A stretch of DNA of 64,000 nucleotides from an uncultured Spirochaetaceae bacterium (GTDB lineage: Bacteria; Spirochaetota; Spirochaetia; Sphaerochaetales; Sphaerochaetaceae). The notes under the pieces are model-generated. The model worked only from the letters and a program-made list of their open reading frames with translations, had not been told where the DNA came from and made no database searches. Location: assembly GCA_944389015.1 (NCBI GenBank), contig CALXKS010000065.1, forward strand, positions 1 through 64,000. The letters run 5' to 3'. Positions 1-64,000 of the stretch are shown here, one piece after another. Numbering within the stretch: position 1 is the stretch's first letter; every line of letters starts with the position of its first letter. The translations under genes and the position numbers were made by a program.

Positions 1-36
1 CTATCAGACTGAGTAGAAGAGGGACTGCCTCCATTA

Positions 37-669
37 CTATCTTCTCACCTTCTGGTTATGCGACATATCCGCAGATCCGCAGATTGCCGTTATATCCTCA
101 TTGAGAAGAGGCATGGTGGTTGCATCAAGACCTGTCGCAGCCCTCGCAGCAGCATTGTAATTGCGTGCGTTGATATCGGCCTGAGCATGTCTCGGGAATA
201 GCCTGATATGCATATTGAGCCCCTTGGTAAGAAGGTACTCGGGAGTGAACTCATACCCGGGAAGAGCTTCCGCAAGCTTGCCCTTCAGCGGAGTGATGTC
301 ACTGAGGAATGAGCCAGGAGCGCCGAGGTGGAATATGAACCAGAGCTCGAAAGAAGGATTGAAATAGCAGAGTCTCACCTTCTTCTTCTGCACATACTCA
401 TCCATCTCCTTTATCTCATCCACAGTTGTCCCGACATCATCGAAACCGAACAGAGCCCATGCGGAATCGAACTTACCATGGTTGCGTTCCTTGGCCGTAT
501 AATCCACAAGAGCCTTCAGATTCTTCGCATTCGGGGCTGCAAGAACAGTAAGATTGACATATCTGCAATCCTTGCGCATCTGCGAGAAGTAAAGAGCCTC
601 AGCCTCCGTTGCGCACACAAGAAGCAGTGTCTGCTTCGGCGCTGTTATGTTCTTCCTGCGCTTAATCAT
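37..669 (-). CDS. RloB-like protein (AbiL-type partner)
   Basis: This 210-residue protein has the RloB-family layout: a hydrophobic beta strand with LLLVCATEAE (residues 15-24), a FGFDDVG turn (74-80) and the hallmark NPSFELWFIFHL (104-115). RloB proteins have a TOPRIM-like fold and pair with a RloA ATPase in AbiL-like phage-defence modules. As I remember the family, the first motif usually reads cEG and the second DxD. Here they read CAT and DDV, so acidic catalytic positions look replaced. The start ATG sits inside the rloA end (8-nt overlap), so the two are translationally coupled. Family assignment is fairly firm; defence activity is inference. Confidence 0.75.
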   Translation of the reverse strand: MIKRRKNITAPKQTLLLVCATEAEALYFSQMRKDCRYVNLTVLAAPNAKNLKALVDYTAKERNHGKFDSAWALFGFDDVGTTVDEIKEMDEYVQKKKVRLCYFNPSFELWFIFHLGAPGSFLSDITPLKGKLAEALPGYEFTPEYLLTKGLNMHIRLFPRHAQADINARNYNAAARAATGLDATTMPLLNEDITAICGSADMSHNQKVRR

Positions 670-1945
670 TTGCTTCCTCCTCGCTCTTCTCCGGCTCTAC
701 CGGTGTTCCATCATGCACAAAGTAGAATTCGCTTGTTATCGGCAATGCACCGAAAGCACCCTGCATGTACCTTCTTGAAGTCGGGATCTTTCCACGTGCA
801 CCCTTGAAATCGGAGAGCGAATAGTAGACTGTCGAACTCTCCTGATCCTTCTGCGCAAACCATACAGCATCACGGCGGAGAAGCCCATCGCGGAGCAGTG
901 ACGGATTGCAATCGACAACAAGCATCTGGCTTTCCTTGTCGCAGTTCTCGAATATCTCGACAAGATGGCAAAGAAGATCCGGATGGAGAAGCTGGCCGAA
1001 ATCATCGATGACAAGCGTCTTGCCTGTGATGAACGCCTCAAAGAAAGCGAATCCCATAACGGTAAGCCTTCTAAGAGAGAGGCTCTCTCCCTGGAACATG
1101 TTCGCATATCCTTCAGCTTTCTTGTCATTGACATAGATATGGGTGAATCTCAGATGATCCTCTCCATTGTCGTTCGTCCTGACCTCGATTCTCGATATAT
1201 CTGTGATATCCAGAGCCCAGAGGTAATTCAGGATCTGCTCACCCCAGCCTGGATGTGCCTTGAGCATCTCACATGCATATGCCTCAGCCTTGGAGCTTAC
1301 ACCCATCGGAAGGATATGGAGAGTCTTCTCGAACCATGTATAGAGCTCGAGCGAAGTCTGTCCGCCCTTTCTGGCAGAGCCTGCAAGGAATGTTCTGTTC
1401 TCAGCAAGCTTTGCAGCCTGTCTCTTCTTCTCTCCTCTGTAGAGCTTTCCGAAGCGGTAATCATACTGTCCAAGCTCCTCACCCAGAGTACGCTCGAACA
1501 TAAGCTTCTTCGAGTTGTTGATTATATAATAGAGCGACTCCTCGTAGATTCTTTCCTTGTTTGCCTTGAGCGTATAGCGTGCAATCGTCGTTGGATTCTC
1601 GTCGCTTCCATCTCCCTTGCTGAGAAGGACCTCAATCTGGATAGTCGCGGGTGTAGCCTTGTCTATGCCATAGGCGAAAGTCGTACCAGTAAGCGTTCCC
1701 TGCAGCGGATTCTCAGGTCCATCTGCAGCCATAACGATTCTCTTCAGAACTTCAAGGGCGCGTACAAAGGAGCTCTTTCCTGCGCCATTCGGTCCAATGA
1801 TCGCACTTGTCTTGATAACATCGAGCCGGTCATTCACACTGACGACCTTCGATGCAGGAAGACGTGAATCCTTGACTGCCTGAAAGCTGATCGTCTGAGG
1901 GGACTTTACGGACTTGAAGTTCGCAATAGTCATGTTCAGCAGCAT
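662..1945 (-). CDS. RloA-like AAA/ABC-type ATPase
   Basis: This 427-residue protein has an SMC/OLD-like ATPase layout. Walker A is GPNGAGKS at 51-58 and a Walker B-like LVIDDF lies at 311-316. The C-terminal stretch RRDAVWF...YSLSDF...YMQGAFGALP is typical of RloA. Against the family pattern as I recall it (ESxGT signature, IDE Walker B, THNT switch), this copy has ESLSL (287-291), IDD (313-315) and DCNP (345-348). Nucleotide binding may be kept and hydrolysis altered. It is translated from a strong SD (AAGGAGG) and has an extended -10 promoter 43 nt upstream. The partner rloB overlaps its 3' end. Confidence 0.8.
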   Translation of the reverse strand: MLLNMTIANFKSVKSPQTISFQAVKDSRLPASKVVSVNDRLDVIKTSAIIGPNGAGKSSFVRALEVLKRIVMAADGPENPLQGTLTGTTFAYGIDKATPATIQIEVLLSKGDGSDENPTTIARYTLKANKERIYEESLYYIINNSKKLMFERTLGEELGQYDYRFGKLYRGEKKRQAAKLAENRTFLAGSARKGGQTSLELYTWFEKTLHILPMGVSSKAEAYACEMLKAHPGWGEQILNYLWALDITDISRIEVRTNDNGEDHLRFTHIYVNDKKAEGYANMFQGESLSLRRLTVMGFAFFEAFITGKTLVIDDFGQLLHPDLLCHLVEIFENCDKESQMLVVDCNPSLLRDGLLRRDAVWFAQKDQESSTVYYSLSDFKGARGKIPTSRRYMQGAFGALPITSEFYFVHDGTPVEPEKSEEEAND

Positions 1946-1986
1946 TTGCTACCTCCTTGCGATGGCATGGCCACCTTTACTGACCG

Positions 1987-2014
1987 ATTATAGCAGAAGC
2001 TCTGAAAACTTCAA
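1987..2014 (-). promoter_or_regulatory. Promoter of the rloAB-like operon
   Basis: Reading the minus strand, TTGAAG (-35) is followed after 16 nt by TATAAT preceded by TGC (extended -10). It lies about 40 nt upstream of the ATG at 1945, leaving a leader with a good SD. Confidence 0.6.
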
Positions 2015-2042
2015 AAAAGATCGGAGAAAACGCCTGAAAAGC

Positions 2043-2117
2043 AATCAGTGGCCTGAATAGCCACTGATTACATTCCAAAAACGATGGAATGATGTAATTA
2101 AAACCGCATTTTAATTA
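2043..2117. other. Three adjacent inverted repeats, two mutually exclusive
   Basis: The 240-base gap between the RloA gene and the lipoprotein gene holds a 10-bp perfect stem (2043-2052 with 2060-2069). A second stem (2067-2077 with 2085-2098) follows, then a 9-bp perfect stem (2095-2103 with 2109-2117). The second and third share bases 2095-2098, so both cannot form fully at once. No ORF is evident here. A terminator or switch for the flanking minus-strand genes is possible; the function is unknown. Confidence 0.5.
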
Positions 2118-2186
2118 ACATCTTCCATCTGTTCAGGATATCAAATGAATAATTTTTACAAAAATTACTTAATATTCATTAAGCAG

Positions 2187-3296
2187 TTATCTTGTAAGAT
2201 AGTCATATACAGAGTAATCAGGCCCAAGCCCTTCAGGAGCAAGGACAGATGCAGGAGGAGTCGTGAACTGCTTTTCTGCCTCCTCGTTATAGCTCTTGAC
2301 TCTCCTGAGATCGGCAAGAAGCGTTCCTACTCTGCTCTCTCCGCTGTACCGTGATACATCCTCTGTTATAGCGATTGCTTCGTCGATATCCCCCAGAGCG
2401 GCCGTAAGAACTGCCGCATTGAAGCCGGAAGGAACATGATGTGAGCGGTTCCATTCAGCCATGAAGGCATCAAGAGCAAACTGGGTATTCCCATCCTTTG
2501 CTGCATCGTAGGCATCCTTCAGTTCCTTGATCTCCGGCTTATTATCCATAAGGGCGACATTGTAATCGCGGACAGTAGGAACGAAGAGGCGGATTATGCC
2601 TGAATCGAATGACCGTATCATGCGCTGGAAGAGAAGCTCTGCCTTGTCAAAACGCGGGAAATCAGGATCGATCATCTCTGTGTTCGTCCTGGAATCCTGG
2701 AATGTCCTTGATGCGATGATCCTATCGGTATTCGTATCGATTACAGAGATCGTATATGTGATCGTCGCGACCTGCTTCACATAGTAATCATAGTAATAAT
2801 ACGTATAGTACGAATGGGTATATGCATCGTATTCAGTTGCTGTACGGCTCACTGAGTACACCTGCTCATCGACATTCATCGCATCGATTCTCGGTATCAT
2901 CACAGCATCATAGCCCAGCTCCCGGAACTCTCTGGATTCATTCCAGCTTGAACGTATGATCTGATCGGTTGATGACGGAGGAAGAATGTTGTAGTAGCCG
3001 GATGAGGAAAGCGTAGAATACAGCCTGTCGGTCGCATAAGCTGCGATACTGTTTGTTATATCATAGGAATATGAAGGCCTTATGCGTATGCCTGCGCTTC
3101 CTATGTCGATAGTGCGGATCCATCCGCTTGATGAGACGAAGCCTTTATATGGCACAACGGACGCCAGGGCAAGATTCCTGTATGCGCCCATGTTTATTTC
3201 AGAGGGCTGCATATAGCGCACAGCGATCTCCGTAGCACATGAAGCGAAAAGCATGAGTATTGCCACAAATAGGACCAGAAGTCTTTTCTTCAGCAT
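2187..3296 (-). CDS. Lipoprotein with CsgG/LpoB-like N-terminal half
   Basis: The protein has 369 residues with a lipoprotein signal and a lipobox ending FASC (Cys about residue 20), so it should be exported and lipidated. The first half has a pattern reminiscent of CsgG/LpoB-type domains: a strand resembling 'NLALASVVPY', then a TDRLYSTLSSSGYYNIL helix-strand. A Tyr-rich insert follows near 165-180. The C-terminal part (about 255-350) is helical and TPR-like. It starts from AAGGAGAA just 15 nt after the PdxA-like gene, so the two are probably one operon. I cannot name a function; outer-membrane-associated assembly or a regulatory role is a guess. Confidence 0.7.
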   Translation of the reverse strand: MLKKRLLVLFVAILMLFASCATEIAVRYMQPSEINMGAYRNLALASVVPYKGFVSSSGWIRTIDIGSAGIRIRPSYSYDITNSIAAYATDRLYSTLSSSGYYNILPPSSTDQIIRSSWNESREFRELGYDAVMIPRIDAMNVDEQVYSVSRTATEYDAYTHSYYTYYYYDYYVKQVATITYTISVIDTNTDRIIASRTFQDSRTNTEMIDPDFPRFDKAELLFQRMIRSFDSGIIRLFVPTVRDYNVALMDNKPEIKELKDAYDAAKDGNTQFALDAFMAEWNRSHHVPSGFNAAVLTAALGDIDEAIAITEDVSRYSGESRVGTLLADLRRVKSYNEEAEKQFTTPPASVLAPEGLGPDYSVYDYLTR

Positions 3297-3311
3297 ATTC
3301 TTCTCCTTGGT

Positions 3312-4325
3312 TCAGACCATAAAACTATTATCACGGAGGATAAGCGCCTCTCCCACAGCTCTTATCATTCCTTTCAGACTCGCTTCTCCCTTTCCAGCCA
3401 GACGCAATCCGGCATCCCCTGGGATCCCTATCCTCAGGAAAGGCAGTCCCCATGATATTATAAGCATCTCATCAGGTGATGCCGCGCCACAGGCTGCAAA
3501 TGCCTCGCCCGCCGTCATGACAAGAATAGCAGCGAACTCACCCCTTGCGCTTCTTGAGAATAGCTCCTCAGCTGCAATAGGCCCCTCGACATCCATGCCG
3601 AGGGTCTTTGCGATAGTGACAGCGGGGATTATCGCATCATATTCCTCTGTGCCAAGCCATTCGCCATCTCCATCCTGCGGATTCAGGGCACCTACAGCTA
3701 TGGGAAGGCTTTTGTCGAAGTAGCTCGATACTTTGAGGGCATCGATCTTTATAAGAGCCTCAATGACATTCTCCCGGGTTATCTTATCGATGGCGGACCT
3801 TACAGAACGCCTATGCGTAAGGCCGAAGGCATTTATGCTTCCTGCATTGACCATATTCACCAGTCTGTCTGTCTGAGCGAATCTTCTCAGCATCTCATGG
3901 ACGCTTCTCACATCATACCCGGCCTCATGGAGGGAAACATTGCTGACAGGGCATGTGACAAGCGATTGCCCAAGCCCGTTCTGTATGATATCCACAGCGC
4001 TTTCCAATGCTTTGTAAGAGGCCTCTCCAGTATCTGCCGAAGGAATGCCATACCGGAATGCTTTCATATCGATAGAAGAGGACGAGAAGAATATAAGTCT
4101 CTCTTCCCTTCCTTCTGCTTCTATCAGGGCATCGATATCATCGGCATATGAGGAGAATGGCAGAACAAGCGAAAGATCCGATGCGATGCGGTCAAAGACC
4201 CCGCGGTCTCCTGTAACGATCAAGCCAGCATCAGGCGTAGCAGAGAGAGCGATTACAGTCCGGAGGATTATCTCCGGAGATGTTCCCGCAGCCTCTCCCA
4301 TGGATAGAACTGCGTATCTGAGCAT
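3312..4325 (-). CDS. PdxA-like protein with altered active site
   Basis: The 337-residue protein aligns along its length with 4-hydroxythreonine-4-phosphate dehydrogenase: MGEAAGTSPEI near residue 9, LTHRR at 169-173, ALNPQDGDGEWLGTEEY at 213-229 and LAGKGEA at 309-315. Genuine PdxA binds its metal through three histidines. Here only the His at 171 is visible. The NPHAGE His is Gln217, the YHDQG segment reads VMTAGEA (269-275), and the DHGTA segment reads GDAGL (303-307). A changed or lost dehydrogenase activity is therefore likely. The start codon has no SD and sits 6 nt after TATCAT. Confidence 0.75.
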   Translation of the reverse strand: MLRYAVLSMGEAAGTSPEIILRTVIALSATPDAGLIVTGDRGVFDRIASDLSLVLPFSSYADDIDALIEAEGREERLIFFSSSSIDMKAFRYGIPSADTGEASYKALESAVDIIQNGLGQSLVTCPVSNVSLHEAGYDVRSVHEMLRRFAQTDRLVNMVNAGSINAFGLTHRRSVRSAIDKITRENVIEALIKIDALKVSSYFDKSLPIAVGALNPQDGDGEWLGTEEYDAIIPAVTIAKTLGMDVEGPIAAEELFSRSARGEFAAILVMTAGEAFAACGAASPDEMLIISWGLPFLRIGIPGDAGLRLAGKGEASLKGMIRAVGEALILRDNSFMV

Positions 4326-4331
4326 ATCCGG

Positions 4332-4340
4332 ATGATAACA
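4332..4340 (-). promoter_or_regulatory. Extended -10 directly before the PdxA-like start
   Basis: On the minus strand TGT-TATCAT is followed by six bases and then the ATG at 4325. Transcription would start at or next to the start codon, predicting a leaderless mRNA. Confidence 0.45.
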
Positions 4341-4388
4341 TCTCAGACTGTTTCAGGAAAGATAGCAATTGCAGAAGCAGCTGAAAAC

Positions 4389-5498
4389 CTATTCCATATC
4401 CGGATCATCGAACCAGCATTCCGTTTCTGACAGAGCCCGGGTGAATATCCTCGCCTGATCCTTGTCATACTTGGCCTGATGATAGCGGAACAGCATCCTG
4501 TCTCCATACTGCCCTAGTATCTCGATCTTCCCCGTCGGATGTGACATAGCATAACGGAAAGCCTTTGCAGGACCGCTCATGCTGGCTTTCGCAAGATCGA
4601 TGATCCTGGAGCCTCTGAGAATCGGGACCTGGAACTGGTTCTTCACGCCCTCAACCGGCCGGCACTGGAAGACATAGTATGGGGCAACGCCTGCTGCAAT
4701 AAGCTTATTCATAAGAAGAGCCAGCACGGCAGGCTCATCATTGACACCCTTCAGGAGAACTGTCTGATTGCGTATGGTGCATCCTGCATTTCTGAGTTCA
4801 TCTATGGCCTTTCTTGCCTCTGCGGTTATCTCGCGAGGATGATTGAACTGCGTTACGATGATGATCTGCTTCTTGCTGCTGTACTCCCTGAGAATCGAAG
4901 CAAGCTCCCCGTCATCCTCTGTTATCCTCTGGGGAAATGTGACAGGGGTTCTTGTACCGAATCTGATGAACTGTATTGCCGGGACTGAGGTAAAGGCATC
5001 AAGATACCGTCTTATCACATCATCCGTATTCAGGAAGGAATCCCCTCCTGATATAAGAATATTATTGATGAAGGGATGCTCTTCTGCATACTTCACCATC
5101 TCAGGAAGCTTTTCAGCTATCTCCTCAGAGGATAGACCTACCAGCCGCTTGCGGAAACAATGCCGGCAGTACATAGCACACTGATTCGTTGAAAGCACAA
5201 GAGCTGTCTGAGTGTATTTGTGCTGCATTCCCTGAATCACTGTGTTATCTGACTCACCGCTTGTATCGGTGCTTCCCCCCTCTGAGAACTCCATTGCATC
5301 GGGTACAGCCATCTTCCTTATAGGATCATGCCTGTCATCAGGATCGATAAGATGAAGATAATAATCAGTGATGCATACGGGATACTTCTCCTCGATACCA
5401 TGAAGCTTCTCAAGCTCATCGGCATCCAGACCGAGCATCCCGGAAATCTCCTCTACGCTCCTATAGCTTTCCTCCAATAACTTCTGCCATTTCTTCAT
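4389..5498 (-). CDS. KamA-family radical SAM protein
   Basis: The 369-residue protein carries the radical-SAM cluster motif CxxxCxxC (C107, C111, C114). GGD follows at 151-153, and a PLP-lysine context TGKIEIL has K324. It belongs to the lysine 2,3-aminomutase family, which moves amino groups using SAM and PLP. In lysine-specific enzymes two aspartates hold the substrate amine. The positions I align with them read CRP (R280) and SHPTG, with no Asp, so lysine is probably not the substrate. The start has SD AAGGGGG. The gene stands alone, divergent from the nucleosidase gene. Confidence 0.8.
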   Translation of the reverse strand: MKKWQKLLEESYRSVEEISGMLGLDADELEKLHGIEEKYPVCITDYYLHLIDPDDRHDPIRKMAVPDAMEFSEGGSTDTSGESDNTVIQGMQHKYTQTALVLSTNQCAMYCRHCFRKRLVGLSSEEIAEKLPEMVKYAEEHPFINNILISGGDSFLNTDDVIRRYLDAFTSVPAIQFIRFGTRTPVTFPQRITEDDGELASILREYSSKKQIIIVTQFNHPREITAEARKAIDELRNAGCTIRNQTVLLKGVNDEPAVLALLMNKLIAAGVAPYYVFQCRPVEGVKNQFQVPILRGSRIIDLAKASMSGPAKAFRYAMSHPTGKIEILGQYGDRMLFRYHQAKYDKDQARIFTRALSETECWFDDPDME

Positions 5499-5733
5499 TC
5501 AACCCCCTTTTATAGAAAAAACCCATGACGTCCATATTGCGGACCTCCTACAGCAAAACAATGGAACGGATGGATGTAATTCTATATGGATATTGTAAAT
5601 CCTGAAAAATCAGCTGTCAAATTCAGTACAGACAGCAGATTCATGCAATCCTTTGCAGATAGCTTCAGAAAGAAAAAAATCACCTGATTGCCATAATCCT
5701 GTTTCAGGGATACAAGAGAGAAAGGAGGATATG

Positions 5734-6504
5734 ATGAGGAAAACCATTATCATAGCACTTATTGCGGTTATGGCTGCAGCACCAGCCATGGCATCGGAAA
5801 ACGGTCCTATCGGAATCATTACTGCAATGTCGAATGAGCTCAGCCTTCTTCTCGAGAATGCTGATATCAGCAGGACAGAGACAATCGGCGGCGTCGAATA
5901 CAATATCGGTACGCTTCAGGGAAAAGACGTCGTGCTTGCAAAGGCCGGGATCGGCAAGATCCTTGCCGCAGCTGGCGCAGCTACTCTTATCAACGAGTTC
6001 GATGTAAGCTCGATCATCTTCACAGGCATTGCAGGCGGTGTCGGAGAGGAGACAGAGGTAATGGATGTCGTCGTATCCACGGATCTCGTCGTCCATGACT
6101 ATGGCGATATGACAAATGACGGCTTTGTATGGGATGCGGTCGCGGGCTCGGATGAGAATGGAAGGATCCCTGCTGACGCAGATCTTGCGGATCTTGCATA
6201 TGAAGCTGCCGTGGATGTCGTAGGCGAAGACAGCGCATTCAAGGGGAACATCGCAACAGGAGACCAGTTCGTCGCAAGCGAGAACTACGTAAAGATTCTG
6301 CAGGATGACTTCAACTCACTTGCCTGCGAGATGGAAGGCGCATCCGTTGGTCTTGTGGCTTACCAGTACGGAGTGCCATTCGTCGTCATAAGATGCATGT
6401 CAGATAAAGCAGATGGACTAGCGCATGAATCATATGAGGGCTTCGGCGATCAGGCTGCCGACAACTCCGCAAGCATAGTGATGGAAATGCTTGGAAATAT
6501 GTAA
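5734..6504 (+). CDS. Exported MTA/SAH nucleosidase
   Basis: This is a 256-residue 5'-methylthioadenosine/S-adenosylhomocysteine nucleosidase (Pfs/MTAN family), which splits MTA and SAH to adenine and the thioribose or ribosyl compound. The core motifs are GIITAMSNEL, FTGIAGG and LACEMEGA, followed by FVVIRCMSDKADG with the catalytic Asp. Unlike cytosolic MTAN it has a clear signal peptide ending APAMA before SENGP. SD AAAGGAGG at 5721-5728 fits ATG 5734 better than ATG 5731. Borrelia also has an exported homologue. It is a single gene closed by a terminator. Confidence 0.9.
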   Translation: MRKTIIIALIAVMAAAPAMASENGPIGIITAMSNELSLLLENADISRTETIGGVEYNIGTLQGKDVVLAKAGIGKILAAAGAATLINEFDVSSIIFTGIAGGVGEETEVMDVVVSTDLVVHDYGDMTNDGFVWDAVAGSDENGRIPADADLADLAYEAAVDVVGEDSAFKGNIATGDQFVASENYVKILQDDFNSLACEMEGASVGLVAYQYGVPFVVIRCMSDKADGLAHESYEGFGDQAADNSASIVMEMLGNM

Positions 6505-6534
6505 TTCAAAAGGAAACTCCCTTGCTTTACATGG

Positions 6535-6560
6535 AGAACGGGCTTCTTGTCCGTTCTTTT
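6535..6560 (+). terminator. Intrinsic terminator after the nucleosidase gene
   Basis: AGAACGG (6535-6541) pairs with CCGTTCT (6551-6557) and a T run follows. Confidence 0.75.
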
Positions 6561-6593
6561 CATTTCTTTGAAGGATGCATGAAACAACCATCA

Positions 6594-6602
6594 TGCTATA
6601 CT
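6594..6602 (+). promoter_or_regulatory. Extended -10 ahead of the 47-residue ORF
   Basis: TGC-TATACT ends 6 nt before the ATG at 6609. The -35 is poor (GATGCA). This suggests a leaderless transcript. Confidence 0.4.
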
Positions 6603-6608
6603 TGATGC

Positions 6609-6752
6609 ATGTGCTTTGAAGATGACGAATACGATGACGATATCGATGAGCTTTTCTCCATAATCCCCGATGTCGAATCGAATGCGGCTGATGATGGGGA
6701 GGAAAGCGAATATGAAGATCTGGACGATGAGGTATTCGATATAGATTTCTGA
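6609..6752 (+). CDS. Possible small acidic protein, 47 residues
   Basis: The frame reads a very acidic 47-residue peptide beginning MCFEDDEYDDD and ending DEVFDIDF, with only one Cys and no Lys or Arg. It has no SD but has a good extended -10 six bases upstream, as other genes here do. No family is recognised. The opposite strand also stays open (64 codons), but that frame starts without an SD and would be an Ile-rich mirror of the acidic codons, so the plus frame is preferred. It could still be non-coding. Confidence 0.4.
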   Translation: MCFEDDEYDDDIDELFSIIPDVESNAADDGEESEYEDLDDEVFDIDF

Positions 6753-6771
6753 TGTTTCTGTTAAAAGTATC

Positions 6772-6812
6772 TTGACTATATCCACGATTCTTCTTACAGT
6801 AACTATGTTACT
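6772..6812 (+). promoter_or_regulatory. Promoter with palindromic operator for the ABC importer
   Basis: TTGACT (6772-6777) and TACAGT (6795-6800) are 17 nt apart. A perfect inverted repeat AGTAAC-TAT-GTTACT (6798-6812) covers the end of the -10 and the predicted start site, an ideal place for a repressor. The SD AAGGAG follows before the ATG at 6827. Confidence 0.6.
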
Positions 6813-6826
6813 ACAAGGAGAATCAA

Positions 6827-7771
6827 ATGAAAAAACCGGCTTTACTTCTGATCATATTGCTTATACTCATCCTGCCCGCTGCAGCAGAAGGCACAAAAGA
6901 GGATGGAACATTGAGAATCGGGATTGCCAAGCTTCTTTCCCACCCTGCTCTGGATTCAATAGAACAAGGTATTGAAGACTATCTCATGGATGCCGGAATA
7001 GAAGCAGAGATCGAAGTCCAGAATGCGAATGGGGAGATCAGCACTGCCGCATCGATTGCACAGGTATTCAAAACGGAAGGAAAGGATCTCGTGATAGGAA
7101 TAGCAACACCTACGGCACAGGCTCTTGCCAATGTCTTTGATGATATCCCTGTAATCTACTCTTCAGTAACAGATGTGAAAGCAGCCGGTCTGGATGGAAT
7201 ATCCAATGTATGCGGAGTTTCGGACCAGGTCCCTGCAGAAGAGCACTATGCCCTGATAGAACGCATAACCGGAGCTGAGAGAATAGGAATGATCTATACA
7301 TCAGGGGAAGCGAATGGCATATCCGCGATGGAGCAGATGAAAAGGATATGCGAGGAGAACGGGACAGAGCTTGTCACGGCTTCTGTTGCGAACTCATCGG
7401 AAGTGAGGATGGCGGCTTTGTCCATAATAGACAGAATAGACGCGATGTACGTTGCGATAGATAACACTGTAGTCTCGGCCATCGCATCACTATCTGATGT
7501 CTGCGGCGATGCATCTATACCTCTTTTCAGCGCTGATGTGACATCTGCGGAAGGAACGGATGTCCTCCTTGCTGGTGGTTTCGACTACTATGCATCGGGA
7601 CGCCTTACCGGAGAAATCGTACAGAGAGTGCTTAATGGTGAGGAACCGGAAGAAATAGGCACTGAATACCTTACCGATCTTGAGCTGTATATCAACACAG
7701 CAGTCGCTGCTGATCTGGGGCTGAAAATCCCTGCGGATATAATTGCAGATGCGAAGTACCTAATAGAATAA
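6827..7771 (+). CDS. ABC importer substrate-binding protein 1 (COG2984 type)
   Basis: This 314-residue periplasmic binding protein has a signal peptide ending LPAAA and the family pattern KLLSHPALDSIEQGI, STAASIAQVFK, AQALANVF and VANSSEVRMAA. Its nearest relatives are TrpX-like/COG2984 proteins paired with COG4120 permeases; the substrate is not predictable from sequence. There is no lipobox Cys, so it is probably free or held otherwise. SD AAGGAG is 6 nt upstream. It is followed by a close paralogue, so the operon carries a duplicated receptor. Confidence 0.88.
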   Translation: MKKPALLLIILLILILPAAAEGTKEDGTLRIGIAKLLSHPALDSIEQGIEDYLMDAGIEAEIEVQNANGEISTAASIAQVFKTEGKDLVIGIATPTAQALANVFDDIPVIYSSVTDVKAAGLDGISNVCGVSDQVPAEEHYALIERITGAERIGMIYTSGEANGISAMEQMKRICEENGTELVTASVANSSEVRMAALSIIDRIDAMYVAIDNTVVSAIASLSDVCGDASIPLFSADVTSAEGTDVLLAGGFDYYASGRLTGEIVQRVLNGEEPEEIGTEYLTDLELYINTAVAADLGLKIPADIIADAKYLIE

Positions 7772-7862
7772 ATTTTGCATAATTATTCGCAGGCGTGCAT
7801 ATGAAACATTGAATGAAAAAATCGCTTCAGCTATATTCATAACTATCCTTCAGGGAGGTTTT

Positions 7863-8864
7863 ATGAAAAAACTATTTGCTCTTATGGCTGTTCTTATTGC
7901 TTCCTTCGCACTCATCGCAGGAGGAAGCCAGGAAAGCGCAGATGACGGAACTGTGCTTATCGGTGTGTCGAAGCTTCTTTCCCACGCGGCTCTTGATGCT
8001 GTAGAGGTTGGAATGCAGGACTACCTTTCAGGAACAGATATTCCTGTCCGCTATGATTTCCAGAATGCTCAGGGAGACATCTCCACCGCAGCTTCCATTG
8101 CTCAGCAGTTCAAGAGCGAGAACTGCGATATAGTCCTTGGAATCGGAACAGCATCAGCACAGGCTCTTGCGAATATCTTCTCAGACAGGCCCGTTCTCTT
8201 CGCAGCTGTCACAGACCCCGCTTCAGCAGGTCTTGTCGCTGACAACTATGCAGCTGACCCTGAAAGCAATGTCTGCGGCGTCTCCGATATGAATCCTGTT
8301 GAGGCTCAGATCGAACTCCTTGCCGAGATCACAGGGGCAAAGACAATCGGAAACGTATACTCCTCCGGTGAGCAGAATGGCGTCGTCCTGATGGAGCAGG
8401 CAAAGGCTGCCTGCGAGAAGCTCGGCCTTGAATTCGTCGAAGTCGCTGTAGCGAACTCCTCGGAGGTCATGATGGCAACACAGTCGATCATCGATCGTGT
8501 CGATGCGATCTATATCGCTACGGACAACAATGTCATCTCCGCCCTTGCAGCTGTCGATGATGTATGCACAAAGGCAGGAAAGCCTCTATTCTCCGCAGAT
8601 CCATCTGGCGTAGACGGTCTCAACTGTCTGATCGCATGGGGATTCAACTACAACTCAATCGGTGTTGAGGTCGGAAAGCTCATTGAGAAGATCCACAACG
8701 GAGAGAATCCAGGATCCCTCGGAACAGTATTCCTCACAGATCCTAAGGATTTCGAGCTCTGGTTCAACCTCGATACAGCAGAAGCTCTAGGTCTCACGAT
8801 TCCGCAGGATCTACTCGACTCTGCTGCCGTAGTCATCCAGGACGGAGTGAAGACAGAGAAATAA
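7863..8864 (+). CDS. ABC importer substrate-binding protein 2 (COG2984 type)
   Basis: The gene encodes 333 residues from the ATG at 7863, chosen because GGGAGG lies just upstream and a signal peptide (MKKLFALMAVLIASFALIAG) begins there. It shares long blocks with the preceding gene (SKLLSHAALDAVE, GDISTAASIAQQFK, AQALANIF, VANSSEVMMA), so the pair is a tandem duplication. The lipobox position reads LIAGG with Gly instead of Cys, so it is not an ordinary lipoprotein. The divergence in the ligand-binding half suggests two related substrates. Confidence 0.88.
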   Translation: MKKLFALMAVLIASFALIAGGSQESADDGTVLIGVSKLLSHAALDAVEVGMQDYLSGTDIPVRYDFQNAQGDISTAASIAQQFKSENCDIVLGIGTASAQALANIFSDRPVLFAAVTDPASAGLVADNYAADPESNVCGVSDMNPVEAQIELLAEITGAKTIGNVYSSGEQNGVVLMEQAKAACEKLGLEFVEVAVANSSEVMMATQSIIDRVDAIYIATDNNVISALAAVDDVCTKAGKPLFSADPSGVDGLNCLIAWGFNYNSIGVEVGKLIEKIHNGENPGSLGTVFLTDPKDFELWFNLDTAEALGLTIPQDLLDSAAVVIQDGVKTEK

Positions 8865-8884
8865 AGATATGCTAGAATGCAGCA

Positions 8885-8905
8885 AGGCCGCCAACCTGGC
8901 GGTCT
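8885..8905 (+). terminator. Hairpin between binding-protein and permease genes
   Basis: AGGCCGCC (8885-8892) pairs with GGCGGTCT (8898-8905) around a 5-nt loop, with only a weak T tract after it. It fits a partial terminator or 3' stabiliser that keeps binding-protein mRNA more abundant than permease mRNA. Confidence 0.6.
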
Positions 8906-8941
8906 TCTGCTTTGGCTGAACAATAGATTTGGAAGAATGAA

Positions 8942-9880
8942 ATGATTGAAGGTATTTTCGTAGAAGGTCTGATTTTCTCCATTATGGTTCTGGGAATTCT
9001 AATAAGCTATAGAATCCTGGATTTCGCAGATCTGACATGCGACGGATCAGTTGCAACGGGCGCCGCGGTGGCCACAATGTGCATTGTTGGCGGACTTGGG
9101 ATCACAGCGGGGCTCGTGCTGGCTTTCCTGGCAGGTGTCCTCTGCGGACTTGTCACAGCATCAATACACAACAAGCTCCGTATCCCAGGGCTTCTCGCAG
9201 GTATCCTCACGATGACGATGCTCTATTCTGTCAACCTGAGAATCCTCGGCAATAAAGCCAATGTATCGCTTGTCCGTGTTGATACTCTTTACAGGCTTTT
9301 CCCGGAGGCATTCTCATTCCTGCCGCAGGCATTCGCATCGCTTCTCGGAACACTTATATTCGTTCTTGTCGTCAAGCTGATCATGGACCTTTTCTTCCGC
9401 ACGGATCTCGGTCTTGCGCTTGGTGCCCTTGGAGGAAATGAACAGGTGATCCTTTCACAGGGAATGAATCCTGCTACCCTGAAGCTTATAGGTGTCGGCC
9501 TCTCCAACGGACTTATCGCTCTCTCGGGTGCTCTTCTTGCTCAGTATCAGGGATTTGCCGATGCGAATCTCGGACAGGGAATGGTGGTTCAGGGACTTGC
9601 TGCCATAATGATCGGTGAGTTCCTCTTCTCGTCAAACAGGATATCCCTTATAACCCTTCGCGCGATTCTTGGCGGAATCATATACAAGGCGCTGATGTTC
9701 CTTGGAAGGAAATACGGGTATCTCATCGGAATCACTCCAAATGACTTCAAGCTGCTGACCGGAATACTTGTCATCATCTCGCTCACAGTCGCCCAGACAA
9801 GAGCAATGGCAAGTGCAAAAGGGGCAAGGAAGAAGGCTCTTGAGAGAACACAGAGCCTCAAGGAGGCAGACAATGCTTGA
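8942..9880 (+). CDS. ABC importer permease (COG4120 type)
   Basis: The 312-residue integral membrane protein has about eight to nine hydrophobic segments and the family-typical N-terminus GLIFSIMVLGILISYRILDFADLTCDGS. It forms the channel of the importer with the two upstream binding proteins and the overlapping ATPase. The C-terminal tail is basic (KGARKKALERTQSLK) and cytoplasmic. Its stop overlaps the ATPase start by 8 nt. Confidence 0.88.
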   Translation: MIEGIFVEGLIFSIMVLGILISYRILDFADLTCDGSVATGAAVATMCIVGGLGITAGLVLAFLAGVLCGLVTASIHNKLRIPGLLAGILTMTMLYSVNLRILGNKANVSLVRVDTLYRLFPEAFSFLPQAFASLLGTLIFVLVVKLIMDLFFRTDLGLALGALGGNEQVILSQGMNPATLKLIGVGLSNGLIALSGALLAQYQGFADANLGQGMVVQGLAAIMIGEFLFSSNRISLITLRAILGGIIYKALMFLGRKYGYLIGITPNDFKLLTGILVIISLTVAQTRAMASAKGARKKALERTQSLKEADNA

Positions 9881-10661
9881 GATCAGCCACGTTACAAAGG
9901 TTTTCTTTCCGGGAACGGTGAATGAGAAGCTTGCGCTTGAAGATATAAATCTCACAGTCAATGATGGTGATGTCATCTGCGTCATCGGTTCAAATGGCTC
10001 GGGCAAATCCACCCTCTTCAATATGATTGCAGGCACTTTCCCTGTAACATCCGGCACGATAAAGCTGAAGGACAAGGATATAACCCACGCGCCTGAATAT
10101 AAGAGAGCCTTCATGATCGGAAGGATATTCCAGGATCCGACAAAAGGAACAAGCGCCAATATGTCCATCCAGGACAATATGAATCTTGCCTCATCAAAAG
10201 GCATGAAAGGCCTTAAGTTCAGCCTTACGAAGGACAGAAAGGCAAAGTTCAGGGAGCTTCTCAAGCAAATCGGCCTTGAGGACAGGATGGAGGACAATGT
10301 AGGTCTTCTCTCCGGCGGGCAGAGACAGGCGCTGACGCTGCTGATGACAACCCTTTCGCGCCCTTCCCTGATGCTTCTTGACGAGCACACAGCTGCCCTC
10401 GATCCGAGGAATGCCGAGATTGTCATGGATCTGACTAAGGAGTACATCGAGCGCTTCAATCTCACCGCGATGATGGTAACCCACAATATGCAGTTCGCCA
10501 TCGATTACGGGAACCGCCTGATAATGATGGATGAAGGGCATATCATCCTGGATGTCGCAGGAGAAGATAAGAAGAAGCTTACTGTACAGAGTCTTGTTGA
10601 TGAGTTCCGCAAGATACGGCGGAAGGAATTCGATTCTGATGAGGGTCTTCTGACAACTTGA
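9873..10661 (+). CDS. ABC importer ATPase (COG1101 type)
   Basis: The 262-residue ATPase has Walker A GSNGSGKST, signature LSGGQ, Walker B LMLLDEHTAALD and H-loop VTHNM. The start is the ATG at 9873 because AGGAGG lies 7 nt upstream and the homology begins with MLEISHVTKVF; codons upstream of it belong to the permease in another frame. It energises the importer encoded just upstream. The stop overlaps the MATE gene start by one base (TGATG). Confidence 0.9.
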   Translation: MLEISHVTKVFFPGTVNEKLALEDINLTVNDGDVICVIGSNGSGKSTLFNMIAGTFPVTSGTIKLKDKDITHAPEYKRAFMIGRIFQDPTKGTSANMSIQDNMNLASSKGMKGLKFSLTKDRKAKFRELLKQIGLEDRMEDNVGLLSGGQRQALTLLMTTLSRPSLMLLDEHTAALDPRNAEIVMDLTKEYIERFNLTAMMVTHNMQFAIDYGNRLIMMDEGHIILDVAGEDKKKLTVQSLVDEFRKIRRKEFDSDEGLLTT

Positions 10662-11998
10662 TGGAAAAGCACATGTATTCGCGCCGCAATCTTGCGGCGC
10701 TTATCATTCCACTTATAATCGATTCATTCCTCTCGATCCTGATAGGAATGGCCGATACGATAATGGTCTCATCAAATGGAGAGGCTGCTGTATCGGGCGT
10801 ATCGCTCGTAGATACGATATCGAACCTGCTGATCCAGCTCTTTGCAGCATTTGCCACAGGGGGAGCTGTCGTCGTTGCCCAGTACATAGGATCAGGGGAT
10901 AAGGACAAGGCGAAGGACAGTGCCAAGAACCTGATATACATCTCTGCGATAGTCTCAGTCATCATGACCGTGGTGGTCCTTCCGATCAGAGGATACATAA
11001 TCGACATCTGCTTCGGAAACATCGGAGCCGATGTGAAAGGCTATACCGATGATTACTTCGTTCCTATTCTCCTATCCTACCCCTTCCTTGCGATATACTC
11101 AGCTCTCACAGCGCTATCAAGAGCAGAGAACAGAAGCATCAGGACGATGCTTGTCTCTGTCATGATGAATGCGATAAACATCGGCGGAAATGCCATATTG
11201 ATATTCATCTATGATCTTGGCCCAAGAGGTGCAGGAATCGCATCTCTTGCATCAAGGATCATGGGATGCATCGTAATGTTCACCCTGATGCATAGAGGGA
11301 CAGACAAGCTCAGTCTTCAGGGAATACTCTCAGGACCGTTCTCTCCAGATCTGATAAAGAGAATTCTCCGCATCGGTATCCCTTCCGGAATCGAAGGAGC
11401 GTCATTCAATATAGGGAAGATCCTGGTACAGTCACTGACAGCAAGCCTCGGAACCTCCGCAATGGCCATCAATGCTGTCATGGGAAACTTCAACAGCTAT
11501 TCAAACATACCCGGCAATGGAATAAACCTTGCCATGATAACTGTAATCGGACAGTGCCGCGGGAGAAGGAACTTCAGGGATATATCACATTATACGAAAC
11601 TGCTTACAGCACTCGTATTCACAACAACGCTCATCACCGTCCTTCCGATGATGCTCTTCGCGCCACAGGTCATCTCGATATATGGGCTTGAACCCGGTTC
11701 AATAGAGAAAGCCATACCGATGGCAAGATTGTGTCTATTCATGTGCTTTGCTATATGGCCTCTTGGATTCACCCTCCCCAATATGCTGAAAGCCGTCGGA
11801 GATGTCAGATTCATAATGGTTGCCTCTTTTGCATCCATGTGGCTATTCCGCGTAGCAGGCGCATATATACTCATAAAAGGACTCGGATTCGGCGTTGAAG
11901 GCATCTGGTATGCCATGTATATAGACTGGATTGTCAGAGGTCTTCTCTACCTGTGGCGCATAACCTCAGGCAGATGGAAGACAAAGGAAGTCATATAA
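10661..11998 (+). CDS. MATE-family efflux transporter
   Basis: The 445-residue protein has twelve predicted helices in two six-helix halves. The N-terminal half shows ADTIMVSSNGEAAVSGVSLVDT, a typical MATE TM1-TM2 pattern. MATE pumps export cationic drugs or metabolites using Na+ or H+ gradients. The start is the ATG overlapping the ATPase stop, so it is co-translated with the importer; whether it shares a substrate is unknown. It ends 2 nt before the convergent nrdB stop. Confidence 0.85.
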   Translation: MEKHMYSRRNLAALIIPLIIDSFLSILIGMADTIMVSSNGEAAVSGVSLVDTISNLLIQLFAAFATGGAVVVAQYIGSGDKDKAKDSAKNLIYISAIVSVIMTVVVLPIRGYIIDICFGNIGADVKGYTDDYFVPILLSYPFLAIYSALTALSRAENRSIRTMLVSVMMNAINIGGNAILIFIYDLGPRGAGIASLASRIMGCIVMFTLMHRGTDKLSLQGILSGPFSPDLIKRILRIGIPSGIEGASFNIGKILVQSLTASLGTSAMAINAVMGNFNSYSNIPGNGINLAMITVIGQCRGRRNFRDISHYTKLLTALVFTTTLITVLPMMLFAPQVISIYGLEPGSIEKAIPMARLCLFMCFAIWPLGFTLPNMLKAVGDVRFIMVASFASMWLFRVAGAYILIKGLGFGVEGIWYAMYIDWIVRGLLYLWRITSGRWKTKEVI

Positions 11999-12000
11999 GC

Positions 12001-13044
12001 TCAAAGATCATCAACCAATGCTGTGGACTTCGCGTATGCAGTGCTTCTGGCTTCGAAGAAATCCGTCTTGACCATATTTGCGTTTGAGTACTGCGATACC
12101 CAGACCATGTCTTCAGGTTCGCTCTCAAATCCTGGATAGAGTGGTCCGAAACCAAGGCTCTGCCATCTGAGATTGCCAAGGTAATGGATGTAGTCAGAGA
12201 CCATCTTCCTCGTCAATCCAGGAACATCATCTCCTATCACATACTCGCCCCACAGCACTTCCTGCCTCACCCCCTCTTCCAGCATCTTTCTGTAGACCTC
12301 AACCCTTTCCGGAGTGAAGAGCTCAGGCTCTTCCTTCTTCATCTCAAGGATTATGTTCCGGAAAAGCCAGAGATGCGTATTCTCATCCCTGTTGATATAT
12401 CTTATCTCCTGGGCCGATCCCGGCATCTTTCCATTCCTTGAGAGATTATAGAAGAACATGAAGCCTGAATAGAAATAAATACCTTCGAGAATATAGTTTG
12501 CCATCAGAACCTTCATGAGATGGAACAGATCCCTGTTCTCTACAAAGTCGTTGTAGCAGTTTCCGATGAATGTATTCCGTCTGAGAAGATGCTCATCTGT
12601 CTTCCACTGGAAGAGGATATCATTACGTTCATCAGGCGAGCATATGGTATCGAGCATATATGAATAGGCTTGGCTGTGGAGACACTCCTGGAATGTCTGG
12701 ATATGCAGGCAGAGGCAGACCTCATTAGCTGTGATGTACTCCGTTACATTCGGCAGATTCGCAGTCTGAAGGCTATCCAGGAATACCAGGAATGAGAGTA
12801 TCTTGTCATAGGCGGTGCGCTCTGAAGGAAGAAGATTATGGTAATCCTTCAGATCCTGAGAGAGATTGATCTCCTCCGGAACCCAGAAGTTGTTCATTGC
12901 CTGTCTGTACCAGTCCGATACCCACTTATATTTCATATTATTGAAATCATTGAGGTTTGTGGTATTGCCACCGATAAGCCTTCTCTTCTCAATCTCAGTA
13001 TCCCCTTCTGGATTGAAAAGGGGATTTCTTCTAAGCTCTTCCAT
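12001..13044 (-). CDS. nrdB: Ribonucleotide reductase class I, small subunit
   Basis: The 347-residue R2 protein houses the di-metal tyrosyl cofactor. Metal ligands are readable: D90 (VFLDSLQ), E120/H123 (ECLH), E187 (LEGIYF) and E221/H224 (RDENTH). The radical Tyr is present four residues after the His (HSQAY). Of two adjacent ATGs, 13044 is preferred because AGGAGG (13049-13054) then lies 4 nt away. That SD overlaps the nrdA stop, coupling the subunits. Confidence 0.93.
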   Translation of the reverse strand: MEELRRNPLFNPEGDTEIEKRRLIGGNTTNLNDFNNMKYKWVSDWYRQAMNNFWVPEEINLSQDLKDYHNLLPSERTAYDKILSFLVFLDSLQTANLPNVTEYITANEVCLCLHIQTFQECLHSQAYSYMLDTICSPDERNDILFQWKTDEHLLRRNTFIGNCYNDFVENRDLFHLMKVLMANYILEGIYFYSGFMFFYNLSRNGKMPGSAQEIRYINRDENTHLWLFRNIILEMKKEEPELFTPERVEVYRKMLEEGVRQEVLWGEYVIGDDVPGLTRKMVSDYIHYLGNLRWQSLGFGPLYPGFESEPEDMVWVSQYSNANMVKTDFFEARSTAYAKSTALVDDL

Positions 13045-13052
13045 CATTCCTC

Positions 13053-15569
13053 CTAGCTAGAACAGCTCTCACACTCCTCAACCTCAAGGCTCTTGGAGCG
13101 TACGTAGTATATCGTCTTCACATGGCATTTCCATGCAAGGATATAAAGATTCAGAACCTCTCTCATCGTATAGTCATTCGTTATATAGAGGTTCATGCTC
13201 TGAGCCTGATCGATATAACGCTGCCGTATGCCTGCCGCCTTCACGGACCATGTCTGATCAATCTCATGCGCCGCCTTATAGTACCACCATGTCTTCATTG
13301 ACAATTCCGGAGCAGTCCGTGGAAGCATGCTGCCCTTCTTCTCCTCATAGAAGAACCTCTTCATCACAGGATCGACTCCTGCAGTCGTACCGGAGAGTAT
13401 GCTTGTAGAAGAAGTTGGTGCGATGGCAAGAAGATAGGCGTTCCTCATACCGTTCCTATGGACCTTCTCCCGCAGCACAGCCCATTCAGGCGAGTCAAAC
13501 CCACGCCTATCAAAGAACTCCCCAGTATCCCATTCACTGCCTTTGAAGTATTTATACGATCCCTTCTCTGCTGCCAGCTCAGAAGATGCCTCGATAGCCG
13601 CATAGCTTATCGTCTCAAAGACCTTATCAACAAAATCCAGATGCTCTTCAGACTCCCATCTGATGCCGTTTTTTGCCAGCATGTGATGATAACCCGAGAC
13701 TCCAAGACCTATTGAACGATACTCGTCATTCGTGATACGGGCATAAGGCACAGGATAGAAATTGAGAGTGATGACATTGTCCAGAGCACGTACAGCGGTC
13801 TTGGTCACATCATGAAGCTTCTCTCTGTCCGTTGCATCGATATTCCCGAGCGAGATCGATGCAAGATTGCAGACAACGAAATCACCGGGCTTTGTCCTGA
13901 TTACCACAACCTTCTCGCCATCCTCCGTTGTGATCTCCACAGGCTCTGCTTCTATCTCCGACATATTCTGCGCAATCTCTGTGCAGAGATTCGATGAGTA
14001 GATCATCCCCTTATGCTTATTGGGATTTGCCCTGTTGACCTCATCACGGTTGAATGCAAAAGGAGTTCCGGTCTCCACAAGGCTCTTCAGGATAAGCCTG
14101 ACAAGATCCTTAAGAAGGATCGAGCGTTTTCTTATCCGGCCATCGGCAATGCATTCAAGATAGCGCTTCGTCCATTCCTCACCATAGAAATCCTCAAGAT
14201 GGTAGCCCTTCACTGTCCATATCTCATGGGGACACATCATATACCAGTCCTGGTCGAGATTCTCGGAACAGAGCTGCCAGAAATAATCTGGATAGCAGAT
14301 AGCAGGAAAGACATCGTGAGCCTTCATCCTGTCATCCCCGTTGTTTGTGCGGAGATTAAGGAACTCAGGAAGATCGCGGTGCCATACATCAAGATATACA
14401 GCGACAGCTCCTGCCCTCACTCCAAGCTGGTCAACAGCAACTGCAGTATCATTCACAAGCCTTATCCAGCGGATAACACCACCTGCAGCTCCTTCGAACC
14501 CTCTAATCGCAGAACCATTTGCACGGACTTTCCCGAAATACATGCCCATGCCTCCACCGAACTTCGAAACCTTCGCGAAGTTATCGAGTGAGCGGTAGAT
14601 ACCATCAAGGGAATCGGGGACAGTATCTATGAAACAGGATGAAAGCTGATGGATAGGCTTTCTGGCATTTGCCAGCGTAGGAGTTGCCATCGTAACCTCC
14701 ATCCGGGAAAGCATGTCATAGAACTTCCTTACCCATGTCATCCTGTCTTTCTTCTCAGGAAGTGCCAGATGAAGAGCTATTCCCAGAAACATCTCCTGAG
14801 GAGTCTCAAGAGGTTCATTCTGATGTGAATGTATAACATAGCGCTTCAGAAGGAGATCGATACCGGAGTATGTGAAGAGATCATCGCGTGAATCATCGAT
14901 GAAGGAGGAAGCCTCTTCGATCTCCCTTCTTGAATACCCCTCGAGAATATAACTGCCATACAGTCCTTCATCGGTGAGGAATCTGAGTTTGTCATAGAAT
15001 GATACGATGTTCCTTGCCTTCAATCGTTCCGCAAGCTTCCTTCTGAATGAATGGAAGAGGAAACGGGCAGCGATGAACTCCCAGGAGGGAGCCTGTGGAC
15101 CAGTCAGCTCAACGGAAGCCCTGATAAGAGCATTCTCCTCATCTTCATCACCCATGCCATTCTTGGAGAATGAGAGGAACTTATCCGCAAGTACTGAAAG
15201 GGAATACTGCTCGTCAGGGAAATCATTCTGGATCGATATAAGCACACTCTCTATTGATTTATCCGAAAATAGATCAAGAATGCGCTTCCTTTCCTTCCGG
15301 AGCTCGGTACGCCTGTTCCGGAAAAGAATGTAGTTCTTGGCTGCCTCAAACTCCCCAGCAGCCATCAGCGTCTTCTCCGCCGCATCCTGTATCTCCTCAA
15401 CGCTCCACTCACGGTCAGGAGAGAGAGTTGCGGCCACGGACTCCGCAAGAGTCAGCGGAAGACTATCCGGAAAGACCTTCCCGGTGCTTACAAGCGATGC
15501 TCTGATCGCATTCTCTATTTTGTGGATATCAAAGGGCTCGTGGCGCCCATCACGCTTCGTAATCTGCAT
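13053..15569 (-). CDS. nrdA: Ribonucleotide reductase class I, large subunit
   Basis: The 838-residue protein has an N-terminal ATP-cone (residues 1-90, beginning MQITKRDGRHEPFD). The catalytic barrel carries NLCTEI (active-site Asn, Cys, Glu) and a Tyr pair near the end (IYYVRSK region). The redox tail is ECESCSS. It converts ribonucleoside diphosphates to deoxy forms with NrdB. The start is the ATG at 15569 with SD AAGGAA. The leader contains no obvious NrdR box. Confidence 0.93.
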   Translation of the reverse strand: MQITKRDGRHEPFDIHKIENAIRASLVSTGKVFPDSLPLTLAESVAATLSPDREWSVEEIQDAAEKTLMAAGEFEAAKNYILFRNRRTELRKERKRILDLFSDKSIESVLISIQNDFPDEQYSLSVLADKFLSFSKNGMGDEDEENALIRASVELTGPQAPSWEFIAARFLFHSFRRKLAERLKARNIVSFYDKLRFLTDEGLYGSYILEGYSRREIEEASSFIDDSRDDLFTYSGIDLLLKRYVIHSHQNEPLETPQEMFLGIALHLALPEKKDRMTWVRKFYDMLSRMEVTMATPTLANARKPIHQLSSCFIDTVPDSLDGIYRSLDNFAKVSKFGGGMGMYFGKVRANGSAIRGFEGAAGGVIRWIRLVNDTAVAVDQLGVRAGAVAVYLDVWHRDLPEFLNLRTNNGDDRMKAHDVFPAICYPDYFWQLCSENLDQDWYMMCPHEIWTVKGYHLEDFYGEEWTKRYLECIADGRIRKRSILLKDLVRLILKSLVETGTPFAFNRDEVNRANPNKHKGMIYSSNLCTEIAQNMSEIEAEPVEITTEDGEKVVVIRTKPGDFVVCNLASISLGNIDATDREKLHDVTKTAVRALDNVITLNFYPVPYARITNDEYRSIGLGVSGYHHMLAKNGIRWESEEHLDFVDKVFETISYAAIEASSELAAEKGSYKYFKGSEWDTGEFFDRRGFDSPEWAVLREKVHRNGMRNAYLLAIAPTSSTSILSGTTAGVDPVMKRFFYEEKKGSMLPRTAPELSMKTWWYYKAAHEIDQTWSVKAAGIRQRYIDQAQSMNLYITNDYTMREVLNLYILAWKCHVKTIYYVRSKSLEVEECESCSS

Positions 15570-15678
15570 CAATATTCCTTAATATGAGTTATCTGATGAT
15601 AATAATTATCGATAGTTTGAACAATATGGGATCCTTGAGCAGGCTTCATCGATTATTGGTTCTTCCGCTGATCCATGA

Positions 15679-17031
15679 TCAGATCAATGCGCTGCCATCA
15701 GGGATCTCAGCATAGAATGTACTGCCTTCCCCTTTTTTGCTCTCTGCAGAGACAGTGCCTCCATGCAGTGATACAATCTCCTTGACGATTGAAAGACCGA
15801 GCCCTGATCCATTGCCTCCTGACCTTGCAGGATCTTCCTGATAGAACCTGTCCCATATCCTTGCCAGATGCTCAGGAGCGATTCCAATGCCATCGTCATG
15901 GACTTTTATCACCACATTTCCATGGTCTTCTGCTGCCGATACCCACACGTTGCCACCATCGTTTCCATATGTGATTGCATTTGAAATGAGATTTATCAGA
16001 ACACGCATCAGCATATCGCGGTCGGCTTTGACTATGATAGCCTCGCTATCTCTGGCATGTATCGAAATATTCTTCGAAGCAGCTTTATCCTCCATGGTCT
16101 CTGCCACGATCTCGATCAGCTCAGAGACATCGACATCCTCTTTCTCGAGATGAAGGGTGCCTTTATCAGCCCTCGCGATATACAGCAGCTCTGAAACAAG
16201 TGAGGACATTCTCCCAGCCTGATCCGATATTACGGAAAGCGTCTCCTTCATGCTGCTGTCATCTGTATGGGAGAGAGCATAATCTGATGCGGCAAGTATT
16301 ACAGCGATTGGGGTCCTGAGCTCATGGGAAGCGTCTGATGTGAACTGCTTCTCCTTCTCGAATGTCGCCTCGATCCTATCAAGCATCCTGTCAAAGGCCG
16401 AAGCTGCCTTATACAGCTCACTGCTGCCATCCCTGAGTCCAATCCTCTTCTTCAGATCATTGCCTTCAGCGATCTCTTCTGCGGTCTTTATGATCCTGTC
16501 TATAGGTCTGAACGAACGCTTTACGATCAGATATCCGCCAAAGGCAGCCATAAGGACAAGAATCGGAAGCACTATGAGAAGCACACCCTGCATCGATGAC
16601 ACGACTGCCCGCATATCATAGCTTCCTATGATTCCCCTGACCCATATAAAGTCTTCATCAGAGAACGAAAGCTGCGAATCATAGATATACCAGCTGTTCC
16701 TGCCGCTTGTAAGCGTTCTCAATATACCATCGGAGAAAGCAGTATATGGAACTTCATCGGGTGCGAATCCTGCAATGCGGAATCCATCATTATCATAGAG
16801 GATTATATACACACCGCCCCTTCGGAAATCGACATTGTCGAAATCAAGCCAGCCTTCGGTGTATTCTATCTCATCGACAGCCTCATTGACCGCTCTGACC
16901 ACTCCTGCCTTTGTACGGCGCTCAACAAGATAGCTGCTTCCAGAGAAGATGCCGATGAATACCAGGACTATCAGGAGGACCATCCATAGCGTATACCATA
17001 TGACGATGCGATGGCGTACCGAAAGGGTCAT
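15679..17031 (-). CDS. Sensor histidine kinase
   Basis: The 450-residue kinase has TM1 at about 11-33, an extracytoplasmic sensor of about 110 residues and TM2 at about 145-168, then HAMP. The dimerisation/phosphoacceptor box is SDASHELRTP, and the ATPase domain has DDGIGIAP and GSGLGLSIV. It autophosphorylates on His and passes phosphate to the regulator encoded just upstream, which it overlaps by ATGA. The stimulus is not deducible. Confidence 0.92.
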   Translation of the reverse strand: MTLSVRHRIVIWYTLWMVLLIVLVFIGIFSGSSYLVERRTKAGVVRAVNEAVDEIEYTEGWLDFDNVDFRRGGVYIILYDNDGFRIAGFAPDEVPYTAFSDGILRTLTSGRNSWYIYDSQLSFSDEDFIWVRGIIGSYDMRAVVSSMQGVLLIVLPILVLMAAFGGYLIVKRSFRPIDRIIKTAEEIAEGNDLKKRIGLRDGSSELYKAASAFDRMLDRIEATFEKEKQFTSDASHELRTPIAVILAASDYALSHTDDSSMKETLSVISDQAGRMSSLVSELLYIARADKGTLHLEKEDVDVSELIEIVAETMEDKAASKNISIHARDSEAIIVKADRDMLMRVLINLISNAITYGNDGGNVWVSAAEDHGNVVIKVHDDGIGIAPEHLARIWDRFYQEDPARSGGNGSGLGLSIVKEIVSLHGGTVSAESKKGEGSTFYAEIPDGSALI

Positions 17032-17705
17032 ACAGTCCCATCCTTGAGCATATAGCCAGCACCGCGGACAGTATGTATCAGCTTTGTATTCTCCCCGTCA
17101 TCGATCTTCTTCCTCAGATACCTTATATAGACATCGATGACATTGGACTCTCCGTCATAATCCCAGGACCAGATATGGCTTCTCAGGCTTTCCCTGCCAA
17201 GTACAATCCCCTGATTATGCATCATGTATTCAAGGATCGAGAATTCCTTTGCACTGAGATCGATCTTCCGGCCACGCCTGCGAACAGAGCGGGAAGAGGT
17301 ATCCATCACAAGATCCCCGCACTCCAGTACCGATGAGGATGCTGCTGTATTCCTTCTGAGGAGAACACGTATACGCGCAAGAAGCTCAGGAAACATGAAT
17401 GGCTTCACAAGATAGTCATCAGCCCCTGCGTCAAGCCCGATTACACGGTCCTCGATACCGTCCCTTGCTGTAAGGAGGAGTATCGGGGAAGTCCCTCCGT
17501 TCCTCCTGTATTCCTTCAGTACTGAAATCCCATCACGGCCCGGCATCATTATGTCCATGACAGCTATGTCATACGGAGTTGATGAAAGATACTCGAAAGC
17601 CGAGTCTCCATCTGTCACTGCATCAACGGCATATCCCTCATCCTCAAGGGTCTTCCGGATAAGCGAATTAAGCTCCTTCTCATCCTCTGCAAGCAATATT
17701 CTCAT
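17028..17705 (-). CDS. OmpR/PhoB-family response regulator
   Basis: The 225-residue regulator has a receiver domain with acidic pocket E7/D8, phosphoacceptor D51 (VMDIMMPG) and K101. The C-terminal winged helix (about 130-222) ends GAGYML. It should bind direct-repeat DNA as a phosphorylated dimer. It is the first gene of the two-gene operon. There is no SD; TGG-TATTAT ends 7 nt before the ATG, so translation is probably leaderless. Confidence 0.93.
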   Translation of the reverse strand: MRILLAEDEKELNSLIRKTLEDEGYAVDAVTDGDSAFEYLSSTPYDIAVMDIMMPGRDGISVLKEYRRNGGTSPILLLTARDGIEDRVIGLDAGADDYLVKPFMFPELLARIRVLLRRNTAASSSVLECGDLVMDTSSRSVRRRGRKIDLSAKEFSILEYMMHNQGIVLGRESLRSHIWSWDYDGESNVIDVYIRYLRKKIDDGENTKLIHTVRGAGYMLKDGTV

Positions 17706-17712
17706 ATTCAGG

Positions 17713-17721
17713 ATAATACCA
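17713..17721 (-). promoter_or_regulatory. Extended -10 of the two-component operon
   Basis: Minus-strand TGG-TATTAT is followed by seven bases and the ATG at 17705, predicting a leaderless transcript. Confidence 0.5.
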
Positions 17722-17746
17722 GAAAATGATTAAGAAGTGATGAAAG

Positions 17747-18214
17747 CTAATACCGTTTCGCGCTTATCCTCACTGCATCCAGACGTATGATCGCAGTATG
17801 GGACAGCACTGTTTCCGGGATATCCCAATCATAGCGTGAAGTATAATGCTCCATTATCTTCCTCATACCATGGAGCTTTTCCTTGCCATCTGTGATGACC
17901 CGTGCGATGCCTGTACCTATCACTGACTGATACCGCATGCTGAACTCACAGGCCTCATTTCCTGCAACCAGCCCTTTGGCGCTATCAAGCTCAAAGCCGA
18001 CGCTTGGAGATAGCCCGATGAGATCGATCTTACGGCCGGAGATGGCTGAATGCATGTAGAAAACAAATACGTCTCCAACTTCCTCTATGCCGAATGAGAG
18101 TGGCACGATATAGGGGCCATCCTCAGCATTCATCGCTATGCGTATCGTGTCCATTCCTGCGATCATCGCAGCAATCTCTTTCCTGTCTGTTACCTCTCTG
18201 TCCTTTCTCCGCAT
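17747..18214 (-). CDS. NimA/pyridoxamine oxidase-like flavin-binding protein
   Basis: The 155-residue split-barrel protein has the family start MRRKDREVTDRKEI, then MNAEDGPYIVPLSF and FYMHSAISGRKID, ending RISAKRY. The family includes 5-nitroimidazole resistance proteins and other FMN- or heme-binding enzymes; the substrate is unknown. The frame is open further upstream (to 18322), but homology begins at 18214, and CATAAT ends 6 nt before that ATG. An upstream start at 18280 next to AAGAAGGG is the alternative. Confidence 0.75.
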   Translation of the reverse strand: MRRKDREVTDRKEIAAMIAGMDTIRIAMNAEDGPYIVPLSFGIEEVGDVFVFYMHSAISGRKIDLIGLSPSVGFELDSAKGLVAGNEACEFSMRYQSVIGTGIARVITDGKEKLHGMRKIMEHYTSRYDWDIPETVLSHTAIIRLDAVRISAKRY

Positions 18215-18220
18215 AAGGAA

Positions 18221-18226
18221 ATTATG
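18221..18226 (-). promoter_or_regulatory. -10 box directly before the NimA-like start
   Basis: Minus-strand CATAAT followed by six bases and ATG 18214. The -35 (TTCTCC, 17-nt spacer) is weak. Confidence 0.3.
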
Positions 18227-18319
18227 GGACCTTTTCGCCATCAGGAGAATATCATCATGCATTCTTAACAGAGATTTCATCCCTTCTTGATGATTAGCGG
18301 CATATAAGGATGTACTATA

Positions 18320-18401
18320 CACTCAGGGTTAGTTAAGGCCTCCAATGGACAAAGGCCACTTTTCTGAGAGGAATGGAATAAGCTGTTCCTCCTTTTTTTT
18401 T
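18320..18401 (+). ncRNA. Possible structured leader or small RNA upstream of purB
   Basis: Three nested or adjacent helices can form: CTCAG (18322-18326) with CTGAG (18364-18368), GGCCT (18337-18341) with AGGCC (18353-18357), and the terminator stem at 18368-18391 followed by nine T residues. No plus-strand gene ends here, so the terminator must serve an attenuated purB leader or a short RNA. It does not match a purine, SAM or preQ1 consensus that I know. Confidence 0.35.
18368..18401 (+). terminator. Strong intrinsic terminator upstream of purB
   Basis: GAGGAA (18368-18373) pairs with TTCCTC (18386-18391), followed by C and nine T. A TATAAT at 18409-18414 lies just downstream and could start purB transcription. 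Confidence 0.7.
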
Positions 18402-18436
18402 CTTCATATATAATCGCAAGCAAGGAGAGTCTGCAT

Positions 18437-19852
18437 ATGGAATACTCGCATGATACATATATCAGCCCGCTTACATGGCGCTACGGATCCGAGGAGATGA
18501 AGGCCATATTCTCTGAGGTGCACAAGAGGAAGCTTCTCAGAAGAGTATGGATTGCTCTTGCAAGAGCAGAGTCCAAGGCAGGAATCGTGACAGAGGAGCA
18601 GGTAAAGGAGCTCGAGAGCCATAAGGATGATATAGATATCGAGCGCGCAAGCGAGATAGAGAGCGAGATCCATCACGATCTCATGGCAGAGATCAGGACA
18701 TATGCGGAGCAGTGCCCTAAGGCCGGCGGCATAATCCATCTGGGGGCAACAAGCATGGATGCGCTGGACAATGCGGATGCCGTGCGTTTCAAGGAGGCTT
18801 TGCAGCTGATAGCATCCCGCCTTGCTGATCTTATCGAAACTCTTTCAGAACGCGCCCGGGAGATGAAGGATGTCCCCACAATGGCATTCACCCATATCCA
18901 GCCGGCAGAGATAACGACAATAGGATACAGGCTATCCCAGACGCTGCAGGATCTATCAGATGATGCTGATGACCTCATAGGAGCAATAGCTTCAATCAAG
19001 GGCAAGGGCATGAAAGGGGCTGTCGGAACAGCTGCCAGCTACAGAGTTCTCCTTGATGGAACAGGAGTAAGCGCAAGAGAGCTGGAAGATATGGTGATGG
19101 ATGAGCTTGGAATCAAGGCATTCGAGGCTGCGACCCAGGTCTATACAAGGAAACAGGATCTCAGGATCATATCAGCCCTCTCATCGATTGCGGCCTCTCT
19201 CCATCGCTTCTCCCTCGATCTCCGTATATTGCAATCCCCTCCTATCGGCGAGGTATCAGAGCCATTCGGAAAGAAACAGGTAGGCTCATCTGCGATGCCC
19301 TTCAAGAGGAATCCGATAAACAATGAGAAGATCTGCTCACTTGCACGCATCGTTGAGAGCGCATACCAGAGCGCCTGGAACAATGCATCCCTGATGATAC
19401 TGGAGCGCACGCTCGATGACAGCGCAAACAGAAGAATATTCATTCCGGAAGCATTCATAGCACTCGATGAGATGCTCATGACTGCAAAGAGGATTGCAGC
19501 GGGGATGAACTTCCATAGCGAAGCCACGAGAAGGCTCATGGAGAACTATGGGATCTTCGCTTCCACCGAAAGGCTCCTTATGGAGCTTGGAAGAAAAGGC
19601 GCTGATAGACAGGCCATGCATGAGACAATCAGGGAAGAAAGCCTAAAGGCATGGGCTCTCGTGCAGATAGGCAAGGATAACCCATTGAAGGATAATCTTG
19701 CCTCCGATGAGGAAATCCTGAAATACCTTTCAAAGGATGAAGTGCTTAAGCTTCTTGATGCTTCCGACTATACAGGAGATGCCGCAGTACGCGCTGAAGC
19801 AGTGATAGAAAGAGCGGAGAATCAGAGCATCAGGCTGAAGAGCGCGAAGTAG
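18437..19852 (+). CDS. purB: Adenylosuccinate lyase
   Basis: The 471-residue fumarase/aspartase-superfamily lyase releases fumarate from adenylosuccinate and SAICAR in purine synthesis. It has the flexible-loop signature SSAMPFKRNP and the conserved HLGATSMDALDNAD and THIQPAE segments. The ATG at 18437 has SD AAGGAG 9 nt upstream and a TATAAT at 18409. Its 3' end overlaps the convergent DedA-like gene by 31 bp. Confidence 0.95.
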   Translation: MEYSHDTYISPLTWRYGSEEMKAIFSEVHKRKLLRRVWIALARAESKAGIVTEEQVKELESHKDDIDIERASEIESEIHHDLMAEIRTYAEQCPKAGGIIHLGATSMDALDNADAVRFKEALQLIASRLADLIETLSERAREMKDVPTMAFTHIQPAEITTIGYRLSQTLQDLSDDADDLIGAIASIKGKGMKGAVGTAASYRVLLDGTGVSARELEDMVMDELGIKAFEAATQVYTRKQDLRIISALSSIAASLHRFSLDLRILQSPPIGEVSEPFGKKQVGSSAMPFKRNPINNEKICSLARIVESAYQSAWNNASLMILERTLDDSANRRIFIPEAFIALDEMLMTAKRIAAGMNFHSEATRRLMENYGIFASTERLLMELGRKGADRQAMHETIREESLKAWALVQIGKDNPLKDNLASDEEILKYLSKDEVLKLLDASDYTGDAAVRAEAVIERAENQSIRLKSAK

Positions 19853-20427
19853 ATCGTCGTCCTTATGAACCGTGTGAGGCATGCCAGGATAACCTTCCTG
19901 GCATCCATCTGCACAGCCCCTGCAGCAACACAGATTGTAGAGAACGGCAGAGGAAGAATGCCCGCAAGCATGACGAACAGAACCCCATAGCGCTGGATAT
20001 ATCCTCCCCATTTCAGATATGCCTTGCCTGTAAGCCTCTTGATTGCAGGAATCCTGTACAGTAGCCTTCCTATCGAATATGAAGTGATACCTCCTAAAGC
20101 GGATGCGCTTCCTATTACCGGGATCATGATGAACGGACTCATTCCTACAGCTATCGGAAAAACGAAATCAGGGGAAAGCGGAAGGATGAGGGTATCAACG
20201 ATGTAGACATAGAGGAAGATTCCAAGAACACCGAACTTCTCCTCCACAAGATAGACAGCATCATTATACATATCCTCCCCTATGAGCCTCGTCACGCCAA
20301 AGAATGACGTAAGCATGACCAAGAGGGGAATAAAGCCGATCAGGGCAGCTTTCTTCCAGTTTATATGATGATCCCTTTCTGTATTCTTCTCTTCCCTATT
20401 GTCCGGAAGCTTCTCAGTCATTGCCAC
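19822..20427 (-). CDS. DedA/VTT-like membrane protein
   Basis: The 201-residue protein has about four to five membrane segments. The core resembles the SNARE-associated/VTT fold (DTLILPLSPDFVFPIAVG, then GGITSYSIGRLLY). Relatives are linked to lipid flipping and envelope homeostasis. The GTG at 20427 is chosen because GGAGGTGAT, a long anti-SD match, lies 6 nt upstream; it overlaps the AlaX-like stop by 14 nt. The 3' end runs antisense to purB. Confidence 0.75.
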   Translation of the reverse strand: MAMTEKLPDNREEKNTERDHHINWKKAALIGFIPLLVMLTSFFGVTRLIGEDMYNDAVYLVEEKFGVLGIFLYVYIVDTLILPLSPDFVFPIAVGMSPFIMIPVIGSASALGGITSYSIGRLLYRIPAIKRLTGKAYLKWGGYIQRYGVLFVMLAGILPLPFSTICVAAGAVQMDARKVILACLTRFIRTTIYFALFSLML

Positions 20428-21550
20428 AGATCACCTCCCTGGCAGCAGAAATGAAATCAGAGGCGGAACCGGGGAATGAACCATGGAAAATGCCATTGCG
20501 GCCTCCGCCCTTTATCTGAAGAGCTCCTCTGAGCTTTGTGAAGAGATCCCCATCGCCGTAAAAGAGGAATCTACCGGAGGCATCCGCTACAAGAACAGGA
20601 TATGCATATCCTTCAGGCAGAACCCCATCATATGAGGAAACAGGAATATCTGAAAGAAGGAATGCAGGACCGTCGCAGAGGGCTTTCCCCAGCTCAAGGG
20701 ATGCAATCCTCTCCTCCAGCCTATGCACATCACGCTTAAGCTCCCCAAGCTCAGCAATGACGCGCTCCGCCTCCTTCTCTATATTCTGCCTCTCCGCTGA
20801 GAACAGCGATGAGAGTGCCTTTACTATCTCCATGTTCCCGCGTCTGAAGGAGACAGCAGGTTCCGCGCATTTCCACATTGTCCTTATATGTGATCTGATG
20901 CGTTCCTTTCCAACATAGGCAATCTCGCCTATCTCCCTGGTATTACCTGCATGCACCCCGCCGCATGCCACCTCATCGATACCATCGATATGGACTATCC
21001 TGACACGTCCTCCGACCTTTATCGAACGGCGCATGTGCAGGGCCTCTGCATCAATATGCTCAACCTCCTCCTGCCATATCCTATGTCCTTCACGGATAGC
21101 ATCCGAAGCGGCATCCTCAACGGAAAGGAGGATATCATCGGGAATATCTGAAGCATTGGTCTCAACTGTGAAGCCATCCTCTCCCTGATGAACAGCCACT
21201 GTCCCGATGCCATGCATGGAAAAGAGCAGAGCAGAGACAAGATGCTGTGCAGAATGCTCTCTCATGTAGAAATAACGATGCTCCCAGTCAAGATGCAGCT
21301 TTGCCCTTGTCCCGACCGGAGGGGGGAGAAAACCCTCTGCGATAATGTGATGCGGTGTACCATCATCACCTTTCTCTGTTGTTGCAATCGGGATATCACC
21401 GAACAATCCGCAATCACCTGGCTGTCCCCCGCCCTCAGGATAGAATATGGTCTTATCAAGGATGAGAGCGGAACCTGAGACAGCAACAACCTCCGCCTCA
21501 AGCTCCTCCAGATATGGATTCTCATAGTAAAGCTTTTCCGTCATTGCCAT
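20414..21550 (-). CDS. AlaX-like alanyl-tRNA editing protein
   Basis: The 378-residue protein resembles the editing and C-terminal parts of AlaRS. FYPEGGGQPGD lies near residue 33, the zinc motif is HSAQH, and the second half of the site is CGGVHAGNT. A coiled region and a C-terminal DHHA1-like domain with GGRNGIFHGS follow. It should hydrolyse mischarged Ser- or Gly-tRNA-Ala. The ATG at 21550 follows GGAGAGGAGAA; the frame upstream lies inside the TRIC gene. It overlaps both neighbours, giving a three-gene operon. Confidence 0.87.
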   Translation of the reverse strand: MAMTEKLYYENPYLEELEAEVVAVSGSALILDKTIFYPEGGGQPGDCGLFGDIPIATTEKGDDGTPHHIIAEGFLPPPVGTRAKLHLDWEHRYFYMREHSAQHLVSALLFSMHGIGTVAVHQGEDGFTVETNASDIPDDILLSVEDAASDAIREGHRIWQEEVEHIDAEALHMRRSIKVGGRVRIVHIDGIDEVACGGVHAGNTREIGEIAYVGKERIRSHIRTMWKCAEPAVSFRRGNMEIVKALSSLFSAERQNIEKEAERVIAELGELKRDVHRLEERIASLELGKALCDGPAFLLSDIPVSSYDGVLPEGYAYPVLVADASGRFLFYGDGDLFTKLRGALQIKGGGRNGIFHGSFPGSASDFISAAREVICGND

Positions 21551-22170
21551 TTCTCCTCTCCTGCAAGACGTGCTACAGGAAGCTTCCATCTGAAATGGTA
21601 GCCAAGGATACGCGAAAGCGTTGTGAATACTGCCGTTGAATAAAGAAGCACATTGCCCTCTATACCAGCATAGCCAAGGATGATGAAGAGAATACCTCCC
21701 AGAATCGAAGCAGAAGCATAGAAATCCGATGTGAAGACCATCGGTATCTCACGTGAGAAGACATCACGGAGAACGCCTCCACCTACAGCGCCGAATACAC
21801 CGCTTGCGATGATGGCGACAGGTCCCAGCCCAAGCTCATAGGCCTTTGCGCAGCCAATGGCTGTGAAAACCCCGAGCCCAAGCGCATCGCAGTACTGTAT
21901 AGCGCCCCACTGACCTATTATCTTCGGGCTTATGAGAAATACTACGATTCCTGCGATAATACACACTATGACATAAGCTTCATTCGTCAGAACTGCAACA
22001 GGCTGATCAAGAAGGACATCGCGCACCATGCCGCCACCGCAGCCAACAGTGATCGCAAAGACTATGACGCCGAGGAAGTCCAGACGATGCCGCACTCCTT
22101 TCACAGCGCCGGTTATGGCGAATATCGCAGTGCCGAATATATCAAAAAGGTAGATAATGCCATCAGCCAT
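21541..22170 (-). CDS. TRIC/YicG-family membrane channel
   Basis: The 209-residue protein is an internal duplication of three helices plus one. Both halves carry the glycine-rich kink: GCGGGMVRDVLL and GAVGGGVLRDVFS. Prokaryotic members conduct cations; YicG-type members are also described as glycine transporters. It is the first gene of the TRIC-AlaX-DedA operon. Only a weak GGAG precedes the ATG. Confidence 0.88.
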   Translation of the reverse strand: MADGIIYLFDIFGTAIFAITGAVKGVRHRLDFLGVIVFAITVGCGGGMVRDVLLDQPVAVLTNEAYVIVCIIAGIVVFLISPKIIGQWGAIQYCDALGLGVFTAIGCAKAYELGLGPVAIIASGVFGAVGGGVLRDVFSREIPMVFTSDFYASASILGGILFIILGYAGIEGNVLLYSTAVFTTLSRILGYHFRWKLPVARLAGEEKWQ

Positions 22171-22237
22171 ACTCCGATAGCCTAATCAAAAGAGGATTGC
22201 TAGTCCATATCCTATAGCCTTCTGAGACTTTTAGGAT

Positions 22238-22243
22238 TATATT
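22238..22243 (+). promoter_or_regulatory. -10 box before the 22251 gene
   Basis: TATATT ends 7 nt before the ATG. TAGCCT, 17 nt further up, resembles the TAGCCA found in the same place before the 41034 gene. Confidence 0.4.
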
Positions 22244-22250
22244 CCAGTTT

Positions 22251-22835
22251 ATGGGAAAGATTAAAAGCGCATGGGAAATTGCCCTTGAGAAAACAGAGGG
22301 CATCACGATAGATAAGGATAAGTTCCGCCATGGAGAGGAAGTCTCCAGGGCCCGCCGCATTGCAGGTTCATATCTCACAGGAGATGAGACAGATGCAGCA
22401 AAGCTGAAGAAAGAACTTGAAGCAGTTGATCCAGCAGCGAGGAAAGAAGCTCTGACAGCTTCAATACTCTCTTCTCTATCCCTTCCGCAGGAGGAAGTCG
22501 TAGATGGCAGATTCGAGAAGACAAAGACTCTGGCGTCAATTGCCTCCGATGACGATCCGAACATCATGGGACTTGTAGGAGAGCTATCTGATTTCCTCAT
22601 GCAGTATCCTAAGCACAGAAAGGATCTTGTCGAGAAGATGAAAGAGCAGTTCAGGCCTGTTCTTGAGGAGAAAGAGGCAAAGCTCCGTGCCCAGTACGGA
22701 CAGGATGTGCACATTGCCCCTGAGAGTGACAAGGAGTTTCTCGAGGTCGCATCAAAGAATCTTGAAAGATTGCAGGCCCAGTATGATGCTACGCTCCAGA
22801 ATGCGAAGAAGCAGCTTCAGGATATGCTCTCATAA
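22251..22835 (+). CDS. Spirochaete-type conserved hypothetical protein
   Basis: The 194-residue soluble protein is highly charged and almost wholly helical, beginning MGKIKSAWEIALEKTEGI and ending in a Gln-rich helix (ERLQAQYDATLQNAKKQLQ). I believe similar proteins are frequent in spirochaetes, but I cannot assign a function. No signal or membrane segment is present. There is no SD, so it is a leaderless candidate, and the gene stands alone between divergent TRIC and the RNA gene. Confidence 0.75.
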   Translation: MGKIKSAWEIALEKTEGITIDKDKFRHGEEVSRARRIAGSYLTGDETDAAKLKKELEAVDPAARKEALTASILSSLSLPQEEVVDGRFEKTKTLASIASDDDPNIMGLVGELSDFLMQYPKHRKDLVEKMKEQFRPVLEEKEAKLRAQYGQDVHIAPESDKEFLEVASKNLERLQAQYDATLQNAKKQLQDMLS

Positions 22836-22874
22836 TATTGCAATTTCATACAATACAACAAGATAAAAATTCTC

Positions 22875-22902
22875 TTGACAGCTTGCTATTCTATGATAGG
22901 AT
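22875..22902 (+). promoter_or_regulatory. Promoter of the unidentified RNA
   Basis: TTGACA (22875-22880) and TAGGAT (22897-22902) have a 16-nt spacer. The predicted start is near 22909. Confidence 0.65.
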
Positions 22903-22908
22903 GTAATC

Positions 22909-23146
22909 AGGAACAGGGATAGAAACCCTGGAGAAACGAAACGGAAGCTCCCTGAAGCGTCCGAAAAGAACTTCGTCCCTGCGGGGACAGAACAACGCAG
23001 GTGAGTAAACCTGCAAGGGCAAAGCTCTTTGATACCCCTTAAGTATCAGAGCAGTCGGGTGGCCGACTCAAAAGAAACACTTGCTCCGTTTAAATTCATA
23101 ACTTCGGAGCGTAGAAAAGACTGTTCGGCAGAGAACAGTCTTTTTT
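22909..23146 (+). ncRNA. Unidentified multi-hairpin RNA, about 235 nt
   Basis: No ORF fits, yet the segment is packed with stems. These are CAGGG/CCCTG (22914-22930), GTCCC/GGGAC (22975-22988), GCAGGT/ACCTGC with a GAGTAA loop (22997-23014), an interrupted 10-bp stem at 23024-23052, AGTCGG/CCGACT (23053-23068) and GCTCCG/CGGAGC (23083-23110). AAACGGA (22939-22945) can also pair at long range with TCCGTTT (23085-23091). It has its own promoter and terminator, and the next gene is on the other strand, so it acts in trans. It lacks the marks of tmRNA, SRP RNA and RNase P RNA, and does not fold as a 6S rod. Confidence 0.7.
23115..23146 (+). terminator. Intrinsic terminator of the unidentified RNA
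   Basis: AAAAGACTGTTC pairs with GAACAGTCTTTT (12 bp, 6-nt loop) and a T6 run. It is also symmetrical enough to stop the trpS operon from the other side. Confidence 0.85.
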
Positions 23147-23227
23147 CATTGCCCCGGATTGAAGAAAACAGCCTCCCCCACAGAGTTTTTCTCTGAAGAA
23201 GAGGCCTTGAGTTCCCTTATCTGCAGA

Positions 23228-24208
23228 TCAGATGACTACATGCATCTTCTCTTTGATCTCTGCGATATTCCTGTTGCCGATCTCATTGGCCTTTGCCGTG
23301 CCGGACTTGATGATATCCCTCACCTCATCCTTATGCTCCTCATAGTAGTGGCGGCGTTCACGGATAGGATCGAATATACTGTTCATCTTCTCAGCAAGCA
23401 GCTTCTTGCATGCAACACATCCTATTGATGCATTGCGGCACATCGATGAGACATTATCGCACTCCTCGCTGTTGAAGGCCTTATGATATGTATAGACAGT
23501 GCAGACATCGGGATTGCCAGGGATCTTTACGGAAATCCTGTTTGTATCGGTCACAGCATTCCTTATCTTGCCTGCAAGCACTTCCTGGCTATCTGAAAGA
23601 TATACAGCATTGCCCAGGCTCTTTCCCATCTTTGCATTGCCATCAAGGCCAGGCAGACGGGAAACGGCGGAAAGCTTATACTCAGGCTCTGTTATCGTTG
23701 TTCCATAGAGATCATTGAACTTCCTGACGATCTTCCTCGAAAGCTCGATATGCGGAATCTGATCCTCCCCTACAGGAACGAGATCCGCATTGCAGAATGT
23801 TATATCCGCAGTCTGTGAGACAGGATAGCCAAGGAAGCCATATGTCAGCTCCTTATAGCCATAGTTCTTCGCTTCGGTCTTGATCGTAGGGTTATGCGAA
23901 AGCTGATTGACTGTGACGATCATTGAATAGAATATCGTCAGCTCCGCAATAGCAGGAATCATTGACTGCTGCACGAAAGTAACCTTCTCCGGATCAAGTC
24001 CTGCGGCAAGATTATCGATTGCAACCTGATAAATCGAGTCATTGATCAGCTCAGGATTATTGAAATGCGTTGTCAGTGCCTGCACATCGGCAAGAAGGAT
24101 GAACTCCTCATAGTCATCCTGCAGTGCCACACGCTGCGAAAGAGACCCGACATAATGTCCGAGATGCAGATGCCCTGTTGTTCTGTCCCCTGTCAGGATC
24201 CTTTTCAT
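23228..24208 (-). CDS. trpS: Tryptophanyl-tRNA synthetase
   Basis: The 326-residue class I enzyme charges tRNA-Trp. The HIGH-type motif is HLGH (residues 15-18), GEDQ lies at 147-150 and the KMSKS-type motif is KMGKS (193-197). The length is normal. It is the last gene of the ileS-lipoprotein-fmdB-trpS operon, overlapping fmdB by 4 nt. Confidence 0.95.
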   Translation of the reverse strand: MKRILTGDRTTGHLHLGHYVGSLSQRVALQDDYEEFILLADVQALTTHFNNPELINDSIYQVAIDNLAAGLDPEKVTFVQQSMIPAIAELTIFYSMIVTVNQLSHNPTIKTEAKNYGYKELTYGFLGYPVSQTADITFCNADLVPVGEDQIPHIELSRKIVRKFNDLYGTTITEPEYKLSAVSRLPGLDGNAKMGKSLGNAVYLSDSQEVLAGKIRNAVTDTNRISVKIPGNPDVCTVYTYHKAFNSEECDNVSSMCRNASIGCVACKKLLAEKMNSIFDPIRERRHYYEEHKDEVRDIIKSGTAKANEIGNRNIAEIKEKMHVVI

Positions 24209-24411
24209 TTATCACCTCCCGCAGATGCGCTCTTATGATCAGTGCAGTAATAGCCTGAACCATGATAGACAACAGCGGGTGCTTCGGAGAAGACACGCTC
24301 CGCAGGTGAATGGCATTCTGGGCAGATATCGTGATCGGCATCCTCCGAGAATCCCTTTATAACCTCATAATCATTACCGCACTTTGTGCACTTGTACTCA
24401 TAAAGCGGCAT
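24205..24411 (-). CDS. FmdB-type zinc-ribbon protein
   Basis: The 68-residue protein begins MPLYEYKCTKCG and carries a second CPEC pair at about residue 30, the classic FmdB/CxxC_CxxC regulatory zinc ribbon. The Ser/Ala/Gly-rich tail is disordered. Its role is unknown; such proteins often accompany translation genes. It begins 1 nt after the lipoprotein stop. Confidence 0.88.
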   Translation of the reverse strand: MPLYEYKCTKCGNDYEVIKGFSEDADHDICPECHSPAERVFSEAPAVVYHGSGYYCTDHKSASAGGDK

Positions 24412-24412
24412 A

Positions 24413-25240
24413 TCAGACTCCTCCGGCAGAAGCTTTAGCCACAGCCTCCACCATTTCCCGATCTATACCGGGGTAATCAATATACAGAATATCCTCTTCA
24501 GCCCTGAAATAGCCTGAAAGGACCGCGAAATCGGGTTTCTCACCTCTCAGCCTTATGCCTTTGAGGAGCTCATTGCGCAGAAGCGTCGAGAGAGTCCTGG
24601 CAGAGGATGGGGAATCCATATCGACCCACCCTGTAAGATAACCAGACTCTCCATCATCGTCAAAAAGAAGAAGTGCCTTCTCAATCCTGGCAGCTGTCTC
24701 ATCGGGAATCTCGATCCCGATGTCAGGAATCGATGATGGATGGTTCATATATATTGCCATATCATGCCCAGCCATCTCCCGAGCAGTGGAATCATCTATC
24801 AGCAGAGCCCTGTCAGATATCGTCAGAGCATATGCCTCCGTATAGGAAGATGAGGAGAAAAGCAGTATACCTGACCTCGGCACAGCAGCCTCAAGCTTTG
24901 CTGACCGTGACTGGAAATAGAAAGGCTCTCCGTCGATCTTCCTGAACTCAGGCACCCAATCAAGAAGCGCATTCACTCCCGCATAGCCGAAATTCCCCTC
25001 GGCCCCGCCATAGACATTCCCTTCCCCATCGATTGCGGCAGAGATCCTGTCCGCTCTTCCATGGATCTCCTCAGGAAGCAATCCGGACAGGATTCCGCTT
25101 TCACGCGTATCTACGGTAATGACGATTTCGCCGCTTCTTCCCATTGCCTGGAAATAGTACTCACTTCTGAAAGGCGATTCGTGCACACATGATGCAAGAA
25201 TCAAAGCAATCAGGGCAATGGAGAGAAGCTTTTTCATCAT
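24413..25240 (-). CDS. Lipoprotein of unknown function
   Basis: The 275-residue protein has a signal peptide ending in lipobox LASC. The body has no family that I recognise; it alternates strands and helices with a repeated ISDRALLIDDST-like segment and no Cys after the lipid anchor. The start overlaps the ileS stop (ATGATGA arrangement), so expression is coupled to the synthetase. There are two adjacent ATGs (25240, 25237), either of which could be used. Confidence 0.75.
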   Translation of the reverse strand: MMKKLLSIALIALILASCVHESPFRSEYYFQAMGRSGEIVITVDTRESGILSGLLPEEIHGRADRISAAIDGEGNVYGGAEGNFGYAGVNALLDWVPEFRKIDGEPFYFQSRSAKLEAAVPRSGILLFSSSSYTEAYALTISDRALLIDDSTAREMAGHDMAIYMNHPSSIPDIGIEIPDETAARIEKALLLFDDDGESGYLTGWVDMDSPSSARTLSTLLRNELLKGIRLRGEKPDFAVLSGYFRAEEDILYIDYPGIDREMVEAVAKASAGGV

Positions 25241-28200
25241 GCCTTTTCCACCGATACTCTGACGCTCTCTTCGGCGATCTCCGTCTCTGAACCACTCTGG
25301 CAATCGGTCGAAAGGGTATCTGCAAGCGTCTCCTGCATGATATAGTCCCTGAACTGTCCCACAGCCTCAAGGAAATCAGCATTGCCATTCACAGAGAGGT
25401 TGATATGATCAGCAACCTCGAAATCCTTCTCCTTTCTCTCCGTCTGGACAAAGCGGACAAGATCACGGGCAATACCCTCAAGGAAGAGATCTCTTGTGAT
25501 CTCTGTATCGTAACCGACAGTCAGAGCACCATCATTAAGGACTTTGACATGCTCTTTCTCGCTTCTCTGTACAGCAAGATCTCCCTCTGTGATATCAATG
25601 GAACCACCATCGTACTCAACTGTTCTTGCATTGCCGTCGAGAATAGAGGCGATCTCCTCAGAGGTGAAGTTCTGTATCACTGCAGCCACAGCCTTCATAT
25701 TCTTTCCGAGCTTCGAGCCGAGAACCTTGAAGTTAGCCTTCGCGGAATACGATACAAGGGAAGACTCATCCGCGCTGATCACAACCTTCTTGACATTGAG
25801 CTCCTCGCTTATGATATCCACACTGTTCTCAAGGATCTTCCTGTCTTCCTCGGATCTATCGACGACAAAGAACTGTGAGAGCGGCTGTCTGATCTTTATA
25901 TTCGAAGAAGACCTGAGCGCACGGCCCATCGTCACAGCCTTCATCGTCAGTGACATCTCGCGCTCAAGATTCTCATCGCGCTCCTTGTCATTGCACACAG
26001 GATAATCGCAGAGATGAACGGACTGCGGCATATCTTCTGTGCGGAGAGCTCTGTAGATCTCCTCTGTCACGAACGGGATCATCGGGGCCGCCACCTTCAC
26101 GAATGTCAGAAGAACGCGATAGAGCGTATCATATGCCTCCTTCTTATCTCCGTCATTCTCAGACTTCCAGAATCTCCTCCTCGAGCGTCTGATATACCAG
26201 TTGTTCAGTTCATCGATGAAAGTCACAAGGGATGATGCCGCAGTCTGGATATCATAGGAATCGAAGGCATTGGTGACAGATGCTATGAAGCGATTCAGTG
26301 CGGAGATGATCCACTTATCCAGAGGATTGGAAAGCTGATCGAATTGGGTCGATGAAGGCTCATAGCCATCAATCGAGGCATATGTCATGAAGAATGAATA
26401 AGCATTCCAGAGAGGAATCATGAGATTCTTCAGGACATCCTTCACAAGCTCATCGCTGAACTTCAGGTCATCAGCCTTGACAAGAGTGGAATCGATAAGG
26501 GCAAAACGGAGTGCATCTGCGCCATACTTGTTTATGATCTCCATAGGATCTGTATAGTTGCGCTCGCTCTTGCTCATCTTCCTGCCATCCGCTGCAAGCA
26601 CGATGCCGGAAACGATGCAGTGCCAGAATGCGGGCTTCTCAAAAAGCGCTGCTGCAAGAATCGTGAGAGAATAGAACCATCCACGGGTCTGATCTAGCCC
26701 TTCATTGATGAAATCAGCAGGGAAGATGCTCTCGAACCTCTCCTTGTTCTCAAACGGATAGTGCTCCTGTGCATAAGGCATGGATCCTGATTCGAACCAG
26801 CAGTCAAGGACGTCTGGTATTCTTCTCATAGTGCCCTTTCCGTCCGGAGATGGCCATGTGAGCTCATCGACATACTGCTTATGGAGATCCTCAACCTTCT
26901 TGCCGCACTTCTTCTCAAGCTCCTCAACCGATCCGATGACCTCGATATGATCAGAGCCATCGCACCTCCATACCGGTATAGGATTGCCCCAGAACCTGTT
27001 GCGGCTGATTGCCCAGTCACGTGCACCTTCAAGCCACTTGCCGAAGCGCCCGTACTTGATATGTGAAGGTACCCAGTCAATCTGATCATTGCATTCAAGC
27101 ATCGTCTTCTTGATCTTCTGGATATCAACGAACCAACAGCTCATAGCACGGTAGATCAGAGGCATCTTCGTGCGGTAGCAGAACGGATAGGCGTGAAGAT
27201 AGTTCTCCTTCTTCACAAGCTTGCCATGCTCCTTGAGCCACTGGATGACACCTTTATCCGCATCCTTCACGAAAAGACCTTCGAAATCCGGTACCTCATG
27301 CGTGAACCGGCATTCTGCATCAATCGGGCAGACGACAGGAATACCTGTACCCTTTAGCACGTTGTAGTCATCCTCACCGAATCCGGGAGCTGTATGTACG
27401 ATGCCGCATCCATCCTCTGTCGTAACGTAGTCGCCGCAGACAACGATGAACGCACCCTGCTTCTTCAGATCGGCGAAATACGGGAAGAGAGGCTCATAGG
27501 TTCTGCCCTTGAGCTCAGAGCCTTTCATCCTTGCGACGATCTCGCAGCCCTTTCCATCCTTGTAGTACTTGCCGATGAGGTGCTCTGCAAGATAGTAGTA
27601 ATCACCGGACTCCTCGTCACGGACCTTCACGTAGTCGATATCAGGACCGACAGCAAGCGCCAGGTTCGAAGGAAGCGTCCATGGAGTTGTCGTCCATGCA
27701 AGGAAGTATGTATTCTCCTCGCCATCGGCCTTGAATCTGATTGTCACTGCAGGATCGGTCACATCCTTATATCCGCCAAGCGAGACCTCCATATTGGAAA
27801 GAGGAGACGCAAGAAGCGGGGAATACGGAAGGATGTTGTAGCCCTCATAGATAAGGCCCTTGTCATAGAGCGACTTGAAAACCCACCATACGGACTCCAT
27901 ATAGCTCTTGTCCATGGTGCGGTAGCCATGATCGAAATCGACCCAGCGGCCCATGCGCGTGATGGTATGCTTCCATTCGTTTGTATATCTGAGAACGATT
28001 GAGCGGCAGGCATCGTTGAACTTGGCAACACCATAATCCATTACAGCGAAATAGCCCTTGATTCCGAGGGTCTTCTCCACCTCCGCTTCAACAGGAAGGC
28101 CATGGCAATCCCATCCGAAGCGCCTGATCACTCTCTTGCCTTTCATCGCCTGATAGCGTGGAATGGCATCCTTTATAGTGCCCGGAACAAAATGACCGAA

Positions 28201-28365
28201 ATGCGGAAGTCCTGTCGCAAACGGAGGACCATCATAGAAAACATACTCATTGTCAGCAGGACGCTGTTCTATTGATTTATTGCAGATGTCATTCTCTTCC
28301 CAGAACTTCAGGATATTTTCTTCCATCTTAGGGAAATCGACTTTGCTGTTTACTGGTCTGAACAT
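25237..28365 (-). CDS. ileS: Isoleucyl-tRNA synthetase (type-2-like)
   Basis: The 1042-residue class I synthetase starts at the ATG at 28365, with TAGGAG about 9 nt upstream and homology from MFRPVNSKVDFPKME. HFGH lies near residue 56 and KMSKS near residue 600. The PPFATGLPHFGH context, the great length and the absence of a C-terminal Cys zinc cluster resemble the eukaryote-like IleRS2 class, members of which are often mupirocin-tolerant. It is the first gene of a four-gene operon. Confidence 0.95.
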   Translation of the reverse strand: MFRPVNSKVDFPKMEENILKFWEENDICNKSIEQRPADNEYVFYDGPPFATGLPHFGHFVPGTIKDAIPRYQAMKGKRVIRRFGWDCHGLPVEAEVEKTLGIKGYFAVMDYGVAKFNDACRSIVLRYTNEWKHTITRMGRWVDFDHGYRTMDKSYMESVWWVFKSLYDKGLIYEGYNILPYSPLLASPLSNMEVSLGGYKDVTDPAVTIRFKADGEENTYFLAWTTTPWTLPSNLALAVGPDIDYVKVRDEESGDYYYLAEHLIGKYYKDGKGCEIVARMKGSELKGRTYEPLFPYFADLKKQGAFIVVCGDYVTTEDGCGIVHTAPGFGEDDYNVLKGTGIPVVCPIDAECRFTHEVPDFEGLFVKDADKGVIQWLKEHGKLVKKENYLHAYPFCYRTKMPLIYRAMSCWFVDIQKIKKTMLECNDQIDWVPSHIKYGRFGKWLEGARDWAISRNRFWGNPIPVWRCDGSDHIEVIGSVEELEKKCGKKVEDLHKQYVDELTWPSPDGKGTMRRIPDVLDCWFESGSMPYAQEHYPFENKERFESIFPADFINEGLDQTRGWFYSLTILAAALFEKPAFWHCIVSGIVLAADGRKMSKSERNYTDPMEIINKYGADALRFALIDSTLVKADDLKFSDELVKDVLKNLMIPLWNAYSFFMTYASIDGYEPSSTQFDQLSNPLDKWIISALNRFIASVTNAFDSYDIQTAASSLVTFIDELNNWYIRRSRRRFWKSENDGDKKEAYDTLYRVLLTFVKVAAPMIPFVTEEIYRALRTEDMPQSVHLCDYPVCNDKERDENLEREMSLTMKAVTMGRALRSSSNIKIRQPLSQFFVVDRSEEDRKILENSVDIISEELNVKKVVISADESSLVSYSAKANFKVLGSKLGKNMKAVAAVIQNFTSEEIASILDGNARTVEYDGGSIDITEGDLAVQRSEKEHVKVLNDGALTVGYDTEITRDLFLEGIARDLVRFVQTERKEKDFEVADHINLSVNGNADFLEAVGQFRDYIMQETLADTLSTDCQSGSETEIAEESVRVSVEKA

Positions 28366-28423
28366 CTTGAAAACTCCTACCCCGATAATATACCGAAAAG
28401 AATGCTCTCCATTCAAGCCTGCA

Positions 28424-28838
28424 TCAGCGGCAGAGATCCTCTGAGGAAATAAAGATAGCTTCATCGTCAATCTCTTCAAAACCGGATGAGGATATCATAC
28501 CAAAGGTCTTGATCCACAGGTCTTCGATAGCCTGTACTTTACGCTTTTCATTCAGGGTACAGAGGAAAGAAAACAGATCAGTTAGATTACTGAAGGAAAG
28601 AGGTGCTAATCCAAGCTCTCTGAGAATCACGGCTGATGGATTTCTTGCATTTTTCAGCAAGCTCAGCAGGAAGGCACGTATATAGGATGCGTATACCAGA
28701 TGCTTCATTAAGAACCGTTCTGAAAAGAGTTGTCTTCCCCACTCTACGCCGTCCATAGAGAAGAATGGATGCAGCTCTGCCTGAACCAAGCTCTTTCGAA
28801 AACAATGCAAGTTCCTTCCTGCGTCCAATGAATCTCAT
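28424..28838 (-). pseudogene. Frameshifted N-terminal remnant of an archaeal-type AAA ATPase
   Basis: The frame from 28838 has an intact SD (AAGGAGAGG), then MRFIGRRKEL and Walker A LYGRRRVGKTTL, as in the mobile ATPases with a DUF234-like tail (usually about 450-480 residues). Family similarity then jumps to the next frame (NARNPSAVILRELGLAPLSF). One extra A in an A5 run (28650-28654) explains the shift. Walker B and everything after about residue 130 are missing, so this is a decayed fragment. Confidence 0.7.
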
Positions 28839-28890
28839 TCCACCTCTCCTTTACATGCAAATACCAAAATTGCAAGCAGCTTACACAAGG

Positions 28891-28919
28891 CTGTCAAACA
28901 GAATAGATTCTGCTATCCT
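28891..28919 (+). promoter_or_regulatory. Promoter of the CCA-adding enzyme gene
   Basis: CTGTCA (28891-28896), 17-nt spacer, TGC-TATCCT (28911-28919). The -10 ends 7 nt before the ATG at 28927. Confidence 0.5.
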
Positions 28920-28926
28920 CTGTTAT

Positions 28927-30282
28927 ATGCGGATGACGATTCCAGAAGATATCATAGAGCTTTCATCTATTTTCCGTGAAAACGGATTCACGCTTTACCT
29001 TGTAGGAGGAGCTGTAAGGGATTATATCCTCGGCAAGGATAACAATGACTATGACTTCACAACAGATGCTGAACCCGATGATATCAAGAGGATGTTCAGA
29101 AAAACCATCGATACAGGTATAAAGCATGGTACCGTCACTGTAATATTCCATAGGAAGCACTATGAGATCACGACGTTCCGCGTTGACGGCGATTACAGCG
29201 ATTCACGCCACCCTGAAACGGTGGAATTCGTGAAGAGCCTTGAGGAGGATCTCAGCCGCCGCGATTTCACGATCAATGCTTTCGCCGCAGAGCTTCCTGA
29301 CGGGAAGATAATAGACTTGCACGGCGGTATGCATGATCTCAGGAAGAAGATAATCAGGGCAATCGGTGAACCGGAAAGGAGATTCGAGGAAGATGCCCTG
29401 AGGATGATGCGCGGCTGCCGTTTCTCAGCTCAGCTGGGATTCTCCATAGAGAAGGATACAATGAAAGCAATGGAAAAGCTCTCCGGGACCATCAGGAAAG
29501 TATCTGCGGAAAGGATAAAGGAAGAGCTCTTCAGGCTTATAGGATCGGAACATCCCAGAATGGGGCTGGAGGCGATGAGGATCACAGGGCTTATGGATGA
29601 AATCCTTCCGGAGCTTGCTGCCGCATATGGCTTTGAGCAGGGAGGTCTCCACAGCGAGGACCTCTACGAGCATCTCATTCTCGCACTCGAATGGTCCACC
29701 AATCATGACTACCCGATGTCTGTACGCCTTGCATCCCTTCTCCATGATATCGGGAAGACCGCTGTCAGAGCCCCTGGCAAGGACAGGATGTGGACATTCT
29801 ACGGCCACGAGGAGGCCTCTGCGAAGATGGTGGATTCCATATTCCGCCGTCTCAAGACATCGAATGAAGAACGTGAGAGCGTCATGCATCTGGTGAAGAA
29901 CCATATGTTCTCCTACACTCCAGACTGGAGCGGAAGCGCTGTCAGAAGATTCATAAAACGTGTAGGAATCGAGAACATTGATCCTCTTTTCGAGCTGCGG
30001 ATCGCTGATATGAACGCAACTCTTGGGCATGCTCCAGACATCTCGAATCTCTATGCGTTCGCTGACAGGATAAACGAGGAGCTGGACAGGGAAAGCGCCC
30101 TGTCAATCAAGGATCTGGAAATCAACGGGACAAGAATGATGGAGCTTGGAATCAAGCCGGGACCTGCAATCGGAAAGATCCTCGCAGAGCTTCTCGATGA
30201 AGTCATAGAGGATCCTTCTCTGAACAATAAGGATTATCTTGAGAAACGGGCTATCAGCCTTTCTCAATGCCGAGAGCAATAA
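28927..30282 (+). CDS. CCA-adding enzyme / tRNA nucleotidyltransferase
   Basis: The 451-residue protein has the class II nucleotidyltransferase motif LVGGAVRD (about 24-31) and metal site DYDFTT (40-45). A head/neck region follows, with RRDFTINAFA and RFEEDALRMMRG, then an HD domain (HDIGK...HEEAS). It adds or repairs the CCA tail; this matters because the tRNA-Gln in this window lacks an encoded CCA. Homology starts at 28927. There is no SD, and the -10 is immediately upstream, so it is a leaderless candidate. The 3' end overlaps rnc by 29 bp. Confidence 0.9.
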   Translation: MRMTIPEDIIELSSIFRENGFTLYLVGGAVRDYILGKDNNDYDFTTDAEPDDIKRMFRKTIDTGIKHGTVTVIFHRKHYEITTFRVDGDYSDSRHPETVEFVKSLEEDLSRRDFTINAFAAELPDGKIIDLHGGMHDLRKKIIRAIGEPERRFEEDALRMMRGCRFSAQLGFSIEKDTMKAMEKLSGTIRKVSAERIKEELFRLIGSEHPRMGLEAMRITGLMDEILPELAAAYGFEQGGLHSEDLYEHLILALEWSTNHDYPMSVRLASLLHDIGKTAVRAPGKDRMWTFYGHEEASAKMVDSIFRRLKTSNEERESVMHLVKNHMFSYTPDWSGSAVRRFIKRVGIENIDPLFELRIADMNATLGHAPDISNLYAFADRINEELDRESALSIKDLEINGTRMMELGIKPGPAIGKILAELLDEVIEDPSLNNKDYLEKRAISLSQCREQ

Positions 30283-30997
30283 GCGCAAGCTTGGCAGCAG
30301 CCTGCTCAGCGCTTTTCTTGTTCTTGCCTTCCGCCGGGCCGAATACCTTTGTGCCGAGCTCTACGGAAACGGAGAACACCTGATCATGATCAGGACCTGT
30401 CTGCGATACTAGGAAATAGCGGGGAACCTTGCCTCTCCTCTTCTGCAGGAACTCCTGCAGCTCCGTTTTGTAGTCTTTGTAGGATATGCGGTCGGAAAGG
30501 ACCTTCTCAACCTGGCCTGGGATGAATGAAAGAACGAACTTCTTCGCGCTCTCAAAGCCCTGATCGAGATACAGAGCCGCGATGACAGCCTCGGTAGCAT
30601 CTGCAAGTATTGCCTTCTTCAGATTGCCACCCTGGCTCCTCTCACCCTTCCCTACAAGAATGTACTTGTCGAGATGGATGGAAAGAGCAACCTCCGACAG
30701 GCTCTGCTCAGAAACGACGATTGCCTTGATCTTCGAGCAGTCACCTTCCTGGAAGAGCGCAAATGACCTGAAAAGATACTCCGCGGTTATCACTCCGAGG
30801 ACACTGTCTCCAAGGAACTCGAGCCTCTCATTGCTATCTGTCGTACCCCGCATCTCGTTCGCATAGGAGGTGTGGGTAAATGCGAGATTCAGGAGTCTGA
30901 GATCCGAGAACTCAAGATTATTATCCGATAAGAATGAGAAAAGCTCCCTTTTCCGCTTCTCAGTAAGCGAGGGAGCTTTAGCAAGATAGGAGTTCAA
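30254..30997 (-). CDS. rnc: Ribonuclease III
   Basis: The 247-residue dsRNA endonuclease has the signature NERLEFLGDSVLG (56-68), a second metal Asp/Glu segment (DATEAVIAALYLDQG) and a C-terminal double-stranded RNA-binding domain (about 172-245, ending AEQAAAKLALIALG). It processes rRNA precursors and antisense duplexes. It begins directly after acpP with no gap. Its own 3' end is antisense to the CCA gene. Confidence 0.95.
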   Translation of the reverse strand: MNSYLAKAPSLTEKRKRELFSFLSDNNLEFSDLRLLNLAFTHTSYANEMRGTTDSNERLEFLGDSVLGVITAEYLFRSFALFQEGDCSKIKAIVVSEQSLSEVALSIHLDKYILVGKGERSQGGNLKKAILADATEAVIAALYLDQGFESAKKFVLSFIPGQVEKVLSDRISYKDYKTELQEFLQKRRGKVPRYFLVSQTGPDHDQVFSVSVELGTKVFGPAEGKNKKSAEQAAAKLALIALGIEKG

Positions 30998-31240
30998 TTA
31001 CTGAAGTTCCTTTGCAAGATAGCGTACAGCATCACCGACAGTCTCGAACTCATTTGCCATATCGTCGGAGATCGTGATTCCTGTCTCTTCCTCGATAGCA
31101 TATACGAGCTCATAGGTATCAAGGCTGTCTGCTCCGAAATCCTTGCGGAAATTAGCATCCATTGTGACCTTTGCAGGGTCGACATTGAGCTTCTCCACAA
31201 CAAGCGACTTCACTTTCTCGAATACTTCATTCTCTGTCAT
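30998..31240 (-). CDS. acpP: Acyl carrier protein
   Basis: The 80-residue acidic four-helix carrier has the phosphopantetheine site DSLD (Ser 39). It shuttles acyl chains in fatty-acid synthesis. It lies 3 nt after rpmF and directly before rnc; the usual plsX/fab genes between rpmF and acpP are absent here. Confidence 0.95.
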   Translation of the reverse strand: MTENEVFEKVKSLVVEKLNVDPAKVTMDANFRKDFGADSLDTYELVYAIEEETGITISDDMANEFETVGDAVRYLAKELQ

Positions 31241-31243
31241 CTC

Positions 31244-31429
31244 TTACTCCTCGTCTTTTACGATAACCGGCTTACCTGCATAGTAGCCGCACTTCGGGCA
31301 TACGCGATGAGAAGGAATCAGGTTTCCGCATGTCTGGCACTCGGACAGATTCGGTGCTGAAAGCTTCATATTGGCATGCTTTCTCATAGCAGCCTTTGAC
31401 TTGGATGTTTTATACTTAGGAGTTGCCAT
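31244..31429 (-). CDS. rpmF: Ribosomal protein L32
   Basis: The 61-residue basic protein begins MATPKYKTSKSK. The zinc-ribbon cysteines C31, C34, C44 and C47 are all present, so this is the zinc-binding form. SD AGAGGTAAGAG precedes the ATG. It is the first gene of rpmF-acpP-rnc. Confidence 0.95.
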   Translation of the reverse strand: MATPKYKTSKSKAAMRKHANMKLSAPNLSECQTCGNLIPSHRVCPKCGYYAGKPVIVKDEE

Positions 31430-31469
31430 TTCTCTTACCTCTTTAGAATTTATTCACCCTGACTAAGGG

Positions 31470-31498
31470 ATTTTAGCAGAACAGATATACAGCGTCAA
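31470..31498 (-). promoter_or_regulatory. Promoter of rpmF-acpP-rnc
   Basis: Minus-strand TTGACG and TAAAAT with exactly 17 nt between them. The leader is about 35 nt and contains the SD, in contrast to the leaderless neighbour yidD. Confidence 0.65.
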
Positions 31499-31554
31499 CA
31501 TTCTGCCCCTTGAACATATGACATAAAAGCTTATCGCGTCAAGTACTTAGCCTC

Positions 31555-31583
31555 TTGATAGCCATCCCTCTCATTGCTATCTT
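31555..31583 (+). promoter_or_regulatory. Promoter of yidD with start site at the ATG
   Basis: TTGATA (31555-31560), 17-nt spacer ending TGC, TATCTT (31578-31583), then seven bases and the ATG at 31591. The -10 element is identical to that of the tRNA-Gln promoter. Confidence 0.65.
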
Positions 31584-31590
31584 TCATACC

Positions 31591-31869
31591 ATGAAGATCC
31601 TAAGGGAGTTGTATCTCATCCCAGTCTATATGTACAAGCTTCTTCTCAGTCCGTTCTTCGGGCCCTGCTGCCGGTATACCCCTTCCTGTTCCATATACAT
31701 GATGCAGAGCGTCAGGAAGCATGGAATCATAAAAGGAACGATAATGGGCACAGCAAGGCTTCTCAGATGCCGCAAGAGCTTTCTGGGAGGACCGGACCCC
31801 GTTCCTGATGAATGGTCATGGGCAAGGATACGCTCAGACTGGAAAGCATATAAGATCAGGAGCAGATAG
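31591..31869 (+). CDS. yidD: YidD membrane-insertion efficiency factor
   Basis: The 92-residue protein has an amphipathic N-terminus and the conserved core SPFFGPCCRYTPSCSIYMMQSV...GTARLLRCRKSFLGGPDPVP. YidD helps YidC insert membrane proteins. The family start is the ATG at 31591; upstream codons are promoter. No SD is present. Its 3' end overlaps udk by 14 bp. Confidence 0.92.
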   Translation: MKILRELYLIPVYMYKLLLSPFFGPCCRYTPSCSIYMMQSVRKHGIIKGTIMGTARLLRCRKSFLGGPDPVPDEWSWARIRSDWKAYKIRSR

Positions 31870-32467
31870 TCTTCACGAATGTGGATATCACCTGCATGGC
31901 ATTCTCGTTATAACCGCCTTCAGGGATTATCAGATCAGCATACTCCTTGGTAGGCTCTATAAAACTGAAATGCCCGGGACGCACAACATCCGTATACTGT
32001 CTTATGACGCTCTCTACAGTCCTGCCGCGCTCTGTTATATCCCGCTGAAGCCTCCGTATGAAGCGGATATCAGGAGGAGTATCCACATAGAGCTTCAGAT
32101 CGAACAGATCCCGTATGCGCTTATCGTAGAAGATCATAAGACCATCCACGATGATGAGCTTTGCAGGTTCGACACGCACCATCTCATCCATCCGGCAATG
32201 ATGGACGAAATCATATTGCGGCATCATTATCGGCTTTCCGCTCTTAAGATCGGCAAGATTCTCGACCATGAGATCCATGTCAAAGGCATCAGGATGGTCG
32301 AAATTATAGGCCGTTATATTATCATTGCTGATAAATGGCGCGCTTTTGTAGTAATTGTCCTGGGAAATGAGCACGGAGGCGTCGACCGCCTCCTTTATCC
32401 GTCTTACAACAGTGCTTTTCCCTGATCCTGATCCGCCAGTGACCCCTATGATGCGGACGCTTTCCAT
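31856..32467 (-). CDS. udk: Uridine kinase
   Basis: The 203-residue P-loop kinase has GGSGSGKST (11-19), ISQDNYYK and NFDHPDAFDMDLM, the hallmark pattern of bacterial uridine/cytidine kinases. It phosphorylates uridine and cytidine for salvage. It begins 1 nt after the galM stop, so it ends the ispE-to-udk gene train. Confidence 0.92.
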   Translation of the reverse strand: MESVRIIGVTGGSGSGKSTVVRRIKEAVDASVLISQDNYYKSAPFISNDNITAYNFDHPDAFDMDLMVENLADLKSGKPIMMPQYDFVHHCRMDEMVRVEPAKLIIVDGLMIFYDKRIRDLFDLKLYVDTPPDIRFIRRLQRDITERGRTVESVIRQYTDVVRPGHFSFIEPTKEYADLIIPEGGYNENAMQVISTFVKTICS

Positions 32468-32468
32468 A

Positions 32469-33416
32469 TCACTTTGCCTTCAGCGTATATGACGTCGCCG
32501 TCGTCAGCGTCTTCCCAGGCTCTGTGAATGTCCCTGGGTACTCAGGATGGTTAGGGCTATCAGGATAACGGCCGGACTCAAAACAGATGCCGGCAAGCGG
32601 AACATGGTCCCCGCTAAGGCCCGTACCAGTATATATCTGGACAGCAGGCTCTGTCGTCCTCATCTCAAGGACAGCCTTGCTTCCTTCCGCAGAGAGAACA
32701 GCATTCTCATCGAGGCAGAAACTGTTATCATAGGCCCCACCGCGTCTTGCTCCGACACGCATAGGCTTCCTGAAATCGAAGTCTGTACCCTCAACGCTTC
32801 TGACAGCTACAGGTATAAGCTCAGCATCAACATCGACGAACTTCTCCGCAGGAACAGTCAGTATATGGTCAGCAACCGTTCCCTCACAGCCATTGAGATT
32901 GAAATATGCGTGGTTTGTAAGCGCTGCAGGGCACTTCTTTGATGAAGTCATGGAATAGCTTAATGTAAGCGTCCCATCCGCCGTGAGCGAGTATGTGATC
33001 ATTATCTCATGATCTCCCGGGAATCCGCCAAGACCATCTGCTGTTGCGAGGCCCAGCGTCACTGAGCTTTCCCCGATGCCCTCAACAGTCCAGAGCATCT
33101 TCCCAAAGCATGCAGACCCTGAATGGAGATTGTTCCTGCCATTGTTGGCCTCCAGATGGTATGCATTCCCATCCAGACTGAATTCAGCCTTGGCTATCCT
33201 GTTTGCGTAAGGCCCAACAACAGCCCCCAGGAAACCTCCCATGGTCTCATAGTCATGGACAGTTCTATGGTTCAGTACGATATTCACATCATCGTAGCCG
33301 AAGCTATACAGCGTAGCCCCATAAGTCAGGACAGAAAAATGATACCTGCCGTTTCTCAGCGATATCCTCTCCACATCCCTTCCATCGGAAGTCTGTCCGA
33401 ACACAGCTCTTTCCAT
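32469..33416 (-). CDS. galM: Aldose 1-epimerase
   Basis: The 315-residue mutarotase has NGRNNLHSG, the catalytic His segment LTNHAYFNLNG and the catalytic Glu segment CFESGRYPDSPNHPEYPG. It interconverts alpha and beta anomers of galactose or glucose. Its ATG overlaps the lepA stop by one base. Confidence 0.92.
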   Translation of the reverse strand: MERAVFGQTSDGRDVERISLRNGRYHFSVLTYGATLYSFGYDDVNIVLNHRTVHDYETMGGFLGAVVGPYANRIAKAEFSLDGNAYHLEANNGRNNLHSGSACFGKMLWTVEGIGESSVTLGLATADGLGGFPGDHEIMITYSLTADGTLTLSYSMTSSKKCPAALTNHAYFNLNGCEGTVADHILTVPAEKFVDVDAELIPVAVRSVEGTDFDFRKPMRVGARRGGAYDNSFCLDENAVLSAEGSKAVLEMRTTEPAVQIYTGTGLSGDHVPLAGICFESGRYPDSPNHPEYPGTFTEPGKTLTTATSYTLKAK

Positions 33417-35224
33417 CAGTCATCCTCCTCTGTCTTGAGAACAGCAAGAAACGCACTCTGCGGGATCTCGACATTGCCGACCATCTTCATGCGCTTCTTT
33501 CCCTCCTTCTGCTTCTCAAGAAGCTTTCTCTTTCTTGAGATGTCTCCGCCATAGCACTTGGCGGTTACATCCTTCCTGTATGCAGAGACAGTCTCACGGG
33601 ATATTATCTGACCACCGATGGCAGCCTGGATAGCGATCTTGAACTGCTGCCTTGGGATTTCCTTCTTCAGCCTTTCGCAGACTACACGGCCACGCTGCTG
33701 TGCATTACCCTTGAACACAAGCTGGGAAAGAGCATCGACACTGTCTCCATTGACAAGTATATCCATTCTCACGAGTTCCGTGGGCTTGTATCCGATGACA
33801 TTGTAATCAAAGGATGCATAACCGCGGGATATGGACTTGAGCCGGTCATAGAAATCAAAGAGGACCTCCGCCAGAGGCATCTCATAGATAAGCTCGACAC
33901 GCTTCTGGTCAAGATAGTTCATGCCGGTCTGGACACCGCGCTTCTCAAGGCAGAGAGTGATTATCGGGCCGACATACTCCGTCGGGGTGATTATATTCGC
34001 CTGGATATATGGCTCTTCCGTGGACTCGATGCGCATCGGTTCCGGATACTCCAGGGGATTGTCGATCTCGACTGTCTCCCCATTCCTCATGTGGACGATA
34101 TATCTTACAGAGGGGGAAGTGAAGACTATTGAGAGATCGAACTCCCTTTCGATCCTCTCCTGTATGACCTCAAGATGGAGCATGCCGAGAAAACCGCAGC
34201 GGAAACCGAATCCCAGCGCCGCTGAGTTGTCTTTCTCATAGACAAGGGAAGCATCATTGAGCTTCAGCCTACCGATTGCCTCCTCAAGCTCCTCATAATC
34301 ATTTGAATCCACCGGATAGATAGAAGAGAAGACAACAGGCTTCACTTCCTTGAATCCAGCCATAGGCTCATCTGCAGGAGCGGCCTTCAGCGTCACAGTA
34401 TCTCCGACCCGGATATCTGAGATAGTCTTTATGCCTGCAATGAAATATCCTACGTCACCAGCCTCAAGCGAACCCTTGGATACAAGCTGCAGCTGGAATA
34501 TCCCGGTATCCTCTACCTTATACTCCGCACCTGAGTGCATAAGACGTATCTCATCCCCGGTCTTCATCGTACCGGAGAACACCCTGCAGTGAACGATGAC
34601 TCCTCTGTATGGATCATAATGGGAATCGAAGATCAGCGCCCTGAGCCTGTCATCCTTGTTCCCGTCTGGAGGCGGAATCAGATTGACGATTGCCTCATAG
34701 AGCGTATCAACACCCTCTCCAGTCTTTGCTGAGACAAAGCATGCGGTATCAGGATCAAGTCCCAGATCATGATCGATCTGGTGAAGACATGACGGAATAT
34801 CCGCAGAAGGAAGGTCGATCTTGTTTATGACAGGGATTATCTCCAGGTTGTGCTCCATGGCAAGATAGAGGTTCGCAAGAGTCTGGGCTTCAACTCCCTG
34901 GGATGCATCAATAAGAAGGAGAGCGCCTTCACATGATGATATCGCCCTGGAAACCTCATATGTGAAGTCCACATGGCCCGGGGTATCAACAAGATTGAGC
35001 TCATAGGCTTCACCATCCGATGCCGTATATGGCACGGTCACAGCCTGGCTCTTGATTGTTATGCCCCTCTCCCTCTCGATGTCCATATTATCGAGGATCT
35101 GAGTCTGCTGGGGACCTCTTGACGTGACAAGGCGGGCACGCTCTATAAAGCGGTCCGCCAGTGTTGATTTACCATGATCGATATGCGCTATTATGCAGAA
35201 ATTCCTCTTGTGGGCTGTATCCAT
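33416..35224 (-). CDS. lepA: Elongation factor 4
   Basis: The 602-residue translational GTPase has AHIDHGKST (G1), RERGITIKSQ (G2), DTPGHVDF (G3) and NKIDLP (G4). The LepA-specific C-terminal domain ends around KRKLLEKQKEGKKRMK. EF4 acts on stalled or back-translocating ribosomes and in 30S assembly. It starts 3 nt after ftsH. Confidence 0.96.
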   Translation of the reverse strand: MDTAHKRNFCIIAHIDHGKSTLADRFIERARLVTSRGPQQTQILDNMDIERERGITIKSQAVTVPYTASDGEAYELNLVDTPGHVDFTYEVSRAISSCEGALLLIDASQGVEAQTLANLYLAMEHNLEIIPVINKIDLPSADIPSCLHQIDHDLGLDPDTACFVSAKTGEGVDTLYEAIVNLIPPPDGNKDDRLRALIFDSHYDPYRGVIVHCRVFSGTMKTGDEIRLMHSGAEYKVEDTGIFQLQLVSKGSLEAGDVGYFIAGIKTISDIRVGDTVTLKAAPADEPMAGFKEVKPVVFSSIYPVDSNDYEELEEAIGRLKLNDASLVYEKDNSAALGFGFRCGFLGMLHLEVIQERIEREFDLSIVFTSPSVRYIVHMRNGETVEIDNPLEYPEPMRIESTEEPYIQANIITPTEYVGPIITLCLEKRGVQTGMNYLDQKRVELIYEMPLAEVLFDFYDRLKSISRGYASFDYNVIGYKPTELVRMDILVNGDSVDALSQLVFKGNAQQRGRVVCERLKKEIPRQQFKIAIQAAIGGQIISRETVSAYRKDVTAKCYGGDISRKRKLLEKQKEGKKRMKMVGNVEIPQSAFLAVLKTEEDD

Positions 35225-35227
35225 AGC

Positions 35228-37234
35228 TTATTTAAGTTCCGAAGTGTGCTGTACCGGAGGGAATCCGAACATCTCCCTGATATCCTTATCATCCAATGTC
35301 TCTTTGGTGACAAGTGCCTCAGTAAGCGCATCCAGCTGATCACGGTGCTCGGTGAGGATGTTCCTCGTCTCATCCATGCATCTTGCCAGAATGCTGCTGA
35401 TCTCCTCATCGATACGTCTCATCATCTCATCAGAGAAGTTCTTATGCTTTGCGATCTCACGGCCTAGGAAGAGCGGCTCATCATCATCACCAAGGGATAT
35501 GAATCCAAGATTCGACATACCCCATTCGGTAACCATGCGCCTCGCCATATCCGTTGCCTGCTTGATGTCATTCGAAGTGCCGGTCGTGGTCTCTCCGTAG
35601 ATTATATCCTCCGCGACATATCCACCCATGCAGATCTTGATCCTGTCCTCGAGGAATGAACGGTTCTTGGTATATGCATCCTTCTCAGGAAGCGACATCG
35701 TGAGGCCAAGAGCCCTGCCATGAGGGATGATCGTCACCTTATGGAGCGGATCCGCATTCTTCAGATAGTAATGAAGGAGCGTATGGCCAGCCTCATGATA
35801 TGCAGTTGCCCTCTTCTCCTCCTCTGTCATGAACACAGAGGCTCTTGCAACTCCGAGAAGGATCTTGTCCCTTGCCTTCTCGAAATCATCCATCGAGACA
35901 GTAGTGCGGTTATCCCTGGCGGCAAAGAGCGCGGCCTCATTGACGAGATTTGCAAGATCCGCACCGGATGAGCCTGGCGTTGCCCTTGCAACTCTATCAA
36001 GCTCAACATCCCCATCGAGATGGACCTTCTTCGCATGTATTCGGAGAATATCGAGCCTTTCCTGCACATCAGGAAGTGCTACTACGACCTGCCTGTCGAA
36101 TCTGCCTGGTCTCAGAAGAGCAGGATCAAGGACATCGGGTCTGTTCGTCGCTGCCATCACTATGACACCGGGATCTGTCGAGAAGCCATCCATCTCAACA
36201 AGCATCTGGTTCAATGTCTGCTCCCTTTCATCATGTCCGCCGCCGAGGCCTGATCCACGGGCACGCCCTACAGCATCAAGCTCATCGATGAAAATTATGC
36301 ATGGAGCATTCTTCCTGGCTTCAGAGAAAAGGTCACGGACACGGGCTGCACCCATGCCGACGAACATCTCAACGAAATCAGAACCGGAAGTATGGAGGAA
36401 TGAGACTCCTGCCTCACCTGCGACGGCCCTTGCAAGAAGGGTCTTTCCCGTCCCCGGAGGGCCTACAAGAAGGACTCCTTTAGGGATCTTGGCACCGATC
36501 TTCACAAAGCGATCAGGATGCTTGAGGAAATCCACGACCTCCTGCAGCTCATACTTGGCTTCCTTCTGTCCTGCGACATCGGCGAACGTGACCTTCTTAT
36601 CATTCTTGCCATACATCTGGGCGTGGCTCTTTCCGAATGATGACATCATGCGGTTTCCACCCGCGGCCCCTGTCTGGCGCATAATCATGACGATCATAAC
36701 GATGAATATGACCCATGGCAGGAGCTGTATGAGGATATACCAGAAAGGTGTCGGCTGGACAGAACCTGTAACCGTAACACCATTCTCCTGGAGGATATCC
36801 AGAAGATCCATATCAGCATATGGAATACGGCATGTCATCGCACGGCCGTCAAAGAGCGTGTAATCAATCCTGCTGCCTTCGACTATATCGGCAGAATATA
36901 CATCTCCATTCTCCACCGAAGCCATGAATGCCGTATATGACGTCTCAGCGGCTTCAGCTCCAGTCGGAGTGGAAAGGAATATATAAGTGAATGAGATCAG
37001 CAGAAGAACAAAGGCGAAGAGCGCTATCCTATTGCGCCTGCCTCCTGACGGTCCGCCGCCTTCGGGAGCCCCGCCTGATCCCCAGTATCTATACTGATCA
37101 TATACATTCTTCTTCGGCTTTGCCTCCTTCTTTCCTTCATTGCCCTTCTTTTCAGGCTCCTGGGAAGGAGGCACAGGGTCATGCCCATTGTCCTGAGGCT
37201 TTACCTCTTTCTCTTTATCGTCGTTGTTTTCCAT
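35228..37234 (-). CDS. ftsH: ATP-dependent zinc metalloprotease FtsH
   Basis: The 668-residue membrane AAA protease has two TM segments (about 68-86 and 165-185), Walker A GPPGTGKT, Walker [12 protein letters not shown] and the zinc site HEAGH. It degrades membrane and regulatory proteins. The N-terminal cytoplasmic part carries an unusual Lys/Glu/Pro-rich leader of about 65 residues before TM1. SD AAAAGGAA precedes the ATG. Confidence 0.96.
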
Positions 37235-37261
37235 TGAATTCCTTTTTCCGTAAATATAGCT

Positions 37262-38551
37262 TCATTCCCCTGCAAGGGCAAGGGTGAACGGCTCTCCGGG
37301 GATGCCTGAGAAACGGGAAGAAAGCCTGTCACGGCCACCGAAAAGGGAACCGAATACAGCTATCAGCCCTTCTCTGTCCTCAAGAACAGCAGAGTATGGG
37401 ATGCGCCACTCCTTCTCAAGCTCTGAAACCTTCTTCCATCCGCCACGGAGATTTATCCTGTCCCCCTCCTCCGATGAGCGGAGGATCACAGGAGGAACCA
37501 TGCGGCCGGGACTGAGCATAAGCGTGCTCTTGTCCTTATATTCCCTCCTGAGCTCAAGATTCCCATGCTTTATGCTCTTTCCGTCCCACTCCAATGCAAA
37601 ACGATCCATTCTGGGATAGATCCTCATGATATTCCCATCAGGATAGACGGAAAAAGATGGCAGAAGAAGCCGTCCAGTGCCTTTTTCCGCCCTTTCTATC
37701 ACACTGGATGCTAGCCTCCTGGAAAAACGCCCGGACTGTCCAAGACGTTCTGCGGCACGGAACAGAGTAAGTTCCTGGGACAGTCTGTCAAGGGACATGA
37801 ATTCATTTCTGTCATACTCCAGAAAGAACCCATTGCCTCCTTCCAGGATCCTGGCCCTTCTCCTGACATCCAGGATATTGTCCGCAATAGCAGAGAGAGA
37901 GTCTCTGGCTGCCGGTGTAAGATATGGAAGAATACAATGTCTGATACTGTTCCTGAGATAGCCTGTATCATGATTGGTGCTATCCTCGGAGAATGAAAGC
38001 CCGAGCCTCCTTATCCCTTCCTTTATCCTGCTCTTCGGAACATGGAGAAGCGGACGGCATAGCACTCCGTCATCGGGGACGATCCCGCTGAGCGCATAGA
38101 CCGGGGATGAGGCGAGAAGACGCATTATGACCGTCTCCGCCTGATCATCCTGATGATGCGCAGTAAGTATCCTGCTATATCCATTCTCTGACGCATAGGA
38201 ACGGAGGATACCGTATCTCAGCTCCCTGGCTGCGGCTTCCATCCCTATGTGCTTCTCTCTTGAAAGCCTTTCAACATCTCCGCGGGGGATCCTCCTTATC
38301 TCAAGAGGAATGCCAAGAATGGCAGCATTGCATCTATTGAGTTCCTCTTCTCGCTCAAGCTCCTCCGAGGATCTGATTCCATGATTGACATAAAGAGCCG
38401 TGGAACGATCCGGAGCGACAAGGGAAAGAAGAGCTATGAGGAACAGGGAATCCTCCCCTCCTGAGAAAGCAAGGAGCAGCCTTCCCTCCGGCAGTCTGAA
38501 TCCCTCAGGAATTAGCCCACTGCATGACACTTTCAAGCTTCTCTCCGCCAT
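37262..38551 (-). CDS. tilS: tRNA(Ile)-lysidine synthase
   Basis: The 429-residue protein has the N-terminal ATP-pyrophosphatase loop SGGEDS (residues 30-35), HHQDDQAET and the C-terminal TilS domain. It makes lysidine at C34 of tRNA-Ile(CAU). The ATG at 38551 follows GAGGAT but overlaps pth by 47 bp, a long coding overlap for this operon. It is flanked by pth and ftsH as in other spirochaetes. Confidence 0.92.
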   Translation of the reverse strand: MAERSLKVSCSGLIPEGFRLPEGRLLLAFSGGEDSLFLIALLSLVAPDRSTALYVNHGIRSSEELEREEELNRCNAAILGIPLEIRRIPRGDVERLSREKHIGMEAAARELRYGILRSYASENGYSRILTAHHQDDQAETVIMRLLASSPVYALSGIVPDDGVLCRPLLHVPKSRIKEGIRRLGLSFSEDSTNHDTGYLRNSIRHCILPYLTPAARDSLSAIADNILDVRRRARILEGGNGFFLEYDRNEFMSLDRLSQELTLFRAAERLGQSGRFSRRLASSVIERAEKGTGRLLLPSFSVYPDGNIMRIYPRMDRFALEWDGKSIKHGNLELRREYKDKSTLMLSPGRMVPPVILRSSEEGDRINLRGGWKKVSELEKEWRIPYSAVLEDREGLIAVFGSLFGGRDRLSSRFSGIPGEPFTLALAGE

Positions 38552-39041
38552 AGATCCTCAGGACAGCCTCCGCTGCTCTCTCCTCCGCCTCATCGACAGC
38601 TCTCCGGTCCTCTTCTGAATAACGGGACAGGACATGGTCTACAACACTCTCACCCTCTCCGGGACGGCCGATGCCTATGTAGATGCGGATGAAGTCAGGA
38701 CCATATGCAGCTATCATCGATTTCAGTCCATTATGCCCTGCGGATGACCCGCCTCTCCTGATTCTTATCCTTCCAGGAGGGAGATCCATCTGATCGGCAA
38801 TGACAATCAGCCTTCCATCCGATGGGATGTTATCGGGGACAGCAAGCCCGGAGTTATTCATGAATGTAAGGGGCTCGACAAGAACAAGATCATCGAGAAC
38901 CGCCCGCCTATAACAGCGGAAGCAGCGCTTCCGGAGCTTCATACCCTTCTGCGCTGCTACCTTCTCGATTGTCTCGAAACCGGCATTATGCCTGGTTCCC
39001 TCATACTTCGCTCCGGGATTTCCCAGACCGAATACTGTCAT
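38505..39041 (-). CDS. pth: Peptidyl-tRNA hydrolase
   Basis: The 178-residue enzyme starts at MTVFGLGNPGAKYEGTRHNAGF (39041); longer frames upstream read through rplY. The catalytic His is in TRHNAGF, and GGSSAGHNGLKSM is intact. The usual HDDLD segment reads ADQMD, a mild change. It releases tRNA from stalled peptides. It begins 1 nt after the rplY stop. Confidence 0.92.
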   Translation of the reverse strand: MTVFGLGNPGAKYEGTRHNAGFETIEKVAAQKGMKLRKRCFRCYRRAVLDDLVLVEPLTFMNNSGLAVPDNIPSDGRLIVIADQMDLPPGRIRIRRGGSSAGHNGLKSMIAAYGPDFIRIYIGIGRPGEGESVVDHVLSRYSEEDRRAVDEAEERAAEAVLRIYGGEKLESVMQWANS

Positions 39042-39042
39042 A

Positions 39043-39678
39043 TTACTTTGACTCTGCAGGAGCCGCAGCATCTGTTGCTGCTGCATCGGCAGCTGCCTCA
39101 TCCTCTGCTGCAGGAGCAGCCTCTTCCTTGACAGCCTTGACAGAAGCAATCGTGGCCTCTGGATCCTCATGGACCTTGATGCCCTCCGGAATCTGGAGCA
39201 TATCGATGCGGAATGCCTCGTTCATATCAAGACCGGATACGTCTGCTACGAACATCTCAGGAAGATCCTTCGGGAGACACTCGATCTCGACTTCATGGAT
39301 AACCTGATCAAGAACACCGCCTGCCTTGCAGCCGATAGGTGTTCCCTGAAGCTCGATGCGTACATGAGTCCTGACAGAATGGCCTGCAGTGATCTCATAG
39401 AAATCAATATGATGGATGCAGTTCCTGAGAAGATCCTCCTGGAATGTCTTCACGAATACCTGATGGTCCTTGTCACCCTCAACTGAAAGAGTGATAAGCG
39501 TTGATTCGCTGAATCCGGATCTCTTCGCATTGAACTCGCGTGCATTCACGATTACATGAAGGGGTTCACCCTTTCCATAGACTACAGCAGGAATCTCTCC
39601 ATTCCTGAGAAGTCTCCTTGAACCAGCTGAGCCGAAATCGGAGGTCCTCAGCTTTGCGCTAAGCTTCTTCTCGCTCAT
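39043..39678 (-). CDS. rplY: Ribosomal protein L25 (general stress protein Ctc type)
   Basis: The 211-residue protein has an L25 5S-rRNA-binding domain (about 1-95) plus the TL5/Ctc C-terminal domain. An Ala/Glu-rich low-complexity tail of about 30 residues ends the protein. SD AAGGAG is present. It heads the rplY-pth-tilS-ftsH-lepA-galM-udk run, downstream of tRNA-Gln. Confidence 0.93.
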   Translation of the reverse strand: MSEKKLSAKLRTSDFGSAGSRRLLRNGEIPAVVYGKGEPLHVIVNAREFNAKRSGFSESTLITLSVEGDKDHQVFVKTFQEDLLRNCIHHIDFYEITAGHSVRTHVRIELQGTPIGCKAGGVLDQVIHEVEIECLPKDLPEMFVADVSGLDMNEAFRIDMLQIPEGIKVHEDPEATIASVKAVKEEAAPAAEDEAAADAAATDAAAPAESK

Positions 39679-39777
39679 TTTTTCTTCTCCTTATACTCTC
39701 ATCGGTCTGACCGATTACCATAAAGTGCCGAAGCACAGCATATGATGCTACAGCATTGTCCCTTATATTGCAATGAC

Positions 39778-39849
39778 TGGGAAGGAAGGGTTCGAACCTT
39801 CGGATGCCGGTATCAAAAACCGGTGCCTTAACCACTTGGCTACTTCCCA
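39778..39849 (-). tRNA. tRNA-Gln (anticodon TTG)
   Basis: This 72-nt tRNA has a 7-bp acceptor stem (TGGGAAG with CTTCCCA), discriminator G, anticodon loop TTTTGAT between CCGGT and ACCGG, and T-loop GGTTCGAACC. CCA is not encoded (the next bases are TCA), so the CCA-adding enzyme must finish it. It sits between spoVG and rplY. Confidence 0.95.
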
Positions 39850-39863
39850 ATACCGCTGTCAGG

Positions 39864-39892
39864 AAGATAGCATGATGAGGATTATCAATCAA
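39864..39892 (-). promoter_or_regulatory. tRNA-Gln promoter
   Basis: Minus-strand TTGATT, 17-nt spacer ending TGC, then TATCTT; transcription would begin about 7 nt before the tRNA. It calibrates what a real promoter looks like here. Confidence 0.7.
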
Positions 39893-40142
39893 GTTCCGAG
39901 AAGACCTTCAGGACAGCGCTGGAAAGCTTATCCCTGAAATCCTGTGAGATAGGATGAGCGATATCCTTGAAAGAACCATCTGGCGATACACGGGATGGCA
40001 TCGCGATGAAAAGGCTGCCCTCCGGTGTCTCGATCACCTTTATATTATGGACTACGAATTCATTATCGAAAGCAACAGAGGCATAGGCTTTCAGCCGTTC
40101 CTTGCCCTGAACCCTCCTTATTCTGATATCAGATATTTCCAT
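39885..40142 (-). CDS. spoVG: SpoVG-family regulator
   Basis: The 85-residue protein begins MEISDIRIRRV and has the SpoVG beta-sheet core VVHNIKVIETPEGSLFIAMPSR. SpoVG proteins bind DNA and RNA and regulate in spirochaetes such as Borrelia as well as in Firmicutes. The ATG at 40142 follows GGAGGGGAGC. Its 3' end overlaps the tRNA promoter. It follows ispE by 24 nt. Confidence 0.94.
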   Translation of the reverse strand: MEISDIRIRRVQGKERLKAYASVAFDNEFVVHNIKVIETPEGSLFIAMPSRVSPDGSFKDIAHPISQDFRDKLSSAVLKVFSELD

Positions 40143-40166
40143 AGCTCCCCTCCACTGAAAGCACAA

Positions 40167-40970
40167 TCACCCTGAAATTATGAAACTAGCCATGAATATA
40201 CCATAATTTTCGGTTTTTTCAATCTCAAAAGAACTGCTGGAAGGGAATATGGCGATCCAGCCGGAACCGGATCCTGTAAGAGAGACATAGCAAGGCCCTT
40301 CAGAATCGAGGAAAGGACGCTCTGCAGATGACACGAGCTCAAAATCATTGCTGTAGATCTTCTCATCGGGAACGGGGCTGAAGACAAGCGGAGGAAGCTC
40401 TCTATCCTCCCTCTCCATGCTATCAAGACGTCTGTATGCATCAGCAGTCCGGACCCTGCTTTCCGGAACGCAGACACAGACCTTAAGTCCTTCCGGGATC
40501 CTGACAGGGCTCAGAATCTCCCCGCGCCCTGTAACATGGGCGGCACTATAGCCGGATGCAAAGAATATGACATCGCTACCGGTCATTGCTGCAGCCTTCA
40601 TCAGATTCTCATGGGAAGTCCCGAAATGCGTAGTCAGCATCCTCAGGATAGCTGCAGCATCGGAAGAGCCTCCTCCCAGGCCCGCCCCTGCAGGTATCCG
40701 CTTGGTGATGGAAATATCGATGGAGAAAGGTATCCCCGTAACAGCAGAGAAAGCTGCTGCTGCTGTCTCCATGAGATCTTTTCCGTCAACGATGTATTCG
40801 CATTCTTTCGCTATATGACAGGAAAAGCTATCTGAGCATCTGATTTCAGCTGACACATCATCATAGAGATCTATCAATGCCATGTATGTATCTATATCAT
40901 GGTAGCCATCAGGGCGTTTTCTCCCTACATGCAGCCCGATGTTCACCTTGGCATACGCTCTTTCTCTCAC
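40167..40970 (-). CDS. ispE: 4-diphosphocytidyl-2-C-methyl-D-erythritol kinase
   Basis: The 267-residue GHMP kinase has AYAKVNIGLHV with the catalytic Lys, and the ATP loop PAGAGLGGGSSDAAA. It performs the fourth step of the MEP isoprenoid pathway. The start is GTG at 40970, exactly where transcription should begin from TGC-TATAAT six bases upstream, so the mRNA is predicted to be leaderless with a GTG start. Confidence 0.93.
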   Translation of the reverse strand: MRERAYAKVNIGLHVGRKRPDGYHDIDTYMALIDLYDDVSAEIRCSDSFSCHIAKECEYIVDGKDLMETAAAAFSAVTGIPFSIDISITKRIPAGAGLGGGSSDAAAILRMLTTHFGTSHENLMKAAAMTGSDVIFFASGYSAAHVTGRGEILSPVRIPEGLKVCVCVPESRVRTADAYRRLDSMEREDRELPPLVFSPVPDEKIYSNDFELVSSAERPFLDSEGPCYVSLTGSGSGWIAIFPSSSSFEIEKTENYGIFMASFIISG

Positions 40971-40976
40971 ACAATG

Positions 40977-41005
40977 ATTATAGCAGAAAGAGGCAATATA
41001 GCCAA
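40977..41005 (-). promoter_or_regulatory. ispE promoter, leaderless geometry
   Basis: Minus-strand TTGGCT (41005-41000), 17-nt spacer ending TGC, then TATAAT (40982-40977); six bases separate it from GTG 40970. Its -35 overlaps the -35 of the divergent HAD gene. Confidence 0.65.
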
Positions 41006-41027
41006 AAGATGCGTTTTACCGTATTCT
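40999..41027 (+). promoter_or_regulatory. HAD-gene promoter, overlapping the ispE promoter
   Basis: TAGCCA (40999-41004), 17-nt spacer, TATTCT (41022-41027), then six bases to ATG 41034. Confidence 0.45.
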
Positions 41028-41033
41028 AGAGAC

Positions 41034-41792
41034 ATGGCTATCAAGGGGATTATCTTTGATAAGGATGGAACACTCTTCGATTATGGGAAGGTATGGGGTC
41101 CTATAGTCCGCGATGCCATATATGCTGGACTGCAGACGATCCATATCCCTGAAGAGAGGAAGAAGGAATGCGCATATGACTTCATGAGAGTGCTTGGAGT
41201 CGATGCCGATGGAAACACATATCCGGATGGTGTGATCTTCCGCCATGACAGGCTCATTGCCGCATTCTTCCGCGTGCTTAAGGTCACGCTTCACTATCAC
41301 ATTAATCCCGTGAAGGTCGGGATGCTCTTCCGCATCTTTCTAAGCAAGGATGAGAAAGGCATCGCAAAGAGAATCTCCACAATGGAATTCCCAGGCGTTG
41401 CAGAGGTTTTCCAGGAAGCTGCCAGCCGCGGCTACAGAATGGGAATAGTCACGAATGACAGCACTGTCTCGACAGAGCTATTCCTGGACAGGATGGGCAT
41501 CAGGGAATATATAACATTCCTCCGGACAAAGGACAGCCAGACAAAGCCGAAACCGAATCCCGAAGCACTCAGGGAGTTCTGTCAGGAAATGGGAATTGAA
41601 AGCTCTGAAGCAGCAATCATCGGAGACACCCTTGTCGATATGGAATTCGGTATCCAGGGCAAGGCCGGCTACAGGATCGCAGTGCTCACCGGATCGGGGG
41701 ATGTCGAGGGGCTGGGCAAGAAAGCAGATGCTGTATATCCGACTCTTCATGATGTGCTCAAGGATCCGGTACTGTTTCCGGAGAAGAGCTGA
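41034..41792 (+). CDS. HAD-family phosphatase (phosphoglycolate-phosphatase-like)
   Basis: The 252-residue protein has HAD motif I FDKDGTLFD (nucleophile D9, acid D11), motif II in GIVTND, motif III Lys in TKPKPNPE and motif IV GDTLVDMEFG. The substrate is uncertain; the Gph/PGP subfamily is closest. Homology starts at MAIKGIIFDKDG. There is no SD, so it is a leaderless candidate. Its stop overlaps the RluA gene by one base. Confidence 0.85.
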   Translation: MAIKGIIFDKDGTLFDYGKVWGPIVRDAIYAGLQTIHIPEERKKECAYDFMRVLGVDADGNTYPDGVIFRHDRLIAAFFRVLKVTLHYHINPVKVGMLFRIFLSKDEKGIAKRISTMEFPGVAEVFQEAASRGYRMGIVTNDSTVSTELFLDRMGIREYITFLRTKDSQTKPKPNPEALREFCQEMGIESSEAAIIGDTLVDMEFGIQGKAGYRIAVLTGSGDVEGLGKKADAVYPTLHDVLKDPVLFPEKS

Positions 41793-43000
41793 TGGAAGCA
41801 TTTCTCGAGACAGGAAAAGCAATCGAAGAAGCAAAGAACATGGCCAGTGAGATGATCAGGACAGGATCATACTCCTTTCCATCATCAGAGCGATATAAGT
41901 TATCATCACTGAATAAAAATACCATATTCGGTATAATGATTTGTACAGATAATAATGGAAATGAGAAGATACTCCGTTCTTTCTCCGGAGCGATGAATGG
42001 AGAGTACAAAGTACCCGGATATGTAAACCCTTGCTTCTCGGTCAATGCTTTCAAAGAGATCGAAAGGGAGTACAGTCCAAGAATCCACGATGCTGATGAG
42101 AACGGCAGGAAGATGCTTTCAAGGGAATGCCTTGGGAAAATCAATGCACTGTACGCCTTCTCCACATGGGATGGCAGGACAATCGGCATGCCAGACAAGG
42201 CCCCTACAGGGACAGGGGACTGTGCTGGATTGAAGCTTATAAACTCCGCGCTGAGGAAGAGGCAGGAGATCAGAGGACTTGCAGAATTCATGATCCAGGA
42301 GGATGGCAGCATACACACATTCCCGCCATGCAGGGAGCGATGCTCCCTTCTCCTTCCTTCCATGCTCGGGCTCGACATAATCTATGCAGATTCAAGCATA
42401 GCTGTGATCAACAAGGGAGCCGGTATGCTTTCGGTCCCCGGGCGCGGAGAGGATAAGCTTGATAGCGCCTCTTACCGTTTCCATGCGCTCTTTCCATCAT
42501 CCCCCGAGCAGTGCTTTGTGCACAGACTGGATATGGATACTTCAGGACTTCTCGTCATGGCATTCACAAAAGATGCCCATAGAAAGCTCTCTATGGCATT
42601 TGAGAGCAGGGAGGTCCATAAAGAGTACGAAGCTCTTCTTGAAGGTGTGCTGACAGAAGACGAGGGGATCATCGACATGCCGATGAGGCTGGATACAGAT
42701 AACAGACCCTTCCAGATCATCGACTATGAGAAAGGCAAGAAAGCCGTGACAAGATGGAAACGACTTGGAATAACAATCATGAATGGAAGGAAGCTGACAA
42801 GAGTACGGTTCTTCCCAGAGACGGGCAGGACTCACCAGCTGAGAGTGCACTCTGCGGCAATAGGCCATCCGATAGCAGGAGACAGGCTGTATGGAACAAG
42901 ACACGAAGGAGAAAGGCTGATGCTCCATGCCGCAGCAATAGCATTCATGCATCCAGAATCTGGTGAGAAGGTAAGCTTCAGCTCTCCTGCTCCTTTCTGA
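41792..43000 (+). CDS. RluA-family pseudouridine synthase with N-terminal domain
   Basis: The 402-residue protein has a catalytic RluA half (about 193-402) with HRLDMDTSG holding the catalytic Asp, and GRTHQLRVH. The first 190 residues match the extra domain of the long RluA-type proteins: IFGIMICTDNNGNEKILRSFSGAM, GTGDCAGLKLI and PPCRERC. These Cys residues could bind zinc. The target uridine in rRNA or tRNA is unknown. The 3' end overlaps the PHP gene by 23 bp. Confidence 0.87.
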   Translation: MEAFLETGKAIEEAKNMASEMIRTGSYSFPSSERYKLSSLNKNTIFGIMICTDNNGNEKILRSFSGAMNGEYKVPGYVNPCFSVNAFKEIEREYSPRIHDADENGRKMLSRECLGKINALYAFSTWDGRTIGMPDKAPTGTGDCAGLKLINSALRKRQEIRGLAEFMIQEDGSIHTFPPCRERCSLLLPSMLGLDIIYADSSIAVINKGAGMLSVPGRGEDKLDSASYRFHALFPSSPEQCFVHRLDMDTSGLLVMAFTKDAHRKLSMAFESREVHKEYEALLEGVLTEDEGIIDMPMRLDTDNRPFQIIDYEKGKKAVTRWKRLGITIMNGRKLTRVRFFPETGRTHQLRVHSAAIGHPIAGDRLYGTRHEGERLMLHAAAIAFMHPESGEKVSFSSPAPF

Positions 43001-43766
43001 AAGCTATCCGGCCATCCTTGACATAGGGATCAAGGACATCGAATCCGGAATCGGATGCGAATGCACGGCAGAAAGGAAGCGTCCTGTCAAGATTCTTCAC
43101 GGTATGTGCATCAGATGAGATAACAGCAGTGCTGACATAATCCCTGGCTATATGCCAGAAGCACGGGGAGGGATATCCCTCCGATTCATCGTTTCCCTTC
43201 AGCAGTCCGTTTCCATTGATCTCCAGAGGGATGGAAAGCTCTGCTGCAGCAGAAGCTATTGTGATCGCGGCCTCCTCTGCCACCTTGTCGAACCGGCGCC
43301 TGCATAGAAAGACATCTGGATGGGCAAGAAAGCTTATAAGGCCCGTCTCCATGACCTTCACCGCTGCATCCGCATACCGTCTGACATCATCGTCGGAGAA
43401 TCCCGGATTGAATGGGGTATGGTAGGTTCCATCCGGACAAGCTACGAAATGGACTCCTGCTATAAGATAATCAACATGCTCCAAAACCGTTCTGAAATAG
43501 CTGTCGAACTCCTCTGAATAATCGATCTCATACCCAAGGAGAACGGGGAAGGAATGCTCAGAGGCCCTTGCCCTCACATCCTTCTCATATGTCCCCATCA
43601 TGGCGAAAGGCATGCGCGTCCTATGGAAAAGCTCCGTAGGAAACGGACAATGCTCAGAAAAGCCAAGGACCTCGAAACCTTCAGCTGATGCATAGTCAGC
43701 ATATTCGGCAATCTCTCCCGAACCATGGCCGCAGTAATGGGAGTGCGTATGGAGATTGTAAAGCAT
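42978..43766 (-). CDS. PHP-domain phosphatase (HisJ-like)
   Basis: The 262-residue PHP protein has HTHSHYCGHG, GFSEHCPFP, the AHPD metal site and SSDAH, the pattern of histidinol-phosphatases of the HisK/HisJ type. No his genes are near, so the substrate is open. The start is ATG 43766 (homology MLYNLHTHSH); GATAAT ends 6 nt upstream and no SD is seen. The promoter lies inside the 3' end of the coiled-coil gene. Confidence 0.85.
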   Translation of the reverse strand: MLYNLHTHSHYCGHGSGEIAEYADYASAEGFEVLGFSEHCPFPTELFHRTRMPFAMMGTYEKDVRARASEHSFPVLLGYEIDYSEEFDSYFRTVLEHVDYLIAGVHFVACPDGTYHTPFNPGFSDDDVRRYADAAVKVMETGLISFLAHPDVFLCRRRFDKVAEEAAITIASAAAELSIPLEINGNGLLKGNDESEGYPSPCFWHIARDYVSTAVISSDAHTVKNLDRTLPFCRAFASDSGFDVLDPYVKDGRIAFRKEQES

Positions 43767-43772
43767 GGCAAT

Positions 43773-43802
43773 ATTATCCCACTCATCGGGAGAAGCTATC
43801 AA
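43773..43802 (-). promoter_or_regulatory. PHP-gene promoter inside the upstream gene's 3' end
   Basis: Minus-strand TTGATA (43802-43797), 18-nt spacer ending TGG, then GATAAT (43778-43773), six bases, ATG 43766. Confidence 0.5.
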
Positions 43803-44769
43803 GACGCAGGCGGAGTCTATCGATTTCCTCCTTTATTCCCGCAATCTCGTCATCGATCCTCGCCTTTTCAGCCTCCAGTATCCGTATCTTCTTCTCCTCG
43901 CTCTCAATCATTGCCCTTACGCTGTCAGCTCTTTCCTTCTTTCTGAGAACCATTCTTCTATCGATCAGGGCACTGTAGCGATCATGCTCTGAGAGAAGAG
44001 CCTGCAGCATATCAAGAATAGACGAAGGGGTGCTCTCGGATATCCATTCAGAACCATTCTCATAGAGATAGGAACCGAAGCTTACGAATTTCCTCTCCTC
44101 TTCAGCCTGCAGCTTAGCAAGATTCCGCCTGCTGTCCTCAAGTCCCTGTCTGACAGACATTGAGTAGGACTGCTTATTATCATCAAGGTAGTCAGAAAGC
44201 TCAGTTATCCTGCCGACAAGCACTGCATCTTTCCTCTGAATCTCCCTTATTTCTCCCAGCAGCTCCTTCGCCCCACCCTGCATGCGGCTATCGAGATTCT
44301 CCTCAAGAACCCTGGAAGCATAGGACAGGAACCTGTCATCGCTGCTTTTCCTGGCAAAGCGGGACAGGAAGCTTTTCCTCCCCTCTGTACTGCTTGAGAT
44401 ATCATTATAGATAGCAGAGAAGCAATCCTTATCAAGAAGAGCGAATGAGCACTGTTCATAGAGGACCGCTCCAAGCCTGATAGAGAGAAGCCGCATAGAG
44501 CTCTGCAGAGCCTTCTCCTCCCTCTCCACAGCTGTCTTCTCAGCCTTCCTAGCCTCATAGTCAGCAATGAAAGCCTTGACCTCTGCCAGCTCCTCTTCGG
44601 CCTTCTGTCTCAGAGAGACAGCTGTACGGCAGTCCTCGATAAGCTTTGTTCCTTCTTCTACAGCAAGTGTTTCAGCCGCGACTCCAAGACTGTAGGACAG
44701 ACTCCTGAGACGCGCTGTCGATGCCTCGATCATCTTCTCATTCTCAGCTTCAAGATCCAATGATGCCAT
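43783..44769 (-). CDS. Coiled-coil protein of unknown function
   Basis: The 328-residue cytoplasmic protein has long heptad-like helices at about 60-100 and 265-325, the latter rich in Glu/Lys/Arg (RKKERADSVRAMIESEEKK). A less regular, Ser-rich middle lies between them. No signal, TM or known domain. It is probably spirochaete-restricted. There is no SD; TGC-TAGACT ends six bases before the ATG. Confidence 0.7.
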   Translation of the reverse strand: MASLDLEAENEKMIEASTARLRSLSYSLGVAAETLAVEEGTKLIEDCRTAVSLRQKAEEELAEVKAFIADYEARKAEKTAVEREEKALQSSMRLLSIRLGAVLYEQCSFALLDKDCFSAIYNDISSSTEGRKSFLSRFARKSSDDRFLSYASRVLEENLDSRMQGGAKELLGEIREIQRKDAVLVGRITELSDYLDDNKQSYSMSVRQGLEDSRRNLAKLQAEEERKFVSFGSYLYENGSEWISESTPSSILDMLQALLSEHDRYSALIDRRMVLRKKERADSVRAMIESEEKKIRILEAEKARIDDEIAGIKEEIDRLRLRLDSFSR

Positions 44770-44775
44770 AAAGAA

Positions 44776-44784
44776 AGTCTAGCA
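44776..44784 (-). promoter_or_regulatory. Extended -10 before the coiled-coil gene
   Basis: Minus-strand TGC-TAGACT, six bases, then ATG 44769; TTTGCA lies 16 nt further upstream. Confidence 0.45.
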
Positions 44785-44813
44785 TATCAGCCTCTCCTGC
44801 AAAAGCCGCGCAA

Positions 44814-44937
44814 TTGACAAGAACACCCGTGAAAACATATGCTAAACATCGCTGAGGAAGTCCGTCATATAGGAAACTCCTCAATACTGCCCAATACCCA
44901 TACTGAGGGCAGAGATCAAACCATAAAATGGTAAATC
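44814..44937 (+). promoter_or_regulatory. Promoter and structured leader of the RNA-binding protein gene
   Basis: TTGACA (44814-44819), 18-nt spacer and TATGCT (44838-44843) predict a leader of about 90 nt. Within it GAGGA/TCCTC (44854-44858 with 44878-44882), CCTCA/TGAGG (44879-44883 with 44904-44908) and CTGCCC/GGGCAG (44887-44892 with 44907-44912) compete for the same bases. Confidence 0.45.
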
Positions 44938-45501
44938 ATGGAGAATTTCATGGAAAAGGAAGAAGTGAAGGGCCTTTCGGAAGAGGAGCTTACCGCACGG
45001 ATTGCAACCCTGATGCAGGGAATGAAGAGCGCAGATCCTGTGGAGGTCGAGAGAGTCAGGGCCATTGTCAGAAAGAATGTCTCATTCTTTGAAAGAAGCG
45101 CTTTTGCAGCTTATCTGCTGATGAATGCATCAAAGCCATCTGCCAGACAGGAGAGAAAGAGAGAAAGAGAGAAGGCGGAAAAGCCAGAGAGAGCTGATAA
45201 GAGCGAGAAGCAGGAAGGGCTGAAGGAGACAGAGTCCCAGAAAGCAGAGAAAGCCATACCCGCTGGAGCCAAGACAATCTACATTGATGTAGGCAAGATG
45301 AAGCATCTCTATCCGAAGGATCTCTCGAAGCGCCTTCAGGCAGAGCTGGGAATCACACGCGATGATATCTACATGATCCGCATCCACGACAAGTACTCTT
45401 TTGTGACTATGAGCGAAGAGAACTGCCAGAAAGCCATCGAGAAGCTTACAGGCCAGGATATAAACGGAAGAATCGCGAAAGTGGCATTCTCCAACAAATG
45501 A
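44938..45501 (+). CDS. DbpA-type RNA-binding domain protein
   Basis: The 187-residue protein has three parts: a helical N-terminal part (1-60), a very charged Lys/Glu linker (about 65-105) and a C-terminal domain. That domain (KTIYIDVGKMKHLYPKDL...GRIAKVAFSNK) matches the RRM-like domain found at the end of DbpA/CsdA DEAD-box helicases. The helicase core is absent, so this is a stand-alone RNA binder, perhaps a ribosome-assembly or regulatory protein. It overlaps the next gene by ATGA. Confidence 0.78.
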   Translation: MENFMEKEEVKGLSEEELTARIATLMQGMKSADPVEVERVRAIVRKNVSFFERSAFAAYLLMNASKPSARQERKREREKAEKPERADKSEKQEGLKETESQKAEKAIPAGAKTIYIDVGKMKHLYPKDLSKRLQAELGITRDDIYMIRIHDKYSFVTMSEENCQKAIEKLTGQDINGRIAKVAFSNK

Positions 45502-46136
45502 AGATACAGACAATCGTTGCCGGCGATTTCGGCACAGACGCATACATTGTCTATGATTATGATGGGAACAGGTGCATTCTTGTGGATGCGCCGTTTCCTT
45601 ATGATAAGGCCATTGGATTCATTGCATCAGAAGGCCTTCATCCTGAAGCACTGCTCCTTACACACGGTCATTTTGATCATATATTCGGCATCCCTGCATT
45701 GCTGGCAGCTTATCCGGAAACCGAAATCCGCATCAATGAGAATGACATGCATTTCCTGGAGAACGGCGCCGAGGAATCTTTGAGCATGGCTTCCGCGATG
45801 TCCCCGATGATGGCTGACCGCATCGCATCATGCGCTCCGCTGATGCCGGATGGGCTTGTTGCATACAAAGAAAGGTACAGTATGTTCGATATCATCAAGA
45901 CCCCGGGGCACACATCAGGATCCGTATGCATCTATTCTGAGAAGGAGAAGATCCTATTCTCTGGCGATACGCTCTTCATGTACGGAGTCGGAAGAACGGA
46001 TCTCGGCGGCAACAGCATGGAACTGAGCGCATCTCTGAAGAAACTCATGGCACTTCCAGGAGACACAGTCGTTCTTCCAGGTCATGGCATGAGCACATCC
46101 ATTGAAAGAGAGAGGAAGGGCAATCCCTTCCTCTGA
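45498..46136 (+). CDS. Metallo-beta-lactamase-fold hydrolase (glyoxalase II-like)
   Basis: The 212-residue protein has the dinuclear zinc motif THGHFDH (H56, H58, D60, H61). The later ligands are in PGHTSGS, FSGDTLF and LPGHG. The small YcbL/GloB-like form without the C-terminal glyoxalase II domain acts on thioesters; the exact substrate is unknown. It is co-translated with the RNA-binding protein and abuts the convergent DksA-like gene. Confidence 0.9.
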   Translation: MKIQTIVAGDFGTDAYIVYDYDGNRCILVDAPFPYDKAIGFIASEGLHPEALLLTHGHFDHIFGIPALLAAYPETEIRINENDMHFLENGAEESLSMASAMSPMMADRIASCAPLMPDGLVAYKERYSMFDIIKTPGHTSGSVCIYSEKEKILFSGDTLFMYGVGRTDLGGNSMELSASLKKLMALPGDTVVLPGHGMSTSIERERKGNPFL

Positions 46137-46499
46137 TCAGATACCACCGCTTAACTTCTCATTCGCAGACTTGCAGTCAACGCAGAGAACAGCCTCGGGA
46201 ATTGCCCTGAGCCTGCCTTCGGGTATCTTCTTGCCGCACTGCAGGCAATAGCCGTATTTGCCGTCGCCGATACGCTTGAGAGCACCCTCTATAGCCTTGA
46301 GCTTCTTTGCATCCATGGCATTGAGAGCCTCCATCTTCCTGTAAGCGCCCTCATCGGAAGCAAGATCGCTTGAATCACCACGTCCTGATGAGGCAAAAGC
46401 CTCAGAACGGAAATCATCTCCTTCGCTATTGAGCTTTGAAAGAAGCTCATCTCTTTCCTTCAGCAGCAGTTCCTGCATCTCCTGGGTAAATGCATCCAT
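46137..46499 (-). CDS. DksA/TraR-family zinc-finger protein
   Basis: The 120-residue protein has a coiled-coil (KERDELLSKLNSEGDD ... EGALKRIGDGKYG) and a C4 finger CLQCGKK...CVDCKS. Such proteins reach into the RNA polymerase secondary channel. The acidic coiled-coil tip is present (SSDLASDEG), although the classical DxxDxA is not exact. SD AAGGGGG favours ATG 46499; a GTG two codons up is possible. Confidence 0.85.
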   Translation of the reverse strand: MDAFTQEMQELLLKERDELLSKLNSEGDDFRSEAFASSGRGDSSDLASDEGAYRKMEALNAMDAKKLKAIEGALKRIGDGKYGYCLQCGKKIPEGRLRAIPEAVLCVDCKSANEKLSGGI

Positions 46500-46551
46500 A
46501 CACAACCCCCTTTGTGAATCGAATTAAATGTGCATGCGTTTCTCGTAGTAG

Positions 46552-46779
46552 TCAAGAGGAAATATGTGGATTATCGATGTTTTCCTTCTTCATATCACTC
46601 ACATAACGCCATGATAACCTTACAACAGCATAGGAAACCACAAGATAGACAACGAAAACAGCAAAGGCTATCCATCTGGGACCGGTATAGACCGTTCCAA
46701 GCAGTATAAAGCCAGCAGTCATTCCTGCCATCAGCATGACTATCGAGATCACAAACTTCCGTATACGTTTATTCTGCAT
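46552..46779 (-). CDS. Small membrane protein
   Basis: The 75-residue protein has a basic N-terminus (MQNKRIRKF), two hydrophobic helices (about 10-30 and 33-57) and a polar tail. No family is recognised. It overlaps the thrH 3' end by 11 bp and is probably translated by coupling. Confidence 0.6.
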   Translation of the reverse strand: MQNKRIRKFVISIVMLMAGMTAGFILLGTVYTGPRWIAFAVFVVYLVVSYAVVRLSWRYVSDMKKENIDNPHISS

Positions 46780-47377
46780 CTCTGAAACGCCTTACAGCAG
46801 CAATGAGATCATCATATTCCGTAACGATTTCCAGATCCTTTTCCTCTCTGAGGATATTCTCAGGAGCACGGAAAAGGCATCCCCCATCCGCTTCGCGTAT
46901 CATAGCGATATCATTGTAGCTATCACCAGCAGCGAATGTTCTGAAACCCATATGCCTGAACCCCTCTATAGCTTTCTTCTTGCCATTTTCCGCACGCATA
47001 TTTATTCCTGTTATGCTTCCATCGCTGTCAACCCTGAGCGAATTGCACAGAATCGTGGGGTAATCAAGCTGACGCATCAGCGGCAGAGCGAACTCAGTGA
47101 AAGTATCGGAGAGAATCACAAGCTGTGTCATCTCGCGGAGCTTCATGACAAAATCATAGGCCCCGGGAAGAGGCTTGATGCCGGCTATCACATCCTGGAT
47201 ATCGGAAAGGCATAGACCATGGCTCTTCAGTATTCCGATGCGGTAATCCATCAGCTTATGGTAATCAGGCTCATCGCGTGTCGTTATCCTGAGCTCTTCT
47301 ATTCCGGTCTTCTCAGCGAATGCAATCCAGATCTCGGGGACAAGAACCCCCTCAAGGTCAAGGCAGACTATCTCCAT
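46769..47377 (-). CDS. thrH: ThrH-type phosphoserine phosphatase / homoserine phosphotransferase
   Basis: The 202-residue HAD protein begins MEIVCLDLEGVLVPEIWIAF, nearly the ThrH signature, with SDTF (motif II) and GDSYNDIAM (motif IV). ThrH dephosphorylates phosphoserine and can pass the phosphate to homoserine. SD GGGAGGAG is present. It precedes the small membrane protein. Confidence 0.9.
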   Translation of the reverse strand: MEIVCLDLEGVLVPEIWIAFAEKTGIEELRITTRDEPDYHKLMDYRIGILKSHGLCLSDIQDVIAGIKPLPGAYDFVMKLREMTQLVILSDTFTEFALPLMRQLDYPTILCNSLRVDSDGSITGINMRAENGKKKAIEGFRHMGFRTFAAGDSYNDIAMIREADGGCLFRAPENILREEKDLEIVTEYDDLIAAVRRFRDAE

Positions 47378-47386
47378 GGCTCCTCC

Positions 47387-48556
47387 CTATTTATCGATTC
47401 CCATCTCCTCAGGAAGCTCTATGTCATCACCCTCATGGGACATCTGATTCCTTCTCTTCCGTTTCTTATCGAAATCACGGCGATAGTACCTGCCTTCTGA
47501 AAGAAGTATCGCTATCGGTCTGAGTGATGGTATATTGGCACAGACAATCTGTATAGTCGAAGTAAGAGGAACTGCCAGGAACATTCCTGCAAGCCCCCAT
47601 ATATAACCCCATACAGCAAGTGCTACGAGTATAACAAGAGGAGAGATATTCAGCTGCACTCCCTGAAGCTTAGGGTCAATGATATTCCCGACGACCATCT
47701 CGATGCCGATCATAAGGACTGTCACATAGATCACATTGCTCCAGTCAGGTGCGAACTGGATAAGAGCCATGATTATCGTTCCAGCTGTGCATATGATCGA
47801 TCCGATAGTCGGGATGAAGTTCAGGATAACGGCAAGCACACCCCATACCAGAGCGAAATCAAGACCCGTGATAATAGCGGCAAAGTAGAAAAGCACACCT
47901 GTTATAAGGCTGATGATCAGCTTAAGGAACGTGTACTTCGCCGTCTGCCTGTTCATCCTTGCAATCATCTGGGAGACTCTCTGGACCTTTCCTCTTGGAA
48001 GAGCTGCCATAAGCTTAGGCAGGATTGTCTGCCTCTCAAGAATCAGGAACAGAAGGTAAAGCAGGACAAGCATAGCATCGGAGATTATGGAAATGAACTT
48101 GCCTGATATCGAGGTGAGCGACGACATAGCAACGCCATACCAGTTGATGTCCAGATAGGCCAGCAGGCTGAATGAAGCAGGATCTTCTTCCAGATAAGGT
48201 GCTATGAATGCTGACAGCTGCCTATCAAGCAGCTGGACTCTGACAGCATATGCAGGCAGACCTGTATCGGACTGAAGCAGCATGTTAACCATCACAAAGA
48301 AGATATAGCCGAAGAGGATGAATACCGCCACGACGAGGACCAGTGTGATGATCATTGAGATCCACCGGGGAATACGCATCTTGTCCATTCTGGAAAGAAC
48401 TGGGTTGACTACGATGAACACAAAGAGCGCGATGACCAGCGGAATCATTATATTCGCAGTCAATTTAAGAATATAAAGTATGAGAACTGCGCCGAAACCG
48501 ATAAGTATGTTCCTTATCTGACGTCCGGTACTATCATTAGGCTGCGAAAGATTCAT
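47387..48556 (-). CDS. AI-2E (PerM)-family permease
   Basis: The 389-residue protein has seven to eight membrane segments in the UPF0118 pattern, including GVLAVILNFIPTIGSIICT and DPKLQG...LVILVALAVWGYIWGLAGMFLAVPL. Members export AI-2 or act as ion antiporters; which one is unknown. There is no SD; a perfect TATAAT ends six bases before the ATG. Confidence 0.88.
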   Translation of the reverse strand: MNLSQPNDSTGRQIRNILIGFGAVLILYILKLTANIMIPLVIALFVFIVVNPVLSRMDKMRIPRWISMIITLVLVVAVFILFGYIFFVMVNMLLQSDTGLPAYAVRVQLLDRQLSAFIAPYLEEDPASFSLLAYLDINWYGVAMSSLTSISGKFISIISDAMLVLLYLLFLILERQTILPKLMAALPRGKVQRVSQMIARMNRQTAKYTFLKLIISLITGVLFYFAAIITGLDFALVWGVLAVILNFIPTIGSIICTAGTIIMALIQFAPDWSNVIYVTVLMIGIEMVVGNIIDPKLQGVQLNISPLVILVALAVWGYIWGLAGMFLAVPLTSTIQIVCANIPSLRPIAILLSEGRYYRRDFDKKRKRRNQMSHEGDDIELPEEMGIDK

Positions 48557-48562
48557 AGGTGG

Positions 48563-48568
48563 ATTATA
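48563..48568 (-). promoter_or_regulatory. TATAAT directly before the AI-2E-type gene
   Basis: Minus-strand TATAAT, six bases (CCACCT), then ATG 48556. The CCACCT is the complement of an SD rather than an SD. Confidence 0.5.
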
Positions 48569-48675
48569 ATCGATTAATCACAATGATTCCATAAAGTTTG
48601 TATCTATTCGCGTCCTAAATTGTTTTATGGACTTCCACTGCCCCTTGTATTACCTTCAGTACGATGGAGGACGCC

Positions 48676-49656
48676 ATGAAAATAGCACTTTTCGATGCAA
48701 AACCATATGACAGGAAGCATTTCTCTGCAGATGCGGAGAAATATGGATACGAGCTAGTTTATATAGAGCCTGCGCTATCAAAGCATACGGCAATCCTTGC
48801 CAGAGGCTGTGATGTGGTATGCCCATTTGTAGACTGCACTGTCGACAGCGACACGATAGACATTCTCAAGGCGGAAGGCGTAAGGCTGATCGCACTGCGC
48901 TCTGCAGGATTCAACAACGTTGATTACAAATATGCTGAGAAGAATGGAATACCCGTCGTTCGCGTTCCTGCCTACAGCCCTTATGCTGTTGCGGAGCACT
49001 CATTCGCACTGCTTCTGGCTCTGGTAAGAAAGCTGACCCATGCTTATGTAAGGACAAGGGAGTTCAATTTCTCGCTCACAGGTCTTGTCGGAACAGACCT
49101 CCATGGAAAGACAATAGGGATCATAGGAGCAGGAAAGATCGGACGTGTCGCAATAGACATCGCAAAGGGATTCGGCATGAGAGTCCTTATCTCCGATCCA
49201 TTCGCAGAAGCAATCGAAGGTACGGAAAAAGCAGATCTGGAAAGAATCATGTCTGAATCAGACATCATAAGCCTCTACTGCCCTCTTACAGACGGCAATC
49301 ATCACATGATCAATAAAGAGACCATCAGCATGATGAAGAGGAATGCTTTGATCATCAATACATCGAGAGGAGCATTGATTGACAGCAATGCACTGCTGGA
49401 GGCGCTGAAGGATAGGAAGATAGGAGGAGCAGCTCTTGATGTCTATGAAGAGGAAGCAGGGATCTTCTATCAGGATCAGAGCGATACCGGCATTGAGGAT
49501 GACACACTTGCCCGTCTTATAAGCATGCCGAATGTGATCATCACATCGCATCAGGGGTATCTGACAGAGGATGCACTGGCTGCGATAAGCGCAACTACGA
49601 TGGAGAACATAAAGCAGTTCGAGGAAGGAAAGGAGCTGGCAAATATCGTGAAGTAG
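48676..49656 (+). CDS. D-2-hydroxyacid dehydrogenase (D-lactate dehydrogenase type)
   Basis: The 326-residue enzyme is closest to fermentative LdhA: LRSAGFNNVDYKYAEKNGI, Rossmann GAGKIG (about 150), SRGALID, and the catalytic His near the end in TSHQGYLT. It would reduce pyruvate to D-lactate with NADH. The ATG at 48676 is preferred because GGAGG lies 5 nt upstream; an in-frame ATG at 48664 lacks an SD. Confidence 0.92.
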   Translation: MKIALFDAKPYDRKHFSADAEKYGYELVYIEPALSKHTAILARGCDVVCPFVDCTVDSDTIDILKAEGVRLIALRSAGFNNVDYKYAEKNGIPVVRVPAYSPYAVAEHSFALLLALVRKLTHAYVRTREFNFSLTGLVGTDLHGKTIGIIGAGKIGRVAIDIAKGFGMRVLISDPFAEAIEGTEKADLERIMSESDIISLYCPLTDGNHHMINKETISMMKRNALIINTSRGALIDSNALLEALKDRKIGGAALDVYEEEAGIFYQDQSDTGIEDDTLARLISMPNVIITSHQGYLTEDALAAISATTMENIKQFEEGKELANIVK

Positions 49657-49689
49657 CAAACAGAGAAGCATAACCGCTTCCCTTTTGCG

Positions 49690-49719
49690 TTGACAGATTA
49701 GCTTTAACAATGGTAATTT
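49690..49719 (+). promoter_or_regulatory. Promoter of the SurA-like gene
   Basis: TTGACA (49690-49695), 18-nt spacer ending TGG, then TAATTT (49714-49719). Confidence 0.55.
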
Positions 49720-49775
49720 TTCTGTTAGCTGCTTGATTCAGCTACATTTGATATCACGGGAAAAGAGGTTCTTTT

Positions 49776-51299
49776 ATGCCTTCGGATGATAACGGAAAGG
49801 GTGTTGCATTCCCCCAGAACGGCAAAGGGGAGAAGAAAGACAGGAAAAAGCATGGAAAATCAATCGGTTGGATTATCGGTGTTGTCGTGCTTATTCTTAT
49901 ATCGCTGACTTTCGTACTGCCTACGACAGTATTCAGCAGCGGCAATTCTTCATCGATTGAATTCGGCAGATACAACGGAGAGAAGATAGAGCTTGCCTAT
50001 GGCAATTACTTCTATAACCAGCTCTCGGCCATCATGGCTTCCGGCTCTGTAAACAATCAGAATGTGATGCAGGCCTATCAGCAGGCATACTACCTGACAG
50101 TCCTTGAGACAGCTCTCAGACAGATGGGCAAGCAGGCTGGAATCAGCGTAACTGACAAGATGGTTGACAATGCAATCGTCGAAAGCGGCTACTTCAATGA
50201 TGAGAATGGAAACTATAGCAGCGATCTTTACAGAGAAGCATCGGCAATGGAGAAGTCCATGCTCAGAATGCAGCTCGAGGAGACCGTCCCTGCTCAGATG
50301 GCCATGAATGATATAACATCAGTCAAGACTTCTGCAGGTGAGGCTGAGTTCGTCTCTGCTTTCAACGACAATGTGAAGGCTTTTGAATATATTACCGTTG
50401 ATTACAACGCTTACCCTGATGCAGATGCCACAGCATATGCCGAAGCAAATGGAGCTCCATTCACAGCAATGGACCTCAGCATCATCACGCTGCCAAGCGA
50501 GGATGCAGCCGCTTCCCTTCTTGAGGCAATCCAGAACGGTGAGAGAACATTTGAGGATGCTGCTGCAGCAGATTCCTCTGACCAGTGGAAAACAGCAAAT
50601 GGAGCCATGGGCCAGATGCTTTATTATGAGATCCAGAACATGCTTATGGATCCAGCAGGTGCTGATACCCTCTTTGCTTCTGCACAGGGTGACATCACAG
50701 GACCGCTTCAGGGCTGGACAGGATATATCCTCTTCAGAGCAGATTCTGCTGCCTCAGCTCCTGACTACAGTGACAGCACAGTCCTTTCCAAGGTCAAGTC
50801 ATATATCTCCGCAAATGATGCTGAGACGATGGATGCATACCTGAGCGCAAAGGCTGACGAGGTCTATGCGGCTGCTTCCAGGGATTTCGCAGGAGCTGCA
50901 GAGAGCGCAGGCCTTGAGATAACAGTAGTCGGTCCATCATCCGCGAACCCCGCTTCTTCCCAGTTCATCATCGGACCAGAGTATTCCGATTCAAAGTCAC
51001 TGCTGGCATCTGCTGCAGCAATGGATCAGGATTACTATTCTGAGCTTTTCACCGCTGATGACAACACAGTGCTTGCTCCGCAGAAGTCCGGAAATGCATA
51101 TGTGATTGCCCGTCCGGTTGTTCCAGAAGGAAACAATGAGCTTCTTTCCTCATACATGGATACATTCTATTCAACATACATGCCTGAGATCACAGCCCAG
51201 GATCTTCAGGCCGGAATAATGAATTCCGATGCATTCACGGATAACTTCCTCCAGGTATTCTTCGACAGGATCCTTGGACCAAGTCTTTCCGCGGAGTGA
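49776..51299 (+). CDS. SurA/PpiD-like membrane-anchored foldase
   Basis: The 507-residue protein has a short charged cytoplasmic end (KGEKKDRKKHGKS), one TM helix (about 28-48) and then a large periplasmic part. It opens with the SurA-N-like pattern FGRYNGEKIELAYGNYFYNQ and KQAGISVTDKMVDNAIV. A parvulin-like middle (about 225-330) lacks obvious catalytic signatures, so chaperone action is more likely than isomerisation. SD AGAGGT is present. It is a single gene with its own terminator. Confidence 0.8.
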   Translation: MPSDDNGKGVAFPQNGKGEKKDRKKHGKSIGWIIGVVVLILISLTFVLPTTVFSSGNSSSIEFGRYNGEKIELAYGNYFYNQLSAIMASGSVNNQNVMQAYQQAYYLTVLETALRQMGKQAGISVTDKMVDNAIVESGYFNDENGNYSSDLYREASAMEKSMLRMQLEETVPAQMAMNDITSVKTSAGEAEFVSAFNDNVKAFEYITVDYNAYPDADATAYAEANGAPFTAMDLSIITLPSEDAAASLLEAIQNGERTFEDAAAADSSDQWKTANGAMGQMLYYEIQNMLMDPAGADTLFASAQGDITGPLQGWTGYILFRADSAASAPDYSDSTVLSKVKSYISANDAETMDAYLSAKADEVYAAASRDFAGAAESAGLEITVVGPSSANPASSQFIIGPEYSDSKSLLASAAAMDQDYYSELFTADDNTVLAPQKSGNAYVIARPVVPEGNNELLSSYMDTFYSTYMPEITAQDLQAGIMNSDAFTDNFLQVFFDRILGPSLSAE

Positions 51300-51314
51300 A
51301 GCACTCTGATACAG

Positions 51315-51342
51315 GGCGGCAGCGATGCCGCCTTTTCTTTTC
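51315..51342 (+). terminator. Intrinsic terminator after the SurA-like gene
   Basis: GGCGGC (51315-51320) pairs with GCCGCC (51327-51332), followed by TTTTCTTTT. Confidence 0.88.
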
Positions 51343-51389
51343 CATTCCACTCACCATCAGGTGAAGAAATACAACTCCTCCGCTTTATA

Positions 51390-51398
51390 TGCTATAAT
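51390..51398 (+). promoter_or_regulatory. Extended -10 of the DUF2804 gene
   Basis: TGC-TATAAT ends 11 nt before ATG 51410, leaving a leader of only about 5 nt. Confidence 0.5.
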
Positions 51399-51409
51399 CC
51401 CATTCTGCT

Positions 51410-52438
51410 ATGGAATTATGTACAGCTGCTCCGCTTCTTGATGACAAAGGAATACTGATGACGCCTGGCTGGGCCAGATATCCTTATTGGGAATACAATA
51501 GGAAGAAAGCAGGATTGAGAGTCGCTCTCAAGGAATGGGATTCCTACACTATAACAGATGAAGGAAAGGGATTCTCATTCCAGATCATATACTCGGATCT
51601 CGGCTATTCCGGGATATTCTCCATAGCTTTCTTCGATTACATCCGCAAGAAGGCTTCTGAAGTCCATGGCATAAAGCTCTTCCCTAAGCAGAGGACTCTT
51701 TCGGAGGATCCCGGAGCGGATAGCGCAGTTACATACGCAGATAGCAGCATGACCATTGCATTCGTAAGGAAAGGCCTGAAGCATCAGATCCTCATCACAG
51801 CCCCTTACCTAACGCTTCCAGATGGCTCAACTGGATTCAAAGCCGATGCAGTACTTTATGAGGATGAAGGCGCAGAGAGCATGAATACAGCTACAGCTCT
51901 CGATAATGAAGGACGATACTGGCACTATGGGCGCAGGATCAATCCTATGAAGGCTGAAGGGATGATCTTCATCAACCATCTCGCCCACGCCCTTGCAAAG
52001 GATAAAAGCCATGGGATCATGGAATGGGAACGCGGAAGATGGCCAGTCAAGAGCGGCTGGATAGCCGCCACAGCTTCAGGATGGACATATGATGGAATAG
52101 CATGGGGTGTGAATCTATCGTGCCCATTTCCTGAATGCGGCAATACAGAGAGCAACTGCATATTCTTTGATGGAAGAATCCACAAGCTCGGAAGCATCTC
52201 ATTCTCACATCCTGGCAATGTGCCGATGGACTATGAAGTGTCCGATGAAGAAGGACGAATCAGACTTGCATTCGCGCCGGACGCATCCCTTGAGAACATG
52301 ATCAGCATGAAGATGATGAAAGCAGAGAGGAAGCAGACAGCAGGACTCTTCTCAGGCTTTTTCATTCTTGATAATGGCCGGAAACTTGAGATAGAGAATG
52401 CATACGGATCGATAACCGAGACAAGGAACCGCTGGTAG
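51410..52438 (+). CDS. DUF2804 family protein
   Basis: The 342-residue protein matches DUF2804: [24 protein letters not shown] at the start, IKEWD-like LKEWDSYTI, and later HLAHALAKD and [10 protein letters not shown]. The fold is expected to be a lipocalin/tocopherol-cyclase-like double barrel; function is unknown. No signal peptide. No SD, and the start is within a few bases of the predicted transcript end. Confidence 0.85.
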
Positions 52439-52439
52439 C

Positions 52440-52468
52440 TTTTCACAAACAGCTTTTTCATTGATAAT
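52440..52468 (+). promoter_or_regulatory. Promoter before the YeiH-type gene
   Basis: TTTTCA, 17-nt spacer, GATAAT (52463-52468), then seven bases to ATG 52476. Confidence 0.35.
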
Positions 52469-52475
52469 CAGCACC

Positions 52476-53507
52476 ATGACACAGAATTCAGACAAAAGCA
52501 TGCTGATGGGCATTCTTCTATGCTTGATTATCTCGATTCCTGCTTACATACTTGGCACATACTTCCCAATCATAGGCGGACCGGTAATAGCAATTCTTGC
52601 AGGCATGGCCATAGCCATATTCCTGAAGGATAAATCAGCTTTCGGAAAGGGAATAAAGTTCGTATCGAAGAAAGTCCTGCAATGGGCTGTCATTCTTCTC
52701 GGATTCGGAATGAACCTCTCTGTCGTAGCAGAGACAGGACTGCAGTCCCTTCCTATAATCATTTCCACGATAACCGTATCCCTTCTTGTCGCATACCTGC
52801 TTTCAAAAGCAATGAAGATACAGAAGAATACAGGGACTCTCATCGGAGTAGGCTCCTCCATCTGCGGAGGTTCTGCGATTGCAGCGGCAAGTCCTGTGAT
52901 AGGAGCGGATGATGAAGAGGTCGCACAGGCAATCTCGGTCATATTCTTCTTCAATGTGCTTGCTGCGATAATCTTCCCTGCCCTTGGAACGGTCATAGGC
53001 TTCAGCACATCAAGCGGTGAGGCGTTCGGGATATTCGCAGGAACGGCAGTGAATGACACATCATCTGTCACGGCCTGTGCATCAACATGGGACAGCATGT
53101 GGGGACTGGGATCAGAGACCCTTGATAAAGCCGTCACTGTGAAGCTGACCAGAACACTGGCAATCATCCCTATAACGCTGATTCTCGCTTTCATCAGGAC
53201 GAAGAAGGAAGGAACAGACAGCAAGGTCTCACTCAAGTCCGTGTTCCCGTTCTTCATACTATTCTTCGTGCTCGCATCGATAATCACAACTGTATGCACA
53301 GCATTCGGAGTTCCTGAAAGCACATTCGCCCCATTCAAGACGCTGTCGAAATTCATGATAGTCCTTGCCATGGCGGCCATCGGGCTGAATACGGATATCG
53401 TAAAGCTTGTGAAAACTGGCGGAAAGCCACTCATACTGGGACTCTCCTGCTGGGTATCGATCACAGCGGTATCACTGCTGATGCAGCATCTTCTAAATCT
53501 GGTCTGA
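52476..53507 (+). CDS. YeiH/PSE-family membrane protein (putative sulfate exporter)
   Basis: The 343-residue protein has ten or so hydrophobic segments and the family motif [18 protein letters not shown]. Members are annotated as sulfate or sulfonate-related exporters without firm proof. An in-frame TTG at 52461 overlaps the -10 and is not used here; ATG 52476 has no SD, another leaderless candidate. Confidence 0.87.
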
Positions 53508-53514
53508 AACAAGA

Positions 53515-53536
53515 GGAGCAGGCTCTCACCTGCTCC
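53515..53536. terminator. Hairpin between convergent genes
   Basis: GGAGCAGG pairs with CCTGCTCC around a 6-nt loop. T runs are poor on both sides, so it may stop transcription weakly from either direction. It is the only convergent protein-gene pair here with a real gap. Confidence 0.5.
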
Positions 53537-53560
53537 AGAATACTCTTGATCTTTATTTGG

Positions 53561-54268
53561 CTATTTTGATATAAGCATCGTTCTCGGATCGAGATTGACC
53601 TTCATCGGCTTCGGCACGTTCGCGTGATGTGCCCTGACAACGGTCATGACTACCTTATCGATCTTGTCATCGTACTTAAGCGCAACAAGGACATCAATGA
53701 GATCATAGTACTTAACAAGTGTATTCGGAACACCATGCTCATCATATACGACATCAGGATTCACAGGAGATACGGAGAACCATACCTCAAGATCCATCTT
53801 CTTCGCGAATTCCTTGATCTTGATGATATCATCCTCGTCTGCAACTGTGAGCTTGTATCCATCGAAAAGGATGCAATCGGCTTTGAATGAACCCTGGCTG
53901 ATCAGCGATTCAAGCGATGCAAGCACCTTCTCTACAGGAACCTGCTCCTGGGAGAAATTCATCACAACCCTGTTTGCGAGGATTGAATTGTAGACCATGG
54001 CGGCATCGTCCAGGGACTGAAGCTCTGCAATCTCCCTGAAGACCTCCTTATACCAGTTTATGACATGCTCTACATTGCCGGAGAAAGACACGTGAATGAC
54101 ACTCTCTCCCTTGAAAAGCTTATCAGTTGCGAGATGGACCAGACATGCTGTTTTGCCTACACCATGGCGGGACACAATCACACCGAGGTTACCGCGGCCA
54201 AGGCCTCCATTGATGGATTCCTCGAATATGCGGAGCGGACTGACGTTGTTAAGTTCCTTGATATCCAT
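53561..54268 (-). CDS. RecA-fold P-loop protein of unknown function
   Basis: The 235-residue protein has Walker A RHGVGKTA (about 34-41), a Walker B-like strand CILFDGYKL and a RecA/KaiC-like order of strands. No KaiC second domain or DNA-binding loops are clear. A partner or substrate cannot be named. ATG 54268 follows GGAGGTG; an ATG three codons up lies over that SD. Confidence 0.7.
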   Translation of the reverse strand: MDIKELNNVSPLRIFEESINGGLGRGNLGVIVSRHGVGKTACLVHLATDKLFKGESVIHVSFSGNVEHVINWYKEVFREIAELQSLDDAAMVYNSILANRVVMNFSQEQVPVEKVLASLESLISQGSFKADCILFDGYKLTVADEDDIIKIKEFAKKMDLEVWFSVSPVNPDVVYDEHGVPNTLVKYYDLIDVLVALKYDDKIDKVVMTVVRAHHANVPKPMKVNLDPRTMLISK

Positions 54269-54377
54269 TTTAAGCACCTCCGTTCTGTTTTACATAATTG
54301 TAACATGCGGGATATGAAAAAACATCAAAGATTTGCAATTTTGCCTGTTTCCTGTCTATTGCTATCCACTGAAGGAA

Positions 54378-55565
54378 TTAATCCCTCTGAAGTGCTTCCA
54401 TAGGTTCCAGTCTGGCAGCTTTTGCGGCTGGATACCAGCCGAAGAATATACCTATTGCAAGGGAGAAAGCGAGTGATACCAGAATAGCACCGGGAGAGAT
54501 ATGGAGCGGCCACCCCGCAATATTCACAGCAGCCATGCTCAGCACCGTTCCGATAATGAGACCGAGAAGCCCCCCAGATAAAGAGAGCGTCACAGATTCC
54601 ACCAGGAACTGGGATCGTATTGCCCCTGGGGTTGCTCCGAGGGCTTTCCTTATACCGATCTCCCCCGTTCTTTCCACAACGGAGACCAGCATTATGTTCA
54701 TTATCCCGATTCCTCCGACGACCAGGGATATGGCTGCGATGGCTGCAAGGAACATGGAGAATGTCGACATGACAGAGTCTGCCATCTCCTTTATCGTCGC
54801 GGGACTGAATATGCGATAGTAGTCAGAGCCTGCGATCTCATCAAGGTATTCCTCTATATCATCTGCAACATCCGTAGCATCATATCCCTCTGCGGTCTTG
54901 ACAACATATGTCCCGACCTGATCTGTCCTCCTGAAACGCTGGACATAGGTATTGTACGGAATGAAGAGCGTATAGTTGTACGAAGTACCCTGCGCCTCAT
55001 CCCTCTCTCTCAGCACTCCGATCACCTGGAAGCTCTTGGCCTGATGCCTGAATACCGAGATATACTTCCCTACCGGATTCTCTCCGGGAAAGAGCTCATC
55101 AGCAAGTTCCGGGCCGATGACAGCGACCTGTCTTCTGTTTATGTTGTCGATTGCAGAGAAGAAGGCACCATCATCAGCCTCCAGGGAGTTCGATGCGAAA
55201 TAATCAGATGTCACTCCCTGTATCATCACACCTTCTGAAATCTCCTGCCCGTTCCGGACATTCGCAGCAGATGAGACTACGGGAAGGACTTCGCGTATCC
55301 CATCGATCTCACTCATCAGACTGTAGGCGAACTCCTCTGTGAATATCATGGTCTCACGGGCTGCGCCTCTTGGCATGATGCTGATGGTATCAAGTCCTCC
55401 AACCTCAAATGAGCTTGACATGCTCTCTGTAACGCTCCTGCCGAGATTGAGGATAGCGACGACAGAGGCAACACCGATCATGATCCCTAGAAGGGAAAGG
55501 AATGTCCTGAGCCTGCTTCCCGCCATCGAGGCTATTGCCATCCTTATATTCTCACGCACCATCAT
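54378..55565 (-). CDS. MacB-like ABC permease (FtsX/MacB fold)
   Basis: The 395-residue permease has TM1 (about 18-40, LLGIMIGVASVVAILN), a periplasmic MacB_PCD domain (about 50-260), and three C-terminal TMs with ERTGEIGIRKALGATPGAIRSQF. It transmits ATPase motion to the periplasm to drive efflux with MacA and TolC. Start 55565 follows GGGAGGG; it overlaps the ATPase gene by 14 bp. ATPase and permease are separate polypeptides. Confidence 0.9.
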   Translation of the reverse strand: MMVRENIRMAIASMAGSRLRTFLSLLGIMIGVASVVAILNLGRSVTESMSSSFEVGGLDTISIMPRGAARETMIFTEEFAYSLMSEIDGIREVLPVVSSAANVRNGQEISEGVMIQGVTSDYFASNSLEADDGAFFSAIDNINRRQVAVIGPELADELFPGENPVGKYISVFRHQAKSFQVIGVLRERDEAQGTSYNYTLFIPYNTYVQRFRRTDQVGTYVVKTAEGYDATDVADDIEEYLDEIAGSDYYRIFSPATIKEMADSVMSTFSMFLAAIAAISLVVGGIGIMNIMLVSVVERTGEIGIRKALGATPGAIRSQFLVESVTLSLSGGLLGLIIGTVLSMAAVNIAGWPLHISPGAILVSLAFSLAIGIFFGWYPAAKAARLEPMEALQRD

Positions 55566-56232
55566 CAGCGACCCTCCCATCCTTTATCGGGATAATCCTG
55601 CCGCACTCAGAAGCGAGGGAAGCATCATGCGTGACAAAGACAATCGTATGCCCTTCCTCATTCAGCGCATGGAAAAGATCCATGACCTCATGGCCTGTCA
55701 CTGAATCAAGAGCTCCTGTAGGTTCATCGGCAAGAAGGATTGCAGGATCATTGACCAAAGCCCTCGCGATGGCAACGCGCTGCTTCTGCCCTCCCGATAG
55801 CTCAGAAGGCCTATGGAGCATTCTATCCTTGAGCCCGACACGCTCGAGCATCGCCTCCGCCCTTTCCCTCCGTTCCTTCTGTGGAAGCCCGGCATACAGG
55901 AGAGGAAGTGCGGCATTATCAAGGGCATTGAGCTTCGGAAGCAATGAGAAATGCTGGAATACAAAGCCGATCTTCCTGTTTCTGATATATGCAAGCTCCT
56001 CCTCATCCATGCCGCTTGTATCCTCGCCATCGATCAGGATTGTTCCGGCAGTCGGTACATCCAGACACCCGATAAGCGACATAAGGGTGGATTTACCCGA
56101 TCCGGAAGGACCCATTATCGCAGTGAATGACGTGCTTTCTATCTCAAGGGAAATGCCATCAAGGGCTTTTACGATGGTATCACCGACAGTATATATCCTG
56201 GATACATCCCTCATCTCAATCGCAGTCTTCAC
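55552..56232 (-). CDS. MacB/LolD-like ABC ATPase
   Basis: The 226-residue ATPase has Walker A GPSGSGKST, signature LSGGQ, Walker B ILLADEPTGALD and H-loop VTHD. It is the nucleotide-binding half of the efflux system. The start is GTG at 56232, overlapping the adaptor stop by 4 nt with GGGAGG upstream; an ATG six codons in is the alternative. Confidence 0.92.
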   Translation of the reverse strand: MKTAIEMRDVSRIYTVGDTIVKALDGISLEIESTSFTAIMGPSGSGKSTLMSLIGCLDVPTAGTILIDGEDTSGMDEEELAYIRNRKIGFVFQHFSLLPKLNALDNAALPLLYAGLPQKERRERAEAMLERVGLKDRMLHRPSELSGGQKQRVAIARALVNDPAILLADEPTGALDSVTGHEVMDLFHALNEEGHTIVFVTHDASLASECGRIIPIKDGRVADDGA

Positions 56233-57251
56233 CTAGGGCCTCCCGGAGGCGCGGGAGGAGCATCCATCATCATGCTTCTGCCGGAGGATCTCACGATAAG
56301 GACATCACCTTCGCTCACATCCCCGGAAAGAAGCTCTGAAAGCCCCTCTCCCAGATACTTCGTCCTTATGGATACAGTCTCTGTACTGCCATCAGCCCTC
56401 TTCACATCAACGGTCTCTGAACCACCACGGCCCCTTGTTATCGCATTCTGGGGAATGAGAAGCATGGAGACCTCGCTCTCCGCAGCCATCGTTCCCTCGA
56501 ATGTGAAGCCCGGCATTATCGCAGCAGGAGGATCCTCAATAAGCAGCTCAACATCAACAACACCTATACCCTGATCCGTATAACGTCCAAGCATCGGAAT
56601 ATATGAGACAAAGGCATGGACGGTCTCTTCCGGGCATGATTCGAATACAAGCTCCGCATCCTGGCCCTCTGTCACATACTGCATATCGATCTCATCAACC
56701 TCCACAACAGCCTTGAGCTTGGACCGGTCAACAACGGTTATGACCTCATCCCCGCCTTCGAAGAAATCACCTTCGTCCACATCGACAGATGCGACCTCTC
56801 CATCGAATGGTGCTACGATATTCGTATACTCCAGGGAGTTCTCGGCATTGGTCTCCTTCAGCCTGAGAAGCCTGAGATCCCGCTCAGAGCCGGAAAGCTC
56901 CGCCTCTTCTATCTGATCCCTTATCTCCTGAAGCGATGCAAGCTGCTGGGTATTGTCTATTGAGGCAAGTCTCTGACCTTTGACGACATGATCCCCTTCT
57001 TCCACGAAGACACCGGTAACAGCTCCGGTGGATCTGAATCTGAGCGTCTGGCTGTCATAAGGCTCGACATATCCTGAGATATCGATGATCTGCGTATATG
57101 TATTGGATGTCACGACAGCTTCACGTACTGCCGCAGCAGGCATTTCCTCCGTTCTATCTCCAAGAAGAAGGAATCCGACGGCAGCCAGCGCTGCAATAGC
57201 TATTATCGCAATCAGATATCTTCGTATTTTCTTTCTGTTCTTCCTGACCAT
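56229..57251 (-). CDS. MacA/HlyD-like periplasmic adaptor
   Basis: The 340-residue membrane-fusion protein has an N-terminal TM anchor (about 12-30), a lipoyl half-motif VFVEEGDHVVKGQRLASID, a short helical hairpin (about 95-140), the second lipoyl half APFDGEVASVDVDEGDF, a beta-barrel and a Pro/Gly-rich end. It bridges the permease and the outer-membrane channel. The hairpin is shorter than in MacA of Gram-negatives. Confidence 0.9.
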   Translation of the reverse strand: MVRKNRKKIRRYLIAIIAIAALAAVGFLLLGDRTEEMPAAAVREAVVTSNTYTQIIDISGYVEPYDSQTLRFRSTGAVTGVFVEEGDHVVKGQRLASIDNTQQLASLQEIRDQIEEAELSGSERDLRLLRLKETNAENSLEYTNIVAPFDGEVASVDVDEGDFFEGGDEVITVVDRSKLKAVVEVDEIDMQYVTEGQDAELVFESCPEETVHAFVSYIPMLGRYTDQGIGVVDVELLIEDPPAAIMPGFTFEGTMAAESEVSMLLIPQNAITRGRGGSETVDVKRADGSTETVSIRTKYLGEGLSELLSGDVSEGDVLIVRSSGRSMMMDAPPAPPGGPR

Positions 57252-57259
57252 ATTCTTTC

Positions 57260-58669
57260 CTAAAGAATAAGAGCTTCAGCATCGGCCTGAAGGGAAAGCC
57301 CCTGGAGAAGGAGGATATCATGATCGAAATCAAGGAGATGGAGCTCCATCTCGGCATCATGGACATCCTCTGCGGCAACAAGTCCTCTTTCATGCTTCAC
57401 CAAGGCCATCTCATAAAGCGATCTCTTATAGCTTACCTCTGCTTCCAGCTCCGCTCTCTCCCTCTCCCAGGAAAGCATTCTTCCCCAGAGGTCCTCCCTG
57501 CTATCCTCAAATGAACGAAGAGCATCACGATAATCATCTTCCTTGATCCTGGCCTCATTCCGGAGGGATCTGAGCCGCAGATCATCGCTTTCCGATGTCC
57601 CGCTTCTCCATGAAGCATAGAGCGCAAGGGAAGGAGTGAATCCGAAATCATGATCCCAGGTTCCGCCGCCCGTGGCAGACAAGGACCAGTCATTACCTTC
57701 CCATCCGACAGTGCCACCGAGCTTCAATGCATCCTCCCTCGTTCCCGTCAGGGGATAGAGTCCTTCAGCTATCTCCGCGCTTCCACCAGCCTCTCCCCCT
57801 ATAGTTAGCTTCCTCGGATTCTGTTGAGACTCCTCAAGAAGCACATTCTCCTCTGCGATAAGCATCTCCACTTCCGCCTCATTCACGGTAGAAGAAGAGA
57901 TAACAGATAGGATTTCAGGGAAGACAGGCTCCGGGATATCCGTTAGACCATCCCATGAAAGCCCGGTAAGAGCCGAATACCGGAGCAGGAGCTCCTCCCT
58001 CTCCCTCTCGGAGATCCTGAGAGAATCCTCGCTTCTCTTCCTCTCGAGCATAAGCTCCTGATAAAGAAGAGAGCCCTCTGTGGTTATTCCCAGAGAGATT
58101 GAATCCGAGATATCCCTGTCTATATCCTTCAGCATCTCCCTGCTCTCCTCGATGCTCTTCTCATTTGAAAGGATCTCAATCATCAATGAAATGGTATTCT
58201 GCCTGATTGAGAGCTTTCCCGTCCCATACTGCCTTCCACCAGACATCCGGAGAGCCTCTGTCTGGAGATCCTTCAGCTTCTCGTCATCATGGCCCCAGTC
58301 AAATGTATGGCTGATGGAGAGAGACGGAGAGATGACTGCACCTCTTCCATCGTATCGTATTCCAGATGGAACAGAAGCTGAGATGGTCGTATCGTCATCA
58401 GGAAGCACAACGCCGAATGACAGCTCATTTATACGAAGTATTCCATCATCCATATCGGCAAGGGGATCCGCAGCAAATGAAACTGAGTAATCAACGGTAT
58501 CATCAAGCTCTGATTCGGCTATCGATATGAGGCCGGCTTCATATGACAGTTCAAGACCTGCTGCATCCTGACTCTCATTCTCCATTACAGCCATTATCCC
58601 ATCATAGGATGCGGAATATGCTGAACTGGGGATGATAAGAAAGAATAATGCAATGAAAAGCCGTACCAT
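57260..58669 (-). CDS. TolC-like outer-membrane efflux protein
   Basis: The 469-residue protein has a cleavable signal peptide (IIPSSAYSA) and two repeats of long helices around beta segments, as in TolC. The second repeat has ARIKEDDYRDALRSFEDSRED and YKRSLYEMALVKHERGL. It would be the outer-membrane duct for the MacAB-like pump. First gene of the four-gene operon; no SD, TATTAT ends 7 nt before the ATG. Confidence 0.8.
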   Translation of the reverse strand: MVRLFIALFFLIIPSSAYSASYDGIMAVMENESQDAAGLELSYEAGLISIAESELDDTVDYSVSFAADPLADMDDGILRINELSFGVVLPDDDTTISASVPSGIRYDGRGAVISPSLSISHTFDWGHDDEKLKDLQTEALRMSGGRQYGTGKLSIRQNTISLMIEILSNEKSIEESREMLKDIDRDISDSISLGITTEGSLLYQELMLERKRSEDSLRISEREREELLLRYSALTGLSWDGLTDIPEPVFPEILSVISSSTVNEAEVEMLIAEENVLLEESQQNPRKLTIGGEAGGSAEIAEGLYPLTGTREDALKLGGTVGWEGNDWSLSATGGGTWDHDFGFTPSLALYASWRSGTSESDDLRLRSLRNEARIKEDDYRDALRSFEDSREDLWGRMLSWERERAELEAEVSYKRSLYEMALVKHERGLVAAEDVHDAEMELHLLDFDHDILLLQGLSLQADAEALIL

Positions 58670-58676
58670 AACCTAG

Positions 58677-58682
58677 ATAATA
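58677..58682 (-). promoter_or_regulatory. -10 box before the TolC-like gene
   Basis: Minus-strand TATTAT, seven bases, then ATG 58669; TTGTTC lies 17 nt further upstream. Confidence 0.4.
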
Positions 58683-58747
58683 TATTGAAAAAGCATACAG
58701 AACAAAGAGCCAAACCCGGAAAGAGGCATGAAAGCTTTCCTGCACAG

Positions 58748-60547
58748 TCAACTTTGCAGCTTCTCTGCCCTCGCATCTGCCCGTTCTACCATCGACCGCT
58801 GCCAGGAAAGCAGTCTGTCATGCTCCCCGATTCCAGAACCCTTCACATTCACCATGATGCGGCATACAGGCTCTGTCCGTGATCTGCTGAGCCAGAGATA
58901 GGCAATGGCTTCTCCTTCCCCGTCAATGAACTGCACTTTGTATCCGCCAGATGATGGATACGGCCGATGCTCAGGTCCCATTCCAGTATATTCATCGGCT
59001 CCTTCATACTGCTTGATTTCATATGAAACTGCATCTGATGCCATATTCCCGCTGATTTCCGATGAGAGAATCTTCTCATACTCTGCCTTCAGAGCATCGA
59101 AATCCCTGCTCCTGATCTTCATTACAGCAGCCTTTGAGAATGATGGAGTCATATGATACCGGGGGAATGCGGAGACGAGCCTATCTATAGATACTCCATC
59201 GCCTTCTTCCTTTCCAAGTGCTTTCATGAGATTGCCATAAACACCCGGCACTGACCACAGCTTCGATATGGTCATAACGGAATTCATGGGATCGCGGACC
59301 TTCGAAGGATATGCTATTATGCCTCCGTTGCTGCCCTCTCCGCAGACTGGGACGATATATCCCCGGCTTCTGAGGTTCTCTGACAGCGATACGACATTTG
59401 CCTCTCCTATATCGGAACGGAAGACCTCTACGCCTATTCTTGAGGCGATATCATCGACAAGCAGCGATGTAGATCCATTCACAGCAATGGCAATGGGACT
59501 GCCAGGGTTCAGCATCGCTGCATGGACAAGATCGATTGACGAAACAAGAGCGAATACACGCTGCGCATCGAGGATCTCAGCATTCCCATTATCCGCTATG
59601 TATACGAAATTGCCTCTGTCACCGTCATTATCGGGCATATAACCGAGAATAAAAGAGGGATCCTTTACATGGATATCCTCCAGGACAGCCCTCGCAGTCT
59701 CAAGATTCTCGCCTTCAGGGACGATTCCATGGGCAATCTGTCCCGGGATACCATTCATCTCCCAGATGCCGCAGCCATGCCTCCTGAGAAATGGGATATC
59801 AATCGAAGAAGAGCGTGCAGAGCCATTGAAATCAATGACAATGCCGAATGGCATGATGAAGTCCTCATCAGCATGGGCTGTCTTCATCACGAAGTCCTCA
59901 TAATACCGCAACGCATCCTTCTTTACGCTGCCATGCCTGGAAAGCACGCTCTGGTAATCATCCTCAGTGATGGATGAGGAGAGCTTTCCCATACGCTCTG
60001 CAAGTCCATCCTGTCCCACAGCTTCAAGGAAGAGTCTCTTCACCTTCTCAGCCTCCGCTCCGGGAAGAACACCGCCATCGATACCGAACTTGAATCCGTT
60101 ATGGCCGATGGGATTATGGGAAGCGGAAATATACAGGAAGCCATCGTATCCTGCATTGGAGAAGGCCATGATCTCCGGTGCAGAAGCCATGCCGAGAAGC
60201 GATACATCCGCGCCCAGGGCAATCATGATCCTGACAGCAATGGAGGTGAGGATACGCCCTGTCGGTCTGGCATCGGAACCAATGATGATCCTCGCTTCCC
60301 TTTTGCCCAGATACCTGAAGAATGCCTCTGCTGCAGCAGCGGCAAGCACTGCATCCTCATCCTTTATGTAATTGCTGTGATCCTCCTCTCCGCCGCCAGG
60401 AGCGAATACAGCCCTCCACCCTGAAACAGAGAGAATGTATCCGGAAAGTGCCCCCTGAATAGCATCGGAGGAAACATCAATTCCCTTCAGCGGATCCTCT
60501 GAGCTATCTGCGATGAAAAGTCCTGTATTCTCATCAAAGTACTTCAA
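58748..60547 (-). CDS. Phosphohexomutase (phosphogluco-/phosphomannomutase family)
   Basis: The 599-residue alpha-D-phosphohexomutase has the phosphoserine loop YISASHNPIGHNGFKFG, the metal loop DNDGDRGN and a C-terminal phosphate-binding region with SRSRTEP. It moves phosphate between C1 and C6 of a hexose. The preceding sugar 1-kinase, which it overlaps by ATGA, makes a sugar-1-phosphate, so the two plausibly work in series. Confidence 0.9.
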   Translation of the reverse strand: MKYFDENTGLFIADSSEDPLKGIDVSSDAIQGALSGYILSVSGWRAVFAPGGGEEDHSNYIKDEDAVLAAAAAEAFFRYLGKREARIIIGSDARPTGRILTSIAVRIMIALGADVSLLGMASAPEIMAFSNAGYDGFLYISASHNPIGHNGFKFGIDGGVLPGAEAEKVKRLFLEAVGQDGLAERMGKLSSSITEDDYQSVLSRHGSVKKDALRYYEDFVMKTAHADEDFIMPFGIVIDFNGSARSSSIDIPFLRRHGCGIWEMNGIPGQIAHGIVPEGENLETARAVLEDIHVKDPSFILGYMPDNDGDRGNFVYIADNGNAEILDAQRVFALVSSIDLVHAAMLNPGSPIAIAVNGSTSLLVDDIASRIGVEVFRSDIGEANVVSLSENLRSRGYIVPVCGEGSNGGIIAYPSKVRDPMNSVMTISKLWSVPGVYGNLMKALGKEEGDGVSIDRLVSAFPRYHMTPSFSKAAVMKIRSRDFDALKAEYEKILSSEISGNMASDAVSYEIKQYEGADEYTGMGPEHRPYPSSGGYKVQFIDGEGEAIAYLWLSRSRTEPVCRIMVNVKGSGIGEHDRLLSWQRSMVERADARAEKLQS

Positions 60548-61563
60548 GACTGACCTCCGAGATAATCATCCATCTCCATTATAAGATGGATCTGGTTTCT
60601 GGCTCTTACCAGATTATGATGGGCATATTCAGTTCTATAATATACATCACCATTGATATAATCAGTCAGGAATCGCAGGGCCATGATGAATGTGATAGTA
60701 CGTCCAGACTCTGCAAAAAGATCCTTCTCCATAGGGGTCAGCATATCATTCCCCTCGATATACCCATCCCTCATCGCCTCAAAGAACTCTTCCGAGAAAT
60801 GCACCTTATCAAGATCCTCCTCATCCTCTGCCGCCGTTGAGCACCCGGTCCTGATCATATCGCCGGTATCGAACAGCAGCGTACCAGGCATGACCGTATC
60901 GAGATCGATGAATGTTATGTACTCCCCTGTTCTCCTATCAAACAGAACATTTGAGAGCTTGGTGTCATTATGCGTTACACGTCTTGGCAGGAGACCATCA
61001 GCATACATATGGGAGAGCCTGGAGGCCCTTTCACGTCCGCTCATCATGAAGCAGACTTCATCGCGGACAGATGAGAGCCGCCCCGCTCTGTCCTCCCTGA
61101 TCGCATCCTCGAGCTGGGAAAAACGGTAGTCCATATCATGAAAGCGAGGTATTGTCTCACAGAGAGCTGAGGCATCGAGTCCGGAAAGAACAGTATGGAA
61201 ACTCCTCAGGGCCCGGCCCATCCGTCCTGCCATATCAGCAGAAACAATACGCTCATAGCTTATGGAATCCCCGATGAAATTATACATGCGCCATACGCCA
61301 TTGCTGCAGGAATAGCAAAGGCCGCCTTCTGCTGTCCGTATCAGGCGAAGGACAGGGATTCTTTCAAGGACTCTCGCTATATTCTCCATCACAGCATATG
61401 GATCTGTGAATACCGAAGTGTTTATCCGCTGTAGCAGAAAGCTCTCTTCTGCGGTATCAACTCTATATGTAGCATTGATATGTCCCGATGATATCTCGGA
61501 AATCCCATTGATATCATCAAGCCCGAAACACGAAGCTATAAGCTTTATGTCAGAATCTTTCAC
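60544..61563 (-). CDS. NahK-like N-acetylhexosamine 1-kinase (APH fold)
   Basis: The 339-residue APH-type kinase has ISSGHINATYRV, the catalytic loop VTHNDTKLSNVLFD and the metal segment FIDLDTVMPGTLLFDTGDMIRTG, closely the NahK pattern. It would phosphorylate GlcNAc, GalNAc or a related sugar at C1. The start is GTG at 61563, six bases after TGG-TATAAT, with no SD. Confidence 0.85.
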   Translation of the reverse strand: MKDSDIKLIASCFGLDDINGISEISSGHINATYRVDTAEESFLLQRINTSVFTDPYAVMENIARVLERIPVLRLIRTAEGGLCYSCSNGVWRMYNFIGDSISYERIVSADMAGRMGRALRSFHTVLSGLDASALCETIPRFHDMDYRFSQLEDAIREDRAGRLSSVRDEVCFMMSGRERASRLSHMYADGLLPRRVTHNDTKLSNVLFDRRTGEYITFIDLDTVMPGTLLFDTGDMIRTGCSTAAEDEEDLDKVHFSEEFFEAMRDGYIEGNDMLTPMEKDLFAESGRTITFIMALRFLTDYINGDVYYRTEYAHHNLVRARNQIHLIMEMDDYLGGQS

Positions 61564-61569
61564 GGCAGT

Positions 61570-61578
61570 ATTATACCA
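61570..61578 (-). promoter_or_regulatory. Extended -10 before the NahK-like gene
   Basis: Minus-strand TGG-TATAAT, six bases, then GTG 61563. The -35 is poor, as expected for an extended -10. Confidence 0.6.
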
Positions 61579-61641
61579 TTTTCATATGCAAACTCCCTCC
61601 GGAAAATCCAGGAGGGAGATATCATCAATCGAACCTGATGA

Positions 61642-63345
61642 TCACAGCTGAAGCAGTGCCCCGATATCAAGCTCTGCCATGATAGCAGGCATTGAGCAGC
61701 CCCAGGACTCAAGAACCTGAGGATGCGTCTCTCCGAAAATGCCAACTGTCTTGCCACCGACAATCACGAGAGCAGCGCGTCCAGGGATGAATCTTGGATC
61801 ATCCTTTGCCTCCTGAAGTGTATAATCCTTTCGCAGGAAGTACATCAGCGTATTGATATAAGATGCAGCTTCGTTGTATCCGATCTTCGCATCTGAGGAG
61901 AAGAACCCCAGGCTGTCCTTAGTGACAGTTCCGCTGTTATCGCTATCATCGCGCACTGTGATCTTTCCGATTTCGAAGATGTTATGAGGATAGACAGCAT
62001 GGCCGGATACTGATTCACTCTCCAAGAGGCAAGGAAGGACCGAAGGTCTTATCACCTCATAGTTCTCACTCATCGGATTGGCGATGAATACAGCGTTCTC
62101 ATCGCTTACATGCATATTCTCGATGTACTCCTTCCTCGATCCGAGATAGTTGTACATCATCTCCTGGAATCCAAGTCCGACAAGGATCTCCTTGACCTTT
62201 CTAGAGAACTCCTCAACCGGCGAAAGACGTCCGATCGTGAAGTCCGACGGCATGACAGGCTCGAAGTTCTGGAGGCCATGGCCGATCATCACATCCTCCG
62301 CGATGTCCACCTCATGAAGGAAGTCATTGCGGTACTCAGGAACCCTGATCGTAACGCCATCCCCATCCTTTCTGGCCCTCACTCCCATTCTCCCAAGGGC
62401 CTTGATCTCCTCATCTGCCGTAAGGGAAAGCCCAAGCTTCTTCGCAATAAGCTCCGATGATGCATGCACTTCCTTCTGGAAGTAGTATGGCACTGTGATT
62501 TCCTTTCCATAAGGCGTCTCTTTTGCAAAACGCACCTTCACAGGAAGAATCTCGAATCCCATATCCGCCATATCGCACGCCATGATCGATGAAGCAAGAA
62601 GAAGGTCATCGAGTATAGGACCTGAGAACTCAAGGAAGAAATCGGAATCCCCCACCTCAACAGCACCAATGCGCGCGCTGTTTATGACAGGAGGGAACGA
62701 GAGAGTATCGCCATTGTCGTCATAAAGATACGGGAAGCGGGGGAATGATGAGACAATATGACCATAATCCCTGCCCTTCGGATGCTTTGTCAGTATCTCT
62801 CTGAGCGAGAGCTCCTCTGTCATCCCAAGCGGCACGAACTTCGTCGCATCAGGATCGACTGCAGCATAATGCACAGGATACTTGATGAGGTTCGAACGAT
62901 AAATGCCCATAGCGATCGTCTTCCTCTTCCTGCCGAAATTCGAGCATAGCTTCTCCTGGCTCTGGATGAGATTCACAAGAAGCTCATCATCGACCTTCTT
63001 CCCCTTAGCGGCAAAGCCCACGGAGTAGTCACGGATGCCGATTGCAGACTCATCATCTATAACCATCCTGCCATCGGATGGCTTCTCATCATCTGCGGTG
63101 GAGAAGAACCCATACTCAGGGATCTTCTCATTCTGGTAGCACTTCAGAGCTCTGGCAACACCTGCTGTCGACCAGAGATCAGGCCTATTGGTATCATTGA
63201 GCTCAATCTTTATGGTATGGGTCTCTGTATCATGGCCATCGAGCTCTGCCTTGGCAACAGGGAAGATATCCACAAGCTCATCATCGGTCATCCTCTTTCC
63301 CAGAAGAGAGAAGAATATATTCTCAGGTGCTTCAATCTTAGGCAT
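61642..63345 (-). CDS. pheT: Phenylalanyl-tRNA synthetase beta subunit, archaeal type
   Basis: The 567-residue protein has a B3/4-like editing domain, B5 with NDTNRPDLWSTAGVARAL near the start and a catalytic-like domain near the end. It lacks the N-terminal tRNA-binding OB domain and the C-terminal anticodon domain of the roughly 800-residue bacterial form. This short form is typical of archaea, eukaryotes and spirochaetes. Its start overlaps the pheS stop by one base. Confidence 0.93.
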   Translation of the reverse strand: MPKIEAPENIFFSLLGKRMTDDELVDIFPVAKAELDGHDTETHTIKIELNDTNRPDLWSTAGVARALKCYQNEKIPEYGFFSTADDEKPSDGRMVIDDESAIGIRDYSVGFAAKGKKVDDELLVNLIQSQEKLCSNFGRKRKTIAMGIYRSNLIKYPVHYAAVDPDATKFVPLGMTEELSLREILTKHPKGRDYGHIVSSFPRFPYLYDDNGDTLSFPPVINSARIGAVEVGDSDFFLEFSGPILDDLLLASSIMACDMADMGFEILPVKVRFAKETPYGKEITVPYYFQKEVHASSELIAKKLGLSLTADEEIKALGRMGVRARKDGDGVTIRVPEYRNDFLHEVDIAEDVMIGHGLQNFEPVMPSDFTIGRLSPVEEFSRKVKEILVGLGFQEMMYNYLGSRKEYIENMHVSDENAVFIANPMSENYEVIRPSVLPCLLESESVSGHAVYPHNIFEIGKITVRDDSDNSGTVTKDSLGFFSSDAKIGYNEAASYINTLMYFLRKDYTLQEAKDDPRFIPGRAALVIVGGKTVGIFGETHPQVLESWGCSMPAIMAELDIGALLQL

Positions 63346-64000
63346 CAGTTTCCCCTCCTTGTTCTTACGCTCTCGATATCAGGGGTGAAAAGCTCCCTGA
63401 GATCATTGAGGCCAAGGTGCATAAGCGCCATTCTATCGATGCCGAGGCCCCATGCAAGCACTGGCACATCGATGCCAAGTGCCTTCGTAACCTCAGGTCT
63501 GAATATCCCGGAACCACCGAGCTCAAACCATCCAAGCACCGGATGCTTGATATGCACCTCGATAGATGGCTCTGTGAACGGGAAGTAGCCCGGAACATAC
63601 TTCACCTCTTCCGCTCCTGCAATCTCCTCCGCGAACATCTTCAGAAGTCCGAGAAGGTTTCTGAGATTGACATCCTCTCCAAGCACGATTCCCTCTGTCT
63701 GATAGAAATCCGCTCCGTGGGTCGCATCTACCTGATCATATCTGAAACAGCGTACAACACCGAAATACTTGCCTGGGATATGGGCCTTGGTAAGCTGATG
63801 GGCAGAGAGGACAGTACCCTGGCTTCTGAGGACCTGGCGCCTTGTGAATTCATGGTCGAATGTATATCCCCAGCCTCTTGAACCGGTTTTCCAGCCATTC
63901 TCATGGGTTGCTGCAACCTGTGAAAGCCATGGCTCCTCGATCTTCTTGCAGTGCACTGGATCCTTTACATAGTAGACATCGTGGATATCCCTCGCGGAAT
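63345..64000 (-). CDS. pheS: Phenylalanyl-tRNA synthetase alpha subunit, 3' part
   Basis: The frame is open to the window edge; 218 C-terminal residues are visible. It includes the start of the catalytic domain (ARDIHDVYYVKDP), VVRCFRYDQVDATHGADFYQTEG (class II motif 2 region) and WGLGIDRMALMHLGLNDLREL (motif 3). The 5' part and start lie outside. It forms the catalytic subunit with pheT. Confidence 0.94.
   Translation of the reverse strand, partial: SARDIHDVYYVKDPVHCKKIEEPWLSQVAATHENGWKTGSRGWGYTFDHEFTRRQVLRSQGTVLSAHQLTKAHIPGKYFGVVRCFRYDQVDATHGADFYQTEGIVLGEDVNLRNLLGLLKMFAEEIAGAEEVKYVPGYFPFTEPSIEVHIKHPVLGWFELGGSGIFRPEVTKALGIDVPVLAWGLGIDRMALMHLGLNDLRELFTPDIESVRTRRGN

Follow-up and report, generated by a model that had tools for sequence, protein, structure and literature searches.

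In the genome of this uncultured Spirochaetaceae bacterium, a -10-like hexamer ends 6 or 7 nt before the start codon of many genes without a Shine-Dalgarno (SD) sequence, and it is very probable (about 0.88) that these elements are sigma70-type promoters with the +1 at the start codon, such that the mRNAs would be leaderless. The initial annotation of the window (the whole stretch of 64,000 nucleotides analysed) had listed fifteen such starts, and as a set they are real and not a product of chance. A start codon is present at all fifteen coordinates (13 ATG and 2 GTG), and the distance d, taken as the nucleotides between the end of the hexamer and the start codon, is 6 at nine sites and 7 at six. 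When d was scanned from 0 to 14 nt, the best-scoring hexamer stood at 6 or 7 in 15/15, with a matrix trained on strict hits that included some of these sites, and none of the fifteen starts showed an SD match of at least 4 bases. The base at -1 is C or T at every site, and a TGn lies 5' of the hexamer at nine, in agreement with the eight or more that had been claimed.

On the forward strand, the elements precede a 47-codon ORF that is doubtful as a gene and gave no Pfam hit (6597-6611; ATG 6609, TATACT at 6597-6602, d=6, TGC), a DUF6657 gene (22238-22253; ATG 22251, TATATT at 22238-22243, d=7), a CCA-adding/polyA polymerase gene (28914-28929; ATG 28927, TATCCT at 28914-28919, d=7, TGC, with a -35 CTGTCA at spacer 17), yidD (31578-31593; ATG 31591, TATCTT at 31578-31583, d=7, TGC, with a -35 TTGATA at spacer 17), a HAD hydrolase gene (41022-41036; ATG 41034, TATTCT at 41022-41027, d=6) and a Cons_hypoth698 (PF03601) gene (52463-52478; ATG 52476, GATAAT at 52463-52468, d=7). 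The yidD element had been described as identical to that of the tRNA-Gln promoter, and both indeed have TGC-TATCTT; by eye, the tRNA-Gln promoter has TTGATT at spacer 17. On the reverse strand, the geometry was found at a pdxA-like gene (4325-4337; ATG 4325, TATCAT at 4332-4337, d=6, TGT), a response regulator gene (17705-17718; ATG, TATTAT at 17713-17718, d=7, TGG), a Pyridox_ox_2 gene (18214-18226; ATG, CATAAT at 18221-18226, d=6), an ispE-like (GHMP kinase) gene (40968-40982; GTG 40970, TATAAT at 40977-40982, d=6, TGC), a PHP-domain gene (43766-43778; ATG, GATAAT at 43773-43778, d=6, TGG), a gene without a Pfam hit (44769-44781; ATG, TAGACT at 44776-44781, d=6, TGC), an AI-2E family transporter gene (48556-48568; ATG, TATAAT at 48563-48568, d=6), an OEP-like gene (58669-58682; ATG, TATTAT at 58677-58682, d=7) and an APH-family gene (61561-61575; GTG 61563, TATAAT at 61570-61575, d=6, TGG). 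The Pyridox_ox_2 gene has more in-frame starts upstream, all without an SD. The N-terminus of the OEP-like protein looks signal-peptide-like by eye, and the matrix gives a higher score to an internal site at 58585. The weakest members of the list are 6609 and 43766, the latter operon-internal, 16 nt past the preceding gene and the least conserved.

The genome-wide test of -10 position that the initial annotation had called for revealed a clear enrichment. It was run on 989,406 of the 2,030,754 bases of the same genome, in which a simple purpose-made finder called 829 genes, 459 of them classed as first genes of transcription units; the operon classes rest on gene spacing only. Before 1212 ATG/GTG candidates of first genes, strict hexamers numbered 46 at d=6 and 40 at d=7, compared with an average of 9.1 for each of 18 other distances; some 18 of the 86 hits at d=6/7 are expected by chance. 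The peak was absent at 6300 internal in-frame ATGs and at 2723 out-of-frame start-like codons. It was also absent at TTG starts (hits at 3/258 TTG vs 73/917 ATG, p=1e-5); the geometry prefers ATG, weakly GTG, and not TTG. Operon-internal ATGs gave a small peak, with 8 hits at d=6 and 5 at d=7 over 550, and across thresholds 0-5 the excess was 59-65 of 459 first genes vs at most 14 of 306 operon-internal ones, that is, the geometry is concentrated in the first genes of transcription units.

Three features lie outside the selection of the hits, namely the pyrimidine at -1, the TTG at spacer 17 and the scarcity of SDs. At -1, a pyrimidine stands in 76/86 hits and in 622/1126 other starts; hexamers at other distances have it in 86/133 (p=7e-5 vs the hits). 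A -35 TTG was found at spacer 17 in 19/86 hits and in 0-3/86 at every other spacer from 12 to 22; the control hexamers at other distances also carry it (12/133), and with spacers 16-18 pooled the difference was borderline for TTG (22/86 vs 19/133, p=0.05) and gave p=0.11 for at least 4/6 matches to TTGACA (26/86 vs 27/133). TGn was more frequent in the hits (29/86 vs 23/133, p=0.009). The elements have the make-up of sigma70-type promoters, a TATAAT-like -10 with a -35 TTG at about 17 bp and/or a TGn. SD matches of at least 5 bases occur at 1/80 starts with the geometry vs 124/379 among the remaining first genes and 147/306 among operon genes; matches of at least 4 bases occur at 7/80, the background at internal start-like codons being 25%. 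As the other first genes and the operon-internal genes mostly show an SD, two initiation modes appear to exist side by side in this genome. The window's own genome yielded no 16S gene, and in the congener G001 the contig ends just inside the anti-SD; the 16S 3' end in three other members of the class reads CCTCCTTT.

The geometry is kept to different degrees among relatives. A first conservation listing, in which the in-frame start with the best box was picked, was biased and was replaced by a survey of genus loci with starts chosen by position alone, without regard to the box. A hexamer of at least 4/6 at d=6/7 was found in 27/30 loci of the HAD hydrolase gene and in 28/30 loci of the AI-2E transporter gene, own loci included, with a pyrimidine at -1 in 29/30 and 30/30, respectively; a hexamer of at least 5/6 was present in only 1/30 HAD loci. 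An apparent TGA inside many HAD matches was dismissed, there being no stop within the tblastn alignments. Before ispE, the TATAAT-type box is confined to the four nearest loci and any 4/6 hexamer at d=6/7 occurs in 7/29, and a gene such as this may switch between initiation modes among related species. In the four named relatives, TAGACT stands at equal distance before the 44769 gene in 4/4, the box of the Cons_hypoth698 gene is at equal distance in 3/4, the fourth having it, as judged by eye, ahead of an ATG that lies slightly later, and that of the PHP-domain gene is missing in 2/4. In 48 genomes of the genus, TATAAT-N6,7-ATG was counted 3538 times vs 2107 for N9,10 (47/48 genomes), with a weak difference for GTG (877 vs 777, p=0.015) and none for TTG (1569 vs 1525, p=0.44). 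In a survey of 392 genomes, many families belonging to the class gave a like signal, which indicates that the geometry is widespread there and no speciality of the genus.

The cross-validated excess corresponds to about 13-14% of first genes; summed over the 765 classed genes, the excess comes to about 71-79 (9-10%). Seeded with TATAAT and uniform distances, a mixture model placed a final weight of 0.46 on d=6 and 0.33 on d=7; for first genes its total was 0.34, of which the d=6-7 part was 0.27. The total was dropped as a fraction of first genes and only the d=6-7 part was used, as an upper figure, because shifted-context controls gave larger weights (0.42-0.60), on other motifs and without a distance peak or a -10 consensus; the mononucleotide shuffle gave 0.29. 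The leaderless share would lie roughly between the 13-14% of first genes given by the excess and the 27% allowed by the model, the exact fraction being uncertain, and this upholds the description of the geometry as widespread. Nine genomes from outside the genus, covered over about 80-140 kb each, had a d=6-7 part of 0.03-0.14, and four named MAGs from within it one of 0.32, although these ten sequence sets, with 33-75 first genes each, are too small for a firm ranking.

We propose that an ordinary sigma70-type promoter (TTG...-17-TGnTATAAT) would be sited such that the +1 coincides with the initial A or G of the start codon. Such an mRNA would have neither 5' leader nor SD, and the ribosome would have to initiate on a 5'-terminal AUG or GUG. 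The transcription start itself and translation via the leaderless route are what we infer from the DNA, and this reading is well supported by the distance, the base at -1, a pyrimidine followed by a purine at +1, the -35 spacing, the scarcity of SDs, the start-codon preference and the conservation. There is a small but appreciable chance that the leaders are very short (1-5 nt) instead of missing, which is compatible with the main reading. Two spacings exist, a leader of 1-3 nt is compatible with the sequence, and wobble of the start site by 1-2 nt is frequent. In Leptospira, the mapping study (PMC5243855) places many start sites within 0-10 nt of the start codon. Against this, the pyrimidine at -1 is about equally frequent in both spacings (41/46 at d=6, 35/40 at d=7), as is expected if the +1 is the start codon in both.

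It seems improbable that the promoters are real but translation truly starts further downstream, at an in-frame codon preceded by an SD, with the ATG at +1 marking merely the 5' end of the transcript. In nine of the 15 genes, in-frame start codons do occur over the next 30 codons, and coding score alone preferred another start in 6 of the 13 listed genes called by the finder (4301, 17696, 18262, 28933, 52524 and 58594); but a 4-base SD was found at a downstream start in only 1/15 (TTG at 31609), and an SD of at least 5 bases at any nearby start in 8/80 genes with the geometry vs 222/379 other first genes. Moreover, alignments start at residue 1 in 21/22 cases with the named relatives and at residues 1-12 in more distant congeners, and the signal is far stronger at ATG than at GTG and nil at TTG, which need not be so if the codon were only the end of a transcript. 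Still less credible is an A-T-rich pre-start sequence that mimics a -10 box because selection for open mRNA or for S1 binding favours it: biases of this sort ahead of non-SD genes are documented in PMC5397173, but they would have to place the hexamer at two exact distances and at no others, together with TGn and, at spacer 17, a -35 TTG. The idea that the listed sites are AT-rich hexamers gathered by chance is refuted for the whole set by the genome-wide peak with its controls, the conservation in the genus and the genus counts, and we give it next to no weight, even if the chance hits among the 86 and the random levels of weak hexamers taken singly (0.044 for TATTCT at 41034, 0.014 for TAGACT at 44769, both kept in relatives) mean that one or two members may be fortuitous.

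The prediction of a widespread leaderless geometry stands, whereas its newness for spirochaetes, presented as no described trait of this group, is only partly right. In the available text of PMC5243855, Leptospira interrogans has 430-450 genes with a mapped start at most 10 nt from the start codon, and 184 and 170 starts exactly on it at two temperatures; leaderless mRNAs were mapped experimentally, by dRNA-seq, in that spirochaete and are predicted from sequence in ours, and the same text gives no promoter motif except sigma54, whereas the TGnTATAAT box and the -35 are plain here. Leaderless, or TA-led, genes were predicted in silico in 6/18 Spirochaetes genomes by the same geometry and logic, the -10 box standing immediately ahead of the start codon, with a mean of 3.9% (PMC3160421); with 9-10% of classed genes, use here looks higher. 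Actinobacteria (about 20% leaderless) and Deinococcus-Thermus (about 40%), as quoted there, likewise have the box directly before the start and SD genes alongside in one genome, in other phyla and at a higher share than here. The 392-genome signal also speaks against newness; among the literature matches listed, no start-site study of the genus or its nearer relatives was present.

Somewhat short of even odds, we would tentatively regard leaderless initiation as an old, regular second mode across the class, including a large, probably Treponema-like family, reaching up to about a quarter of first genes in the genus. Beyond the class and in Borrelia it would be weak, lost or hidden, and the scarcity of start-site maps for these bacteria would explain why it has gone unmapped. 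In these spirochaetes, gene starts may often be mis-called, since further in-frame start codons lie upstream at 46 of the 86 strict sites, about 18 of the 86 being expected by chance. The geometry would provide a map of promoters for uncultured species from sequence only. It also raises two questions, namely by what means the ribosomes of spirochaetes accommodate both modes of initiation, and for what reason ispE and similar genes seem to change from one to the other.

The geometry in which a -10-like hexamer ends 6 or 7 nt before the start codon is real, non-random and conserved. The initial annotation had described it at 15 gene starts of the window, and at all of them the best hexamer indeed lies at 6 nt (nine starts) or 7 nt (six); TGn precedes it at nine of the 15, in agreement with the eight or more proposed, and, as had been stated, no start has a Shine-Dalgarno (SD) match of at least four bases. 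The base at -1 is a pyrimidine at 15/15. Pfam products were obtained for 13 of the 15 genes: PdxA, response regulator, Pyridox_ox_2, DUF6657, CCA/polyA polymerase, YidD, GHMP kinase (ispE), HAD, PHP, AI-2E transporter, Cons_hypoth698, OEP (weak) and APH. The same search gave no match for the genes starting at 6609, a 47-codon ORF of doubtful gene status, and at 44769. The start at 43766 lies 16 nt behind the preceding gene. Upstream of the GTG start of the APH gene at 61563, an SD-like GGAGG and a four-codon frame (ATG-AAA-ATG-GTA-TAA) overlap the -10 box, probably by chance.

We examined 989 kb of the 2.03 Mb metagenome-assembled genome (83 contigs), including the window and leaving out L011, which copies part of it. 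A simple codon-score finder called 829 genes (828 in the first version), classed as first genes of transcription units or operon-internal genes by spacing only, and every candidate start near a gene beginning was scanned, with no choice of start, for a strict hexamer (at least 5/6 of TATAAT with A2 and T6). The positional enrichment expected from the initial annotation emerged clearly: at the ATG/GTG candidates of first genes, hexamers numbered 46 at 6 nt and 40 at 7 nt, versus 9.1 on average at 18 other distances. No peak at these two distances was found at internal in-frame, out-of-frame or TTG codons of the 989 kb, and operon-internal ATGs gave a small one (8 and 5 over 550). With a two-fold cross-validated matrix, the excess over control distances was 59-65/459 first genes (13-14%) at thresholds 0-5, and up to 14/306 operon-internal genes. 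A mixture model with free distance assigned a distance of 6-7 nt to 79% of its promoter class, equal to 27% of first genes, its total weight being untrustworthy as judged by its controls. The promoter-class posterior exceeded 0.5 in 12 of the 15 listed genes; outside its first-gene set were those at 6609 (too short), 31591 (uncalled by the gene finder) and 43766 (classed as operon-internal). Two other first genes of the window, ending at 22170 (minus strand) and starting near 51458 (plus strand), had posteriors of 0.64 and 0.93, and the matrix search at 6 or 7 nt found no site scoring at least 3 at either.

By far the likeliest reading of this geometry is a leaderless mRNA, made from a sigma70-type promoter with its +1 at the start codon; the rival readings do not exclude one another. 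Among the 86 strict matches at 6 or 7 nt, TTG stands at a spacer of 17 in 19, of 18 in three, of 16 in none and of any other length (12-22) in 0-2; hexamers at other distances likewise show TTG at spacer 17 (12/133), and with spacers 16-18 pooled the comparison is borderline (22/86 vs 19/133, p=0.05). A pyrimidine at -1 is more frequent in the matches (76/86) than at hexamers elsewhere (86/133) or other starts (622/1126), and about equally so in both spacing classes (41/46 and 35/40). An SD of at least five bases occurs at 1/80 starts with the geometry, 124/379 other first genes and 147/306 operon genes.

Eleven of the listed starts were sought in the four nearest named relatives, all metagenome-assembled genomes labelled 'uncultured Spirochaetaceae bacterium', and relatives were present for six. 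The box keeps its distance in 3/3 for 41034 (HAD) and 40970 (ispE), 4/4 for 44769 and 48556 (AI-2E transporter), 2/4 for 43766 and 3/4 for 52476; in the fourth relative of 52476, a box was seen by eye ahead of an ATG slightly further downstream. The sequence separating box and start is variable. In the genus we took the best 30 loci of the 48 (HAD) and 47 (AI-2E) genomes matched, own included, with the start set by position only; part of these genomes may coincide with the four named ones. A hexamer of at least 4/6 lies at 6 or 7 nt in 27/30 HAD loci (at least 5/6 in only 1/30) and in 28/30 AI-2E loci (at least 5/6 in 25/30), and an SD 4-mer in 1/30 and 5/30, respectively. The ispE and HAD starts form a predicted divergent leaderless-type pair, 63 nt apart. 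For ispE, 29 genus loci with a start were counted by eye: the four nearest, own included, carry a TATAAT-type box, any 4/6 hexamer at 6 or 7 nt is found in 7/29, and 11/29 have instead AGGAG within 40 nt upstream, so that the initiation mode seems to switch between species.

Across 392 genomes of the phylum we counted TATAAT-N6,7-ATG versus TATAAT-N9,10-ATG, a comparison with little power in AT-rich genomes. N6,7 was higher in 17/17 genomes of the own genus (1313 vs 809), 16/19 of other genera of the family, presumably Sphaerochaetaceae (890 vs 659), and 128/142 of other families of the class without f20 (15599 vs 10872), f18 alone, which we take to be Treponema-like, giving 75/79 (10906 vs 7210). 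In f20, where one contig of G197 matched Borrelia plasmid records in 99 of the 100 matches listed, it was higher in 24/36 (3753 vs 3601, p=0.08). Outside the class the ratio is only 1.06 (35177 vs 33160), but N6,7 is higher in 126/178 genomes (p=1e-14), and therefore a slight signal is present there too. Ten of 59 families passed Bonferroni correction, seven within the class and three outside (f40, by our guess Brachyspira-like, f56 and f60). The f56 excess (351 vs 256 in the single genome G082) suggests that other parts of the phylum may have the trait as well. Family f14 (G036, 1.4 Mb) showed a nominal deficit (33 vs 56, p=0.02 before correction).

In 48 genus genomes, N6,7 exceeded N9,10 before ATG in 47 (3538 vs 2107), before GTG in 30 (877 vs 777) and before TTG in 21 (1569 vs 1525). 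The ratio ranges from 0.91 (G421) to 6.0 (G015) among these congeners, which suggests that leaderless use may differ among species of the genus. Gene-level samples beyond the genus are small; in G415, a family member that is perhaps a Sphaerochaeta, the 153 candidates scanned gave no strict match at 6 or 7 nt, so that use appears to vary inside the family.

Leaderless transcripts have been mapped by dRNA-seq in Leptospira (PMC5243855), and other papers remark that leaderless mRNAs are frequent in Borrelia (PMC10618245), predict leaderless genes in silico in 6/18 spirochaete genomes (PMC3160421) and leaderless transcription in 21.6% of bacterial species (PMC9581028), and describe base biases upstream of non-SD genes (PMC5397173). 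The phylum-wide counts are compatible with the remark on Borrelia but do not confirm it. Among the matches listed from openly licensed literature on leaderless transcripts or start sites in Treponema, Sphaerochaeta and Brachyspira, there was no start-site study of the group. The predicted leaderless starts would belong to an already known kind; of greater interest is how they are spread across the class.

Follow-up and report, generated by a model that had tools for sequence, protein, structure and literature searches.

The DNA analysed here is a stretch of 64,000 nucleotides (the window) from Candidatus Ornithospirochaeta, a genus of uncultured gut spirochaetes for which 48 genomes were compared. 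An RNA gene of about 235 nt is located at positions 22909 to 23146 on the forward strand, the position of its 5' end being an estimate based on the promoter. This promoter (22875-22902, forward strand) is composed of the -35 hexamer TTGACA at 22875-22880 and the -10 hexamer TAGGAT at 22897-22902, and a TG at 22894-22895 makes it an extended -10 promoter. The gene ends in an intrinsic terminator (23115-23146, forward strand) made up of a 12-bp hairpin, with its stem at 23115-23126/23133-23144, and a T run.

Both neighbouring genes lie outside the RNA. The upstream neighbour, at 22251-22835 on the forward strand, encodes a DUF6657 protein. The downstream neighbour is trpS (class I tRNA synthetase, W/Y type), which occupies 23228-24208 on the reverse strand and is therefore convergent with the RNA, as the first-pass annotation of this DNA had stated. 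That annotation described the intervening region as an unidentified, trans-acting RNA with a promoter and terminator of its own.

Promoter, terminator, and distribution of the RNA

In the window copy, the promoter hexamers match the consensus at 10 of 12 positions. Such a match is at chance level by itself, with 3 sites found and 3.0 expected from shuffles. The promoter is nevertheless credible because it is conserved across homologues. TTGAC is found in the same place in 26/26 homologues, and the -35 hexamer has a mean pairwise identity of 94% among them, compared with 33% for the 40 nt upstream. A promoter and a terminator, as described in the first-pass annotation, are present in all homologues, and the terminator stem is retained with compensatory changes. 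The longest internal frame beginning with ATG, GTG, or TTG in the window copy is 13 codons. When frames are compared across copies, no ORF is common to the homologues, in agreement with the earlier description of a region that has no ORF.

A DNA search of 60 genomes found matches in 12, including the window's own genome. Two covariance models were also used: R1, which represents the 3' core, and R2, which is free of the terminator and covers hairpins H2 to H7. R1 identifies the RNA in 26 of the 48 genus genomes (the window's and 25 others) with E-values of 5e-30 or better, and R2 recovers the same 26. Each of these genomes has one copy; in G007, what looks like a second copy is the same locus repeated where contig ends overlap. 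A 27th match within the genus (G020) is weak, at 20 bits, and is not found by R2. The remaining 22 of 48 genomes have no trace of the RNA under R2 with permissive filters, where the best score is 13 bits. One genome without a match, G023, groups with RNA bearers and is 79% complete.

Outside the genus, R2 matches none of the family's 91 other genomes. R1, run over 395 genomes drawn from the class, gives only weak out-of-genus matches of 18-31 bits, and these were rejected; in those that were aligned, the part that matches well is the terminator hairpin. A 26-base motif made up of H6 and the adjoining linker was searched in one genome per species across 84,980 species. It is found at 25 loci, all of which belong to uncultured Spirochaetaceae or Spirochaetales metagenome-assembled genomes or to Candidatus Ornithospirochaeta stercoravium and stercoripullorum. 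The viral contigs scanned contain no match to the RNA. The family is restricted to one part of one genus, and this distribution does not support the earlier suggestion of a housekeeping-like RNA.

DUF6657 is encoded in 46/48 genus genomes, whether or not the RNA is present. At a completeness of 90% or more, every genus genome (24/24) has one, again with or without the RNA. In many genomes the RNA adjoins DUF6657. In four others (G028, G004, G065, and G070), approximately 0.9-1.8 kb of other sequence lies between the two, and in five (G008, G009, G018, G029, and G069) they are on separate contigs. The downstream gene varies as well: it is trpS in the window and encodes malic enzyme in G018, G009, G063, G016, G028, G004, G065, and G070. 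Because the malic-enzyme gene is commonly downstream in RNA-bearing genomes, the old order in this group was probably DUF6657 - RNA - malic enzyme. In genomes that lack the RNA, the sequence past DUF6657 reaches the next gene directly, and in many of them a convergent gene starts about 10-120 nt after DUF6657. This convergent gene was identified as malic enzyme in L087 and assigned by likeness in the others.

When presence of the RNA is placed as a label on the DUF6657 protein tree, 3 changes are needed, compared with 15.8 in shuffles. The pattern fits vertical inheritance, as read from a single-gene tree that is poorly resolved at depth. Since the RNA is kept while its flanking genes, upstream and downstream, vary from genome to genome, action in trans is likely, as had been proposed for the window copy.

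Secondary structure and covariation

The earlier reading of six or more stable hairpins is borne out, as seven are recognized, all on the forward strand. H1 (22914-22930) pairs CAGGG at 22914-22918 with CCCUG at 22926-22930. H2 (22942-22963) has a stem at 22942-22949/22956-22963 with strong covariation and carries the nearly invariant loop CCCUGA(A) at 22950-22956, which reads UCCCUGA in the window copy. H3 (22975-22988) is formed by GUCCC and GGGAC, and H4 (22997-23014) by GCAGGU and ACCUGC around the loop GAGUAA. In a pseudoknot stem, S1 (23017-23038), GGG at 23017-23019 would pair with CCC at 23036-23038 in the H5 loop. H5 itself (GAUAC 23031-23035/GUAUC 23043-23047) lies inside the stem S2 (23024-23052), which is formed by GCUCU at 23024-23028 and AGAGC at 23048-23052. 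H6 (23053-23068; AGUCGG/CCGACU, loop GUGG) is the most conserved element and is followed by an A-rich linker (23069-23082) that leads to H7 (23083-23110). H7 is closed by GCUCCG and CGGAGC and has the conserved loop motif UCAUAA.

A 239-nt stretch has a folding energy of -85.2 kcal/mol, compared with -62.1 ± 4.7 kcal/mol for shuffles (z = -4.96; 0/200 shuffles as low). Among the homologues, 26 copies were read from promoter to terminator, 24 were aligned whole, and 23 were aligned from H2 to H7. In the latter alignment (A3), standard pairs make up 88.8% of the cells at 47 proposed pairs. Changes on both sides are seen in 23 of these 47 pairs (16.7 in shuffles) and in 93 cells (29.0 in shuffles). 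The covariation score is 0.283, compared with 0.145 ± 0.009 after shuffling (0/500) and 0.047-0.072 when the pairing partners are slid. The structure was drawn from one of the aligned sequences, and related sequences can exceed shuffles; for these reasons, most weight goes to the control with slid partners and to how many pairs are changed on both sides. RNAalifold, run without the proposed structure, recovers H2, H5, H6, H7, and the terminator, with 20 pairs changed on both sides. The covariation analysis of homologues that had been recommended as a check supports the structure.

The individual elements differ in how they are supported. H5 is 100% paired, with both-side changes in all five pairs. 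S1 is paired in 92% of cells with both-side changes in one pair only, so a pseudoknot between GGG(G) and the CCC(C) of the H5 loop is likely and less than proven. The H6 stem is invariant in sequence across the 23 aligned genomes except at its closing pair; its pairing therefore rests on complementarity and one varying pair. Conservation coincides with exposure in three places: the H2 loop (CCCUGAA), part of the A-rich linker, and the H7 loop. In H2, the loop has an unpaired probability of about 0.87 and contains ACCC in most homologues and UCCC in the window copy. The loops of H1, H3, and H4 and the sequence of the linker drift among subgroups, and the H3 loop of the larger subgroup contains AGGA.

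Across the genus, the RNA is approximately 230-350 nt long. Two copies, L108 in G018 (647-943) and L121 in G025 (1178-1522), have a 5' part that is longer by about 60-110 nt and forms different hairpins; their 3' core is unchanged, and the CCCUGA motif is present.

Three further features were considered. The first-pass annotation proposed a long-range closing pair between AAACGGA (22939-22945) and TCCGTTT (23085-23091). The two segments are complementary in the window copy, but the helix was rejected as a structure because it is not conserved: its three outermost pairs are kept in only 5, 5, and 4, respectively, of the 24 copies aligned. It is also incompatible with H2 and H7, both of which covary. 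For a kissing contact between CUGA in the H2 loop and UCAG in the H7 loop, one side is invariant, and copies with UCAU are not fully complementary. The sequence GAUACCC, which we take to resemble the 790 loop of 16S rRNA, was dropped as a likeness; its stem changes with compensation in homologues, e.g., in G068.

The locus has the properties of a stand-alone trans-acting RNA, namely its own promoter and terminator, a conserved structure, no conserved ORF, and no fixed gene partner. Sequence comparison makes it nearly certain that this is a real, conserved RNA, encoded by a stand-alone, single-copy gene for a structured transcript under its own conserved promoter and terminator. The RNA is predicted to be transcribed on its own.

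Proposed function and rival explanations

The function of this well-established RNA is one that we infer. The leading proposal, held tentatively, is that it is a structured RNA specific to this lineage that acts in trans without Hfq, most likely by regulating mRNAs through the invariant exposed CCCUGAA loop. The parts of this proposal differ in strength. Action in trans is very probable, given that the promoter and terminator are the RNA's own, that its neighbours change, and that its fold is conserved. That mRNA pairing through the H2 loop is the main mode of action is a tentative reading of the conserved and exposed loop. Hfq (PF17209) is detected in 0/48 genus genomes with positive controls, which a self-sufficient structured RNA fits, and an Hfq-dependent small RNA was rejected for the same reason.

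In the proposed mechanism, the RNA would be transcribed independently and would act in trans without Hfq. Its rigid fold would display the nearly invariant, C-rich H2 loop, perhaps along with the H7 loop and the A-rich linker. Pairing would begin at the H2 loop, with the G-rich ribosome-binding regions of mRNAs as partners, and would change the translation of these mRNAs in the manner of the UCCC loops of staphylococcal RNAs. In Staphylococcus aureus, accessible C-rich loops of RNAs pair with Shine-Dalgarno regions (PMC3861533). The H5 loop is likewise C-rich; it would be tied up in the pseudoknot, from which it could be released.

One stretch of 10 nt, CTTCAGGGAG, is perfectly complementary to the H2 loop and lies over the ribosome-binding site of an ABC_sub_bind gene. 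This gene encodes a substrate-binding protein, starts at 7863, and is a candidate target. The ribosome-binding site at 7848-7863 of the window reads CTTCAGGGAGG and includes the 10-nt complement. The complement CTTCAGGGAG is retained in G026 in a comparison that covered this near-identical genome only, and ABC_sub_bind is regarded as a lead only. At ribosome-binding sites, TCAGGG is found in 3/257 genes of RNA-bearing genomes and in 0/122 genes of RNA-less genomes, and two of the three are the same gene in near-identical genomes. There is no clear enrichment of H2-loop complements at the ribosome-binding sites of these 257 and 122 genes. Within the window, TTCAGGGA is frequent in any case (18 sites, with 3.3 expected from shuffles), an excess that perhaps comes from codon usage.

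The main rival is a protein-binding RNA, whose fold would serve as a platform for sequestering or modulating a protein, as 6S RNA and CsrB do, but with another partner. This explanation is possible, and it is almost as likely as mRNA pairing because H6 is invariant and the H7 loop is fixed. What is invariant in the H6 stem is its sequence and not merely its pairing, and the H7 loop, UCANAA, is nearly as fixed. Stems this invariant in sequence are more to be expected where an RNA makes protein or tertiary contacts than where it acts by antisense pairing. The structure is also more elaborate than the minimal one usual for antisense small RNAs, as these are defined in PMC11109978. The 6S RNA model (RF00013) has no match in the 48 genus genomes, which leaves room for such a role. 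The RNA, however, does not form a rod with a central bulge as 6S RNA does, CsrA (PF02599) is undetectable in 48/48 genomes with positive controls, no partner protein is established, and no protein family is shown to co-occur with the RNA. A CsrA sponge of the CsrB type was rejected, since CsrA is not detected and the window copy is without repeated AnGGA loops. It is unlikely that the RNA represents a novel class of structured RNA that binds protein, or acts globally in some other way, and has assumed a regulatory role in a lineage where Hfq, CsrA, and 6S RNA are not detected.

The remaining explanations carry less weight. A cis element that controls DUF6657 or the convergent gene, as a long 3' structure or an antisense region, would account for the many genomes in which the RNA adjoins DUF6657 and the several in which it is convergent to malic enzyme. 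It is improbable, as the TTGAC of the RNA's own promoter is conserved throughout, the RNA is separated from DUF6657 in four genomes and on another contig in five, the downstream gene varies, and DUF6657 persists where the RNA is missing. The pseudoknot and conserved loops recall the anatomy of ligand-sensing or catalytic RNAs, but a riboswitch-like domain or ribozyme acting as a free RNA would be surprising here: no expression platform follows in the sense direction, several loops and the linker drift among subgroups, and no Rfam riboswitch or ribozyme matches. A mobile or selfish RNA element, or a part of a CRISPR, retron, or transposon system, could explain why the RNA occurs in only part of the genus and why the neighbour genes adjoin without it elsewhere. 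The single copy per genome, the agreement of presence with the DUF6657 gene tree, the scanned viral contigs, and the neighbours examined, among which no reverse transcriptase or nuclease gene was recognized, make this very improbable. Short frames of up to 34 codons do occur in some homologues, yet they differ among genomes in start, length, and sequence, and many indels are not multiples of three, so that a dual-function or coding small mRNA is hardly credible.

This is a well-supported new RNA family in uncultured gut spirochaetes without detectable Hfq, CsrA, or 6S RNA, and it could show how regulation proceeds in a lineage of this kind. An Rfam entry could be seeded from the alignment, structure, and model, which would also enable searches of metatranscriptomes. 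The presence and absence of the RNA within one genus lets the origin of a structured RNA be studied.

Comparison with known RNAs and regulators

A search for known families, also recommended by the first-pass annotation, was made with Rfam 15 on the window and eight homologous loci. It gives only chance-level matches, all below the gathering cut-offs, also at a low threshold. The RNA had been described as lacking the hallmarks of tmRNA, SRP RNA, RNase P RNA, and 6S RNA, and none of these matches at the locus. The first three are found elsewhere. tmRNA (RF00023) is at G000:C13:7489-7857, and ARAGORN finds none at the RNA locus. Bacterial SRP RNA (RF00169) is at G000:C56:41422-41519 with 66.5 bits. 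RNase P RNA (RF00010) is found as partial matches, two of its three pieces being at the start of contig C1, and the gene was probably split by assembly. Pieces of RNase P RNA below the Rfam cut-off are at G000:C1:3-184 and G000:C83:18270-18388.

As far as Rfam 15 and the literature searched show, the RNA is a previously unclassified, stand-alone structured bacterial RNA. It is like the orphan structured RNA candidates described in, e.g., PMC8632094 and PMC11109978 in being intergenic and defined by covariation, with function unassigned. A word search of the main texts of these two papers gives no sign of it.

Among RNAs of assigned function, 6S RNA is likewise stand-alone, structured, and of similar length, but it is a rod with a central bulge, whereas several separate hairpins are present here, and its model does not match. 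CsrB and CsrC share with the RNA several hairpins and purine-rich loops, including the AGGA that the larger subgroup has in its H3 loop; unlike them, the window copy is without such loops, and it belongs to a genus in which CsrA is undetectable. The staphylococcal Rsa family and RNAIII (PMC3861533) belong to another phylum, have no Rfam relation to the RNA, and differ from most homologues, whose loop contains ACCC. They are nevertheless like it in being stand-alone and structured and in exposing a C-rich hairpin loop, with UCCC in the H2 loop of the window copy.
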